Origin: Holtermannia corniformis
Taxonomy: Eukaryota > Basidiomycota > Tremellomycetes > Holtermanniales
DNA: 64,000 bases
Reading direction: 5' to 3'
Assembly (NCBI GenBank): GCA_001599935.1
Contig: BCIJ01000016.1
Coordinates: 4,419 to 68,418 of the forward strand
Shown here: positions 1 to 64,000 of the stretch, one piece after another
Numbering within the stretch: position 1 is the stretch's first letter
Layout of the letters: each line of letters starts with the position of its first letter
Program-made: the position numbers and the translations under genes
Notes under the pieces: model-generated
What the model was told of the DNA's origin: nothing
Seen by the model: the letters and a program-made list of their open reading frames with translations, nothing else
Database searches by the model: none

Positions 1-756
1 CCTTTCTGCCACACTGCCACACTGCCACACTGCCACTGAGGCATTTTGAGGCATTTAACAACCAATCACATCACATCCCTGGTTCCATCCCCAACCAGGA
101 ACTTCTGTTACGGGCCAGGCGACGGGACAAGAGGGGTTACGGAGGGGTTGGGGATTACGGGGAATTGGCCGCGGGCAGTGCCGCGGCGGGGACTTGTCGA
201 ACAATTGTACAAGCTCGAGTCTTCGAGAGCTTTAATCATAGGTTCTAAGCAAAGGCTACCCTAGACTCCCGAGGCCGCTTCCTGGTCCTCGTCTTGCCCA
301 TTACTCGTTACTCTACTTGCCCATCACTTTTCCCAGCGATCGCCAGCGATCGCCAGTCGTCAACTACACCAACGCGACTGATTTACTTCACCAACGGGAC
401 CTCGTCGCCACCCTGAATCCTCCTGGGGCTAGCCCTAACAACTTCCCCAAACCTTTTTGCTCTTTTTTCATTGGTTGCCACTGAGGGATTTCCCACAGAC
501 CTCCACCAAGCCTGAGTCAGCCTGACTAGGGGAAACTCCCCAGCAGAACTACTTAAGCTTGGACTTTCCCCTCCCTTCTCTTCACTGGTCTCACACTCTT
601 CTTTCACCTTTGCCACCTTGTACCTACTGGTAGCTTAGGCTATACATCTACTAGTGCTGCCGAGTCCTCCTCCAGCCACAAGCCTCCGAGCTTGACACAT
701 GGTGTTGCAGGAGCCAAGGGCGCGCAGTCTCCTAACTTGTAGCCTGGTAAGGGCGT
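1..756. other. No recognisable gene; short tandem repeats at the edge
   Basis: The first 40 bases are a small tandem array of an 8-base unit close to CCACACTG (about 7-38). I see no conserved protein on either strand, and the short open frames lack recognisable motifs. The stretch lies directly 5' of a copia 3' remnant, so part of it may be decayed transposon or subtelomere-like sequence. That is inference only. Confidence 0.4.
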
Positions 757-1120
757 CGTTGTGAGGGCTTCGCCGAGAGAAGGCGATAGCCCGAAGGGAA
801 GAGGCGAGATCGACGCGGCGATCGGCCTCGGGAAAGCGGGACTCTAGATCGCGCGATGCGGAAAGCTAAGTTCCGCACTCGAGGGCTCTGGAGGATCGAC
901 GAGAGAGAATAGGATGAACACTATAATATTCGAGCGATGGAGATACAACAAGAGACGAGAGAAACAAAGGGCGCGCGCAGGCGCGGCCGCACCGCCGCAG
1001 CGCACAGACAGTGGTGCGATAGCACCAGTGGCACTTGGCGAGGCGGTCTCCTCGCATCCCGCACGTGGCACAGCCATAGGCGTGACAGTCGTAATGCAAA
1101 CTTTCATGCGTAGTTAGACA
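757..1120 (+). mobile_element. Degenerate 3' remnant of a copia-type retrotransposon
   Basis: This stretch aligns by eye with 57190-57520, the sequence spanning the last pol codons and the tail of the intact copia element. Near-identical blocks include the one around GGAGGATCGACGAG, the one around ACTATAATATTCGAGCGATG, and a run of about 38 bases around 1000-1035 holding a small hairpin. It starts at the equivalent of the last pol codons, where the pol stop is no longer clear, and stops before any LTR. It is therefore an old truncated copy of a related element, not a second complete insertion. Confidence 0.65.
1012..1027 (+). other. Small conserved hairpin in the copia remnant
   Basis: Six-base stem TGGTGC/GCACCA closes a GATA tetraloop. 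The intact element has the same stem at 57437-57452 with a GAAA loop. The match between a worn copy and an intact copy suggests this was a structured part of the element's RNA. Confidence 0.4.
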
Positions 1121-1703
1121 GCGGAATCTCTCTGAGCGAGTCAAATCACTCCCGCCCGCCCAGGAGCGCCTGGCCGAGCGGCGAGTGTCCAGTCAAAGCC
1201 CAACACCTAGGCTCGGCTCACGAGAGACGACGCGCGGCGAGTTGCAAGCGATGTGCTAGGAGCTTGCTAGCCGCCTGCGTCTTTTGGCATTTCGGGCAGT
1301 TTCGCCCAAACCGCCCAAAGGCAGCTTCGAGCTCTGCTCGCTCTGCTCGTCAGCTTCGAAGGGGGCTAAGCAAGTTCAAACGTCCACCCTCCATCCTCCC
1401 CTCTTCCTCCTCTTTGTCTGTGCTCTGTTTCAGCCTACAAGTTGTGCTTTATGGCCACGTCCTGTGTCATCCATCACGTGTCTGCCGGTGCGGGTGGATG
1501 GGAACACCTTCGACACGACGCCAGCCGAGCTGAATTTCGGTTATTTCACCTTGGCGTATCTTGACGTTGGAAAGCTGGTTGACGAAGACCAAAGGAGATG
1601 TGAGAAGGGCGGGCACTCTGCAGCGCAAAGGATGCACTTCCGCGCTACCCTAGACGGTCCTACAAATAGTCTTCTCCACGGTGGTCAGCCACAACCAACA
1701 CCA

Positions 1704-2303
1704 ATGGCATATCCTGACCGACACACAAAGATCACAAACTTACTGCACACCAAACGTGGAGGATACCGGCAAGAGACTGAAATACCGAGCGGTCGCTCAT
1801 CGTGGCCGCACCCCGAGCCTTTGTACGAGGTGCATGACTGTGCAAGATGCTGCTGCAAAGTCTGTACCGCTGTGCGGGTACAAGACGTTGCGGATAGGCG
1901 GTACGCACGTCAGCAAAGCAGCAAGTACTCGAAGTTAACCAGGAAGACCCTGCCAAAGTCGTACTCCGGCGGCTGGTATGATAAGGAGTACAGTCATGGG
2001 GCAGCATATACAGACGGTCACCCTCGTGACTGTGACTGCTATGACTGTGAACCACCCCGTGGACGTGACCCACGCCCGGTTAAACACAGCGCGAGTTCGG
2101 CAACTTCAAAACGCATCAGACCAACACTCGTGGCAGGAACACCTTGCAAGTGTGGGCTGCAAACCTTTGACCATTACGCTGATCCCGAAGGAGGCGACGA
2201 TGACTACATCCAATGTGTTGCTTGTCGCAGGCAATGGACAGAGGTCACTGCCGAGACTCGCGCTCCGCCAAAGCTTTTGACGTGGTATGAGGGTGATCAC
2301 TAG
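1704..2303 (+). CDS. Cysteine-rich zinc-ribbon protein A (unknown family)
   Basis: I do not recognise this protein. The model is a 199-residue single exon starting at an ATG in good context (CACCAATGG); an in-frame ATG at 1632 would add 24 residues. Three cysteine clusters are visible: CARCCCKVC near residue 50, CDCYDC near residue 112, and a C-terminal pair CKCG...CVAC spaced like a zinc ribbon. The last two clusters and their spacing recur in the neighbour at 2575-3206, so the genes are tandem paralogues. A metal-binding or nucleic-acid-binding role is plausible but is inference. No signal peptide or membrane segment is evident. Confidence 0.55.
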   Translation: MAYPDRHTKITNLLHTKRGGYRQETEIPSGRSSWPHPEPLYEVHDCARCCCKVCTAVRVQDVADRRYARQQSSKYSKLTRKTLPKSYSGGWYDKEYSHGAAYTDGHPRDCDCYDCEPPRGRDPRPVKHSASSATSKRIRPTLVAGTPCKCGLQTFDHYADPEGGDDDYIQCVACRRQWTEVTAETRAPPKLLTWYEGDH

Positions 2304-2530
2304 GGAGCTCGCTGAGACTGCAACCAGAGTGACGATAGAGCTCTTAGTGGACTGCCTATCACTATGCAAGCTCGCATAAGCCTTTGGCAATTGGTGGCGC
2401 TGCGGCATCTGACGAGGGCGCGAGTCACCAAGGAGGTTGCCTTTGTGCGATAGCGGTCCTGGCTGTGCTGTCTTCCAATCCACGTTCAAAGGAGCTGCGC
2501 ATCACGTCAGAAGGACGGTTCGTGCCCCAC

Positions 2531-2537
2531 TATAAAA
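2531..2537 (+). promoter_or_regulatory. TATA box of zinc-ribbon gene B
   Basis: TATAAAA lies 44 bases upstream of the ATG at 2575, in the 270-base gap after gene A. It supports an independent promoter for gene B rather than read-through. Confidence 0.5.
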
Positions 2538-2574
2538 GCAGACTTCAGCGTTTTGTACTTGCCTAGGGAGCAGT

Positions 2575-3206
2575 ATGTACAGTCATGGGAACTTTTCTAA
2601 CACGTACGGTTCCCACTACGCACAGCGCTCAGGTGCTAGTTGTGGCAGCCACCCAAGCTGGGCCCGACTCGCTCACAATGATAGGGACCCCAACTGCGTC
2701 TGCGACTTCTGCTACGACGCAAGAGTCCGCCGACACACTCGCAATCTATATCCCACGGATTCTCCTCGTGCAAGCCAGCACGACCGGTATGAAAAGCGAA
2801 ACTTTGGCAGTGAAGCGCGCACGAGTACTGGCCACCCGCAACCCACGGTAAGTGCTCCACGTTCTGCCATGCACAAAAAGTGCTGAGCACCGTACAGAGG
2901 TCAAGCACGGCTCCGTGCGCGACTACTACGTCTTCGCGCAGGCAACCTATGAACACGGCGCCTGGAAGCACGACCAAGTCCCCAACAAACAACAGGTAAG
3001 CCTGCGTCCGTCATGTGGCCTTGCTGATGGCATACTTCTCCAGCTCGTACATCGATGTCAAAAGACTCCCCAGACACAATTCTGACGGCCCATGCTACAA
3101 GTGTGGGTCGACAGACATTTCCCCAGTTATCAACCTCACACACACTGGTAAAGCAGACGAGGACTTTTTAGAGTGCGACAACTGCGGGTACAGCTTCAAA
3201 GGTTAA
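2575..3206 (+). CDS. Cysteine-rich zinc-ribbon protein B, paralogue of A
   Basis: Three exons are proposed: 2575-2847, about 2888-2995, and 3044-3206. The C-terminus CYKCG...CDNCGYSF is a clear zinc ribbon, and CVCDFC near residue 43 matches CDCYDC of gene A. Exon 2 is uncertain. The frame containing RDYYVFAQATYEHGAW looks most protein-like, but the acceptor at 2897 with another frame joins the last exon more simply, so the true splice pattern needs cDNA. The gene sits head-to-tail 271 bases after paralogue A with its own TATA box. Function is unknown. Confidence 0.5.
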
Positions 3207-3425
3207 GTGGATGCCATGTATGAGCGTTGTGTAAAGTTTGCAGCACTCGGCAGGCCGCTGCCCGTCACGGTTGATCCGATGGCGACTCTGTTGCGATCGG
3301 TGAAACGCCACGGCGCTCGGCGGCCGCCACCAGCTGAGCACCATCAACTCCATCCACCATAGACATCACCATTCTCGGTGATCAAGCATCAAACACTGCA
3401 GCACCAGTGCCATCCCATCCGCAGT

Positions 3426-5549
3426 ATGGATCCACTCGCAACACAAGCCATGCACGCGCCTTGGGGGTCGCCGACCAACTCGACGCACACCCAACCACCT
3501 CCTTCGGCCTCGTCGTCCTCATCCTATCTGAGCTCGACACCAACCCCATCGACCGCACGTAGCGCTCAAGAAGAGATCACTCGGGAACCCAAGATCTTTG
3601 GTATGCCCAGTCCGAGCCTCGTATCGCCTTTGCCCAGAGAGAACGGCGCGTTGGGAACAAAGCCACCCCCGCACCTACGTATCCGGATCAGTGGGCTCGA
3701 GCGTAACCGCAAGGATCTGCTCGTCCGCTTCGATGCCAGTGTATGTGCCAGTGAAGCTGTATCAGTCGGGTCAGGCTGAAGGACGTGCATAGACCAACCT
3801 GCCCAACTTTCGGACATCGCTCTACCGCAACATCCAAAGGTCCTACATCGATTTTCAGAAGTTTCAGGAGCAGCTCGCAGCTGGAAACCCACAGAGTAGG
3901 TCACCAGCACCAGGTACCACTGTCAGTCTGTATTCACCCCTCAGCCATCGTCCCTGCCCTACCTTTACCCCAGACATCAGCACCGACCGATGAGGAAGGT
4001 CCGTCAACATCATAGCTCGCATACTTTACATCTGACATCAAGCAGACGACCGCCTCGTCCGCCTAGCCTTGCAGAAATGGTTCTCGCGCGTATGCGAGGA
4101 CAAGATCTTGCACCGAGATGACGAGTTGCGAAGCTTTATCGAGAGTGACTTTGGGGTCCGTCTTGCGTCAAGCCGCTGTCAAGAGTGCTGATCGCCTGCA
4201 GTACTCTCCCGTACCATCAGCCGCAAACCGCAAGATCGCTGCGTCATCCTCGACTTCTACATCCAAATTCGCCCCGAGCACCTTGTCCAAGGTGTTTCGC
4301 CGCGGACCACCTGATGAAGACGAAGAGCTGCAAGGCGCGCGAGGGGCCCTAGAACGTCTCGAGGAGCGATGGGGAGCCGCGGCGCAAGTTGTCGGTAGTG
4401 TGGGCAAGACACGGCGAAGTGCGTACAGCTTATGGGCAACATCAAGTACTGATCACACGCAGCGGTCGGGTCTGCTCAACAGGACACTGGGGCAAAACTG
4501 GTTGCATTGGCTACCGCCGAGCCAGACCAACAGTTGGGCCTGGCGCTGCGCAAGATTGGGCGTGTATGGGAGAACTTTGCCGGTATGGCTCACGCACAGG
4601 TGAGTCCGTTGATCTGGTCACGCATTTGCTGATGATGTCAGGCCGCGAGTGAGAATGTAATCTTGAGTGATTCGCTAGGATATCAAGCCTTGAATGCGCG
4701 GGCCGCCAAGGTTTGTGAGCTGCACGATCGTGGCCGCGGGCTTACTTCGATCAGGACACACTTGCGCACCGCACCCAGATCTTGGAAGACGCTCAGAACG
4801 CGTCCAAAGCCGTCATCACAAAGCGGCGCAACGTCGAGCGACTCAAAGGCAGCTCCAACATCAGCTCGATCAAAGTCGACGACGCAATTGAGGACATGCA
4901 AGAGGTGGGTTGGGCACTCTGGCGGACCGTCGACTAACGATTGCAGGCTGCCGCGCTCGAAAAGACACTGGCATCGCGCGTCGACAACATTTCCACAAAC
5001 CTGCACGTCGCTCTCCGAGCCCACTCGCGAGCGACGCACGACGATGTGGCCCTCGCGCTGCTCGAGCACGCACGGACCACGATTCTGTACAATCGACAAA
5101 CGCTCAAAGAGCTCGAGGCGCTCAAGCCGGATCTGGCGCGGATCGGGAACCCAGCGGCGGCGCCACCTCCGCGCGTTGCTCCGACATCGACGGCACCGAG
5201 CTATACGCCTCAGGCTTCCATGTCGACATCTCAGCCTTACAATCCGGTGCCGCGAGGACCGCCGCCGCCGTTACAGTCGGTTCCGAGCTATCAAGACGGC
5301 TCGAGGTCCATGTTCTTGCCTGGTGCAGTCGCTGTCCAATCGACCACGAGCCAGGCTCCAGGCCTGCCGCGATCTCAATCCTCTGAATACGGTGGCCGTG
5401 GCCTCGGCGACCCGCTGGGCAATCAATCAACAATGGCGCAGAGCATGGTACTGCCAGGTCAGCGAGCACAATCACAGACTGTAGGACGGGCTGGAGCGCG
5501 GCGGCTGGACGAGCGCATGGCAGCCAAGCTGCTGGCCGGCGGGTTTTGA
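3426..5549 (+). CDS. VPS17: Vps17-like retromer SNX-BAR subunit
   Basis: Vps17 pairs with Vps5 in the membrane-bending SNX-BAR half of retromer, which recycles cargo from endosomes to the Golgi. A low-complexity Ser/Pro N-terminus is followed by a PX-like domain beginning LRIRISGLERN. It is spread over several exons, including TNLPNFRTS and the family-typical FIESDFG-YSPV junction at about 4150-4210. A coiled-coil BAR region follows (GLALRKIGRVWENF; IEDMQE-AAALEKTLASRV), then a Pro/Ser tail. At least eight exons are joined by 40-60 nt introns with good consensus sites. The start is the first in-frame ATG before the low-complexity region. The identification rests on motif order and the DFGYSP signature. 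Confidence 0.85.
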
Positions 5550-5690
5550 TCTTTACGAGCATGCATGTACAATACAAATAATGTCCTGATGACGCATCTT
5601 CACAAGCTATGCAAGGTTATCGATACAGTGTGATACAATGTGGTGCAATCCTGGAGTAATGTGCAAGAGGGGAAGGTGGAGATGGGTTGT

Positions 5691-8600
5691 TCAGGGCAGA
5701 ACTTCGCTGAACGAGTCGGCGAATGGATTTTGGGGTTTCGAGTTTGAGCGCAACCGGCCAAACAATTGAGTGACTTCGTGGCTTGGGCGGCGGGCAAAGG
5801 CGCCTTGCGGTTTGAAGAATGGCAAGCTGTTTGCGACGTCGCGAACGTCGACGTGCTCGTCTTCGGCCAGAGAGTGCGCGAGGCTGATGATCGGCTGTGG
5901 CACTGATGTCTGCGCGTTGCCATAGGGACCAGCTGGGCGAGTCAGCCTCACTCAGCCATGAAGGATGACCACTCACCCTCGCCCGACAGGCTCTGCAGCA
6001 GCTTTGCCAACGAGATACGGATATCGATGATATCGTTGAGCAGACGAGGCAGGGCGGGAAGAAAGTACTGCTCAAAAGCCTCTTTGTGCGGCGGGGCGAC
6101 CGCGAACTTTTGTACGCAGCGGATGAACCTGCGATGGTCAGATGCACCCTGCGGGCAGAGGCTACTCACGTTTGACGCTGACGAAAGCTCGAGCTGTTGC
6201 CCAGGTCCAAGATGATCTCGCGTAGATGAACAACGTGGTCCTCATCTCCTTCAGCGGCCGAATGCAGCTCGGAGACCTGAGCCCGTTAGTGGTTACTCGT
6301 AGAGACCAGCGTGCACTCACTCCCTGCGTGGCAGCCTCACGCACGGCCGCAAATGGATCCTTGAGTGCTTCCGCCACAACGTCGAGTACAAGCCCGGAGC
6401 TCGACTGGGCGTGAAACAGCTTGAAGAAGGCCGGCAAATGCAATGCAAACTTTTCGCGGATGCGCCAGCTGCCGAGTGTACCCGCTCTCCAGGATCGTGC
6501 GAGTGCCTCGAACATTTCCCAGGCAACAGGCAGCGGTACGTGCTCGATGAACTCGGCCAGGTTCTCGTATACGCGTTCGCGAATGTCTTCAGGCTCGAGA
6601 AAGCAGGCGCGGACAAACGGTACGAGGTCGCGTCCGACATCGGCCGGTTTGAGGATCTTGGCCATCTCGTGCGCAGAGGCCGCCAGCGACCGCTTGACTT
6701 TGGCTTGTGGGCTTTGTGCGAGCTCCAAGTACCGTTGGCGAAGTTCGTGCCAGCGCTCTCCGCCGAGGGTCAAGCAGACCGCGGGGAACTGCGTCGTCAA
6801 CACCGGAAAAGTCGTTTCAAGGGCACTCACGTTGAACGCCGTCACGACGTCGCGCTCCGAGTCAGACGTCACGTCACCCCAACCACCGTTCATGTCCTCC
6901 TCGTCCTGGGCCAAAAAGTCCTGTACGAGCTCTTGCGGCGGCCCCAGCGGATCATCGGCAAAGAGGTAGATGATCTCACCCAATACTTCCAGGACAGTCA
7001 GTCGCACTGCCGTGCCCGACTCCATGAGCAGAGAAATGGCGTTGACAGCATATGTCCGGCGCAGCTCGGGCGACTCTATCCGACGGCAAAGCGCCGGCAG
7101 GCACAAGCACGCCGACTGCTTGACGTGTATAGCGTCGTCTGTAGCAAAGTGCTCAAACAAAGGCAGCTGCATGCTGTCAGCCAATCTCTCATGTACAGTG
7201 ATCACTTACCATGTCGTCGATGTACTTGACCGGTGCGACCTTGGCCAAGTACGCCAAAGCCAAAGCCGCTTCCGTCTTGACGCCAAGCTCATCGCCGGCG
7301 CTCCGGAGCACTGGGTCAATGAACCCACGGTCGGCAATCTCGGCGCCGGTATAGTACTCGGAAATAGACGCAATGAGGTTGATGGAGATTGCACGGCCTA
7401 ACGTAGCCTCTTGCTCGAGCTGAAAACGGAATTGGGCGGCTTCCTCTTCGTCTTCCAGCAAGGGATAGCCGTCCTCTGCGTGCGAGGGCCGCGGCTTGCC
7501 GTCTTCGTCTTCATCGGTCAAGTTGCCATTCGGTTCAGGCGGCTCAGGCAGGTCCGTGTCGAGCTTGCCCATGCCAAGCACAATGCCCTGCACGAGTTCC
7601 TGCTCCACCATGTGCTTTGCCTCGGTCGAAAACGGGTGTTGATCATGGACATGCGGGCCAGTCTGCGAAGCGTACGCTCTGCGTTCATCGGCAAGCTTTG
7701 AAGGACCCCACGGGTCCACGCCCGGTTGGTCCTTGCCTTGCAGTCTGGCGATGATAGCCACCACTGCGGCGCGAGCAGGTTCAGCCACGTTGTTGTTCTG
7801 GCTGAGTAGCATGGAGCCAAGGATGGGCGTGAAGAACTGTACAGAGATGCACGGTCGGCTGACGATCGGTGCGACTTGTTCGTAATGCTCTTGAGTTGGT
7901 GTCGCGTCGGTCGCCGAGTCGTCAGTGCACAGCGAGTTTGGCGTGCGGATCGAAGTGGAGGAGAGGGTAGAATCAGACATCGTGCCGGGCGTGGCGTCGC
8001 GATCGTCCACATCAGGCGCAGCTTGGCCCCCCGCACCCGCTGGCACTGCAACCGCGGCCGTCGCGGGCATCAACGACGGCCCATCCGACGTCATCGTGAT
8101 CATCGTCGTCTCCGGATCATCCTCGGGCTCGTCGTCCTCATCCATGTCGGTCTCGGACACGAGCCGGCAAGTCTGTGACGAATCAGCGCGTCTCTGGATC
8201 TCCATCAATGCAAACGGACGGCGAAAAAGAACCAGAGAATCTTGTGGATCTCTGACGCAAACGCCTCCTTTACCGACTCGTCTGGGCGGAGTTAGTGCAG
8301 CGACCTTTGGGTGCGCCATCACTGACCGTCATCCATTGTGAAGCCGCTGAGGAGCGGCATGACGTATTCGACCGTCTCGCAAGGGTCTACGTCTAGCAGT
8401 AGATCACCAAGCATCCGTGCGACGTATGCCCTAAGAGTGTCAACGCGTTGCGTACGCACGAAATAGCCAAACTCACCGATGGAACGGGTACTCGCTCTTG
8501 CTGAGCAGAAAGATGCGCTCGAGCGTGTTCAGACCCTCATCATCAAAGTTGACGTCCATCGCCGGACCCTCTGACACCCTGGCATCATCCCCTTCGATCA

Positions 8601-10619
8601 ACGGCGGACTGATCCCGACACTCGTCTCAGTCTGCGAAGTCATGTTGGGCATTGGCGAGTCTGTGGGCAGCTCGAGATGCAGAGCCGAGTGCACCTGCGG
8701 AGTGTCGAGACCGGGCGTCGAGGTCTCCTTTGGTGATACGGCGGGGCTTTTCCTCGCGTCTCGCTTCCGGAGATTGACCTCGTACGGATCGTCAATGAGT
8801 GAGAACCCGGGCGAGGAGGCGGCGGCGATCGAGCTGGATAGCGACAGGCTGTCACTGGGCGATTGCCGGGTCGAGGGCAGTTCAACGACTTGGTCGCCGT
8901 CATCGTCGATAAACAGGTGTGCATGGACGGGTGGGGATGTGCGGATGGTCGGTAGGATGTTTGGTGAACGCCTTGGCGACTTGCGTGCGCGATAGCTTGC
9001 CTCTTCGTCTGTGGTTGATACCGACACCTCTGGGTCGAGAGATGCAGGAGGGCGTTTGGGAGATGAGCCAGCGCTGCCCCCACCCATGGACAGATGCCGA
9101 GATAGCGCCGGGCCGTGAGTCAACGGCGAGCCGGTACGAAACAGTCGTGGATCGTTGGCAGAGTTTGCGCGGCGGAAAGCAGGCGGGACGACCGGACGGG
9201 CAGCAGGTAAAGAAAAGGACGGCGCTGAAAGACCATGGACTTCAACGGGCGGACTGACTGTCGGCGGTGCAGGAGGCGAGATGACGGGCGGTGGGAGCAC
9301 AAACGGTGGTGAAATGCTGGCTGGTGGTGAGATGCTAGACTGGGTCGTCTTGATTGGCGATGGCGGTCCGTTCCGAGTGAGCGGAGCTGGATACAATGAC
9401 GCCAGTGCGACGGGCAGAGGGTTCGGTTCGCCAGCGCTTGGGCGAGAAAGGATGGCAGAGACACTCGAAGCCCTCGCGCGGCGCGCTTTCCGTCGGTCTT
9501 GGATCGAGCGCTCACTCTCGGTCGCCATGGGCGATGATTGATCAGCGCCCTCGTCGTACTCGAGCAGTGCATCGCTACCGGGATCGTACGTCGTGCGCTT
9601 TGGGCTGCGATCTCGATCTTGCGACATGATCCGCCGGTGGCCATAGTTTGCAGGACGCGATGTCGATGGCGAACCCAGGGTCAGCGGCTGCAGCAGAGGC
9701 GATGAAGTGCGTGATGTGGACAAGGTGACCGTCTTGTCAGAGCCCACCGACGAGCCGGAACCCTGCCTGCCGCCGGTAGAGCCAGAGAGCATAAAGGTCG
9801 GCTGCGTGGGCGATTGCGGAGGCGAGCCTGCCCAAGCTAGCGTGGTGACAGGCTCATATTCACCCTTGCTCGTCCGCCGCATCGGTGCTCTAGTGACGTG
9901 CTGGGCGATGACTTCCTGTGAAGGCCACTGAACGTCGAGTTAGCAAGACAAAGCAAGCGATTCTAAAGGCACTCACAACACTGTCCCATTCACGCCGCAC
10001 ATTGTCATTCTCTCCATCCTCGAGTGTTTGGTCGAGCGAGACTGACTGGCGTCGTTTGGCGGTGGCGTTGGCGATAGACTTTGCATGCTCGACCTCGCGC
10101 TCCCACTCGTGCTCGTCCTGCAACAGTGCGTCGCGCGCTTCGCTCAACGTCGACGACGCATCGGTCGCTTGTGGGTCGTCCCCGTCCAACGAGGAGAACG
10201 AGCGAGTGGAATGCAGGTGGGTGGAATCGTCCGACTTTGGCTGGGATTGCGATGGCGAGCCCTCGCTGCCAGACAAGAGGTGCGAGAGGGCTCCAAACGA
10301 GCCACTGGATCGGTTCCGGTGCATCGAGCTGGCCGAAGCCGCCGAGGATGTGGGTGAGGGCGCGATGCCATGCAGTGGAGAGGGTGGAGGATAGTCGGGT
10401 TCTGGGTTGAAGTCTGGCGGAGGGTCGTTTGCTGTTGGTGAAGAGGTGTATGAGCGTTGTCGAGCAAGCGTTGGGTCTGTGATCGTCAGCCGGCTCGATA
10501 GTGTTTCCTGGGAGCATGCACGGGCTGTCTGTAGCGACAACCAAAGCACACACGCCCGACCCAGCCTGCCATCTACTCACCGGGTCCAACGACCGCTCCC
10601 GCAGCGTCTCGGGCTTCAT
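5691..10619 (-). CDS. PPP4R1-like HEAT-repeat regulatory subunit of protein phosphatase 4
   Basis: A long disordered N-terminus precedes alpha-helical HEAT/ARM repeats. It is Ser/Pro-rich, with REWDSV-WPSQEV conserved-looking across the intron near 9950 and ISPP-type proline repeats near 9300. The HEAT region is typical of PP4 regulatory subunit 1: LERIFLLSKSEYPFHR, YVARMLGDLLLDVDP, SVKRSLAASAHEMAKIL, REKFALHLPAFFKLFH. The protein would target and modulate PP4 catalytic activity. It has about nine exons. The start at 10619 (MKPETLRERS) follows an in-frame stop. The last exon ends with an Asn/Pro-rich tail. It is convergent with VPS17, 141 bases away. The exact start is uncertain because the N-terminus is not conserved. 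Confidence 0.75.
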
Positions 10620-11311
10620 CGACGCCGCCACCCCAGCTCATCCCTTTGAGACGTCCAGTGCGAGCGAGCCGATCTTGGTATCGAAAGTGTCGCGTTCAGC
10701 AACCTAGCAAGCACTCTGCCTGATCCAGTCGGCGACTCGAGATGCAGACGGGGCAGCTAGCGAGCCGAGTTGTGCGAGGACGGGGTTGGGCGGATGGTGT
10801 GAGTACAGGATCAGCTCGCGGGCTATCTCCTGCTGTGGATATGCTTGTGAGCGTGATCCCAAGCTAGCGGATCGTCGACAAGAGTCGCTCTGGACGTTTG
10901 CAGTGAGCGATAGAGCACAAGAAGAAGAAGATGGGTGCCAAACCCCCTCGCCCACCAAAAGCGCGGATCGATCCACCGTGGCATGTTGGATGGCGTCGGG
11001 CATGCTGTCGACGACATTGGCTGTGCTCTGCTCGTGTTGTGGATGCAAAGAGGTCGTGGACAGGCAGAAGGCACTCGTTCACCATCGCAAAGGACGTCTG
11101 AGCACGCGCACGGGCCTGCTCGCCTCGCGAGGTCATCATGATGCATCACGCCTCACATCTCGCTCACCCTCTTGAATCCACTTTGGGCACCGACCCGTCC
11201 CATTCCAGTCGGCACAAACCTCTGCGGTGTACCTTGCAGACTAGTGACAGGCCCATCTTGGCGCCTCGAGCTCGGCGTGCGCAGTCCCAGTGGCTCCCCT
11301 GCGGCTGGCGT
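10620..11311. other. Intergenic gap with unassigned minus-strand open frames
   Basis: This gap separates the PP4 regulatory gene from the RING gene on the same strand. All three minus-strand frames stay open for 80-115 codons between about 10704 and 11149. One encodes WIDPRFWWARGFGTHLLLL, which looks like a short membrane-anchored segment. Another encodes ELILYSHHPPNPVLAQLG. I could not join them with consensus introns, so I do not call a gene. A small unrecognised gene or a decayed one is possible. Confidence 0.3.
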
Positions 11312-12903
11312 TTACTTGGGCGCAACACCAGCGAGAGACTCACGTTGATCCCTCTCTCTGACCACATGATCACCCACCAGCGTCAGTCGTTGAGTGTAGC
11401 TCGGTGTCGGTGGTGCCATTGGCATGGCGCGGATCGGGAGCGCGACCGAGCGTTGGGGTTGAGGATGGTGCAGCGTCGGTGGGTGATACGCCCGAGAAGC
11501 GCTTTGCGGGACCGCCGAACTCGCGCGAGGCGCAGTGGGGTCGTATGCGTATTGTCTAATGGCTCAGTGTCAGTCACGAACGCAGGTCAAATCAGAGGCG
11601 TGGCACGCACGCAAGCCGGGTGATCGAGTTGCTCGTACTCGGTCGTTCTTCAGGAACGGTGCTGAGCGAATGAAGCGTCTGCATCGGCTGAGGTCGAGGT
11701 GTCCGCTGGTGCTGCGGTTGCTGAGCGCGCTGCGCCGAGACCAAGGGCGTCCTAAACCCGTTTGTCGCAACTGGCAGTGTCTGCCTCGGCGGGGTGAATC
11801 TGACCAGCGCGTATCAGCAAAGCAACACATCGGTGTCGACTAACGACTGGTCGCTGTCATCAACCCGTAGACGCTTCCTGTTACCACTGGGACCGTCGTT
11901 CTCGAGCGCATACGACGGGACCCATTGCACCGGTGCAGGCGGCGGCGGCATCATCGGCTGCTGCTGCTGGACGCCATGCGCTTGCTCGTCTTCTTCTTCC
12001 CCAAAGACGCGTTGGCGCTGCCGGGCGCTTCCATCATACTGCTGCGGATCAAGCGAGCGATTCGCGCTACCCGCAATCTGGCGCTTGCACCCTTCGAGCT
12101 CCCTGTGATCTCTCAACCCGGCATCAAGGTCATGATAGGATCACTGACTCTTCCAGCGCTCGTATCCTCTCTGCACCATGTCTGATCTCGCCCTGCAACC
12201 CAATTCAGCCCCATCTTCGCTCAAGTTCTCTCGCGGACATACCGCCTTTCGCTCGTCCTCCTGTCGCAGAAAACGAACCAAGCGCGACAGCTCGCGATTC
12301 TGAAACTGCACACCACGTCAAACCTGTATTCTAGTACACGCGCACGCACGTAGAGGATGCTGAGCGTGTCAGTGATCGATGTGAGGCAGAGTTTGCTAGG
12401 CTGGAGCCAGCGCTTGAGGTCTTCTGGCAGCTGTGTGCGACGTCAGCGCGTATTGACGGCAAGCAACAGCGCATACCTCGTTGGTGATCAGATGCGTCTC
12501 GATCGGCGTCTTGAAGCAATACGTGCACTGGCGCGCTTTATCTATCGACATGTCAACCCTGGCCGTACCAGCGCCGACGCCGACGCACGCTTGTGCTCCT
12601 TGCCAGCACACAGGATATGTGCACAGCTCGTGATCCAGAAATCTCGCTTCTGCCAGCCGACCGTATCACTTTGTAACGGGTAATGACTGGGTTACCACAT
12701 TAGTTGTCCGGTCGTGAGTGTAGAGGGACAGCGCACCAGATGGAGCACGTCACAAACTCGAGAAACGCGAGCTCGTTGCCTTGGACGCTCGTGGACTCTG
12801 TGGGCAGACCAGATTGCTTGGAGGGTGAACCGAACGCTGGGCCTGCCTGGGACTTGCCGAGGCTCGGTGGCGAGGAGAAGGTGAGCGGTGGGACGAGCGG
12901 CAT
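11312..12903 (-). CDS. Zip3/HEI10-like RING E3 ligase (meiotic crossover factor)
   Basis: Spliced by eye, the protein reads a RING-like finger, then a coiled coil, then a Gln/Pro-rich tail, which is the layout of Zip3/HEI10/CCNB1IP1 SUMO or ubiquitin ligases that mark crossover sites. CSIC is formed across an intron (donor GTGCGC near 12750, branch AACTAAT). It is followed by KRDFWITSCAHILCAGKEH and CTYC, giving the expected Cys/His ligands. LPEDLKRWLQP follows, then helical RELSRLVRFLRQEDERKA and RIRALEEELEGCKRQIAG. The tail contains HGVQQQQPMMPPPP and ends GVAPK at 11312. About eight exons are present, with 40-60 nt introns. The start at 12903 (MPLVPPLTF) is the nearest in-frame ATG. The family assignment is inferred from architecture rather than a database match. 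Confidence 0.6.
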
Positions 12904-13116
12904 CTGGGCCGGCGGTTGTGGATGTGCAGTGAGCCTGAGGGTGGGTGCAAGTCTCTCTTGCACAGTGTAGGCAGATATTTGATGAACGCGGTGGTGATTG
13001 ATGATGGTGCTGGTCGTCGTTGTCGCCGCTCGAGTGACTGCTCGCCCGTGCCGCTGTCAATCAACCATCCATCACCACCGCAACTCGTGTACAACCATCC
13101 CAAGCTACACTACAGC

Positions 13117-14046
13117 ATGGGCAGAGGTCAGAACGCTACCGGCGGCAGTCTGTGAGCTCTACACCCCACCCACCCGCAACTAACTGCACCAGCGCGACCG
13201 CAAAAGCAACCAAAGCAAAGTCGCGCAACGCGATCCAGACCGAGCACTTTCGTCGTGTCGAGCTCGAACGCGCTGAACGCCTTGCATCTCTTCGACAGCT
13301 TACCCGCCTGCGCCATGGCGTGCACGAGGAGGAGACGGTGAAGCTGAGTCTGAGCTTTGCACCGCGTGTGGTGCGGAAGAAGCGCTGGTTGCTGGACGAG
13401 CACGAGCTCCCTGAGGAATGGAGGGATGCAAGGGTGCGCAAGGGCAGGATCGAACCAGTCAAGGTACAAGCATCGCCTGAGAAGCAGATGCAGCACTGTC
13501 AGTGCGACTCGTCAGCTCGAGTCGGTCGCTGACACGTAGTCAGATGAGTCGAATATCTACCATCTCCTGCAAGAACCCAACATTCTCGGCCTCCCATCAC
13601 CGCCCTCGCCTTTACCAGTCTTTGTTAGCCCTTCACCGCCTCGTACAGCTCTCATCAGCTCTCCAGAGCATTCCGATCCAATCGTGAATCCCGTCAAAGC
13701 CACCACTGCCAGCGCATCGCCTCCACCAAGCTACAGCCCCAGCCCAGAGCCGTCAGCCATCAAACGCGTTCGTGCGATGACCGCCTGCTCATCAATGACC
13801 CCAACCCCACGCTCGATCTCAACAGAACCCACGTCCACGTCGGAAGGAGATTGCACACTGGCAACGCCGCTGTACAGCTGCACAGCCCAGCTCGACGCCG
13901 ACATCAGTCCAAGTGCCGGCCAGCGCATCCTGCCGGTGTATCTCGAGTTGGTCCAACTTCCGCCAGGCGAATTGTCCGAGCTCGAAAAGGCGTTTGTGGA
14001 TGTCACCAACAAGGTCCTAGCGCGCTTACAGGATCGGATGGGCTGA
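13117..14046 (+). CDS. Hypothetical basic/Pro-Ser protein
   Basis: I do not recognise this protein. There are three exons: 13117-13151 (MGRGQNATGGSL), 13193-13463 and about 13542-14046. The introns have GTGAGC and GTACAA donors and a textbook AACTAAC branch site in the first. The N-terminal half is Lys/Arg-rich and helical (RVELERAERLASLRQL, RKKRWLLDEHELPEEW). The middle is Ser/Pro-rich. The last 50 residues form a helix rich in Glu and Lys (ELEKAFVDVTNKVLARLQ). Predicted length is about 275 residues, with no signal peptide or membrane segment. It is divergent from the RING gene with about 210 bases between the starts and convergent with RanBP1. Confidence 0.6.
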
Positions 14047-14159
14047 CCAGTGGGGAGTGTCGGGTAGTCGAGTGAAATGTCAGACTTGATTGAGCGAACA
14101 GAGCATCACATTGCATCACGCATTGTCTTTCGTCAAGCCCTAGTCCCAGGCGCAGGTGC

Positions 14160-17100
14160 TTACTCGGCCTTGGCCTCCTCGGGCGCGGTCCTATAATGCG
14201 TCAGTCGTTACCTGCGCAACAGCCACATTGCTACTCACTCGACGTCCGCCTTGGGCTTGTCGGCCTCCTCCTCACCGGCAGGGGCAGGCTTAGAAGCTTC
14301 CTCCTTGGCAGCCTGGACCGGGTTCAACTCGGCAGCCTTGTGGACGGCGTCGCTCTCGGTGTGCTCGCCAGACGGGTTGGCCTCTTTGTCCTTGGTCTCG
14401 GTCGACTCGGTGGCAGCGGCGGTCTCCGCAGCAGGCGCAGCGGGCGCGGCAGCCGGCTCTTCGGCAGCAGGAGCCTTAGTCTCATCGGTGGCGGGCGCGG
14501 CATCGTCAGTCGACTCCGTCTATCATGAGCGTTAGTAGCTACTACAAGCAGGTGGCACCAACACACCTTGCTGGCAAGGGCAGCGTTCTTGGCCTGGGCG
14601 TCCTCGAAAGCAGTCTTGAAGAGCAGGGCGTCTGCAGCGCGTCAGCCTCGACAAATCTGACTAGCACAGTACACCATCGTGTTGGTACGCGCATCGACTC
14701 ACTCTCGGAGTTGCCGAACCGGATCGCGAGCGTCTCGGCCGTTGGCTCGCCCTCGGCAAAGTCGGCGGCAACGTTCCAAACCCAGGATCGGTCAGAGCCG
14801 ACGTTGGGCGCAAGCTTCATGTCGGACGTAACTGGGATGGGTTAGCTTGCATCACTGCGGTTTACTGTTGTATGTTTGCGTGGCGCATGAGATCTGTGTC
14901 AGGCTTGGTGAGGATCTGAGTTCCACGCATGTAGCCGATCGACAGACGCCCTCCGAGCATGTTGAACCTGGCCGAGCCACAGGATCAAGGCTTCACCACT
15001 GGAAGCGGCTGCTGTCTCGCGAACTAACGCTGACGACCTTTCGATGGTGTCGCATCTTCGAAAGCGAGCCGAATGGAGACAGATACGTCTCGGGATTAAC
15101 TGACATGATGGCTTGATCCAATGCTGCAGTCGATGCAGGACGCATCAACTGAGAACCATAACGAAGCCAAAACATGGCGATCTGGTCAAGCTCGTTTGTA
15201 GGACGACCTGGAGCGCATAATCCGCTGCACTAGCAGGCATGCGCAGGATACTTGGGCGCCGACGCCATAGCTCGACTGGCGTAGGCACCGAATTGTACGT
15301 ACGAGAACCTTAGAGACTGAGCGTAGATACACACTCCTCTCTCGGTCAAGAATTGACGAGTAGAGAAGGTGCTACCGTATCTTAGCAGAGTCCAAGCTTG
15401 CGTTTCGTATGTGCATATAGGTTGGCAAGACCTCCGGGGCCGCACGGGCGTCGCGCAAAGTTTGCAACGGAACAGCCGGACCACTCATTCCAGTGTCTTC
15501 TGATACCCGGGCAACCGGGGACTCTTTTGCAGAGCGAAAGCTCGTCTGCCCTCTTTGCTTTGCGTTGGGCTGGGACCGTGCTTAAGGCTGTGGCTCACTT
15601 GCCACAGACAACGAATACATGATCAGCTCGTGACCTGGCACCTGCATCGATCGACGCATACCACAAATAACAGCCGCAGGACCTACAGACCAGGAGACAA
15701 CTTGTCTCGCGGCCAACGTCTCTCCGGCACAGTAGCTGCAATCACGGCGAGCCTCGATACCATAACCGGTGCAACTCGAATCTGCACAGCAGATCCACTC
15801 GGCATACAGGCCGATACTAGACGCATCGTCCATGAAGCAAGCGAAGATCTACGCGTAACGGAACGCAGCGACGCACTTCTGTGCGCAATTGACCTGGTAG
15901 CGACGCACTAGACCTTGACTGATATGATTCGGATAGAATCAGCAAATTCAAATTGAGAACGCGGAACGCTCAAGCTCGGTGTCCCGATTACTCGACGATA
16001 ACGGCCCGTTCCAGCGCACTGCACGTTGCTCGGCGCAGCGCAACCCCCCCCCCCCCCAAAAAAAGAGCCATTGGCGCAGATAAAGATTGTCGTGCAGCTT
16101 GATCTCTGATCCCACCGATACTCAACGCATCGGGTAAGGCTCTGAACGCAGCTGCTCGCTGCAACTTTGCTTGTTGCACGGGCATGGCCATATGGTCACT
16201 CAATCAACGGCACGAGACGGCAGAACGTCGCTGACGAACCTAGCGGGCCCAGCAAGCTTTAGTCCATCGCTCACACCGGCCGATATCGGACGGATCTATT
16301 CAGTGGCAGAAGAGACAGCAGAGCTGTATGCCGCTGCTTGACTTCCTGGATCAGACAGCTCCCTCTCCGTACTTGCCGATGCCCCATGCATCGGTAGATC
16401 GTCAGACACAGAGCTGCTCGCGATCGTAATGACGCGGACAGCTCGCTTCCCTGAGCCGGTCGACGCTCAGGCAACTCGATCAAACCGTCACCGTGTTGAC
16501 TTTACGAACAGCACGGCGTGATCATATAACACCTGACGCTGAAGACACCAGCTGTCCCGCGTGAATACGAACAGCTTTCCCGGCAGGACCGCTGACAAAT
16601 CACAGCTCGTTCTCGGTCGTCGGTCGATGCTTGACGCATCAACCGCGACATCTCAGGAGGTGCGTGCAATGATAGATCATGCCGAAAACTGTGCGTCCAC
16701 CATTACCACTCTGAAAGGTTCAAAGATGAGCCGCAACGTTTAGACGTTGACCGTTTACGCGGCAGCGCCCTTGAGTTGACGTCTTCACACGAGCTACACG
16801 CGGTGCTCCGAGGTACAGTTTAGGTTTCGCACTTGCCGATGCTCCGCGCATCGTTGAGCGCACAACGCGTAGTTGATCACCCATTGACTTGGCGTGCAGC
16901 TCTCACCCTGGCGTTGGCCGATGCGAGCAGCATCGGGCTTGCCACGAAAACTCAAAGGTGCACGACGAAGCTTTGTCACGATGCGATACTTTGCGTCCGG
17001 CATCCGCCAATGTCGTGAAGCAGCACGCCACGATGATCCAACCAAACCACGACAGCGATCAAACACCCCGGCTCCTACGTTCAACGCTTCAATGCACTAC

Positions 17101-17808
17101 GCATCACGCGGTTCGACGTAAGGAGCGTGCCTTCCACGCAAACATCTACGATTCCACGCAATAGCAGGACTCACTCGAATGGTTGGCGCAGACCTTGAGC
17201 GTCTTGTCACGGCGCATGACGAGCCGGACCTTTTGAGTCGCCTTGTGGGCAAGCAGGCGGACGTCGCCGGTACCGCGCTCTTTCCATTCGAGTTCGTCTT
17301 TGGCGAACCGGAAGAGCTTTGCGCGGCTGGGGGTGTTAGCTTGGTTGCGATTGGAGAGAATAATGAAGTGGGGAGGGTGACAACATGAAGAGGATGGAGA
17401 AGTAGGCAAGGATAACATCGACTGACAGCTTGAAGAGAACGTCTTCATCCTCCTCGTGTGTCTTTGCCTCGACTTGTTCAGTCAGCTTGAGCACGGGCTC
17501 GAACTGGGGGTCGGGCTCTTGCTCGGTCTGTGCGGGGGTTGCGTGTTGATGGTATGCCATGCAGTTGTAGACGACGGGTAGCAGGGCACGCAGGAGTCAT
17601 GGCACGCAGGGTGAGATCGATGAGGTGGCGAGAGAAGTCGATTGTCAGCTCTGTTACCACTTGGATGGTTCCGTGCGTCATCAGGTCTGCCTGCTTCTCT
17701 CCTGATCCCTCGCCCTACGAGGCGAGGCCCTTGATAATGCGAGACAGACCGTAGACGCGACATCTTCAGTGCACTCACAGTCTCGGTGACGGCCTCCTTC
17801 TCGGTCAT
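14160..17808 (-). CDS. YRB1: Ran-binding protein 1 (Yrb1/RanBP1)
   Basis: RanBP1 binds Ran-GTP and promotes its release from transport receptors and its hydrolysis by RanGAP in the cytoplasm. The Ran-binding domain is complete across exons: [10 protein letters not shown], then EDEDVLFKL joined to [20 protein letters not shown], then [18 protein letters not shown], then [16 protein letters not shown] and [20 protein letters not shown] long Ala/Glu-rich acidic tail ends [14 protein letters not shown]. The first exon, [10 protein letters not shown], is separated by an intron of about 240 nt. The Ran-binding domain is split by one giant intron at 14832-17174. The neighbouring p24 gene is divergent, 357 bases away. 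Confidence 0.9.
15132..16936. repeat. Seven dispersed GATGC-N5-GCATC hairpins inside the RanBP1 intron
   Basis: Copies sit at 15132-15146, 15812-15828, 16115-16133, 16376-16394, 16626-16640, 16837-16853 and 16918-16936. Each is a 5-7 base-pair stem of the type CCGATGC/GCATCGG around a loop of exactly five bases. The loops differ: AGGAC, TAGAC, TCAAC, CCCAT, TTGAC, TCCGC, GAGCA. Two copies share an A-C mismatch at the same stem position. The copies are not in tandem and their flanks mostly differ. Confidence 0.65.
16044..16064 (+). repeat. Homopolymer C14A7 in the RanBP1 intron
   Basis: Fourteen C are followed by seven A. This is a simple repeat, likely length-variable and prone to sequencing error. 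Confidence 0.85.
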
Positions 17809-18165
17809 TGTGTTTGCAGTGGGAGCTAGTGTGAGCTGGAAAGGGAGCGGTGGTTGAAAAGTAAGGAGATGGCGGCCGACTGTCAGCTTGGTGTTGCGCG
17901 CTGTGCCCTGCCGTGTACCCTAGACTCACGTAGGGTAGAGCAGCAGTATCCAAGTGTGATTAGTGACAGACGATGGTCGAGTACTCTGAGCGCCGTTTGG
18001 GTGCGACGCTGTTTGCAGCTAAACCGAGGGGAACACGCACCACGCTGTGTTGAGGTTGCTATCCTGCTCATAGGGCAGCAGTGGGTAGGGTAGCAGCACG
18101 GTAGAGCAGCACAGGGTCACTCGCACGACTGCATAGATCACGACCTATCACGACCACCAACAGGA
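17809..18165. promoter_or_regulatory. Shared promoter region of RanBP1 and the p24 gene
   Basis: This 357-base gap lies between two divergent starts. It contains short direct repeats of a GGTAGAGCAGCA-like motif near 17933 and 18100, with related GGGTAGGGTAGCAGCA nearby. No TATA box is obvious on either side. Confidence 0.4.
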
Positions 18166-21100
18166 ATGATCGCACGATCACTCGTCACGGCGGCACTGGT
18201 GGCCATGGCCATGCTCGCACTCGGCGTCGCCGCTCACAGGATCGATCTCCCACCGGGGGGTAAGGAGTGCTTCTTTGAGGACTTGCATACAGAGGACAAG
18301 GTCAGTGGGATGGGTCGGTGGTTGATGCCGCCGCGCGGTGGTCAACGGCCGTGCTGAGATGGTGGTGGTGGTGGTGGTGGTGGTGGTGGTGGTGACGATG
18401 ATGGAGCCGCCATCTCGCCAGGGATGCAGTCAAGAGTACTATGAGCAGTCTCTGCTCTTGGACTTGACTGGCCTGTCGAGTGCTGCGTCCGCGATTCACC
18501 ACCTCGCTGGCGTCTGTGCGGCGCTCACAACAAGACGGCCGCAACATCAGCCTCGCCTCCATCAATCAGAGCTGACGTCTCAGATGACCGTAACCTATCA
18601 AGTCGGCTCTGGCGGCCACCTCGACATCGACTTCTACGTGCGACCGTCTCGTCCCCGCGCCCCTCGCTAACGCTCGCTCGCGCAGCTCACCGATCCAAAA
18701 GGCAACACGCTCTCATCCCAACACAAGCAACCGACCGGAACGTATTCGTTCACGGCCACGATGGACGGCCGGCACGCTTATTGCTTCAGTAACGAGATGA
18801 GCAGCGTGAGCCCAAAGACTCTGAGGTGAGTGACTGGCTGCGTGGCGATCAGGAGGTCGGCTTTGGTGGCGCGACAAGTCCTTGGCCTGATGCGTGCGGA
18901 TTGCGGAGCTGTATCAGCTGGATCGCACATCGCGCACAAGGCCGAGAGACTTTGTGCTGACGGCGCACCATCGCAACGGAACAAGCGGCGCTAGCTTGAC
19001 GCGCGCCCATTCTCTCGCTCAGTCGTCGGTCGCGCTGTTTCAGCTGGCTGACGCGGTGTTCTGAGCTAGAGGAAAGGTGACACGTTCTCGGTAGCGCATC
19101 TCTACGTGCTTGACGATGGCGCTACAGCGTGTCACTAGCGTTGCGAGCAAACGGTGAAGCGGCTGCGCAACCATGGATGTGACTTAGCCCTCGCGTTCGA
19201 CTTAGGGACCAAGCTCTTGTCAAGCTTCCTGGAGGCGATGGAATTCGACGGCGGACAGTCACGTCCTGGCAGCGACTGCGGATACGAGGTATTGAGACAA
19301 TGTGTGCAGCGCTGGCCTTTTGCATCAAGATTGCAGCAGCTGCGACACCTGCGTTACAATCCTGCTCCCAGCACAGGCGCCGTAGCTGCATGCAGGGGTA
19401 GCATCTGCCATCATGATGGGATCACAAGCGCCGAAGGTTGAGCACGTGACGGCCTCTCGCTCGACCGATGGTATAGCTGGTCTGTGGCTACCACTGTGGT
19501 GACTTGGCGACCGAGCCTCGGCTTGCTGCCTTCCGCAGCGCGGGACTGAGGATGTGCAGGCGCAGGCGCTGTCGACAAAGGCTTAGCTATGAGAGCTGCA
19601 ACGCACGAGTCCACCTGATGGCACGCTTTGGCCCGACTTTCCGCTTTCTCTCCGGCTACGATGGATACGGTCATACGAGCTGTGCAGCTCCATCGATGCC
19701 TACGCCGGGCCGGCTTCCGGCCAAGTCAGGAGGATAGCAATATATGGCGCTGATCTGATGGCGAGCAGCCGATTCTTTCGCTACACCAATTGATGAGCCG
19801 TTCGTCCGCTCCTGGCGTTGAATGCGATTGAGAATCAGCTTGCGTCATTCAGATCATCGTCATGAACCACTCTGTGGCACCGGTACCGCGCTGAACTTGG
19901 GATTGCCGATTCTCTTGCTACCCCAGTCGATGAGCCGTTCATCTGCTCGTACAAGCATTGGTACTCGAGAATCAGCTGCGTCTTGGATCATCATCATTGA
20001 CCATGGTGCGACGACTGTACTGCTATCAACTGCCGATATACCTGGCCTCAAGCTATGATCGAGCGAGCTGTCGCAGCTTGATCGAGACCCACTGTGGTCA
20101 GGCTATCCCGCGCTTCTTGGAGGTCCGGGAGGGGGTTCATCCGTCTGCGCTGGCTACGATGACCGCGTTTCCGTCTTCTGTACTCTGGACCGCTAAGCTC
20201 AATGAGCTTAGTCTGTGCCCAGTGAGCGCAAGACCATCAGCTTCGATGGGAATCATAAATCTCCGCGGCAACCTGAGCGCATTGGCCGACCTTATGCTTG
20301 ACGGCATGGCAAGATGAGTCAGTTCCGGGTGACCCCACTGCTCAAGGTGTAGTGATATGCCAAAATCCCCTTTGCGCTTAGGATGCGTTTTAGGGCGTCT
20401 TGGCGCGCTTCGGTAGACGGGTCACTGCGAATCAGCGTGAACTCCATTTATCTTGAGTTCAATTTCATCTAGCCTCCAGACACCAATCTTGAGTTGCATA
20501 CGTAAGGCGTGTACAATTCCAGATGAGGACTAGAGGTCAGCCCGCAGTGTTGTTCGATACCAGTTCAATCAGACCCTAAGCGGCGCTGGTGATAGATTCT
20601 CTCGGCTGGCCTCTGTTCACGTGTCGTGTCGACTGGCGCGGTGTACGGACTGTTTCTATGGGTGGTCGTCTGCGGTCCCTGTGCCAGCTCATTGCCGCGG
20701 CGACAAAGGCGGCTGTGACTTTTGGACGTCATCCTGATCTCAAGGATCAGATGCGTTCATCTGAACAGCAGCACAACTTTGTTCAGGCCGGGGCGCGAGC
20801 TTGGTACAGTGGATTGGCGGATGCGGACATGATTATATCAGCATGTCGGGTTCGACCAACCAGACTCGGACTCGGACTGGCATTATCGTTTCCCTACTCT
20901 GTAGCTGGAAACCAAGCTATTGTTTGGGCATGCAACGAAATGCATTCAGCTCGAACCCGCTAGCTTCGGTCTGATGCTTGTCGACCCGCAGAGCTCGGCC
21001 TTGCGCGAGACCACACTTGGAGTTTGATCGACTGCCAACGTGGCCTTCAAGCATCTCTCCACTGACTACGCCTGCAAAGGCATAGCTGCTGCAGGCTTTG

Positions 21101-22223
21101 CAACGCGAGCTTTGTTCCGTTATCAACGTCGTCACGGCGGTCAATCGGATTCGAAAGCAGCTGTTGAGTTGTCTTCTGTAACGATTCGTCCGCTGTGCTA
21201 CCTAGGTGCCGTTACCAGCGCGCATTCGACGACGGTATCGGCTAGTGAGAGCAGCAGCGTGACATGGGATCGAAGCAAAGCATAAAATGCAGTGTAGTGG
21301 CCATCAAGTCGTCGGTTCACAGCACTTTGAACGAGTCTCTTGCCCACGACTACAGTTGTCACTCCCGCTCAGTCGCTCGACGTCGCTAGTAAGCTATAGC
21401 TGCGAGCGCAGCTGCCACTGCGAACGCAATATCGACTACCCAGAGCGGAGGCTTTCTCATCGGCATGTCGCGCGGCAGACGACCTTGAGCGGCTCGGTTC
21501 TGGCCCAGAGCCATCACAATGAAATGACATGTCCGCGGTCTGGCACATCTGATCACGCCGATCCGACTGGGAATCGGCAGTGCGTGTGACGGCTCAGCCA
21601 GACGTCAGCTTCGTCTAAGCTGATTGGTCCGCCAAACGCTGTCGATCTGCTGGTCAGAGTTGGAAGCACTCTCGGTCTTGGCTTGTGAGCGACAGCGTTG
21701 AACGATACAGTCTGAACGTTACAGCTATACTGCTGGAATGAAGCATGTGCCAATTTATCAACGCACTGACACTCACGTCCCAGCTTCAACGTCCACGGCG
21801 TCCTCTTCATTGAAGACGAAGGCCACATTGCCCCGGTCGAGAACGAGATCCGCCAGCTCAGCTCGGGCTTGCAGGGAGTCAAGGACGAGCAGGAGTACAT
21901 CGTTGTACGCGAGCGGGTCCACCGGAATAGTGAGTCTGCTCTTGTAGGATAACGGCCGAGGGCTGCGAAAGCGCTAGTGTCTCGAAGTGAGAGCTGACAT
22001 TACGCAGCTGCCGAATCAACCGTGAGTCGCGACGGCGTCAAGCTTCTAGGCTCTTTGTGGAATCGAGAGCTCTGACTTGCCAAACGTAGTCCTGACTGAC
22101 ACTTGCCGACAGAACTCGCGCGTCAAGTGGTGGGCCATTGTCCAGGTCGGGATCCTGCTCGCGACGTGCGCCTGGAACGTGCATTACCTCAAGAGCTGGT
22201 TTGAAGTCAAGCGTGTGCTGTGA
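18166..22223 (+). CDS. EMP24: p24 family cargo receptor, Emp24/TMED2 type
   Basis: p24 proteins cycle between ER and Golgi in COPI and COPII vesicles and help select cargo such as GPI-anchored proteins. The exons spell a cleavable signal peptide (MIARSLVTAALVAMAMLALG), then a GOLD domain with ECFFEDL, MTVTYQVGSGGHLDIDFY, DGRHAYCFSNEMSS and SFNVHGV. A coiled-coil neck, EYIVVRERVHRNTAESTNSR, follows, then one membrane helix (WWAIVQVGILLATCAWNV) and a short cytosolic tail, FEVKRVL. The tail resembles the beta subfamily. There are six exons. Introns are 47-280 nt except the giant third intron, 18826-21783, which interrupts the GOLD domain at KTL-SFNV. Confidence 0.9.
18361..18393 (+). repeat. (GGT)n microsatellite in the first p24 intron
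   Basis: Eleven consecutive TGG/GGT trinucleotides lie between exons 1 and 2 of the p24 gene. The array is non-coding in the spliced model. Confidence 0.85.
18826..21783 (+). other. Giant intron of the p24 gene (2958 nt)
   Basis: The donor is GTGAGTGACTGG after the exon ending PKTL. The acceptor is ACGTCCCAG before FNVHGV, with a CACTGAC branch site 15-20 nt upstream. Both flanking exons are needed for a normal GOLD domain, so this is an intron and not a gene break. No ORF resembling a known protein is present. It contains a diverged direct repeat of about 100 nt and several short perfect hairpins, such as CTGATC-TCAAG-GATCAG near 20742. Confidence 0.8.
19769..20002 (+). repeat. Diverged direct repeat in the p24 giant intron
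   Basis: Unit A is 19769-19868 and unit B is 19906-20002. Both start CCGATTCT, share GATGAGCCGTTC, GAGAATCAGC and GATCATCxTCATxxACC in the same order, and differ at many positions between. The two units are about 137 nt apart start to start. Confidence 0.6.
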
Positions 22224-22281
22224 TGGATCCGTTGTGTGCTCTGTTGCCGCTTGCCGCTTGCCAGTGGCCAGCGCCGTTCCA

Positions 22282-22312
22282 CAAACTGCATCAAGAATGT
22301 TTGGTACACTCC
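22282..22312 (+). pseudogene. Possible remnant of prohibitin exon 1
   Basis: About 26 of 31 bases match prohibitin exon 1 and its donor at 24019-24050, including the coding part for QTASR(L/M)FGTL and the GGTAC donor. It lies just past the p24 stop. The match is short, so chance cannot be excluded. Confidence 0.3.
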
Positions 22313-22626
22313 AGGCTCTGCTTGAGCGTCGGCGTGGAGCAGTACACAGACTCGTGCAAACTACCAGCCGGTACGCTGCTCTGATACCAGCACTCTACGA
22401 TACCGTAGCGCCTGCCACGCATCACAGCTGAAAAGCTGACCACGCAGCGCAGAACCCAGGTTCGTACAGTCCTTTATAAACGCATGCATCGACTCGGTCC
22501 CAACTACTCGTACTCCCTTTGCTCATGCTCATGCTCTACTCGTCTGATTCGTCTTTTCAGTATTACAACGTGACTCGACTGCCCGCCCCGCAGGTAGAGT
22601 GATGCGCTAAACCTGCGCCAGGAACG

Positions 22627-23541
22627 TCAGCGCCGTCGAGGGCGCAAACGTACCATTCTCGCCCTCTTGGTCCGTCGCTGCTCGTACTCGTCGTCCTCGT
22701 CCTCTGAATCCCATCCACGCTTAATACCACCCCGGTGCCTGCTTCGAGTCATGCGACGGATATCGGCGTCAATCTTGGCAATCTTGAGCTTTTGTTCGGC
22801 CAGGTAGGCTTCGATCAGGGCTTCGGGCGTGAGCGTTGGCGTGGGTGGGAGCGCGGTGCGTTGGTTGACGGACGAGACTGGGTCGTCTTCCGTCTCGGTC
22901 TCGGTCTCGGTGTCAGTGTCTGAATCGACATCGGTGTCGGACAGGGTATCGATTCTAGCGTTTGGATCCGAGAGGTTGACATCTGAGTGACAGACGAGTT
23001 AGCGCTGCGTTTAGGCAGCGCGCGTCAGTAGCTTACCGAGGTAGATTGGTAGATAGCTCTCGACCGAACCCAAGCCCATCAGCACGTCCCACCGTTTCGG
23101 GTGCGATTGGGGCCGGAGCGCCCTCTTGCGTTCGGCAGAGACGTTGGCGGTACGAAAGTGGGCGCGAGTGTACCGTTTTGGGTTCAGCGTGTCCCAGCGG
23201 GCGTGGGCGTGGGCGTGGTCGTGAGTGGGACGGGTAAAGACCCAGTCGGCCGATCGGGGTACGCCCTCCCACGGCGCGGTACCCAGTGCGTCCGTGTGGA
23301 CGGTATCGATCGCCGTTTCGGTATACGTCTCTGGCGCTGCCGTGGGCGCTGGGATGAGAGCGCGGCGGTGGATGACAGTCGCGAACGAGACGACTTTTTG
23401 CTTGGCTTGCTCGGGCCCGGGAAACAGCCGGTGGTATTCGCTGTGCGTGTAGATGTCCGACTGGCAGCGTGCGGGACGGCGCGGGTGGGCGGTGCGGAGG
23501 ATACCGTACGGCCGAGGGAGACTCGGCTGGGTGTTGACCAT
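22627..23541 (-). CDS. Hypothetical nuclear-type protein
   Basis: I do not recognise this gene. Exon 1 starts at 23541 (MVNTQPSLPRPYGILR) and runs to about 23040. A 50-60 nt intron with a GTAAGC donor and ACTCAG acceptor follows, then exon 2 begins DVNLSDPN. Features include a Tyr/His-rich segment (DIYTHSEYHRLFPG), an acidic Asp/Thr/Glu repeat, a helix (EALIEAYLAEQKLKIAKI) and a basic C-terminus with nuclear-signal-like RRMTRSRHR and RRTKRAR. It ends at 22627, or a few codons differently if the last GTACGT is used as a donor. It lies between p24 and prohibitin on the opposite strand. Confidence 0.55.
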
Positions 23542-24006
23542 TGCGCTAGCAGCAAAGTTAGACCGCTGAGGATGCGTGTGTGACTGCACATACCACGCTA
23601 TACGCTAGGCCGGGTGCTGTACGGATCCTCTAGTCCGAGTGCACGAGCGGTGTGTTGTACAGTGGCGAGAAGGCCTAGTAAAAGGAGCCCGCCTGGGTCG
23701 CGTGCTGTGCGTTAGTGGGTCGGTGGTGCACGCTGCCTGGGCTGAGCCGCGCTGGTGCTGATCCCACTGTACGCTGCGGTTGCTCTCGACTGGTGGTAGA
23801 GGAATGCGCGGGTTAGCAGGTTGCCGGGTGGCGACTGCTAGACGGAGACTGAATCCGTGGATCACTGCCATACTATTGTTGGTTAGGCGCGCGACTAGGG
23901 AAAATAGGCACGCGATTTATCTTTTCTAATTCTTTGACTTTATCCCAGACCGCCGATGCTCCTAGACCGCAAGCTGAGAGCAGGGATCGTCCTCACCGCA
24001 CCAGCC

Positions 24007-27000
24007 ATGGCATTCGCTCAAACAGCATCAAGACTCTTCGGTACGCTGCCATCTCACGCTGACTACATGCTCACCCCGCTAACACCCCAGTGCCCGTCGC
24101 GCTCGCCGCCGCCGCGATCGATGCCTCGCTCTACGACGTGCCAGGCGGCTACCGCGCCGTCATGTTTGATCGCTTCTCGGGCGTGAAACAGCAGGCGACG
24201 GGCGAGGGCACACACTTTTTGGTGCCCTGGCTCCAGAGGGCCATCTTGTATGATGTCAGGATCAAGCCGAGGGTGAGTGGCGATGAGCGAGCGAACCGAG
24301 GAGAGAACGAGCGATCGAAATGAGGAAGAGGGCAAGGTGGGAATGTGTGATCGAGGTCGCTGCTGTGAGCAGTGGTGATCGAGAGATCGAGCGTAGCGCT
24401 GCTTGCGTGTCAGAGAGGATATGACCGAGTCGAATGGTGGTACGGTGAGGAAACGAGGGACGTGCGAGAGCATCGGCACGATCGCGCAGTCGACAGACTG
24501 AACCAGAGATGACGAGTCGCTCGGACACAGACTTGGCAAGGCCGATCCTATAGGCGCATGAGCCAGAGTCGACCAGAGTTGCCAAGTCTGGGTCTTGATG
24601 CCCTTCGTTGACTCTGGGCATGTCAGGTCGCGTCATCGATGTCGGATGGATCTTCGATTCGGTACACTGTCGAGGATCAGCGCGCGAGGCGATATCGCCT
24701 AGGAGCCCACGATCTAAGCAACATACTGATCCAAGCCCCGCATCGACCGTGATACACCACGATACGAGGTCGCGCTGTCGATGTGTGATGTTGTGGTCGG
24801 CCATACCGGTAGCCTAGCGACAATCGGCTCGCGACGCGTTTTCGCCCACCTGATCCGTCTCGGAATTCGCACGTTATCGATCCTACGCGATACGAGCTTC
24901 TGCACTCGCTACGTTCGGTAGCCGGTCGAGATTCGGCTCGAGGCGCTCTCGCCTATCGACGTTCTCGCAGTCTACCGAATCGATCCGCTGCGTCCGATAT
25001 CCGCGCCAGTGTGCTGCGAGCTGCATTCGTCTCGACGTGTAGACTGTCAAGGACGGATTTTCAAAGGCGTATGGGCTTCGATAGTCTTGGCTTGATAGTC
25101 TAACCTGGAGACATAATGGCGTTTTGTGGCTTGGCGACTCGCAGCTGAGATTGCCGATTGAGCAAGGTGTCAGTAGACTGGCGCACTCGTCGTAGACTCT
25201 ATTCTACAGACAGACTCTTCGTTTCACAAGCGGCACCGTGGGCGCGCTTCAGACCATGCAAGATCAGGTTCGAGGCGGATGGTCTTTAGACTCGCTATTT
25301 CGGTCGTAGTGGACTGCTCGAGGTGGCTGTCACAGGCGCATAAGCCTGCCCAAACCCATCGCAGAACAGTCTGTTGTTCAACCTTGTTGGCCGAATAGCT
25401 GGGTGAGGATAGTTCCAACCTGCGAGGATTGAGCTACGTGCTGTCCGTTTCATAGTGCAACTCGATCGCTGTTGCCCAAGTCTGTGTCAGCGCCACCGCG
25501 TTCGGCACTACTGCATTAGTGGACTGAGTGCCGTTGACGCTCCATGCTTGCAGCTTTGCAGCTTTTTAGAGCAAGTACGCCGCTACATTGGCTAAAGTGG
25601 TGCTATCGTTGTTGCGTCATCTTTGAGCCGTATATCGACTCACCGACTGGATCGTGGAACGAGTCGGTCTGTATCGATGAGCAAGTGACACGGGAACGGA
25701 TTTCGAGCTACAGCAGCTTGCAGAGTCGGCTGGGCCAGATGGACAGAGAATCGGCACACTTTGTGGCATCGAGCTTGAGGCGTACCCAGTCCTCAGTCTG
25801 TCTTCTTGTTTCTATCGGCAGAGATCGTGGCACAGCAATGCGCAAACGGCGCGCTTGGCTGTACCCGGCGGACTGTCGTCGAACGGTACCCGAGGCGCTC
25901 GCCTCGTCCCGACGCTGGGCTAATATGCTGGAGGAGTAACGAGCAAGAAAGGGTTTGACACGAACATGATCGAGCGAACTGAGAGCTAGCTGGCGTCTGT
26001 CGAGCGAGATCGTAGCCGTATCAGCCTTGGAAATTCTCCACTGCCAGTCTACGGCTGCTCTCTGCTTCAACATGTCAGTACAGCCAACCTCGTCTACGTG
26101 GCCGCGGTCACTTGGTGGGCATCTCTCTTGATCGTGGCCGAAGATGATGGATCGTTGGGCCATGAGAAGTCATCAGAGCCAGCGGCAGCTGTAGGGGTGT
26201 ACTCAACAGCGGGGTAAGCATCTACCTCGGGTACGATGTATCCTAGCTGCTGTCTTGGAAAGTATCATAAACTGCTGTCGTACTCGACGGATGGCCGTGC
26301 CGGTCAATCGCAGCAGCCGACAGCAGCAACAAACGAGCATATCGATGCTGTCAAGCCACTCTCGGCTCTGCATCAAGTGGCAGGTCTCTTCCAGTCGTAG
26401 TAAACATTCGAGTCGCTTTGCTACCAGCACAATTGCGGCTGTGTTGCGGCTGAATTCGGGATCATCTTGTGCTTCCAGGTCCTCCGTCGCAGCTGTAGCT
26501 GTGCCTTTGTTGTCTCCGCATCGAGTCATTGTGCCTCGGTTATCAGGGTTCTTGAATCCTAGACATCACCTTGAGACGGACCGCCGGGGTCCGCTTGTTT
26601 CGTCTCAACCAACACGACTCGCAACGCTAACACCTGATAGAATATCTCAACGACCACCGGCAGCAAGGACATGCAAATGGTCTCGCTCACCCTCCGCGTC
26701 ATGTCCAGGCCCGACACCAACCACTTGAGCAAGATCTACCAGAACCTCGGTTTGGAGTGAGTACTTTTTCTTCCGTGATTCTGGCTATGTGGCCCGAGCT
26801 GCGCGATGCAAGCGCAGCTTCTTTTTACGTTACACCGTCGCGTATGCGGACGAGTGCGCTCGTTAGCTCGGTCGTCAGACATGGCCGCGTTTTGGCCAGT
26901 CACGCACGGGGTTATATAAGGAAGTAGCGTCCTTTCGCGGCACCTTCACCCACAGTCCCGCGTATTCACTAGACGTCTCCTACCTTCTGTCGGAAACATC

Positions 27001-28421
27001 GTGAACATCTGCCCAGGCGCTGGCATGTCTAGGGAGCACTTTGCGTCAGCCTATGCTATGTGTAAGGCGGCCTGTGCTTCTTATTGGAAGCACGCGCCGC
27101 AAGCATTGGCGAGGACACAGTTGGCATAAGTCCTCCACGGCGTCGATGCATTTGCTGCAATGCTATAAACCTAATGCTGACAATTCCCAGCTACGACGAG
27201 CGTGTGCTTCCCTCGATTGGAAACGAAGTCCTCAAAGCTACTGTCGCGCAATTCGACGCTGCTGAACTCATCACCCAGCGTGAAGTGGTACGTACAATCC
27301 CTTCTGCTGTTAGCGATGGCGTGACTAGGCCACCACCCAGCCCGGCTTTCGATCTTCTGTGTAGCAGAGATTGACACGACGTGATAGGTCTCCGCTCGGA
27401 TCCGTGAGGATCTCTTGAACCGCGCAAAGGAGTTTAACATCATGCTCGAGGACGTGTCAATTGTGAGTCGAACGCTTGTCCGGGTCTGTATCATCTGACG
27501 CTGATGGTTTGCAGACACACATGACGTGAGCACGCGTTGCAGTGCTTGAGCATTATACTAATCAACTGCCTCTCCCACATTCCACACTGGCCAACCGCTT
27601 CCCTGTTGACCACCTCGTCTCGCGATTGATGCACTAGCTTCGGCAAGGAATTCACTTCGGCCGTCGAGCAAAAGCAAATCGCGCAGCAAGACGCCGAGCG
27701 CGCCAAGTTTGTCGTCGAAAAGGCCGAGCAGGAGCGCCAAGCGGCTGTCATCCGCGCAGAGGGCGAAGCCGAGGCCGCCTCGACGATCTCAAAGGCGATT
27801 GACAGGGCTGGCGAGGCGTTTGTGATGTTCAGGCGGATCGAGGCTAGTCGAGAGATCGGTGAGTGTTTTGTGAGACTGGCATTGCGGGCTAGTCCGGTCA
27901 TCGCGGACGTGCGCTGTTCAGCGTGGAAACCAAGGTCTGTCACCAGTTGTGCGATGATACGACCTGGTTGGCGTTCGACTGATGCCCGCTCGGTTCGGTC
28001 GTCAGTGTGCGGTGCTGGGATGTGCATCTGCCTGACGGAATTTGCTTCTCCGCACGGTCTCAACGCGTCGCACGACATTGCTCAGGGTGTCCTAGCGGCC
28101 GGGAACAGTGTTTCTGCATGCCATGCACGCAGTGGGCCCCTGGCTCGGACACTGATTCAAATGCTGGAAATTGCTTGGCTTCGCCATGTACTTGCAATCC
28201 TGCTTCCTGCGCGCCTTTAAGCTACCTGCGAGATTGGCGAGGTCTGGTCTGGAGACCACTCCTGCAAATCGACTCTGTTGGCACAACCAGCCCTTTGTTA
28301 CTGAAACGGATCCCATGCTGACGCCATCACAGCCAACTCGCTCAGCCAGAGCCGAAACGTCACCTATGTCCCGGCTGGTAACAGCAACCTCCTCCTCCAG
28401 GTCCCTCAACAGGGGCAGTAG
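24007..28421 (+). CDS. PHB1: Prohibitin 1 (mitochondrial inner-membrane scaffold)
   Basis: Prohibitin 1 assembles with Phb2 into ring complexes of the inner mitochondrial membrane. Exons: 24007-24040, 24091-24272, 26641-26756, 27191-27287, 27388-27462, 27515-27525, 27638-27858, 28333-28421. The family signature is intact: [82 protein letters not shown] and [20 protein letters not shown], ending [10 protein letters not shown]. Exon 6 is only 11 nt. An in-frame ATG at 23956 could extend the N-terminus by 17 residues. Intron 2 is giant (24273-26640), and introns 3 and 7 are 434 and 474 nt. Confidence 0.93.
24273..26640 (+). other. Giant intron of prohibitin (2368 nt)
   Basis: It runs from a GTGAGTGGCG donor after IKPR to an AACGCTAACACCTGATAG acceptor before [10 protein letters not shown]. 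No recognisable gene is inside. It carries three AGGCG...CGCCT palindromes (24687-24700, 24941-24954, 25891-25906). It also has a nested inverted repeat at about 26571-26611: outer arms TTGAGACG/CGTCTCAA enclose CGGACC-GCCGG-GGTCCG. Confidence 0.8.
26913..26920 (+). promoter_or_regulatory. TATA-like box inside prohibitin intron 3
   Basis: TATATAAG lies in a 434-nt intron, about 105 nt upstream of a short ATG-started frame. It could serve an internal promoter or be fortuitous. Confidence 0.3.
27025..27129 (+). CDS. Possible 34-residue ORF nested in prohibitin intron 3
   Basis: The frame begins [17 protein letters not shown] and ends at TAA before the intron acceptor. It has two cysteines and no recognisable motif. 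It is listed only because a TATA-like box precedes it. Coding capacity is unproven. Confidence 0.15.
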
Positions 28422-28630
28422 ACGTAGCTCGGCTACCCACAGGTCGAGATGTAGCGATTAGGAAGATGCACTATTCATGATAACCCCACTGGTTGCAGCT
28501 GGTGTGCGGCATCGGCCGGAGCGGTCCGTGCGATGAAAAGGGTCCTTTGCCGCTGGATGATCCGTCAGTCAGCAGCAACCACATCAGCTTCACCAAGGCA
28601 GCCTTACTCGAGCAACACCGTGATAGCGCA

Positions 28631-29211
28631 ATGATCAGCGAGGCGTGGGCTGAGCTCGCGATCGGTAGCATTGTCAAAACCCATATCCAGACTACGCTCG
28701 GCAGCGTTTGCAACTCCTCGGCCACCCTGCTCGCCATCATCTTTGGCAGTGCGATTGCCTGTGCGATCTTTGGCGGTTGTTGGCTGGTCATGAAACGCTC
28801 GCGGGAAGCAGAGCTCGCAGAGGGGTCCAGTGCTCCGAGCGTCGAAGACGTTCAGCATACAAAGCCAGAACCCCGTCCCGTCGTTGTACCGTCCGCAGAC
28901 CCCACCGGCATCCTTGCACCGCACGAGCGCCTTCAACTCTACATACTGCCGGCAAATTCCATCTGGCCGTCGCGCTACCTGCGCGCCTGTGAGGACGCTC
29001 AGACGATGACGACAGATGGCAAAGTCGGCAAGATCAAGCTGAATCTCTGGGTCCTGATCGCGGATGCGAAACGGGCGAAGATTGTCTTTCGAGGCCAAGA
29101 CAGGGTACGTCCACTTGACCGCTTGTAGCTGCATCAACTGACGACGATCATCAGGAAGTGCTGCGCCGGATGCTCGAGGCAGAGAGTGGGATCGAGCTGC
29201 TCCTGGATTGA
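28631..29211 (+). CDS. Hypothetical single-pass membrane protein
   Basis: I do not recognise this protein. The frame is open from 28484, but the first in-frame ATG is at 28631 (MISEAWAELAIGS), so either that is the start or an upstream exon exists. One membrane helix, ATLLAIIFGSAIACAIFGG, is followed by a basic stop-transfer and an acidic/proline stretch. A C-terminal domain follows with LQLYILPANSIWPSRYL and KIKLNLWVLIADAKRAKIVF. A 50-nt intron (29105-29154, GTACGT donor) precedes the last exon, EVLRRMLEAESGIELLLD. The gene lies 210 bases downstream of prohibitin on the same strand. Confidence 0.55.
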
Positions 29212-29480
29212 GTGTGGCTCCAGACGTTTGTCGCGCTGTAAAGCTATGGTGCGCGCACGATAAATGTATACAAGCGTCTGTCGGTCGTCGGTGGTGTGCT
29301 CTCAGGAATGCTGAACCGCTCGGCTCACGGGAATCTCCCAATCTTGCAGTGCAAGGCAGTATCCCAAAGTGATGGCACCCACATGCGGTCTCATTCGATT
29401 GACAGAAACACGGGCATCACATAATGCTCAAGACTTGTACTCAGCAGAGCTCAGTATGCCTAAGCTTGACAGGTCGCCAA

Positions 29481-29750
29481 TCACTCGTGACGAGGCGCGC
29501 CGAGCGCTTCACCGAGAGCCTTCTTCTCGTCGGTTGATAGCCCAGCCAGCCATGTTTGGCCAGTCTCATCAAAGTCGCTGTTGTTCACGTGTCGGATACC
29601 GAGCTGCCTGGACTGCTGGACAATGGCACTGTGCCAGCTAGCAATATTGTCAAGATCCAGTTCGGGCTTGATAATAGACTCCCAAGTGTCGACCATGGCC
29701 AACTCGAGCGAGGCCTTGTCGGTGGCGGAACTGATTGCTGCAAAAGACAT
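29481..29750 (-). CDS. Small protein family I, member 1
   Basis: An 89-residue single-exon protein beginning MSFAAISSATDKASLELAM. With the three ORFs at 30733, 31367 and 31944 it shares the order A-I-x-x-A-x-D, then SL-x-x-AM, then TW/TF, a central Trp near residue 39, an LG-like pair, a second Trp (TWLAGLS) and a helical end (KKALGEALG). No signal peptide or membrane segment is seen. Function is unknown. It is the only minus-strand member. Confidence 0.5.
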   Translation of the reverse strand: MSFAAISSATDKASLELAMVDTWESIIKPELDLDNIASWHSAIVQQSRQLGIRHVNNSDFDETGQTWLAGLSTDEKKALGEALGAPRHE

Positions 29751-30100
29751 TGTGGTGGGAAACAGACGGGCGGGCTCGCTGCTCTAATACCTCTGTCCGT
29801 CAAAGGATCGTGCGAGAACGCGTCAAAGCTGCCGAACCCGTCCACACCCCGCTGTCCTTTGAGCGTTGGCCCAAAGACAGACACTTTTGACGTTCCGCTA
29901 CACAGTGCGCAGTACCCGCCCGAGACTCAGGATGCACCATTGTCATTTCTGGTTCATCAATCAAGCAATGTGGCATGAAATGATGTAAGGAGGGATGGAA
30001 TGGATTGCATAACAAGCTGGTTGCTGATTTTGACACGAATGCTGGTTTAGAAGGGTCGAAGGGAATGCAAAAGCTCAGCTGCGGGACCGCTCGATCGACT
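29751..30100. other. Intergenic, nothing recognised
   Basis: The gap is upstream of family I member 1 (minus strand) and downstream of the small gene ending at 30101. It has no ORF with recognisable features and no clear TATA box. Confidence 0.4.
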
Positions 30101-30373
30101 CTACGCTTCCATATTGAAATGATCGTCCGAGACTACCTGCAAGACCCAGATGCTGTCCCGGTTGTGGAAGGGTGTTAGGGCTTCGTCGGCGTTCTGGTGT
30201 TCAGAGGGGTTAGAGGTTGGTGTCTAGTCGTCAGTTGTCCATAGTCCATGAACCACTTCCTCTCTGGCACCGGTGACCTCAACTAGGCTACAGTATTGGA
30301 ATCTACTGTAGTAGTCATCGGTTCCAATGGCAGTCTTAAATGACGACACCCACCGTTGCCTCCGATTGTAAAC
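30101..30373 (-). CDS. Possible partial gene, two exons seen
   Basis: Two minus-strand exons join in frame: 30278-30373 (VYNRRQRWVSSFKTAIGTDD and on to YCSLVE) and 30101-30193 (NADEALTPFHNRDSIWVLQV, ending FNMEA). They are linked by an 84-nt intron with a GTCACC donor and CACCAG acceptor. The translation is protein-like but unrecognised, and no start exon was found upstream. An 8-bp inverted repeat, CTACAGTA/TACTGTAG, lies within the upstream exon near 30290-30312. It may be a decayed gene. Confidence 0.35.
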
Positions 30374-30380
30374 CTGCTAG

Positions 30381-30644
30381 GCTGCACAAAACACATTCCG
30401 ACTACGAGACTTCTTCGGGTCCCTACAGTACGACAGTCGCGATGAGGAAGACCCGCCAAGTCGCGATGAGAGAAGCGCTTCATTAGGCAGCGGTGGTACA
30501 GTGCGCCTAGTCGGTCGTGTCAAGTTCTCCAACGTTGCCCGGACAGACCCGCAATTCAGGCATTTCAAACCCCCGCGAAGCAATCCCTTTGTCCAGATGA
30601 GCTGCCTTGAGGTGCATATCAAGTTCAAGACAAGGGTGAAGTAA
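30381..30644 (+). other. Plus-strand exon-like open frame without ATG
   Basis: The frame is open from an acceptor-like CTGCTAG to TAA at 30642. It reads RLRDFFGSLQYDSRDEEDPP, then TVRLVGRVKFSNVA and CLEVHIKFKTRVK. Composition is protein-like, but no upstream exon was found and the minus strand of the same stretch is also open. It may be a remnant exon. Confidence 0.25.
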
Positions 30645-30732
30645 GCTCTCGCCTTCCAACTGACGTCTGTCCGACCATTTTCAACCGACGAGCGCGCTGT
30701 GTGCGGGCGTGTACTTATTTTCATACACACAG

Positions 30733-31041
30733 ATGACCCACGACGCAATTCAAAGTGCAAGTGACGCGGCCTCGCTGGACGCGGCAATGCGCTCCACTTG
30801 GACTTCTCTTGACAAGACAGACAGCACTACTGTCAAACAATGGTTGGCCAAGGTTAGCGCCAAGACCAATGAATTGCGACTTGTGGGCTCTAATGCTGAG
30901 GAAAACAAACAGCGCACGCACGAGTGGTACACACACTTGTCGACGGGCGATCAATGTGTGATTGAACGCGCATGCAATCTACCTGAGTCTCGACAAATCA
31001 ACAAACTCACCAGTAGCCACACCGCGCCCCTAAACGTGTAG
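30733..31041 (+). CDS. Small protein family I, member 2
   Basis: A 102-residue frame starting MTHDAIQSASDAASLDAAM, directly comparable to member 1 (AISSATDKASLELAM). STWTSLDKTD, a conserved Trp (VKQWLAKV) and HEWYTHLSTGDQ follow. The C-terminus is longer than in member 1. It is a single exon and no localisation signal is seen. Function is unknown. Confidence 0.5.
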   Translation: MTHDAIQSASDAASLDAAMRSTWTSLDKTDSTTVKQWLAKVSAKTNELRLVGSNAEENKQRTHEWYTHLSTGDQCVIERACNLPESRQINKLTSSHTAPLNV

Positions 31042-31366
31042 CAGATCTACGATATCATACAATGATGTACAGCCAGATTTCCAACCAGCGGTGAATGGAT
31101 CGTTCGTTCGCCCAGGGTAGCCCTCGCGAGACGGCGCCAAGTATAACATGAGTGCCCCAGCTCACTTGTGCGGACAGGCGGAGACGGACTTGTCTGGCGA
31201 AGACACGCCGGTGATTCTCAAAGGTGGACTTGAAAGTGTGACCGGTCTACTCGACTATCACCGCTGCAAGCGCATTAGATCTGGGTTTGCAGCTGTGGCC
31301 TTCGCCGAGTGACTGCGAAGAGGTCCATAAGAATGGCAACTGAAGCGCTTCAGCGTGTCAAGCAGC

Positions 31367-31663
31367 ATGACTGACCGAAACCTGGATGATCGCAAAAAGT
31401 CGGATTTCTTGTATATCGACGAGGCGGTGCTACCGAGTGATCTGATCGAAGCAGTAGATGCCACCTGGCGCACCATCGAAAGCAGCCGCTCGGAATCGAA
31501 AAATGACGTTGACGCATGGAAGGACCAAGTCAAGCGCCAGGTAGAAATCATCGGTGCGGATGAGAACTTTGGACGAATGCTCTCGTCTCAGCTGGCCGAT
31601 TGGGTCAAGACACAGCCTCAAAGTGTGAGAACGCTATGGGATCTCGACAATCTCGGCCAATAG
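31367..31663 (+). CDS. Small protein family I, member 3
   Basis: A 98-residue frame starting MTDRNLDDRKK. It is the most divergent member: DLIEAVDATWRTIESS aligns with the SL-AM-TW block, VDAWKDQVKRQVEIIG with the central Trp block, and LADWVKTQPQSV with the second Trp block. It is a single exon with no known domain. Confidence 0.45.
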   Translation: MTDRNLDDRKKSDFLYIDEAVLPSDLIEAVDATWRTIESSRSESKNDVDAWKDQVKRQVEIIGADENFGRMLSSQLADWVKTQPQSVRTLWDLDNLGQ

Positions 31664-31943
31664 AATTTCCGTAGAAGTAGCAGTTGTGATGAATCTCAGC
31701 TATCCGCCGGTAGCTCTTTTGTAGACGAGCTCAGTGCTCAGACAACCTGATGGTTCACTGCTGTGATACTTCTTGCAGCGGTCGTGCTTCCTTCGAGTTG
31801 AAGAAGCCGCAAATCGTGTAAGTCTGAGGGGGTCTTCACTGTATGAACGGACAGCATTCAGAGTCTTCTTGGGCGGCAAGTGATCGTCTTCCGCAGTGCT
31901 CAAAAGCTCCCACATCTCGCAGGTGACAGGTCCAACTGCGACC

Positions 31944-32210
31944 ATGTCGACTCCTGCAATAGCTGCTGCCACCGATACCGAGACGCTCATGGCCGCGGTT
32001 GAACAGACGTTTGAAAAGATAAACCTCTTGGACACGAGTGCAGTCTCTCAGTGGGGCGTGGAAGTTGGTCGGCGAGCCAGTGACCTAGGCGTCTGGGAGG
32101 AGATGACCCCCAAGCTCATCATCTGGGCTCGGGGTCTGGGTGAGGAAAAGCTGCTACTGCTAGAGAAAGCTTTTGGTGATGGGGATCAGACGCCACCTAC
32201 CTCACCTTAG
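31944..32210 (+). CDS. Small protein family I, member 4
   Basis: An 88-residue frame starting MSTPAIAAATDTETLMAAVE. QTFEKINLLDTSAVSQW, a SDLGVWEE segment, IIWARGLGEEKL and LLEKAFGDG follow. It matches the member 1 and member 2 layout and ends in a Pro/Thr tail. It is a single exon. Members 2-4 are head-to-tail within 1.5 kb. Confidence 0.5.
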   Translation: MSTPAIAAATDTETLMAAVEQTFEKINLLDTSAVSQWGVEVGRRASDLGVWEEMTPKLIIWARGLGEEKLLLLEKAFGDGDQTPPTSP

Positions 32211-32365
32211 TATAGTGTATCCTCTTGTGCGCCCTATGCAGGTTGACCCACCGTCACGGTTGCCACCGTCATCCGCCACCGCCGGCCGCGTGACGTCGGA
32301 TCTCCGATCGATGATGCTGCCGCCCAACCTGTCCATCGCTCACTTCAGCATCGTCGTGAATAACC

Positions 32366-33466
32366 ATGTCTGTAGCCCCCTCGTCACCATTCGAGATTGC
32401 AATCACAAAGGAGGCGCTGCAGAAACGGATAGACGCCGGTGCGTCTGATCTACGTGGAAGTCGGAGACTTCGACTAACGATCTGCAGGTGACATTTCCCA
32501 GCAGGATGTGGACATGCTCAAAAAGGGCTATCAATGGATGGTGAGTTTGACGGATTCACGTGCGCACAGCGTCTGACGAGATCGACAGGCTATCAGCTCA
32601 CTTGTACGTGCACGCTTTGCTCCGTCCCTGTAGCTAGCTGTGGGCTGACACTGTCCAGGTCGGCTCGTCTATCGCCATCCCTGTGTTCATTGCCATGAAA
32701 CGACGCAAGCCGCCAGCGTCGTTTGGAATTAGGCTCATCACGGCCATTTCACTGTACGTCTTGTTTCTTGGAGAGGTCGCTTCCATCTAGAGCCGTGCAA
32801 TTACGGGGAGATGAACTCTAAACACTGACTGTGATTGCTAGGGGCTCGCTTGGTTCATTCCTAGGATTCACCGTAGGTGGTGCAGCGGCGGCTTTGGAGG
32901 TCAACAACCACATGGAAGATTCAGGTCGGTGAGTGCATCTTGCGAGTCTGCGTTCGACCTTTCGTCTGCCCTGGCTGTGTCTCATCTACATGGCTCCTCG
33001 TGTCGCCGAAATCGGTACCAGCAAAAGCTACCGTTTCTCAACTGGACCCAGTTCGCTGACCCGCAACAGCAAGATGAAAGTCTTCCAGCAGGTCATGCTC
33101 GATGGCCGCAAGCGCGTTGAGGAAGAACGCCTCCGTCAACTGACCGGCAGCACCAACGCCACCCCCAGCGGCTCCTGGGACCGCGATGCTTCGTCCACCC
33201 CACGCTCTTCCGACCGCACAGTCGATCGTGAGGCCGCCCCTTCGCCTACATCCCCAGCCATCACCCAGAACGTGAAGCAAGCCACCAGCTCAACGTGGGA
33301 CTCCATTCGTGCACAGTCATTCCCTGCGCATCAAAAGGTCGGAGATGTGGTTGTTGGCGTTGTGGGGAATGATGCGCAGCTGAGTGAGCGGGAGAGGGAG
33401 CAGCGAGAGTTTGACGCCTTGTTGGAGAAGGAGAGGAGGGGCGACGATGACGACAAATACAAGTAG
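32366..33466 (+). CDS. Two-helix membrane protein with a 15-nt microexon
   Basis: Start MSVAPSSPFEIAITKEALQK. Six exons are joined by consensus introns, including a 15-nt exon at 32589-32603 that encodes AISSL. The protein has DISQQDVDMLKKGYQWM, then a first helix VGSSIAIPVFIAM ended by KRRKPP, then a second glycine-zipper helix (GSLGSFLGFTVGGAAAA). A long polar, Ser/Thr-rich tail ends in acidic DDDDKYK. The layout suggests a small organelle-membrane protein, perhaps mitochondrial, but I do not recognise the family. Confidence 0.65.
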
Positions 33467-33650
33467 GATGTAACACGTAAAGAACTGATCGAAGCTTCAT
33501 CTTTGAACGCTTACATTGGGCTACGACAATGCTGGGACATGTAAGCAGTGGCACTCGAATCCAGTGTACAGAAGATGCATTCTCGTGGCGCAATAACATA
33601 CATCACACGCTACGGTGGCGGGAAGTGATGGTCTGCTGAGTAGCCGTCAA

Positions 33651-34046
33651 CTACGCAGCAGTGGAGCTAGCTGCAGTCATCTTGGCCAATGATTCGAGTC
33701 GCGTCTTGAAATGCGTCTGGTCATGCTCGGCTGATTTGGCGAGCCTGTAAGCCTCTTGGTACGTGTTCCTCGCCTTCGCGCAGGCCGTCAGGTTCTGCTT
33801 GTATTCGTATGGGATGTACTGAAAATTACTCAAGACATCGCAGTCTTCGAGACTGTCGTCAAGAGACAGCTTGTGATGGAGCCAGACTTCGTACGCGTTC
33901 TTTACTTCTGTGATTGTTCCAGCGTTGTCCGGCGGTGCATTGCCATCCAGCTGCTTCTCATAGCGAGAGATGAGCTCTTCATAAGCTTTAGTAGCCTCTC
34001 GAAGAGACTTCAGGGTTGTCGACATGTCTGTCACCTTCGTTTGCAT
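33651..34046 (-). CDS. Small protein family II, member 1
   Basis: A 131-residue single-exon protein beginning MQTKVTDMSTTLKSLREATK. It shares with the neighbour at 34652 the series YEELISRYEKQLDGN, a central W near KNAYEVW, LSLDDSLEDCDVLS (LPLDISLGACRELS in the neighbour), PYEY..NL and the C-terminal FKTRLESLAKMTAASST. Mostly helical and hydrophilic, with no signal peptide. Function is unknown. Confidence 0.55.
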   Translation of the reverse strand: MQTKVTDMSTTLKSLREATKAYEELISRYEKQLDGNAPPDNAGTITEVKNAYEVWLHHKLSLDDSLEDCDVLSNFQYIPYEYKQNLTACAKARNTYQEAYRLAKSAEHDQTHFKTRLESLAKMTAASSTAA

Positions 34047-34481
34047 GGTCGTGTTTGTAAGGGGCAAGCGGATGGGAGCGCGACTGTGTAAACAGCCCAA
34101 CGAGAGCCCGTTGTCTTCTGTGGCCAAAGAGGACCCCGCCATGTCATCCTTCCATCGATGGGTGGTCCTGTCGCGCAACACGCAGATCAAAGGACTGCTC
34201 TCGTGCAGGACAACTGCAATAGCCGCTTGGCGCTCAAGGGGCTTCGCAATGCTGCGGTATCTCAAGCGCGCCACGTCTTTCTCACGTGCAAGGGCTCTGA
34301 TGGACAATTCGAAGCTGAGACGGGACGTGAAGGGGCCGAGTAAACGTGAGCAGTCTTGGATTCAGGGACGCGGCGGGATTGGACACAGTCTTGGTCTATC
34401 AGTTCATAGGACCATTGCGACGCGTCCGAATCATGGATCACATGTGCGCTGCTTGCGAACTCCTACCGCGACGGCCTTCAT

Positions 34482-34535
34482 CGCCGCCACCCGACCCACT
34501 CTCTCACAACTCGATCTCCGCACCCCCCCCTCGCC
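34482..34535 (-). pseudogene. Fossil of the PPT1 C-terminal coding end
   Basis: About 49 bases match the last coding part of the thioesterase gene at 35534-35582. On the minus strand it reads the same GDRVVREWVGW codons. It sits upstream of family II member 1 exactly where the real PPT1 tail sits upstream of member 2. It is a by-product of a tandem duplication of about 1 kb. Confidence 0.7.
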
Positions 34536-34651
34536 GTCACTCAGTAGAGTGGCCGCGAAGCAGACGTATCCGTGGCGCGACACCATGGTCGTGCCACATT
34601 CTCGCGGCGCAATAACATACATCGCACACTACAGTGGTGGGCAGTGATGGA

Positions 34652-35074
34652 CTACTGAGTAGCCTTCAACTGTGCAGTAGTGGAGCTAGCTGCAGTCGTC
34701 TTGTTGGCCAATGAGTCGAGTCGCGTCTTGAAAGGGAAGTAATTGCGGATGTTTGAATTGGTAAACTTCTCAGCCTGTTGGTACGCAGTCACCGCGTCAA
34801 GGTAACCCTGAAGGTTGTCTGTGTATTCGGCTGGCATTGAACTGTATCGACTCAACTCCCGGCAGGCTCCGAGACTGATGTCAAGAGGCAACGTGGAACG
34901 AGCCCAGTCGTCGAATGCGGTCGCCACGTTTTCGTAAGTGACGATCTCAGCGTCGCCGAGAGGTGGGTTGTTATCTAGCTGTTGCTCGTAGCGATCGGCG
35001 AGCTCTTCAAAAGATGTGAGAGCGTTTTTGACGGTCTCCACATTGGTCGAGATCGTCTTGAGTTTCTGTTCCAT
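34652..35074 (-). CDS. Small protein family II, member 2
   Basis: A 140-residue single-exon protein beginning MEQKLKTISTNVETVKNAL. Conserved blocks with member 1 are FEELADRYEQQLDNNPP, DDWARSTLPLDISLGACREL, MPAEYTDNLQGY and FKTRLDSLANKTTAAS. The similarity continues into the 3' flank (GGCGCAATAACATACATC near 34601 and 33585), so the pair arose by a recent segmental duplication. Function is unknown. Confidence 0.55.
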   Translation of the reverse strand: MEQKLKTISTNVETVKNALTSFEELADRYEQQLDNNPPLGDAEIVTYENVATAFDDWARSTLPLDISLGACRELSRYSSMPAEYTDNLQGYLDAVTAYQQAEKFTNSNIRNYFPFKTRLDSLANKTTAASSTTAQLKATQ

Positions 35075-35507
35075 CGTCGGTGGCAAGGTTGTGTTCGTTG
35101 GCAGCGAGAGAACGGGGTGAGCTGTGCTTTAAGGTATGGTCCAGCGTATGCCAACCCTTGTGGGAGAATGAAGGCAAAGGTTCCGTTATGTCTTGCGATC
35201 TCTCTTTTGTGAAGTACCCTTCAGCTCAAAGCTTTGTATCGGGCCGCATCGCCGCTCTGTTCTCTTGTGATACCACAAGGGATTGACGTAGATCTTTTGT
35301 AGCTGTCCGGCTGGTGGGATCATGCAATTGAAGCTGAACAGACAAGGCCAAACGCAAAAGGAAAGCGAAGTGGCGTGGGGTGCATCCTGCCACGTTCCAA
35401 CAAGGATAAGACCGCCCGCGCTCTTTTCGCTTTGTAGATCACGCAGTTCTTCAGGAATGCTTCAGTACAAACGTAAACAATGTGTGCATTGCAAGCCCGC
35501 CAGCAGC

Positions 35508-37774
35508 CTACGCTTGAATGTCCGGCCCACGTCGCCACCCGACCCACTCTCTCACAACTCGATCTCCGCACCCCCCCTCGCCACCCAAATCCATATGCTC
35601 ACCCTCGCAGTGCTCAAACTTGAGTCCTCGGCGTTCATCGAGCGCACGCAGGCCGATCCAGTCGTCTTTGTAGAGGTCTGAATCGCGTAACGGGATCAGC
35701 TGGGTCGTGTTGTCGGGTGAGAGCGAGGCGAAGTGGGCTGATTCGCCGGGGTACACTGTGCCTGTGCGGGACGTCAGTGCGCAGCGGGGGCGTAGGGTTT
35801 GATGGAGTGGATTAGTCGGCCTGTCTGGCGTTTCGCACTCTGGGCAAAGCTCGTGCTAAACAAGACCGAGTGCGACAAAGACTGTCCGAACGCGCAGAAT
35901 GCACCTACGGGTCGCAATCGGTGCTGTCTGGCGTGCTGCCCAAAATGGCAGAATCACTAGCCTCGTAATCGCCGCGGTCCCATGTCACCGCCAGTCCAGA
36001 CAGATCGCACTCAGAACCGAAACAAGAAGCAAGAGAAACTCACGGTCCTGATCGAACACGATCGCGACCAGGTTCTCCAGCCCATGTACACCCCTTCCCT
36101 TGCCCTCGTGATCTTCCAACTCGCCGTTCAACCCCGTCAAAAACGTATTCGCCGCCAGGTACTCGTCGAGCCTGGCCGGGTCGCGATAGTATTGCGCCTG
36201 TATCAGGTGGGATTGCGTGTAGGACGTGTAGATTCCTGATTTGGCGGCGCGGGCGGCGAGTAGGCAGAGTAGGGTTGGAGGGGAGGGGCAGGGGATTAGC
36301 GAGGCTATGCCGGTGTGGGGGGTGCCGAACTGGGTGAGTGTCAGCGCGGTGGGTGGGAGCAAGGGCCGTTGACATGTTTCAGCAAGTCGGCTGCGCGGCG
36401 GCGGGACCGTGAAAGATGCGGAAACATACAGTAGCGGCCCGGTGCAGTCAAATCTAGCTACAAACGGGCTTTTCCTGCCTCGTGCTAAAAGAAGCTACCC
36501 TTGGCAGTGTCGTTCGGTCCGAGCGGTTGCGCTTGATCCAGACGAGACCCAAACCGTACAGTCATGCAGAACTCGACCGCGGCACTCGGAACGAGAAGCG
36601 GCTTCAGTCACAAACGATAGACGATAAGATGGCGACGAGAGCTGTAACAGCGTGACCCCTCACGGTGTCACTGTCTTGTTTGCGTTCATGCTGAAGGATG
36701 TCACGCTGACGCCCGTGTGTAGCGGAATGGGTGACAGCGACGATTGAGTATAGTGACGCCTGACTGGCGCACCCGCCTATTGACGGTCGGGCCCAGTTGT
36801 GCCAGTTTAGTCTTTCGCACGCGTATATCAGAGCGAATATTCGTACCGGCACCGACGCAAGCAGCTGCACCGGCAGCTTCAACGGGATTCGTTGCAGGAC
36901 GAGCGGTGCAAAAGCGTCGGCATCAACCGACGAGCCAAGCATTCCGACCCAGTTCTTCCCTCAAGGGGGTTCCAAACAGAAACGCCCAGCATGTCGCGGG
37001 CACCGACACCGACACCGGCAGCTCCAACAGGGTGCTTGGCCAAAAGGGCACGGCAACCCCCACAAGCTTCGGCTACAGCCACAGACAATCAAGCACTCTT
37101 AGCCAGCTCTTCTTTCCATATAGTCCAATCGGTAACGCCCGGTAATTCGTACTTGACCTCCCCCAGTGTAACTTTTTTCCAAGACGGGTCCAAACTATAC
37201 CGACGTACCGTGATCAGGTTGAGCACTGTGAGCGGTTCACACTGCTGTACGATCGCGCGGAGGAATAAACCGCCTTGGGAGAACCCCATGGCGTCAAACT
37301 GTGATCAGTGTCAGTGCTTGGCCGTACCTTGGTCCTTTAGGAAAGGACGGTAGGGAACGGACGCCGTGAGTCAATTCTGGAATCTGCTGCAAGCCCTCGC
37401 ACGCTGCCTGTACGTGCTCCTGTGCGTTGCCATACTATACGTCCGTGATAAGCCTGCGTACCGCGCCAGACTGTAAAGACTGACAAACCCAGCCCGCCTT
37501 TCATCATCTTCACTGCCGTCCCACGGTGTCGCGATTGAGTACACAAAGATGCCTGGGTGGACGGCCTTGATGTCGGTGATGAACTCTGTGATGCCTTTGG
37601 CGTGCGCTGTATCGCCCAGCCCGTGCCTGCTCGTCAGTCTGTGAGCGGGAGTGAGGACTGGACGGACCAGATGACGAGTGGTCTCGGTCCGGTCGTGGTG
37701 ATGGCTTGGTGGGTGATCCACGAGTGCGGTGCTGCTGCCAGTGCTGCCATCCCATACTTGAGTGCCGTCCACAT
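35508..37774 (-). CDS. PPT1: Palmitoyl-protein thioesterase (PPT1/CLN1 type)
   Basis: The enzyme removes fatty acids from S-acylated proteins in the lysosome or vacuole. Start MWTALKYGMAALAAAPHSW, then RPLVIW spliced to HGLGDTAHAKGI, VHPGIFVYSI, YGNAQEHVQAACEGLQ, and the nucleophile motif FDAMGFSQGGLFLRA (GxSxG serine). HTGIASLIPCP, QAQYYRDP, TVYPGESAHF, LYKDDWIGLRALDERRGLKF and GEHM follow, with a tail ending REWVGWRRGPDIQA. All junctions are in phase. One intron is 879 nt (36330-37208); the rest are 41-282 nt. The gene is divergent from the pyruvate-carrier gene, 161 bases away. Confidence 0.9.
36330..37208 (-). other. Long intron of PPT1 (879 nt)
   Basis: The donor GTACGTCGG follows NLIT and the acceptor ACTCACCCAG precedes FGTPHTG. 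It holds no recognised gene. There is a short diverged repeat of a CAGCTxCAACxGGxTxC motif near 36870 and 37015. Confidence 0.7.
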
Positions 37775-37828
37775 GGTTGTTTGTGAATCGGAGCCGATCG
37801 TCGGTTCCGTGGCGATCCCCGAGGCCGA

Positions 37829-37888
37829 GGGGGTTACACGGTCTCGGCGTTATGGCATAACGCCGACGGGGGTAACACCGTAACCCCC
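37829..37888. promoter_or_regulatory. Nested inverted repeat in the PPT1/MPC bidirectional promoter
   Basis: Outer arms GGGGGTTAC (37829-37837) and GTAACCCCC (37880-37888) enclose a perfect 21-base palindrome, CGGCGTTATG-G-CATAACGCCG (37845-37865). It lies between divergent starts at 37774 and 37936. A dimeric transcription-factor site is the likely explanation. Confidence 0.55.
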
Positions 37889-37935
37889 CCCTCACGTACA
37901 GCACCGATAGCACGACTCGGTTCACAACGACCACA

Positions 37936-38755
37936 ATGTCGGGCCAAGCATCAGCAGCAGCAGCAGCGCAAACCAGCTCAAAGCTGCAAAACTTTATCAA
38001 CCACCCAGCCGGTACGTCCCCTTGTGCACGATGCAATCTCCCAGACTGACACGGTCCAGGCCCAAAGTACGTCCATGCCCGCATCGCATCTCACAGTGGC
38101 GCTACTGACATGGCACCAGGACCATCTTCTTCTGGGTACGCTGTCTTACCCTGCCAGCTAACTGCAAGCTGATCCACACAGGCCCCGTTTGCGAAATGGG
38201 CCCTCGTCGCCGCCGGGCTCAAAGACCTCCAGCGGCCCGCTGAGAAGCTGTCGGTGAGCCAAAACGTCGCATTGGCCGCTACGGGCTTTATCTGGGTGAG
38301 TGGCTGGCTCCGTCTGTGTAACAGCGCATTGCATATCGACATCCGGTCGGATCAGGAATATGCACACTACGGTGGGCGTACAAAAGTCATCTACTTCAGA
38401 TAACACGTATGAACCCGACCACCGTCACATCTCATCATCCCCCGCCAGCTCTACAATCCATCGGCTCATCACGTCCTCTACATCACCAGAGCTAACGCCC
38501 CGCCTCCCACACAGGTCCGCTACTCTCTCGTCATCACACCCGTAAACTACTCGCTCGCGGCCGTAAACTTTTTCGTCGGGGCAAACGGCCTCGCTCAGCT
38601 CGGCAGGATCTACAAGTCGGTATCATGCTCTTGTCTGCCTCGTGCTTCAGCGTCTCATTCTCATCGTCGCGCTTTGAATTATGCTGATCAAATCGTCGAT
38701 TAGGTATCGGCAAGAGAACCCAGACTGGGAGAGCAAGCTCAAGCTTGCAACGTAG
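37936..38755 (+). CDS. MPC2: Mitochondrial pyruvate carrier subunit (MPC2 type)
   Basis: MPC subunits form the inner-membrane heterodimer that imports pyruvate. Joined exons read QNFINHPAGPKTIFFWAPFA, then KWALVAAGLKDLQRPAEKLS, QNVALAATGFIW, RYSLVITPVNYSLAAVNFFV and GLAQLGRIYKYRQ, the full family signature. Two successive exons are tiny: 7 nt (38060-38066) and 16 nt (38120-38135). The start MSGQASAAAAAQ is the only suitable ATG. The remaining introns are 45-220 nt. Confidence 0.92.
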
Positions 38756-39026
38756 GCGAGCGCGAGCGAGCACAGTCATGTATTTGTATAGCCACGGTCG
38801 CACATGTCTGACACAAGCGGCGCTATTGGAATCATCTCGGGCCGTCATGTAACTTGATATCTTGCCCGAGCCGCCGACGTGTACATGGTCGACACCGAGC
38901 TGAAGCTGGGCGATCGCCAAGCGGCGCAGTGCACGATTCAGAACAACACAGCAGGCATGTCACAACTGAGCCGCGCGGACACCGATGTCCACGCAGAGTG
39001 ACCGATAGCCTATACATCACGGACAT

Positions 39027-41565
39027 CTACATGATCAACGCCTTGATCAACTGTGTCGTCTTGAGCTCGCGACCGGCGGTACCACGAGGAGTCACCCGCT
39101 TCTTCGTCTACGCCCAGTCAGTCGCACGAGCGCAAGGATCCAACCAGCGACCACTCACATGGATGATGAGGATCCTCTCCTCATCAATCAAGACCCCGTT
39201 GGCTCGAAACTCCTCTTCGAGCTCGATCAACCGATAGGCCAAGGTCGTCTTGACGGGGTGATCCCAGATCATGAGCTTGCGCAGCTTGGTCGGTCTCGTG
39301 ATCGTCTGCACCCGACCATACGTCGCTTCCTCTGCTTCGGGCCCGGGACCGGTCACGTCGGAATCGTCGGAATCAGTCTCAAACGAGCTCGCGTCAGAGG
39401 CCGTCTCCCAACCGTCATCGGAACCCGGCTCGTTCTGGGACGCAGACGCAGACGCACGGTAGGCCGCCTCGGCGTTCTCGACAACGGCCCAGAGTTGATT
39501 AACGATCGTGTTGGCGTGCGGCGGCTCGGGGGCCGGCGGCGGCGGCGGTGGCGGCGGCGGAGGCGGCGCGGCAGAGGTTGACGGCTCAGGCTTTGCGCGC
39601 TCGACGCGGGGGTTCGGCTCGCGCGTAGCATTCTCCGCAATCTGCCGACGGACATTGATAGGTGAAAAGTCGTGGACGCGTACGCGTCGTAGCGGTGCTA
39701 GAAGCTGCGGGGCCGAATCCGACTCGGAATCGGCATCAGGGTCGAGGTTCCGAGGGCGTGTCGTGTCGGGAAACAGCGAGACGAAACGGTATCCAGAGCA
39801 CGAACACACCTGTCAATGTCAGTGCTGCTACTCAAACCGGGTCGGACCTACCCAAGTCCGGCGCGTCATGGTGGTCGGGTTCAACCGCGAGTTCTCCACG
39901 CCCCAATCGTGCCACTTTGACCTCGGCGCCAAGTGGTCAGCGGCAGGGATTCCTTTAGCGTACGCGGCGTCGACAGTGTCGTTCATAAACTCCCTCAGGA
40001 CGAACAGCTCGTACGAGACCGTGCGGCCGCCACGATGGATGGACAACGGGATGCGCGAGTTGCGCATGGTCATGTCTGGCTCCTGCGCCGAGAGGTCAAA
40101 CACCAGCACGCCTTTTGCTGGATCTTGTGTGAATGCTTTGCGGACGCCAAAGTGGGCTGGCTGATCGGCACGTAGCGCCGGGAACGCAGGGTCGGGCCGG
40201 ACTTCAAACGAGTTGAGCGAGACGCCGTGGGCAAACTTTGGCATGGCAAACTGGTGCAGCAGGCGCGGCTTTGGCGTCTCAAAGTCTTCAGGCGCGAGTG
40301 GAAGCGGGGCGCCAGCCGGATAGCCCGAGGTCGGATCGGATTCGGGAATGTGGTAGAGCTGAATCACGGGCGGATAGTCCCTCGCGTCGACGTCTTGATC
40401 GAGTGACGGCGGTTGCCGTTCGGTGCAGGTGATCAGGAACGACGTGGGTGAGAGGACCGCGAGCGAGGTGAAAAAGCTGGTGGCCATCAGGGCTTTGCGC
40501 TGCGATTGTCAGATTGCACAGCATGGACAGTCTACACTGACAGCCAGCACGCGCCCCGTCTTCCAGTTGTAGCACACCAGCTCCTCTTGGATCTCTGGGC
40601 CAAGCAATGCGTTCCCTGCGTGCAGCTCGCCTGCCATGGCCATCATCCAGTTTGCCGTAAAGCGCGAGACGAGGATGACGAGGGTGTCGCCCATGATCTG
40701 CAGCAGTTGCCGCATCTGAACCGGCCGCCGGACCGCTGGCGGAAAGTCGAGCGTGGTCAAGCTTGCAAGTGGGTGCGGCTCAAAAGTCGAGAGCGTCAAC
40801 AGGTGGTACCGGCTAGCCATCATGTTGGAGGCACCTGGAAGCGGCGGCGGGCTTGACCAGTCAGCGAGCGGTCCGTACACTTGGGTACTCACTTGTGTTC
40901 GCTGACGATGACAAGGTCCTGGGTTGGATCCATGGTCAAGTCGGCGATGCGGTATGGCAGGGTCTTGTGCGGCATCGGTGGCGGTTTACGATTCAGCACC
41001 TCATCGTCCATGCCAGGCAAAGCAAGCAGACGGATGGTATTAGGCTGCAAGTGGTCAGTCTAGCAGTCAGCACCATCACACCACGGACCCTGCCGTTCAT
41101 GTGCATGGGCGGGTCATAGCCATCGCACATGAGAAAGATGCTGTCCTGCAGCTCATACACGCCCGCAGCGCCGCTGACGACGAGCTCTGTCGTTTTGCGA
41201 TAGTCGAGATTCCGCCAAGCATCCTCTCGTTCCTTGAGGCGGTCGAGCTTGCGGCTCACAGTGATCTGTGACAGAGGCTCGTGCTCGTCTACTGATGCTG
41301 GTCGCCGCCCGTTGGGGACGTCGACTTGACTGTTGATGGCAAGCTGGAAGCCATACTGCAGCGTCGACGACTCGCGGTAGAGCTGGTGAAGTGTTTTGCA
41401 CGTCTACAAAGGAGGTCAGTCCGAGCTCGAGGTGGCGATGCGACGTACCCGACTGAGCTGCAGGCGGTCTGTCAACTGAGCGAGACAGACAAAGATGTGC
41501 TGCAGGACCTCTAGCGGCAGGTCTGGCAGGAGCGCCGGGGTCTTGTTCTCGCTGTGACTGTCCAT
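39027..41565 (-). CDS. F-box protein
   Basis: The N-terminus MDSHSENKTPALLPDLPLEV followed by LQHIFVCLAQLTDRLQLSR and a downstream CKTL is an F-box, the Skp1-binding motif of SCF ubiquitin ligases. The rest has the beta-rich look of basidiomycete F-box proteins: LVVSGAAGVYELQD, NTIRLLALPG, DLTMDPTQDLVIV, ASRYHLLTLSTFEPHPL, SFLITCTE, AHGVSLNSFEVRPDP. Poly-proline (11 Pro, near 39540) and acidic stretches follow. About eight exons; it ends TTQLIKALIM. It shares a 147-base promoter with the divergent RRM gene. The substrate is unknown. Confidence 0.75.
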
Positions 41566-41712
41566 CTGTGCAGAGCGATGGCAGGATGATGCGACTAGTC
41601 GAGAGGAGGGGAAGACGACGCGGCCAAGTGGGTGGAGCATATACACTGCCGCCAGCGACCACCACCACCTATACCTTACATCCACCACTCGTTCGACACT
41701 CAACTCGCCACC

Positions 41713-42309
41713 ATGGACAACGAGACCACTGCAGGATCCTCCAAAAAGAACGTCGTCTATGTCGGCGGGTTTGCAGAAGAGGTCCGCGAGCAGGAACTCC
41801 TGAACGCGTTTGTCGCCTTCGGTCCGTGTCCGCTCAATCCAACCGAGCCTCTGACTGACTGGGGCAGGGGACATTGTCGAGATCTCACTGCCAATGGACC
41901 CACAAGATAGTCAGTGTCGCTTGCGGTAGCGTTGATGCGCTCGCTCACGCGGGACAGAGGACAAACACCGCTTCTTCGCCTTCCTCACCTTCTCCAACGC
42001 GGCCGATGCCCAGGACGCTATCGACAACATGGACTTGAACGAGCTGCCATCAGGACCAGGGTTCGGGTCGTATAACCACGGGAGGGCACTCAAAGTCAAC
42101 GTCGCCCAACCCTCCAAATATGCCGTCGGGACAGAAGGCCCGCAGGGTGATCGTGCAAGTGAGTCCACCCGTGTCAACTAGAGCAGAGACTGACAGTCGA
42201 CATAGTCTGGCAAACAGAAGAATGGCTGCAAAATAACATCAAACCCCTCGCCGAGTCGGGTGGGCGAGGGGCACAGGCGCCAGTCCAGCCAGACGAAGAT
42301 GAGAAATGA
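41713..42309 (+). CDS. RRM protein, PPIE-like RNA-binding domain
   Basis: One RNA-recognition motif: RNP2-like VVYVGGFAEEV, then DIVEISLPMD, then RNP1-like KHRFFAFLTF, then AQDAIDNMDLNEL and ALKVNVAQP. It most resembles the RRM of cyclophilin E-type spliceosomal proteins, but no cyclophilin domain follows. The protein ends shortly after WQTEEWLQNN and an acidic tail. In place of the usual RGFAFV the RNP1 reads RFFAFL. Four exons; the start lies in an ideal GCCACCATGG context. Confidence 0.8.
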
Positions 42310-42578
42310 GCAACCCTTTATGCATGTCATGTTACGCATTCGTCCGGGCACGCTGCTTCGCATCCTTGGCATACGCTGGCAACTCTGTTGTGTAGAGAGT
42401 AGATTGGCTCGTTTACCGATCGGGTAACAGCCCTAGCCTTCTACGTCGACAAGGGTAGTCGCGAAACTTGCACGTCCGAAGCTCACGAGGTCTTCCAAAC
42501 TGGCGACTACTCTGCCACCCTGCGCTCATAAATCAGCTCGCTCAGCCATGAGCCCACGATCATCTCGAGCTCACCAAT

Positions 42579-42821
42579 ATGTCTACAGACGACACAGACA
42601 CCCAGGTCACAGTCAACGACCAGCTGAAACTTTCCGCTTACCCAGCCAGCAACAGCGACGAGCAGCAACCTGGGACCTTCCTGAAGGACCTCTGGCGCTA
42701 CACACTTCATGCGGACACTGCAGAGGCAAGTGACAAGTTTAAAGCGTTATCAGAGATAGAACAGAATACGTGGCTCTACCTTGCGCGAGAGAAGTACACC
42801 CAGCAGCAGCAGCAGCAGTAG
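42579..42821 (+). CDS. Small protein family III, member 1
   Basis: An 80-residue single exon beginning MSTDDTDTQVTVNDQLKLSA. The core TVNDQLKLSAYP recurs in 43281-43598 (VITDQLKLYAEP) and 51995-52336 (QITDRLSVYAVP). The C-terminal pattern F-x5-E-x4-YL-x-x-AR is also shared. It ends in six glutamines encoded by a perfect CAG run followed by TAG. Function is unknown. Confidence 0.5.
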   Translation: MSTDDTDTQVTVNDQLKLSAYPASNSDEQQPGTFLKDLWRYTLHADTAEASDKFKALSEIEQNTWLYLAREKYTQQQQQQ

Positions 42822-42824
42822 CAG
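42804..42824 (+). repeat. (CAG)6-TAG trinucleotide run at a stop codon
   Basis: Six CAG codons and then TAG CAG close the family III member 1 frame. Loss or gain of units would change only the Gln tail; a T-to-C change in the stop would extend it. Confidence 0.8.
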
Positions 42825-43280
42825 CATCAAAAAGCGCGTAACAGTCAGCTCCCTGACACGATGCATGGCTCTTTCAGTTCTTCCTCTGACGGTCTGGCGA
42901 GTGTACAGACTACAATAGCGAACAACTGGGCTAGTTTGATCGTCCAGCTCAAGGTCTCATGGCGGTGGTCTTGAGCACCTATCGCGCACCTGGGCCGTCA
43001 AGGCCTATCAGTCGCCGGTCTGACAAAGCAAGCGACTTGTCAGTGGGCAGCCTGCCACTGTCAGCTCCTTTTTGCCGGATCAACGCCGTGCGCTCCTTTG
43101 CTTTGCCAGCGGATCCTGCACATGTATCGACACTCCTGTGTGCTTCGCTGCGTCAATTTGGCTCAGCCCAAAGGCAAGGAGATGCTTCCTTGCAGAGTGC
43201 AGTACATAAGTGAGCCGCCTGGTGCACGTTGGGTCCCGCGGCTGTTACTCAATCACATTCTGCACGTTTCGCATCTCGAC
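42822..43280. other. Intergenic between two family III genes
   Basis: No recognised gene. Short open plus-strand frames overlap the start of member 2 but lack a motif. No TATA box is clear. Confidence 0.35.
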
Positions 43281-43598
43281 ATGTCGACTACATCGATCCA
43301 AACTGCCACTATCACAGTCTTTGACGCGCTTCGCGGCGAATCGCAGCACCCTGGCGTCGTCATCACCGACCAGCTGAAACTGTACGCCGAGCCGAACTCA
43401 TCTCAGCTCGAGGTGTCAACTTTTCTCGATGAGGCAACCCAATGCCGTGGGATGCACAAGAAAGGATGGACATACAGGACGCAACACGACCCCTCGTCGC
43501 AAGATGCCGAGGACTTTTTCCGTTCGCCTGATTCGGAGACGGAGCCTTATCTGCGCAAGGCCCGTGACGAGTGGCTGGCTTACGCGCAAAGGGACTGA
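43281..43598 (+). CDS. Small protein family III, member 2
   Basis: A 105-residue single exon beginning MSTTSIQTATITVFDALRGE. VVITDQLKLYAEPNSSQLEV is the shared core. The end, EPYLRKARDEWLAYAQRD, matches the C-terminal pattern of the other members. Hydrophilic, with no signal peptide. It is 460 bases downstream of member 1 in the same direction. Confidence 0.5.
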   Translation: MSTTSIQTATITVFDALRGESQHPGVVITDQLKLYAEPNSSQLEVSTFLDEATQCRGMHKKGWTYRTQHDPSSQDAEDFFRSPDSETEPYLRKARDEWLAYAQRD

Positions 43599-43717
43599 AG
43601 GTACATCGCGCAGAGATGCAAGCAGCACATAAGCTCCAGCTGACGATCCATGTCTCTGTAATCCTCTCGATGCATAGCCATCGCTGTTTGATCGCGGCCT
43701 ATGCTTCCTAACTCTAA

Positions 43718-44065
43718 TCAGCAGCTTGGATTATCCGTGTTACTTGCGCACACTGCGCCCCACGTTATCAGAGCGATAGAGGTGGCTCCTGTCGCCATGA
43801 TCGTAGCTACAACAGCTTTCTTACAGGGCGTACACTCTACGTTGCAGCAGCGGGTGACTCTAGGCGCTGTGATCGCCGCGTTGGTCGCACCTTGTCCGTC
43901 CGAATAAGTGACTTGACCCGCGTTCAACGTTGCCGTCGATGTTGTCTGCGATGCCGATCCTGGCTGCTCGTAGGGCGGAGGTGGATCGATAGGTGACACT
44001 GTCATATTCCTTAGCTCTATGTCTTCAGCGAGATTTGACCACGGACTTGACTGTTGACCAGACAT
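43718..44065 (-). CDS. Small membrane protein family IV, member 1
   Basis: A 115-residue single exon starting MSGQQSSPWSNLAEDIELRN. A cytosol-like polar, proline-rich N-terminus (MTVSPIDPPPPYEQP, with a PPPPY late-domain/WW-ligand-like motif) leads to a Cys-rich pre-membrane segment (RCCNVECTPC). One helix follows, AVVATIMATGATSIALITWG, and a short tail, AVCASNTDNPSC. The same plan occurs at 44453-44884 and 45282-45641. A tail-anchored topology is likely. Function is unknown. Confidence 0.55.
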   Translation of the reverse strand: MSGQQSSPWSNLAEDIELRNMTVSPIDPPPPYEQPGSASQTTSTATLNAGQVTYSDGQGATNAAITAPRVTRCCNVECTPCKKAVVATIMATGATSIALITWGAVCASNTDNPSC

Positions 44066-44452
44066 GTCGCTTACTCTGGGGACGCAAGCGTTGGCCAGAA
44101 ACTATATAGCTGACTTGCGTTGCCTTCGACCCACCCACCGCCTTCTGCTATCACCGTTTGTCCAATTACGCGTCAGGGCCGGATGGCGTCGATTCCAACC
44201 TTTGACTGAGATCTCCTTTGCTGGACCTGCGTTCCGGGTCACTAAGGGGCTTCCCGCTGACGTCGCCTGGTGTCGCGACTGCTGCTCATTGACCTGGAGA
44301 ACGGGGAATGGGCCGCTCCTCGACATACCTCACGCAACAACCACTGGCTACTTGTGTACCCTGATATTAAACCTTTCATCACTATGGGCTCAGGAGCGCA
44401 CGCATCACCGTGAGGGCAAGGCGAGGTACCGTACTATTTTGACACTACCCTA
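44066..44452. promoter_or_regulatory. Upstream region of family IV member 1 with TATA-like box
   Basis: Reading on the minus strand, CTATATAG lies at 44102-44109, about 40 bases upstream of the ATG at 44065. The rest of the gap has no recognised gene; open plus-strand frames are antisense noise. Confidence 0.4.
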
Positions 44453-44884
44453 TCAGTCTCGAGAACCACATCCAGACAAATCCGGATGCGTTGCGCAGAC
44501 TCCGCCATAGGTCGCAGCGCCAACTGCACCGACGAAGAGAACGGTAACAGCAGCAGCGAGCTTTCTCGCCGTGGGGGTACTTTCTATGCCACAGTATCGT
44601 GGGTAAGTTGTACCCGTGCCGCCTGCTGCCGATGCATTCGAGTGCGCGGGGGGTCCTTCAACCGCCGTGGGTTGCGACCCAGTCCATCCAGAGGGCGGTT
44701 GTGTGGCGTTCTCTTGAAGCTGCCTGAACTGCTGGTCTGGGGGGGCCTCGACTGGCGAGATCGTGATCGCGAAATCCTCAAATTGTTCTGGGGTATCACT
44801 GAGAGGAGAGACGCGTATCTCTGAGAGTTCAACATCCTCTGATCCGCCCAAGGCGGACCAACTGACCGGTCGCGCGCTACTCAT
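44453..44884 (-). CDS. Small membrane protein family IV, member 2
   Basis: A 143-residue single exon starting MSSARPVSWSALGGSEDVEL. SEIRVSPLSD parallels RNMTVSPIDP of member 1. The C-terminus has YCGIESTPTARK, one membrane helix (LAAAVTVLFVGAVGAATYGG) and a tail, VCATHPDLSGCGSRD, with two cysteines placed as in member 1. Tail-anchored topology is inferred. Confidence 0.55.
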   Translation of the reverse strand: MSSARPVSWSALGGSEDVELSEIRVSPLSDTPEQFEDFAITISPVEAPPDQQFRQLQENATQPPSGWTGSQPTAVEGPPAHSNASAAGGTGTTYPRYCGIESTPTARKLAAAVTVLFVGAVGAATYGGVCATHPDLSGCGSRD

Positions 44885-45281
44885 TTCGTATGTCGTGCTT
44901 GAGGCCTGATGGGCGATCCGTGCGTGAAGAGCGTGAAAAGCAGGCGACACTATAATCGGTGTCGCAGTCGAGTGGCCTTCGACACGTCCAATGTTCACAT
45001 CTGAACGGAGCAAGGACAGACGGCTTCGCGCCTCCTTTCTCATGGACCTCGCCACAGACGCTGAGAAGCCCTCACCCTGGGACGGTCTGTAAAGTTAGTA
45101 CGAGGGATCGGGAGCGCGGGATGATCTCGATAGGCAACGTAGTTTGCTTGGCGGGTCTCCGGCATTGGGCCGAGGTTCAGTGCTGTACTGTGATTCGTAG
45201 CGTTGCGCAGCGCTTGTGCATATTGATGAGACTTACAGCCTATGGTAGGCATCTCTGACCTGAGCTACAACATGATGTTGC
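44885..45281. other. Intergenic between family IV members 2 and 3
   Basis: No recognised gene, and no clear TATA box on the minus strand. The minus frame upstream of 44884 stays open to 45055 but lacks conservation with member 1. Confidence 0.35.
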
Positions 45282-45641
45282 TCAGCGGGTACTGCAACGC
45301 GGGTATTCAGGATGCCTAGCGCACACGATCCCGTAGCTCAGAACAGCGGTGCCACACTCGAGTCCGCTGCAGTTCGAGCGTGGCGAAGACGCAGCCGTCG
45401 CCGTCGCGTCCTGCTCGTACACTCGCGACGTTGCATTCGTGCTATGTTCTCGCTGAGGGCTCGGCGAGGCTGTCTGAGTGTAGCGGACCAGTAAGTGTCC
45501 CGGTGGCAATGCGATGGGTGACATCGCGATCCATACATCGCCACTGGCGCTTGAGCCTCCTTGCTGCTCAGCGGTCCTAGGTCTGAGCTCAAATTCCTCT
45601 TGTGGATCCGCAGAAAGCCAAGTGAGCGGTCGAGACCCCAT
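45282..45641 (-). CDS. Small protein family IV, member 3, shortened membrane helix
   Basis: A 119-residue single exon starting MGSRPLTWLSADPQEEFELR. The N-terminal plan (TWLSADPQEEFEL; IAMSPIALPP) and the end (YGIVCARHPEYPRCSTR) match member 2. The segment between CSGLEC and YGIVCA is about 18 residues shorter, leaving only GTAVLS of the helix. Membrane insertion is doubtful, so this copy may be decaying or soluble. Confidence 0.5.
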   Translation of the reverse strand: MGSRPLTWLSADPQEEFELRPRTAEQQGGSSASGDVWIAMSPIALPPGHLLVRYTQTASPSPQREHSTNATSRVYEQDATATAASSPRSNCSGLECGTAVLSYGIVCARHPEYPRCSTR

Positions 45642-46258
45642 TGTACTTCTGGCTCGGGGTTCGCGCGTCTTATGCTGCTTGTGTGTTCTGCATGGGCAAG
45701 TGTTTCGGCGCTTCTTTCCGAGATCGGCCTTCCGACGACGAGTCGGTTCTCGCGCTTCAGAATACGTCCGCGTCATACACTGTTGCTCGTCGCCGCTCTT
45801 CTGTACTAACGTACCTTTTAGTCACCCTTGATACCCTCCTAGATGCTCTTGTCCACGCCGAACGCGGCTCCTGGCTCGTAGCGATGGTACGGTGCCACCG
45901 AAGAACCGCCACAGTCTTGCTTGATTGTCGCGGTTGATTTACGTCACGCGAGTTCTTTCCTTTCCGTAAACACGAGATGATCACTCAACACGGCCGCAAC
46001 ACCATCCACGATCCAACAACCTCATCAAGACACAGCGAGAGCATACCAGGCGCGGTACAGAGGCGGATAGCACAATCTCAAAGACGGACGAGTGGGCGGA
46101 ACGACGCGCCGCGGGATGAGCTCCCGGTAACCCGAGTCACGAGTGTCTGTGCGCAAGCGGTGATCTGTTTTCCTGTTGACATTGAACGCGTCGCTGTGAG
46201 TACGGCTGCCGGCTAGCTGCTCTGATCTACCGTGCTGACTGATGGGCCGCACAGAACA
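45642..46258. promoter_or_regulatory. Upstream region of the Bud4-like gene
   Basis: A 617-base gap between divergent genes. An ATG-started frame at 45977 runs to a good GTGAGT donor near 46197, and CCGCACAG directly precedes AACAATG of the next gene. A 5' UTR intron of about 58 nt or an extra upstream exon is therefore possible; the frames do not join, favouring a UTR intron. Confidence 0.4.
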
Positions 46259-49200
46259 ATGTCTGTTCCAACCACCATCACAGCCCCTTCGCCAACCAAC
46301 GCTACCGCCACCCCTCGCCGCTCCTTCCCGAAACCCGCCAGCTCGCGCGAACGAGACTCCATCATCAACTCGAGCGCCAAAGGATGGTCGCCGCTCCAGA
46401 TTCATAAACGCGATTCACCGCTCAAGCCATCGCCCGAAGTCGGCACGTCCTCGCCTAGACGTACCAGTTCCAGCTTCAAGCATGTGACCAAGAACTCGCT
46501 CGTGTCCAACTCGCCGTTCAAGAGCGCTGTACCGGTCATGCCATCTGCAGCTGGTGTTGCCAAGGACGTGATCCACGAGAAGCGTGCAAACGCGGGCTAC
46601 GTCCCGGCCAAGGGCGTGGCTACATCAGCAACACCAGCCGCTGTGGTTGGTCTTGGCATCTCGGCGGTCAGGTCGACCTCCTCATCACGATCGCGCTCCA
46701 CATCAGGCAGTGCGGCTGCTGGTACTCGCAAAGTCTCGTCGGAGAAGAAGATCGTCTTTGCGTCGGGCGAACGCAAGCTATCGGGCGAGCGGCGGGTGTC
46801 AAACGAGCGCAAAGTGTCGGCCTCGCGCACAGCCAATGCCGAGAATGAGTCGCCAGACGTGCGATCGAGTACCGTACGCAAGCCGAGGACGTCGACTGCG
46901 TTCAAGGGCCTGGCGAGGAATCACCTCGTCTCGCGCAGTCCGTTCCTCGAGCGTGATAGCCCAGACGTTGGCGGTCAGGTCGACTCATCAATCTTTTCCG
47001 GTCCAAGACCAGAGGGCTACGAGAGCCCTGCCGGCAAGACTGGACTCAAGAATAGCACGTCCACGAGCCCAGGTCACAAGGCGTTTTCGAGCCCAAAGAC
47101 GCTCATTCAAAAAGACGACGTCTTTTCGTCGCCTTCACCTGTTCGTCCGCAACGCCAGGTGTCAAACCCAAAGCGTCGTACATCGCGAGGTTCATTCGAC
47201 AATGTGGAGCCGCTGCCTCGCGGTGTCAGTCCGGCTGCGCCTTCGCCGCTAGGCCAACGTGCTCCGCCTGATCTCGCACCTGCGATCTCCAGCGCCAATC
47301 AGATGACACCGACAAAGTCATCCATCACCTCGCGCCGCTTGCGTGGACCACGTACGAGTGGTCCGCAAGACACGCCGACGTCGGCACGCAAGACGGTGAC
47401 GTTCCAATCGGTCCCCAACGTTCGCGAATACGAAAAAGAGAGCGTTGATGGCAGTTTCGAATATGAGCGCGAAGGCGAGGAAGACTGGGAGGACGATGAG
47501 GACAGCATGCTCGTCCGCGATTCGAGCTTGGACGCGCTCGTGCTCGACGAGCAGCCTGCCTGGACGGGTTCAGGACACACACTCGCCAAGTCGTCATCGC
47601 ATGATACTCTTGACGACGCTTATCGTGGCTTTGCGCTCTCGAGCTCGCAAACCGATCTCAGTATCTTTGCAGCGACGCAGTACGACACAACCGCCAGTCC
47701 GGCGCTAGACGACCAACCGCCAGACGAAAGCGCGACGGCCGACTTTGTGCACACATTGATCGAAGAGGGTCTGTTTTCGCCCCCGCAGATGGCCACACCG
47801 GCTTTCGAGGATCAGCCGTCGTTTGTCTCCGCCATGGAACCTCAGACGTCCTTTGGCAGCGAAGATCACTCGTCCCCACCTGCGCCCTTCCTCGACACAC
47901 CCTCGATGGGTGACTCGATCCACGGCACGCCCTTTCTGGAGGCTTCTGCGTTTGACGACGCCGGCATCCCTTATGGCCGGTCTCACCATGCCGAGCGCGC
48001 TGCCTTGGCCCACTCGCTACCTCCGACAGTCAAGGTATCGCCGCTCGAGCAGCCGGATTTGCCGCACGGCTCCACCGACCCGTCCGACCACATGCTCTTG
48101 AACGCCAATGCTGCCCAACCAGCTGCGGCGCCTATCGCTAAACCCGAGAGCGATGGACCGCACGCGACTCAGGCCGGTCCGCTGCCCGATCCATTCGTGA
48201 CGATCCAAACTGTTACGCACAGCTCGGCAGACCGTACTGAAGGTGGTATCCCTCTCGGTCGGACCAGTCACGCTGAAAGACAAAAGGCTGCGCGGATCAT
48301 GGCAACTCAAGGCCTCGGCATCGGCATGCCCCGCAGCCCGGCCGTCACGCGCAACCTCGCGGCGCAGAAAGCAGAATCTCCGCGCGCTGAAAGCGAAGAC
48401 GGGACTTCACTCGCGTCGTCGAGTGACGCCGAGGCCGAGGTGCCGCAAGTCCAGCCCCGTCGGCTATTTGAGGATCTTGGCATCTCCCCGGAGGAAGAGG
48501 AGATCCTTCGCAAGCAGCGCGAGCGCGACGAGCTGCTCGAGATGGAGACTCGCGAACGAGAAATGCGCGCCGCGCAAGATGGTACCCGGCGCTTGCCAAA
48601 GCCGCCAAAGCCTCAAGAGGTCAAGTTGCCAAGCCCGGTGCGAAGTCCAGAGCCCGCTGCCGACCCGCAGCTGCGATCTGCTTCACCGATCAAGGTGTGT
48701 CAATCAATTACTGGCGTCAGCTCGACTCACGCGGCGCAGAGCATCAAGTTTGACCTGGCTGTGCCATTCTCACTGCCCTTCATTGGCAAGTCGAGCCCAC
48801 TGTTCAACTCTGGCGCTTCGACGTTTGGTGAGGCTCCCAAAGTACCGTCAGCCGACGCTCTACCCAAGCTTGCAAACCTTCCTCCTACGCCCGAGCTCAT
48901 CGATCAGCTCGAGTTGGGCAAAAAGCCATCTCCGCCCTTGACACCACCTCGCGCTATTCAAGACAAGGTCAAAGAAGACAGCCCGCATCATATTCCGGAC
49001 TTCCACTTCGAACCCATCTCGTTGGAATCAATCCGAGCTCAGGCGATTGCGACACCCTTGCCTTCAACGCCAACCGCGGTGGTTCCATCGGTTCCATCGG
49101 TCATGTCGCCGTTCCGATCTGCACGCTCCACAGAGACTATCAGTTCGGGAGGCGTGGCGTCGTCATCATCCTTATCGACCGTCGCCCACGACACCCCGGA

Positions 49201-51818
49201 GAAAGGCAGTGCCAACACTCGGGTTCGGCAACGTATCTCGCGCGAAGTCATACGTAAGACGCTCGAGCAGCGTAAAGCCGATGGCAGCCTGAACAAGCGC
49301 ACGTCACGTCAAAGCGTTTCGCTAGACGAGCTTGAGAACACGCCAGATCTCGATGTCAAGCCCAACGGCCCGCCACCACTGCCGGCCAAGGAGGCCGTCT
49401 CGGCACCAATGTCCAAGGCAGCCACCACGGATGCCACGCCTGCCGGTCTGCGTGCAACTTCTGCAGCAGCTGAACGTCCGTCGATGCGCCCGCGATCACG
49501 TACGCAATCGGCGCATGACGTGCTCGTCGAGAGCGAGCGCAAGGGCGAGCTTGACGAACCCAAAAGCGCGCTCGATCGGCTGATGCGGGGTGAAGTGGAT
49601 GGTGCCAAGGGTCTGGTGGTCGAGGGCGTCGCTCGCAAAGATTGGCTGAAGGCTGGTCCTTCCGCCAACGATCTGGAACTATCCGACTCTGATAGCGAAG
49701 CGACACCAAAACCGGGACGTGCGAAGGCTCCAATCCTTGCCCCGCCTGTCGAGATCATACCAACGCGATCAGTGTCGAAGAGTAGACTCGATGCGGATTT
49801 GATGCCACCACCGCAAGTCCCCGAGAAATCACCAGAGAAGCTCAAGGTGACTGGCGAAAGCATGGCAGCTCGAGAAGCTGCAATCATTGCGCGACGAAAG
49901 GAGAAAGGTGGTCGGGATGTGAGCTCGTCGTCCCGGGTGAGCCGTCGGCGAAGTATGAGCACCGGCGATGTCGGGGACGAGGGGGAGAATGTGAGTCGAG
50001 ATACGGCGGAGGACTGGCATCTGACGATCACAGGTCAAACAATATCGTCACTCGGTCGCGGTCGATCGGCGGTTAACTTTAGGCATTGATGTCGACGATG
50101 GCAGCTCTTTTGTCCAATCCTTCCGCGAGGGGACGGAAAACATTGGGTCAGATGTGAGTACCGCGAGCGGGTCGGCGGCATTTGCTGACCAGCACAGCGT
50201 CCATACAAGCTGCGGCCCGAGCGACCCGTCATCCACGCTTCATCAGATGACAAGGTCAAGCACAGCAAGGCTGGAGATCTGGACAGCGGACGGGCTTGGC
50301 GTCAGCTGCGACGCCCATCCGATATGGTGAGTCGCTCGGCTTGTGCACTTGTGCTCTGCTGATACATTCACAGAACGAATACGCGGCTGAGATCAGGGCG
50401 CTCAAGTCGAAAGATTCAAATCAGGGCAAGGCGTTCGGCAATATATTCGTCAAAGGTATGCGTTCCGAGAGGTGGATGACCTCGCTGACTTGCCACAGTG
50501 CTCGGTATTGAGAATTTGGCGATTCCTCTGCCTGAAGAAAAGACCTACTTTTGTATCACCCTGGACAACGGTATCGACTACATTCGCACCCCCTTTTCCG
50601 TCCTCGCTCCGACAGTCAAGGTCGACCAGGAATTCTCGCTGTAAGTCAACCAGAGCCGCGCGATTCTGGTCACATCTGACTTGTCAGTGTCGAGCACCCC
50701 AACTTTGAGTTCACGCTTAGCATGGAGATCCGCCGAGATCCTCACATTCTGCGCATGAGTCGCCCGGCGGATGCGCGACCAACGTCCTTGGCGGTGCCGT
50801 CTTCGCCTGCAAAGACTGGGGGCCTGCGCTCGCTCTTTTCAAGTCCACGAAAAGCGGGCAAGCTCAAGACACCTAGTCGCTCATCAACGCCTGTGCCCGC
50901 CCCAGCACCGGTAGCCGATAACATTGCGCGTTACTTTGCTAGCAATGAAGGGTCCACAGTCGCGAAAACCCACGTTGCATTCAAGACGATCGCCAAGAAC
51001 TGTGATGCCAAGGTCCTCGAGATTCGCTACCCCATGTTCGCCATGTTCCGCGGGGAGCCCGAACGAGGAACCGGCACTGGCGGCCCGCCGAATGCAGCGA
51101 GAAAGCAGGTGGCCAAGATCACGCTCCAAATCTTCCGCCTGCCGCCCATTCCGGGCCTGACCCAGGAGCAGCTCCCGCAGAGCATAGACGATTGTCTGCG
51201 CGGCATCCGTCACCACGCCTGGCACGAGAACCTGTACTACAAAAGTGTCATGACCCAGATTGGGGGTGATTGTGTGGTGAGTAATCGTCGATGGGAGGGG
51301 ATCGTGTTGACACGAACCAGATGCCCAAGCGACGAGTCTTCCGGCTGGTTGGCGGCAACCTCATTGCAAGCAACGAGGTGACCAAAAAGGAGGTGGCCTC
51401 TATCGACCTCCGCAAAGCCCTTCGCGTCGTTGATTGCAATAACCCGACTATCGGCACGCCATTGTCGGGCACATCTTCGCGGCCGCGAAACTCGGATGAA
51501 GGCTTGGTCACACGGCCGCGATCGCTGCGCCTAGAGTTCCAAGACGACGACAGTATCACCTTTTCCTGCGATACAGACGAGGACAAGTCCAAGTGGCCAG
51601 TGGCTCCAGCCCGAACGCGCACAGAACTGATCAATACCAGGCTCGAAGCATTCGTCGCCATGATCGGTCACATTCCCTCCAATCCACTGTGGGCCGAGCT
51701 GCTGTCTGCTCGGCGAAGAGTTGCTCAACAAAAGAGGTCTGCCTCTTCAACGTCGCTTTCCAAGTCGGCATCAAACAAGACTCTTGCCGCAAAACAGCCC
51801 GTTCAGCGCCCCAAGTGA
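46259..51818 (+). CDS. BUD4: Bud4/anillin-like cytokinesis scaffold
   Basis: These proteins link septins and the contractile ring at the division site. A huge disordered N-terminus starts MSVPTTITAPSPTNATATPR. It contains repeats of the type KxSLVSNSPFK/NHLVSRSPFLER and two GIPLGRTSHAER/GIPYGRSHHAER copies. A helical Arg/Glu stretch (PEEEEILRKQRERDELLEME) follows. After a canonical intron (GAGAAT-GTGAGT to ATCACAG, 49991-50033) several exons build the anillin-homology/C2-like region: KAFGNIFVKVLGIENLAIPL, YFCITLDNGIDYIRTPF, FSLVEHPNFEFTLSMEIRRD. A PH domain follows (KRRVFRLVGGNLIASNEV, ending IGHIPSNPLWAELL). An in-frame 45-nt stretch at about 48694-48738 has splice sites and may be removed. 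Roughly 1600 residues. Confidence 0.85.
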
Positions 51819-51994
51819 TCTTTCCGCCCCTTTCGTTTCCTCACGGACCTTGTGTGTGATTTGTAGTCGGTCCGGCGGCCTCTGCGCCGTGTTCTGTCCT
51901 ACCGTGTTTTTACCTGAACCCTTTCGCGCTTCACGATCTTGGCGGTTCGTCTATATGAATGGAATAACATCGTTTGCATCGGACAAGACGACTC

Positions 51995-52336
51995 CTACGT
52001 GATCTTAGCATGCCGAAGAGCGGCTTTGAGGTATCGCTGCTGCTCATCGGAAGTCTTGCTGTCAAAGTCTTGCATCACGGTAGTGCCAGTCAGCTCTGGC
52101 GCATAGTCGAAACAGTAGAGCTGTCCGTCGAGCTTGCGCGTAGTGCACCCCAGTTGACTGCCTTGGCCAGCGGGACGGAAGTCACCGCTGAGGCCAGTCG
52201 CGTTGCCTGGCACGGCGTACACGCTCAAGCGGTCGGTGATCTGGATGGCGGAGACCGTTTTGGTCCGCTGCGAGAAACCTTGGCTGTAGGTATACGCCAC
52301 TTGGGTGGACTTTATGGGCTGATACGGAGTGTTCAT
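51995..52336 (-). CDS. Small protein family III, member 3
   Basis: A 113-residue single exon starting MNTPYQPIKSTQVAYTYSQG. It has the family core (AIQITDRLSVYAVPGN) and the C-terminal pattern MQDFDSKTSDEQQRYLKAAL. It lies 8 kb from members 1 and 2. Its ATG overlaps the stop of the upstream gene fragment as ATGA. The leader GTTGCCACCCACC resembles that of family II member 2 (CTTGCCACCGACG). Function is unknown. Confidence 0.5.
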   Translation of the reverse strand: MNTPYQPIKSTQVAYTYSQGFSQRTKTVSAIQITDRLSVYAVPGNATGLSGDFRPAGQGSQLGCTTRKLDGQLYCFDYAPELTGTTVMQDFDSKTSDEQQRYLKAALRHAKIT

Positions 52337-52733
52337 GGTGGGTGGCAACAGAAGGAATCAGCGCCAAAGCCCATGATAAGCATATTGACTTCAAGCTCCG
52401 CGTAAATGGGGCAGTGATCGTTGGTTGCATCTCGAGGCTCGAGCCGAGCTAATGTAGTTTCGCCTGGCCGAGCCGGAACCCCGACAACGCCGCTCTTGAC
52501 AGTAAAGGGGCTGGCGTCGATTTTGCGTTTGGCGTCAGAGGTCGGCCTTTGCCGACGTGCATCGACCCCGTCGATGTACTCCGCGTCGGCAGCAATCGAG
52601 TCGATTGCTGCGGCGTCATTTGTTAGATAGTCGAGGTGAATACTCTCAAGTGGCTGTCCCCCCCGAACCTTCGTCGAGACGCCCGACAGACGCCGGTCGC
52701 TTGTCGAAGAATCACCAGTGAGGATTCGACCGT
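52333..52733 (-). pseudogene. C-terminal fragment of an endonuclease/exonuclease/phosphatase-fold gene
   Basis: From an acceptor-like GACAG at 52734 the minus strand reads GRILTGDSSTSDRRLSGVST, then QPLESIHLDYLTND, and near the end RDATNDHCPIYAELEV. The (S/N)DHxPxYAE signature and the ILTGD segment fit the C-terminal part of the EEP fold (DNase I-like or inositol phosphatase). No upstream catalytic exons were found: 70 bases further 5' the copia element is inserted, and no EEP exon is evident beyond it. It may be a gene cut by the insertion or an older fragment. Confidence 0.4.
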
Positions 52734-52800
52734 CTGTCGATTATCGAGGGAATCGACGGCGCGTCGAGGGCCTGTCTTTACGTCATTCTGAGAAACCGAC

Positions 52801-52805
52801 GCCAG
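52801..52805 (+). repeat. 5-bp target-site duplication, left copy
   Basis: GCCAG directly precedes the left LTR and is repeated at 58178-58182 directly after the right LTR, as expected for integrase-mediated insertion. Confidence 0.9.
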
Positions 52806-52923
52806 TGTTGGATGAGATCGAGCACCAGAGGGGTTGAGCGGCGATACGGCGTTATTGTAGAGTGAAAACTGCCGCTGCCGCGCCGGCAGCGATGTGATCA
52901 CCAATCCAAGCCTACATTCAACA
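52806..52923 (+). repeat. Left LTR of the copia element (118 bp)
   Basis: It starts TGTTGG and ends CCAACA-type TTCAACA, with TG...CA termini. It is identical base for base to 58060-58177. At 118 bp it is short for an LTR. It contains a CCGCTGCCGCGCCGGCAGCG palindrome that could form a hairpin. Confidence 0.95.
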
Positions 52924-52942
52924 GATTCGAAGTCTGAATTGC
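52924..52942 (+). other. Primer-binding site matching an internal tRNA fragment
   Basis: GATTCGAAGTCTGAATTGC follows the left LTR directly. It lacks the TGG that pairs with a tRNA 3' end. Its complement holds CAGA-CTTCGAA-TC, which looks like the anticodon arm and loop (anticodon TCG, arginine) of a tRNA. Copia-type elements are known to use cleaved half tRNAs. Confidence 0.5.
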
Positions 52943-53018
52943 ATAGCAAAAGCGCAATTCTAGCTACCAAGAGCACATCCTAGATCAGCAGGACGAGCTC
53001 CATCTGTCAGTACCAAAA

Positions 53019-56000
53019 ATGTCGACCGAAACAACTTTTGCAAGAACAAACCAAGTTCCGCGCCTCACAGGGCTGGAAACCTTCTATGCTTGGAAGATAG
53101 CCATGGAGGATGCTCTGGACATGAACAGGCTCCACGGTGTGGTGTCTGGTCATGAAAAGAGGCCAGTCGCGGAGGACTACTTGGGCGAGGTGAAAATTGA
53201 AATCGAAATTTCGGGAGAAAAAGGCACGGAAGCGGCGGAGGCCGCCACGGAAACACTCCGAGAACTTTCCACGGCGCAGAGGCTGGAACTTGGCAAAGTT
53301 CAGCGGCTTTGGGACGATCGCAACAGACAGGCGATGGGTCTCATGCGCGCCACAGTCAGCGAGGCAATCAGGTTCGACCTGATGCACTGCACAACTGCGG
53401 TTGAGATGTGGCTAGAAATCGAGGCTAGCCACAACCTCAAGCAGAGCGACTACGCCGACGAGATCGCCGTCGAGCTCACCAACATGTACCTGCAGGACGG
53501 CGGGGACATGGAGGCACACCTGGCGAAGTACCAGCAGCTCATCATGAGAGCTCGAGCTGCGGGGCTGAACTACAGCCCGTACGAGGTATGCCAGAAGTTC
53601 ACGCGCACGTTGGACATCTCGTACAGAGACATTGTACGAGACTTCAAGGCCCTACCAGAGGCGGAGAAGACGTTCAGCAGGTTGCGCGCGCTGTACAACT
53701 CTGAAATCGCTTTCAGAGCGCACCACGCCAAGAAGAACGCTCAGATGGTCCTGTTCACGCAGAACAGGGAGAAACCCAAGAGGGGCAAGACAGGCGGGAG
53801 CAAGACAGAGAAGGGCGAGAAGGGCGCTAGCGCACCCGACCAGAAGGAGAAGGAGAAATGCGGAAAGTGCGGGTTGACCAGCCATACTACGAGCGACTGC
53901 AAGGCCGACCGTATGACCTGCTTCAAGTGCGGTCAAAAGGGTCACATCAAAAGACAGTGCAAGGGAGCGACCGAAGGAACAGCCTTGATCGCAGCACTGG
54001 TGGACCTAGACGGGCTCATGGGGGTCTCAGCCAAGAGCGTGGCGCTCAAGGCGGAAGGAGACAAGGTGCACTGGGTTGTGGACTCGGGGGCAACACACCA
54101 CCTCTCGGCAGATCTCAACCTCATCTCCGACAGACAGAAGCTGGCGGTGCCCATGACGTTTGGGCTCGCGGACGCATCAGCCACAATCAAGGCAACGGAA
54201 CGAGGCTCGGCAAGACACCGGCTGGCGTGCGGCACGCCCCTGACATTCCAGGACGTCTATTATGTGCCAAACACGCGTGTGAACCTGCTATCCGCGGGAA
54301 CACTTGTTCGCCGAGGCTGGGAAGTCCAGCTCAACGACCAAGGCGGATATCTAGGCAAGAGCGGCGTCAAGATACCTCTGCAGCGCGTGCAGGGGCTTTG
54401 GGTAGTCACCCTGAGCCGACACGAACCGCTCCCAACAGAAGACACGGGGTTGACCATGGTCTCCATGCACAAGAACGTCGACACACTAGACGGCTGGCAC
54501 CTACGCCTAGGCCACATGGGCGTGACGACGATCAAGGCCTTGGCACAAGAAGGCAAGATCGAAATCTCTGGTGCCGAAGAGTACAAAGGTACCGACTGCG
54601 ACACGTGCCAGATCTCTAAGGCAACAAGACTCCCTTTCGGCAACCAGACCGTCAAGGCGACGCAGCCCCTGGAAATCATACACTCGGATCTCGCAGGACC
54701 GCTCACGCCAACAAGGACTGGCAAGAGGTACTACGTCACCTTCATCGACGACTACACGCACATCGTGTTCACCATGACGCTTGTGCAGAAGACGGCACAG
54801 GAAGTGCTGCGGTGCTTTGCACTGTTCGCCAAGGCAACGGAGCTCATGCTCGACAAGAGGGTCAAGATACTGCGGACGGACGGTGGCAGCGAGTACCTGG
54901 GCCAGGCCTGGGAAAGCTACTTGCTTGCCAGCGGCATCCTGCACCAGAGCACAACGGCGTACACGCCACAACTCAATGGAGTTGCCGAGCGGATGAACCG
55001 CACACTCAAGGAGATGGCCAGCGCGATGCTGATTGGCGCCAAGCTTCCCGGAGAATACTGGGGAGAAGCCATTGTCTACGCGTCATACCTAACCATGATG
55101 GTCAAAGGCGTGGACGGGAAGACAGCCTGGGAATGGGCGTACAAGAGGAAGCCGGATTTGAGCAAGATGTACACCTTCGGGACCCCAGTTTGGGTCCGCA
55201 TACCCAGTGAGACGCGGACCAAGAGCGACCTCACAACGCCGAAGGCACGCAAGGGACGCTTGTTTGGGATCAGCCCGAACACAAGCGGCTGGATCGTCAT
55301 GGATGACGCGACAGGCAAGCTCGGCGCTAGCCGGGATGTTGTCTTCACAAGCGCGCCACCAATGGCCCCGACAGAGGACCCGGCGGCTCCAGCAGTAGTC
55401 CCGGCACCACAAGCACACATCGAGGAGATCCCGGACGTGCCCGCTGTGATGCCAGAGGGGGAGAGAGCTGCTGAAGCAGAGCTGGAGCCGGAGCCGGAGC
55501 CTGAAGCAGAACCAGAAGCACCAGAACCGGAGGCGGAAGAGCCCGAGCCGGAGCCCGAGCAGGCTCCAGAGGGGGTTCCCGAGCTGGTGTTAGTGCCACC
55601 ACCGATGGCCCCGATACGGCGATCGAGCCGGATTGCGGACAAAGGCGAAGTTCACCTCCTTTCGGAGTGGACGTCGGAGGACCTTGCCCTAGCGGCAGCA
55701 GCCATAGCGGACGAAGACCCAGCCACGTACGCTCAAGCCATGGCGTCATCGCTCTCAGAGGAGTGGGACAAGGCCATGCAGAAGGAGCTTGAGACGGTGG
55801 CAAAGGCAAAGACATGGAAAGACGCGAAGTTGCCACAAGGACGGCGGGCTGTAGGGTGCAAGTGGGTCTACAAGACGAAGAGAGACCAAGACGGCGACAT
55901 TATCAAGCACAAGGCTCGAATCGTTGCCAAAGGCTACTCGCAAGTCCCGGGCCAAGACTTCCAAGAAACCTACTCGCCAGTGGCAAGACTTTCCTCGCTA

Positions 56001-57209
56001 CGCATCTTCCTGACCATCGTGGCAACAGATGACCTCGAAGTTCATCAAATGGATGTGGTCTCAGCATTCCTGAATGGCGTATTGGACGAGGAGATCTACA
56101 TGCAGGCCCCGCTGGGGTACACCCTGGCGGCAGGCACGAACTGCGTGAAGCTCATCAAGTCGCTCTACGGCCTGAAGCAGGCTGGACGCACGTGGTGGGA
56201 GGCTCTTGATGGCCACCTACACCGAATGGGTTTTCGACGAGGGTCCGAAGACTGGGGGATTTATCTCCGCAAGGGAGCGTACCTCCTAGTCTACGTGGAC
56301 GACATCCTCGTAGCCGCACCAACCCTCAGCGAGGTTACCAGCATCAAGACGGAGCTGGCGAAGCGCTGGGAGATGACCGACGCTGGCGAAGTGGGATTCG
56401 TCCTAGGCCTGAGCGTCACAAGGAACAGGCAAGCCCGGACCATACAGCTTAGCCAGACGGCGTACATCGAGAAAGTACTTGGCACATTTGGCATGCAAGA
56501 CGCGGCAACAGTGACGACGCCCTGCGAAGGCGGGACCAAGCTCGTGAGCGAAGGCAAGCCGCACGCAGGAGGCGTCGAAGAGTACCAGAAGCTTGTAGGC
56601 AGCCTCATGTGGGCGGCCATGGGCACTCGACTCGACTTGGCCTACATCGTGGGGAACCTGTCAAAGTACAACGCGAAGCCAACGCACGACCACTGGCAAG
56701 CAGGCAAGCGTGTGCTGAAGTACCTCAAAGGTACTGCTGCGCACGGCCTGACGCTTGGCGGCAAGTGGCAAGCAGAGCTGGAAGGGTTCAGTGACGCAGA
56801 CTGGGCGGGAGACGCGGACACGCGTCGGTCGACCACGGGATACGTCATACGCTTCCGCGGCTCGACCGTAAGCTGGGGATCGACCCGGCAGAAGACGGTT
56901 GCGCTGTCAACGGTGGAGGCAGAGTACATGGCAATGGCCGAAAGCATCAAGGAAGTCGTCTGGGTCACCCAGGCGGTACGGGAGTTCGGCGTGGAGGTTG
57001 CCGCACCAGTGACGGTGTGGGTCGACAACCAGGGCGCACAGAAACTCGCCAGCAACCCAGGGTTCCACAAGCGGACCAAGCACATCGACATTCGGCATCA
57101 TTACTGCCGAGACAAGGTGCAGGACGGCACGATCAGGCTCGAGTACGTCGAGACGCTGGCACAGAGGGCCGACGTCATGACGAAAGGCCTGTGTGAGGGC
57201 CTCGTCTAG
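53019..57209 (+). CDS. Copia gag-pol polyprotein
   Basis: 1396 residues in one frame. The Gag-like N-terminus ends in two CCHC zinc knuckles starting at about C281 (CGKCGLTSHTTSDC) and C301 (CFKCGQKGHIKRQC). The aspartic protease has DSG at 355. Integrase has an HHCC zinc site from about H494 (WHLRLGHM) and the triad D557, D621, E657 with the usual 35 residues between the last two. A Glu/Pro repeat linker spans about 815-850. Reverse transcriptase includes CKWVYKTKRD, HQMDVVSAFLNG and YVDD at 1092-1095. RNase H includes DADWAG from D1259, STVEAEYMA and KHIDIRHHYCRD. It makes the virus-like particle and carries out reverse transcription and integration. Confidence 0.96.
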   Translation: MSTETTFARTNQVPRLTGLETFYAWKIAMEDALDMNRLHGVVSGHEKRPVAEDYLGEVKIEIEISGEKGTEAAEAATETLRELSTAQRLELGKVQRLWDDRNRQAMGLMRATVSEAIRFDLMHCTTAVEMWLEIEASHNLKQSDYADEIAVELTNMYLQDGGDMEAHLAKYQQLIMRARAAGLNYSPYEVCQKFTRTLDISYRDIVRDFKALPEAEKTFSRLRALYNSEIAFRAHHAKKNAQMVLFTQNREKPKRGKTGGSKTEKGEKGASAPDQKEKEKCGKCGLTSHTTSDCKADRMTCFKCGQKGHIKRQCKGATEGTALIAALVDLDGLMGVSAKSVALKAEGDKVHWVVDSGATHHLSADLNLISDRQKLAVPMTFGLADASATIKATERGSARHRLACGTPLTFQDVYYVPNTRVNLLSAGTLVRRGWEVQLNDQGGYLGKSGVKIPLQRVQGLWVVTLSRHEPLPTEDTGLTMVSMHKNVDTLDGWHLRLGHMGVTTIKALAQEGKIEISGAEEYKGTDCDTCQISKATRLPFGNQTVKATQPLEIIHSDLAGPLTPTRTGKRYYVTFIDDYTHIVFTMTLVQKTAQEVLRCFALFAKATELMLDKRVKILRTDGGSEYLGQAWESYLLASGILHQSTTAYTPQLNGVAERMNRTLKEMASAMLIGAKLPGEYWGEAIVYASYLTMMVKGVDGKTAWEWAYKRKPDLSKMYTFGTPVWVRIPSETRTKSDLTTPKARKGRLFGISPNTSGWIVMDDATGKLGASRDVVFTSAPPMAPTEDPAAPAVVPAPQAHIEEIPDVPAVMPEGERAAEAELEPEPEPEAEPEAPEPEAEEPEPEPEQAPEGVPELVLVPPPMAPIRRSSRIADKGEVHLLSEWTSEDLALAAAAIADEDPATYAQAMASSLSEEWDKAMQKELETVAKAKTWKDAKLPQGRRAVGCKWVYKTKRDQDGDIIKHKARIVAKGYSQVPGQDFQETYSPVARLSSLRIFLTIVATDDLEVHQMDVVSAFLNGVLDEEIYMQAPLGYTLAAGTNCVKLIKSLYGLKQAGRTWWEALDGHLHRMGFRRGSEDWGIYLRKGAYLLVYVDDILVAAPTLSEVTSIKTELAKRWEMTDAGEVGFVLGLSVTRNRQARTIQLSQTAYIEKVLGTFGMQDAATVTTPCEGGTKLVSEGKPHAGGVEEYQKLVGSLMWAAMGTRLDLAYIVGNLSKYNAKPTHDHWQAGKRVLKYLKGTAAHGLTLGGKWQAELEGFSDADWAGDADTRRSTTGYVIRFRGSTVSWGSTRQKTVALSTVEAEYMAMAESIKEVVWVTQAVREFGVEVAAPVTVWVDNQGAQKLASNPGFHKRTKHIDIRHHYCRDKVQDGTIRLEYVETLAQRADVMTKGLCEGLV

Positions 57210-57214
57210 AGGGG
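57205..57214 (+). other. Internal polypurine-tract-like copy at the pol stop
   Basis: TCTAGAGGGG spans the pol stop codon. The identical 10-mer abuts the right LTR at 58050-58059, where it serves as the polypurine tract. Confidence 0.5.
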
Positions 57215-57436
57215 ACGATGACCCGGGGAGACTGAGGCGAGATCGGCGAAGATCTACCTCCGAAGGGCGGGACTCTCGATTGCGCAGCGGAAAGCGAGGT
57301 TCCGCACTACGAGGAACCGGGAGGATCGACGAGCGAGAATAGAGATAGAGCACTATAATATTCGAGCGATGTAGATACAACAGGAGACAACGCNGAAGAC
57401 GAGGGGCGCGGCGGCGCAGCCGCAGCGCACAGACAG

Positions 57437-57452
57437 TGGTGCGAAAGCACCA
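57437..57452 (+). other. GNRA-type hairpin in the copia tail
   Basis: Stem TGGTGC/GCACCA closes a GAAA tetraloop, a GNRA loop. The same stem is kept in the remnant at 1012-1027. Confidence 0.4.
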
Positions 57453-57586
57453 GTGGCACTCTGAGCGCCGCGCAGCGGCTACTCGCCACGTGACACCGCC
57501 ATAGGCGTGACAGCCTGGCAGCACCGCTGCACAGAGAGCACATCGCAGCGCTCGGACTGGCGGCAACGATCAAGGCGGGAGCGTCA

Positions 57587-58054
57587 ATGGCGGCACTCGT
57601 CTTCAGCGCGGTCCTCGCCACACCAGCCTCGACTCAGTGGGATAACCCAGCGATCTTAGCCCGAGGCCCTGGGGTAACCCAGTGCCCGATGGTGCGACGT
57701 GATGAGGAGCCGCGCGATGACGAGGAGACGCGAGATGAGATGAGGGCGGAGTGGCAAGACAGGCAGCGTCAGCTTCGACCCTGGGGCACCCAGCAGTCTA
57801 AGCCCGAGGCCTGGGGCACCCAGCACCTCGAGACGCGCCAGCTCGCGCACGCAGACGGTCAAGACGATCAAACCAAACGCACGGACACACTCGAGATGGA
57901 CGTACTCAAGACCCCAGCCAGCGGCCGACTCAATGGCCTCGATACGGTACTTGACGCGAAGGAAGCTCGGCTCCAAGGAAATCCTGCAGGACGGTCAGCG
58001 CGAGCCGCGAGAGGGACGTACATGATGGTGGACGACGGTCGGCGCACGATCTAG
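57587..58054 (+). CDS. Possible accessory ORF in the copia tail
   Basis: A 155-residue frame between pol and the right LTR. The N-terminus MAALVFSAVLATPASTQ looks like a short signal or membrane segment. A repeated (P)WGTQ motif and charged Asp/Glu/Arg-rich stretches follow. The stop overlaps the polypurine tract. No similarity is recognised. It could be a host fragment or a non-coding frame held open by composition. Confidence 0.3.
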   Translation: MAALVFSAVLATPASTQWDNPAILARGPGVTQCPMVRRDEEPRDDEETRDEMRAEWQDRQRQLRPWGTQQSKPEAWGTQHLETRQLAHADGQDDQTKRTDTLEMDVLKTPASGRLNGLDTVLDAKEARLQGNPAGRSARAARGTYMMVDDGRRTI

Positions 58055-58059
58055 AGGGG
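58050..58059 (+). other. Polypurine tract of the copia element
   Basis: TCTAGAGGGG lies immediately 5' of the right LTR, the expected place for plus-strand priming. Confidence 0.7.
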
Positions 58060-58177
58060 TGTTGGATGAGATCGAGCACCAGAGGGGTTGAGCGGCGATA
58101 CGGCGTTATTGTAGAGTGAAAACTGCCGCTGCCGCGCCGGCAGCGATGTGATCACCAATCCAAGCCTACATTCAACA
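58060..58177 (+). repeat. Right LTR of the copia element (118 bp)
   Basis: Identical to the left LTR and followed by the GCCAG target duplication at 58178-58182. Confidence 0.95.
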
Positions 58178-58402
58178 GCCAGCCCAACTCTGGACTTCGG
58201 GGGTCAAGTGTCTAGCTGGGTTAAGCGGCTTAACGGGTTGGCTCGCTCACCCTCTTCCCGGCTGGCGCAAGTACATAGATGGTGATGGATCGCTTCCACT
58301 CTACAGAGTGGACAGACGGCCGACCGTACCAAGGAAGCCATGCATGAATCTACATCGTGAGGGAGGTACAACGTTTGGACTGTAGAGCGGATACAGAGGC
58401 GA

Positions 58403-61400
58403 TCACGAGCTTGCGCTATACGGGCTCGTCGGCACGCCGAGTATCTCCAGAGAACTGGACATCGTCAGCTGACAGCGCTGACCCGGCAGCTACTTACAGC
58501 CTGTTTGGCCTTTTCCGAGTGATCACCTCCGGCTTCACGGTCGATCTGATGGCAGATGAACAGCGCATCGGCACTGGGACTCGTCAGCGACACTCGCATC
58601 GTCTGGGATTACGACTCACGCATCACCTAGAACTCCGGCGCCCGCGCGAACACACAGGAACGGAACACCGCCGCACAACAGAGCTGCAAGAGGCGCATGG
58701 GATGGTGCGCTGAGGGTATGCGCCGCATATACATAGCCCGCCGTGGCAGTGCACAGTGCCAGTGTTGTCGAAGACAGGGTGAGTAGCAGCTTGATCAGAG
58801 TGTCTGTCATCTGTCAGCGATGTTCACTCGCCACAGCTTGAGCGTACAGTCAAGCAGCTTGCCAGCCTTACGTCGCCCCGCGAGTCCGACTGCACGCCTT
58901 GCACTGGGCCAGAATGAATCACCGGTGATCCCAACGTAGACGAGTGCGTAGCCGTTGAATTGATCGAGCACGCCAGCGATGACCGTGAAGACGGGTGTGA
59001 GGTTTGACAGGAAAGCCAGTGCGGATGGCAAGAGTTGTGCCCTGGGATGCGTGACCTGTATATCAGTCAATACAATCCCCAGCAAGGCACCCGGCACTTA
59101 CTCGACGAGCCTCAGCTGCGGTACGACCGACCATGCGAGCGGTCGCGACAATCAAGGCGCCAAGACATATGCTTCCCAAGCTTGTGCCTGTTGCTCGATG
59201 GACTGCAGCTTGTGTGATATCTAGGGCTTGTGGGTGATCCGGATCGTCCCTGTCACCATCAGCTCCAATGTCTGGAGGTGGATCGCCTGGCGCACCTGTG
59301 GAAGTACCATTCACCAACGATAGCCGCTACCGCCACTCGGCCAACGCCTCGGACGACGCCCCATGTCCAGAGCCAGATGAGTGTGACAAGGAACACTGCC
59401 CAACCGGCATACGGTCTTACGTGCCACACCCAAGTGTCCTCGCGTCTATACGTCGATCAGCTTGCAGTGAACACGCATCATGCTGTAAGACTTACGGATG
59501 GCGGTAGTAACCGATGAGTAGTAGCCGCAGCGCAAGGGTAAGGAAAGGCAGACTGATCAGAGCGAATGCACCAAGCAAGATAGGGGTGAGGAGAAGCATT
59601 GGCGGGTGCGATAGCAGTAGCGTTGTAGACAGCTGACACATTGTCAGCTGGGAACATCAGCAGGGATCTTTGCAACTCACCTCCACGACCGCAACTGTGC
59701 GCTCGAGCCGCTTGCGGCGAAGCCAGACCAAACGCGCAAAGAGGGCAGCGAACGCCAAGAGTAGCAAGCTGAATAGCCTCAAGCCCGTTGTTCCCCACCA
59801 AGTGCCCTCAATCTTCTCACCATCCTCGCCATCGCCGATCTCCCCAAACGAGCCAACAAACGCCGACCAAGCACAGACAAACAAGCCAAAGGGAACCAGC
59901 ACGGCCGTGGCCGTCAGCACGGGCCGGACGGTGTGCTTCAACATGAAGAGGAATGCGACGGGGAACGCAAGGGATATGAGGAGCAGCAGAGAGAGCATTG
60001 GGATCATGTGGAGCATCGTGGTGAATGCCGTTGGCGACGGTGGGGTAGTTGGGTCTGGTCGGGGCGCTGGATCCGTCGAGCCCCACACGAAGAGCAGCGC
60101 GACAAAGATGAAGATGAGGGATGTGAGCCAGAGTGCGAGGAAGCCAGAATCTATCACTGATCAGCAGCCGCATGTATCAACGCGCACAAGACTCACCCTT
60201 GAACTTTCGTAGCACAATGCCTCGGCCATCACTCCAGACACCGAAACGCGCTTGGTACACCTCGAGCCGCACAGGTATTCTCTCCCGGCCGCGCCCTTCC
60301 AGATCCTCTTCACCAAGCAGCGGATCGTCCAGCGCTTCGCCCGGCGGAGGTGCCATGCCCAGATGAGGGAGATCATGGCGACCTCGTCGGTCTGAAGGCG
60401 ATGGCGGATCTGATGGCTTGTCTGACAGCAGCGAGCCTTCTGAATCGGAATCATCAAGCTCGTACGCGGCGGTTCTGCGATTCCGGCCGTGTTTGCTAGA
60501 TGATGCCGCAGGCGATCCTGGCGGTGATGGCGTTGCAGAGGACGATGAAGAGGGTGGGAAGATGCTTTGATGCGCGAGCCAGCCTCTGTTGGTACGCGTT
60601 GTCGGTTGCGGTTCGATACTGCGCTCTTTGCCCTTGAGCGACTTGCGCGGTGATGCAGGTGGTGAAGCTTCCGGGTCTTGGAACAGCAGTTCCGAGGCTG
60701 AAGGTAGTGGCGCATCTTCTTCGTCTTCATCTAGTAAATCCATATCCGGCGGCGAGCCACGGAGATGTGGAAGTGAAGCCTGCGAAGAGGACGAAGGCGA
60801 ATTGAGGTAAGGATCTGGGATATCCTGGTGGAACAACTGAGGGCGTCAGCTTGCCGTTTTGAATTGATGGAGGCAGTAAAGAGGATTACGGATTGGAGAG
60901 GAGAGAGGAACCCTGCCGCCAACCGAGAGCGAGAGTCACACAATCAGATTGCTGAGCACATTTCGCGGGACAGCAATGGAATGAACCAGAACAACAATGT
61001 AAATGACACACGAAGCTATGGCGTCGTGATATACAATGTGTGTGGGTCCGGGGGCAGAGGATCTGCAGGATGCGATCCAGGCAGCGCACAGGGACGAGCG
61101 TTGCCAAGGTACGACACCAAGCTTGGCGGTCAACCCCGAAAAAATCGCAGCGCTCGGCTGCTATTTGGAGCACGCCGCAGCGCTGATCATATTCGTCGTC
61201 AGATCCGCCAAGGCACTGATCGTTACACACATGCGGAAGGAGATGTCAATCATAGTCAAGCAGAAATCATCCAAGATCGCGGTCGTGCAGCAACGTTGTC
61301 CTTTTGTAGTCTGCATGACCTGCCAATCCGACGTTGACAAACAGAGATCGGACGCTCGGGACTGTGCTGACGGAGACTCCCGTCTCGACGACCCAGCCAC

Positions 61401-63524
61401 GGTCGACCGTCGAAGTTACTCTGACCGTAGTTGCTGCACAATCGCCAGCTATCAAGCAGGGCAGACTCAGCTGCAGTAACAACGCGCTAGACATGCCCGG
61501 ATCTCTCGCAGCACGCCGCCATGCAGTTTCTATAGCTACTTGTGCGGAACGCATCGTGATAGCTGGATTGCGACGCGACCTGCTGGCAGCAAGCGAGTAC
61601 GCATCCACGAAATCTCCTAGCGTGATCGTACATTCAGCTACAAGCACTGTCGATGCGTTGTGCAGAGTGAATCCGCCAATCCAGCCCAGTCTGGCAAACT
61701 CAGGAATTTCCGCGATAAGCAGTCCGCCAGGGTAGAGCTCGGATCGGTTACAGACCGCGATACGGGTTGGCACAGCTACCGTTCCCGCGACCTGAGCGGC
61801 AAAAGCCGAGCCGACGGGCTGTGAGAATGAAGAAGCTGTCCTACCGACACATGTCCGTATTCTGATTGATGATCGTGTGGCCTGGTGAGCGTCGAGTTGT
61901 CGCCTCGACGCCAATGATCTCACGAGCAACGGACCGATCGAATACAAAGCCCTCGAGCCTGCAGACAGACTGGCGAACTACAGCGAACTTGGCGCGATCA
62001 AAGACCAAGCTGATGTGTGCCTGCAGAGTCGCTCAAGCCACAAATATGCAAGGGCATGGACGCACTGCAATCTGTAAGACATCTTGAATGATGCAACAAG
62101 GCAGACTTGAAGACACGATGCGTCACTCGACTTGCAGACATTGAGCTCTACCAGTGCAAGTCTGGTAGTCTACGCGGTCAAGCGCCGCGATAGTCGTTTT
62201 AACAACCGAGTCAAGGCTTGCTGGCTGTCTGTGTGAGCCTGGGTAGTACACCAAAAGCAGCTAGCGCGGTCCAAGGTGTTCGTTTGCCGTGATGGAATCA
62301 ATCGTGACGGTCGTAGCTTCAGCTCTTGGACCGGGAAGCACTCTGACAGCATCTATCTGCGGGACCGAGTACGCACCCGCGAGTCAGAGAGCTGTAGGGT
62401 TCGAGACTACGTCTGGCTGTGTTCATCAGACGGCAATGATCGGTCCGTTCATCGAATGAGGCATCCGTTAGCCACATTACTGGCCGAGGCACCTGCCGCG
62501 ATGTCTGCGTCCGACTCGAGCGCAAAGTACTTTAGCTATACCCGAGGACGACTACGATCGGCGATGCGATAAAGGCGATAGCTCGGTATAGGTGGTGCAC
62601 ACTGCGACGTCGTCGGCTGTGAGACAGATCCACGGGGCCCAGACTGACTTGCGACAGGCGCGACACTTGCGTATCACACAGGCACAACCGAATACAAACA
62701 GAGCCGGTTAGCTATACCTAAGGAAGACTGCCATCGGCGATGCGATGAAGCGACCTCCGAAACAATAGCTGATGCGCACTGTGACGTCGTCGGGTGTTGT
62801 TGAAGACCTTGAGTCACGGAACGTGTTGACTCTGATATCAGAAAGCAGACACCAGAGACGAACGGGTCAAGATCTGGAGGCGCTGCAAACGCAAGATGAC
62901 CGATTTGGCTCGCACATTTGCCAGCTGTGGCTGATGAGGACTATGGCTGCGTGTGCGGTTCACGCTATGATGAACTGAGCTTGTGCACAGCGCGAGGCGG
63001 TCCGCCGGTCCGCAGGGTAGCCATGGCCTCGCTCAGAATGTACGAGCATCGCCGTGCGATGCGACCGGGTCTACGCGGCGAAGGGAGCTGCAGCTGTACG
63101 AGATGCACATAGGCATGTACGACAAAGTGGAATCGCAGCTGCAGCTCGTGCACCGTCGAGGCCAACGGCGCTGGGTGGCTTGACATGGGGTGCGCGACCA
63201 GGGGAGTGAAGTAGCTCATCGAGCGAGAGGATCGACCCGCAGTATCGTACCTGCAAGTCTTTCCTGCGATCAGGGAGCTATAGCAGCGCCTGCCTGTCGG
63301 CCTCGTCGTTATCGCCGCAACCGTGTCCAACGACGCGTGCCGTATCCGTCTCCAGTAACAGTCCTCTCCTCCTTTCTTCCCCGTCCTCTATCCCTCGGAT
63401 CCCCATCGACGGATGCTTGTCACCCTGACGAGGAGCATCACTCACCGGGCTCTGTGCAGTGTCGGCGTTGTTGCTGAGAAAGCGGCTCGCGTACGCCGAG
63501 AACGAGGGGTGCTTTGCGTCCATC
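58403..63524 (-). CDS. CTL/PNS1-like multi-pass transporter (choline transporter-like family)
   Basis: Exon 1 (63524-63446) starts MDAKHPSFSAYASRFLSNNA. After a 2609-nt intron, exon 2 begins LFHQDIPDPYLNSPSSSSQA and encodes an acidic, Ser/Pro-rich cytosolic region. Membrane helices follow: DSGFLALWLTSLIFIFVALL, MLSLLLLISLAFPVAFLFM, LVPFGLFVCAWSAFVGSF and more. Family signatures are GTWWGTTGLRLFSLLLL, VGEWYFHR, NGYALVYVGITGDSFWPSAR, and near the end LGDAADALFICHQIDREAGG. The end is either 58465 or, if the GTAAGT donor near 58494 is used, 58403. The family is linked to choline or other solute transport at plasma or vacuolar membranes; the substrate here is not shown by sequence. Confidence 0.8.
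60837..63445 (-). other. Giant intron of the CTL gene (2609 nt)
   Basis: The donor GTGAGTGATG follows TAQSP and the acceptor, preceded by GCTGACG, reads CCCTCAG before LFHQDI. Both sides are in phase. No known protein is encoded inside. It contains a diverged direct repeat at 62532-62620 and 62708-62797. Confidence 0.75.
62532..62797 (+). repeat. Diverged direct repeat in the CTL giant intron
   Basis: Two units of about 90 nt share TTAGCTATACC, ATCGGCGATGCGAT, GATAGCTxGxT-like spacing and GCxCACTGxGACGTCGTCGG in the same order, 176 nt apart start to start. Confidence 0.55.
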
Positions 63525-63873
63525 TTGGTGGCTGTGGCTGTGGCTAGGCCTGGACTGTTCTCGCCACCCCGCGCTCTACGGTCCTGCAGTGTGGTAAGTA
63601 CTGTCCAGGGCGTGTCAGCTGCTTGAGGAAGTGGAGACTGAGGATGGCAGTGTAGGGCGGGTGGCAACAGGATAGCGTGAGCAGGGGTTTGCGGTGGGTG
63701 TGTATGACGTGGCTGTGACGTGTACCCCAACGGCCGATCGGGCCGGACGGGGCCGAGAGTGGGGTTGGTAATGTCCGGTTTGATAACCCCGACACGGATG
63801 ACCGCCTGCACGGTATATATCCTGCTATACTCTCCCTGCTCACTATCCCCTGCTCACTCTCACTGTACTCAGC
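63525..63873. promoter_or_regulatory. Bidirectional promoter region with TATA box
   Basis: TATATAT at 63814-63820 lies about 55 bases upstream of the plus-strand ATG at 63874. Direct pyrimidine-rich repeats (CTATCCCCTGCTCACT type) lie between. The CTL gene starts on the other side at 63524. Confidence 0.45.
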
Positions 63874-64000
63874 ATGGACGGCACCCCAGCAACCCGTAAG
63901 CATCCTCAACCAGGCAGGCAGCACTGACCGCGTTCCAGAATATCAAGCGTGGAAGCAGCTCCAGCAGCTGTACAGCTCGCAGCACTCTAGCCTCGTGCTC
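63874..64000 (+). CDS. 5' end of a gene, perhaps glucose-6-phosphate isomerase (partial)
   Basis: Exon 1 is 63874-63895 (MDGTPAT). A 43-nt intron with GTAAGC donor and CACTGAC branch follows, then YQAWKQLQQLYSSQHSSLVL to the window edge. A Trp-x-x-Leu-x-x-x-Tyr start followed by SSLVL resembles the N-terminus of phosphoglucose isomerases, but too little is visible to be sure. Confidence 0.35.

Follow-up and report, generated by a model that had tools for sequence, protein, structure and literature searches.

The assembled genome of Holtermannia corniformis (20.2 Mb) is tremellomycete-like, with a median intron length of 47 to 48 nt, and one stretch of it raises the question of what introns of 2.3 to 3.0 kb are and why they are there. 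The stretch, here called the window, comprises 64,000 nt of contig BCIJ01000016.1 (positions 4,419 to 68,418), and an earlier note had reported four such giant introns in it, one per gene, alongside other introns of about 40 to 470 nt. All four were recovered, at the boundaries given in that note, by a self-trained gene finder. The RanBP1 giant intron (14832..17174, minus strand; 2343 nt; GTGAGT...GCTAAC...CAG; phase 1) lies in a six-exon minus-strand model at 14160..17560, the true 5′ end of which is uncertain. A small model is present upstream of it at 17715-17808. The p24/EMP24 giant intron (18826..21783, plus strand; 2958 nt; GTGAGT...CTGAC...CAG; phase 2) interrupts a six-exon plus-strand model at 18398..22223 that is incomplete at its 5′ end, as it is without the first 22 profile positions and another model lies upstream at 18166-18357. 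The prohibitin giant intron (24273..26640, plus strand; 2368 nt; GTGAGT...GCTAAC...TAG; phase 0) interrupts an eight-exon plus-strand model at 23956..28421, and the giant intron of the choline-transporter-like gene CTL/PNS1 (60837..63445, minus strand; 2609 nt; GTGAGT...GCTGAC...CAG; phase 0) is the first in a 10-exon minus-strand model at 58416..63523. All four models rest on the gene finder and Pfam, and the CTL model also on alignment to homologues. The remaining introns called in these genes were 47 to 100 nt in RanBP1, 48 to 91 nt in p24, 43 to 50 nt in CTL, and 50, 434, 100, 52, 112, and 474 nt in prohibitin, such that each gene indeed holds a single giant.

Excision of the giants joins conserved coding sequence in frame, as expected of spliceosomal introns. 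In the joined exons, Pfam domains crossed the giant-intron junction of RanBP1 at residue 95-96 (Ran_BP1, residues 31-152), of p24 at residue 103 (EMP24_GP25L, residues 38-187), and of prohibitin at residue 89 (Band_7, residues 45-224). In CTL the Pfam domain is downstream of the giant intron, but the exon ends on both sides of that intron align with tremellomycete homologues. The claim that the giants separate in-phase conserved exons with good splice sites was borne out by the sequence evidence.

Giant introns were also found beyond the window. A fifth, of 1,696 nt, lies in the glucose-6-phosphate isomerase (GPI) gene on the same contig just past the window's edge, and an exon-level family search located six more, of 1.0 to 2.7 kb, elsewhere in the genome in four proteasome genes and two small-GTPase genes, giving the set of 11 analyzed here. 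Of the 10 giant-intron proteins scanned, 9 had a Pfam domain unbroken over the junction, CTL being the exception. In the Rho-type gene, which was outside that scan, Ras profile positions 22-90 and 91-159 flank the gap. Several other calls were dropped: one of 1088 nt on C2 (weak donor, 107-residue model), one of 2608 nt on BCIJ01000016.1 itself (C16; weak donor GTACAT, contains N), lone long introns on C1 and C4 (19-residue models), and two further calls on C4, one of 2730 nt that was mostly N and one of 771 nt that was under 1 kb. In the genes of BCIJ01000016.1 the giants sit mostly early in the coding sequence, a descriptive observation. We conclude that the giant introns are a rare set scattered over several contigs and not a local oddity of the window.

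Intron lengths were sampled from 325,399 non-N bases with the self-trained gene finder, using genes with coding sequences of at least 300 nt. Of the 757 introns obtained, 96.8% were shorter than 120 nt, the median was 47 nt, and the 95th percentile was 93 nt. Six were 1 kb or longer, and five of these were judged credible, all on BCIJ01000016.1, a concentration that is biased because the window was selected for its giants. Half-octave bins from 512 nt upward held 1, 1, 1, 1, 3, and 1 introns, a count that includes one noncredible call and a window picked for giants. When sizes from all sources were combined, long introns fell at approximately 0.9, 1.0, 1.1, 1.5, 1.7, 2.0, 2.3, 2.4, 2.5, 2.6, 2.7, and 3.0 kb without a clear break in the series; the smallest, a gap of 910 nt in a mitochondrial carrier gene, is outside the set of 11. 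A distinct size peak at 2 to 3 kb is therefore not established. One outcome that the earlier note had named as refuting its reading was a smooth length distribution with such sizes commonplace. This was half borne out: sizes run from about 0.9 to 3.0 kb without a clear gap or a proven second peak, but are rare.

Splice signals set the giants apart from short introns. All 11 have GT-AG ends with the host donor and branch consensus, as expected of introns of the major spliceosomal type, and a branch site, CTRAC or a near variant (CTCAC, CTGAT), precedes the terminal AG. Of the 11 giants, 10 had the donor GTGAGT and the other had GTCAGT; in a comparison set of 741 introns shorter than 250 nt, GTGAGT was the donor of 149 (20%; p=1.3e-6). 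CTAAC was the branch site of 5 giants and of 51 introns in the comparison set (p=6e-4). Donors of introns of 120 to 700 nt may be biased, as the gene finder calls long introns only with strong sites; among the six giants located by family search, five had GTGAGT (p=0.0016).

The interiors of the giants were depleted of splice-like words on the sense strand. Internal CTRAC occurred 20 times in sense and 51 times in antisense across the 11 giants (p=3e-4; p=0.05 for the four window introns only), and CTRAC followed by YAG occurred 7 and 28 times, respectively. GTRAGT was found zero times in sense and three times in antisense, against an intergenic rate of 0.36 per kb (Poisson P=3.4e-4). CTGAC ranked 6th of 356 5-mer pairs for strand asymmetry, and thus other words are equally skewed; CTCAC and GTGAG had no strand difference in the giants, and all 11 giants had more T than A on the sense strand. 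In two low-power counts bearing on recursive or twintron-like splicing, zero-length-exon (recursive) sites in sense numbered 0 (shuffled mean, 0.75), and short donor-acceptor pairs numbered 2 (shuffled mean, 6). Motifs bearing on premature polyadenylation and U1 protection were also considered and gave no sign of U1-rich protection, with AATAAA absent from both strands and GTGAGT present internally zero times in sense and three times in antisense. Because the GTGAGT donor is strict, CTAAC branch sites are more frequent, and branch and strong-donor words are scarce in sense, the giants look like old introns that are excised whole.

On balance we lean toward reading the giants as genuine old spliceosomal introns, removed as one unit, that form a small multicontig set and may have kept their length for regulatory content. 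Strong pairing with U1 and U2 would allow the distant intron ends to meet, selection would purge internal decoy sites, and the two together would thus yield one-step excision. Much less certainly, length could be retained for cis-regulatory sequence or regulated intron retention in codon-biased housekeeping genes, namely those for proteasome subunits, prohibitin, RanBP1, GPI, and small GTPases, while dispensable intron sequence elsewhere would be trimmed to a minimum. The apparent purging of decoys shows splicing, as far as sequence can indicate, and not useful content.

Codon usage and gene family bear on the regulatory part of that reading. Four of the five giant-intron genes on BCIJ01000016.1 ranked 9, 10, 11, and 15 of 95 genes by ENC, and the six giant-intron genes on other contigs, compared with 89 background genes, gave p=4e-4 for C3 and p=0.027 for ENC. 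Strong bias by ENC was missing in the CTL, PUP1-like, and Rho-type genes, ENC was not correlated with longest intron over all genes (rho 0.04), and proteasome and Ras genes may be codon biased irrespective of giants. Of the ordered exon pairs examined, 4 of 8 in proteasome genes and 2 of 105 from six other families were separated by gaps of at least 900 nt (p=1.5e-4). The families were of our own choosing, and the proteasome contrast was drawn post hoc, once the matches had been seen. An MFS family search, in which 9 of 165 candidates were scored, was left out of these counts. Other housekeeping families had none (TCP1, 0 of 20 pairs; HSP70, 0 of 9; actin, 0 of 5; E2 enzymes, 0 of 4). A stronger proposal is doubtful: that in a lineage with nearly all introns reduced to about 48 nt, a few housekeeping genes, several of them for proteasome subunits, each retain one giant as a functional regulatory device, for instance through regulated excision or intronic control sequence, the giants having a strict splice-site code of their own and protection from decoys.

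We favor regulatory retention, with neutral persistence a close rival. The latter, which we regard as a serious possibility if somewhat short of probable, holds that the giants are the sparse upper end of a wide spread of lengths, enlarged now and then by insertions and local duplications and not yet worn down. They would have no function apart from being spliced, and strict splice sites and purged decoys would be no more than the conditions for survival of a long intron. It fits the gapless range of sizes, a base composition that resembles short introns and intergenic DNA, and the absence from the giants of a common motif, known noncoding RNA (ncRNA), or distinctive structure. It also fits decayed local direct duplications of approximately 50 to 130 nt in 3 of the 11, among them 19768-19897/19905-20031 in the p24/EMP24 intron and 62532-62620/62708-62797 in the CTL intron. 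Recurrent expansion, which the earlier note had raised, thus has some trace in the sequence, but these duplications are too small to account for the length. Other repeat signals did not stand out: the claimed richness in internal repeats fell away against the window at large (z scores of 2.6, 2.4, 4.2, and 2.1, with window tiles at -0.3 to 9.8), and a 1.4-fold excess of direct 7-mers within 200 nt was matched by coding (1.4 to 1.5) and in part by intergenic (1.05 to 1.5) DNA. Set against neutral persistence are the uneven, if post hoc, distribution of wide gaps toward proteasome genes and the overwhelming shortness of sampled introns, which suggests a pressure for short introns that the giants have escaped.

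Noncoding kilobase introns are common ncRNA hosts elsewhere, and the giants might harbor undescribed snoRNA-like, small, or long ncRNAs, as the earlier note had also proposed. No Rfam family was found at gathering score in the 64-kb window, and the stretches holding all 11 giants gave, up to E=1, just two weak matches to bacterial small RNAs far under their gathering scores, which counts against known families. Six of the 11 giants were folded whole, and the energy of each fell under its six-shuffle mean, but local folding was just slightly lower than in shuffles and similar for the two strands (mean z, -0.44 sense and -0.39 antisense; intergenic, -0.20; coding, -0.19). The reported abundance of short hairpins did not hold up (z scores of 2.9, 1.9, -1.6, and 0.5 against shuffles; 2.4-kb window tiles, -1.8 to 5.5), pairing between matched intron ends was not clearly above that of mismatched ends, and no motif common to the giants or conserved structure was found. 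Undescribed ncRNAs are accordingly an improbable reason for the giants.

Miscalling, by which the giants would conceal internal exons or nested genes or would arise from two genes fused by a model, is very improbable. The gene finder did return a few short models when run on the isolated introns. Nevertheless, conserved domains run unbroken over the junctions, the CTL exon ends are conserved in homologues, branch-site words are scarce on the sense strand, and, in keeping with the claim that no recognizable genes lie inside, the best coding segment of each giant scored 5.5 to 10.5 nats, against 4.9 to 11.6 for intergenic DNA and a 5th percentile of 17.8 for real exons of 300 to 600 nt.

Least credible is repeated delivery by intron-resident mobile elements or introner-like insertions, although the window giants are alike in size and the window does contain a copia-type LTR retrotransposon. 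Introner elements are many near-identical copies, whereas each window giant matched only itself in a genome search at E<=0.001 (simple repeats and very common words skipped), which refutes the idea for these four at that sensitivity. For the seven others the comparison covered the sampled sequence; no two of the 11 shared similarity at a score of at least 20, and no giant had coding signal for a mobility protein above the intergenic level. The earlier note had likewise judged its four introns not obviously homologous to each other, and its suggested class of resident element is not supported by giants that share nothing detectable.

The giants have partial parallels in other systems. Saccharomyces cerevisiae is intron poor, and its longer introns, of a few hundred nucleotides, are concentrated in highly expressed genes such as those for ribosomal proteins; H. 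corniformis likewise has a longer-intron minority in highly expressed genes but is intron rich, with giants of 1 to 3 kb. Long introns are common in Drosophila, whereas here they are rare and their donor is near-invariant. The stronger splice sites around the giants do agree with one account of Drosophila, in which splice-site information is higher at very long (and very short) introns (PMC1431713). More than one class of intron, and a recent invasion by introns, are described in Micromonas (PMC3879977), and the giants of H. corniformis may likewise amount to a second intron class within one genome. In the related fungus Cryptococcus neoformans, according to passages of two studies, introns average 56 nt and those over 500 nt are the class least efficiently spliced in the wild type, except seemingly those under 40 nt (PMC11913375), and 95% of introns were below a 100-bp cutoff used to exclude unusually long ones (PMC2397502). 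Those passages agree with the present data in the dominance of ultrashort introns and a long minority, the 95th percentile here being 93 nt, and differ in that introns of 1 to 3 kb, their splice-site signature, and their host genes are described here. A search of the open-license literature found no prior report of such introns in Tremellomycetes. We conclude that rare kilobase introns in a short-intron fungus are worth explaining and are not a new kind of element.

The giants would bear on how splicing machinery adapted to introns of 48 nt copes with introns fifty-fold longer, and a further question is whether strict donors and loss of decoys are sufficient for such excision. If selection does keep the giants, this minimal-intron genome would be a natural experiment that marks the genes in which intron content or excision time counts.

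A gene finder that reads both strands was trained on long open frames from the genome itself and then iterated on three contig stretches (C1:200001-300000, C4:200001-300000, and C16, the contig of the window, up to position 98418) of the genome, which comprises 20.2 Mb in 55 contigs with the window at C16:4419-68418. The output comprised 689 introns with a median length of 48 nt, a GTRAGT-like donor, a GCTGAC branch site and a CAG acceptor. Independently of earlier coordinates, the gene finder recovered all four giant introns with the boundaries assigned in the earlier note, in the genes for RanBP1 (14832-17174, minus strand), p24 (18826-21783, plus strand), prohibitin (24273-26640, plus strand) and the CTL transporter (60837-63445, minus strand). 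A perfect 35-nt (TGG)n run lies at 18360-18394, near the 5′ exons of p24, and the 5′ end of the p24 model is uncertain. The gene finder also indicated a fifth giant intron, 1,696 nt long, just past the window end at C16:69067-70762 (649-2344 of L023, the stretch from the window end onward). This intron interrupts the gene for glucose-6-phosphate isomerase (GPI), which has its first exon at 63874-63895 and its second from 63939, and which also has a 283-nt intron with a GTGAGT donor and a CTAAC branch site. Pfam domains (RanBP1, p24, Band_7 and PGI) bridge the giant-intron junctions. The CTL giant intron lies upstream of the CTL Pfam domain, and the flanking exon ends, SAYASRFLS... and ...LF...DPY, both align with homologues. 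The best protein matches of CTL in the set searched were from Tremellomycetes (Kwoniella, Saitozyma, Naematelia, Cryptococcus, Tremella, Vanrija and Naganishia); because the best-scoring homologues were about 50-60% identical and none was identical, the species is tremellomycete-like, with no close relative represented among the proteins searched.

Nine Pfam families were searched exon by exon over the whole genome, and neighboring exon matches in profile order, separated by at least 30 nt and within 6 kb, were recounted. For the proteasome family, 25 matches formed 8 such pairs, 4 of them with a gap of at least 900 nt; for Ras, 44 matches formed 18 pairs, 2 of them with such a gap. No gap of this size occurred in the pairs from TCP1 (20 pairs, 38 matches), HSP70 (9 pairs, 20 matches), actin (5 pairs, 19 matches) or E2 enzymes (4 pairs, 19 matches). 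None occurred among 49 kinase pairs either (148 matches, 126 of 216 candidates scored; largest gap, 705 nt), a count that excludes one 1,633-nt pair on contig C1 that was out of profile order. All gap counts are rough, as the search overlooks small exons and weakly matching ends, and the comparison of proteasome genes with the other six families (4/8 versus 2/105, p=1.5e-4) was chosen post hoc. Mitochondrial carriers (78 matches), left out of the recount because of their domain repeats, gave a single clean 910-nt gap when read by eye, and MFS was uninformative, with 9 of 165 candidates scored. Gene models of the wide gaps gave giant introns of 2,519, 2,718, 1,973 and 1,001 nt in proteasome genes that we take, from their sequences, to be PRE1-, PUP1-, PRE8- and PRE7-like, and of 1,539 and 1,109 nt in presumed Rho-type and Rab7-type GTPase genes, respectively. 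A Pfam scan covered the four proteasome proteins and the Rab7-type GTPase, and each of these five contained one continuous domain.

Intron lengths were sampled from the gene-finder stretches plus 40 kb of contig C2, with N-free introns taken from genes with coding sequences of at least 300 nt. The 757 sampled introns had a median length of 47 nt; 96.8% were shorter than 120 nt and 24 were at least 120 nt. Six were at least 1 kb, of which five were judged credible, all on C16, a clustering that is a selected observation. The earlier note's description of a few giant introns in a small-intron genome thus stands as to rarity, and the giants are not confined to the window, as GPI and the six elsewhere indicate.

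Giant introns carried a stricter donor than short ones: GTGAGT was present in 10 of 11 giants versus 149 of 741 introns shorter than 250 nt (p=1.3e-6), and in 5 of the 6 found by family search (p=0.0016). By length, the share of introns with GTGAGT rose from 14-27% in the bins that end at or below 120 nt to 67-86% in the three longer bins (n=8, 9 and 7), although the gene finder's demand for strong sites may inflate the share in sampled introns longer than 120 nt. Two other long prohibitin introns, 26757-27190 (434 nt) and 27859-28332 (474 nt), both have GTGAGT with CTGAC, and thus the strict donor is not limited to kilobase introns. A CTAAC branch site was found in 5 of 11 giants versus 51 of the 741 introns shorter than 250 nt (p=6e-4). 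Inside the giants, with intron ends trimmed off, CTRAC occurred 20 times sense and 51 times antisense to the host gene (p=3e-4), a split of 9 versus 26 in the six alone (p=0.006) and 10 versus 22 in the window four (p=0.05). GTRAGT occurred there 0 times sense and 3 times antisense (intergenic frequency, 0.36 per kb), CTCAC and GTGAG showed no strand difference, and in each of the 11 giants the sense strand had more T than A. Among 356 5-mer pairs, CTGAC ranked 6 and GCTGA ranked 5 in strand asymmetry, which means that a similar skew is seen in other words. We conclude from sequence that the giants are very probably old, single introns removed in one step.

As the earlier note had held of the window four, the giants contain no recognizable genes, their coding scores being at intergenic level, and show no obvious homology: none of the 11 were alike in all-against-all comparison, also at a more permissive setting. 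A whole-genome search (E<=0.001) returned only the self-match for each of the window four. Rfam gave no match at gathering score across the window; at E<=1, the window introns gave two weak bacterial small RNA matches, and the stretches holding the whole GPI intron and the six gave nothing. The supposed richness of the window introns in hairpins and internal repeats proved a weak signal. Six of the 11 giants were folded whole, and each had a folding energy lower than the average over six dinucleotide shuffles, but matched intron ends were not clearly better paired than mismatched ends. Decayed direct duplications were clear in three introns: p24 (130 nt, 68% identity, offset 137), CTL (90 nt, 74% identity, offset 177) and GPI, which has three with offsets of 287-316. 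None was found at E<=0.01 in 29 intergenic pieces, which were shorter than the introns. The RanBP1 giant intron contains 14 C followed by 7 A at 16044-16064, a possible mutation-prone or assembly-sensitive spot.

Elsewhere in the window, a copia-type LTR retrotransposon occupies 52805-58178, with Retrotran_gag_2 and RVT_2 domains in two separate pieces. Its identical 120-nt terminal direct repeats (52805-52924 and 58059-58178) and 1,420-codon open frame (stop to stop) suggest that the insertion is probably recent. Blocks within 880-1088 are 83-93% identical to the 3′ part of the element. A local duplication (33578-33711 and 34597-34733, 88-92% identical) overlaps two small minus-strand open frames without a Pfam match (33651-34046 and 34652-35074), and an additional 48-nt pair is located at 34482 and 35530.

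Four of the five giant-intron genes on C16 ranked 9, 10, 11 and 15 for codon bias among 95 genes, and CTL was among the least biased. Host genes of the six were more biased than 89 background genes by two measures (C3, p=4e-4; ENC, p=0.027). Over all genes, ENC was uncorrelated with the length of the longest intron (rho 0.04), and a correlation was seen between C3 and the median length of the introns (rho 0.32, p=0.002). No earlier report of such a giant-intron set was found in the open-licence literature searched. One report describes the introns of Cryptococcus neoformans as mainly ultra-short, with those longer than 500 nt poorly spliced even in the wild type (PMC11913375). One way in which the introns could stay long is neutral persistence, which we favor slightly less than retained regulatory content. 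Because nearly all other introns are minimal and the giants found are mostly in codon-biased housekeeping genes, we lean slightly toward the giants staying long through the regulatory content that they may retain.
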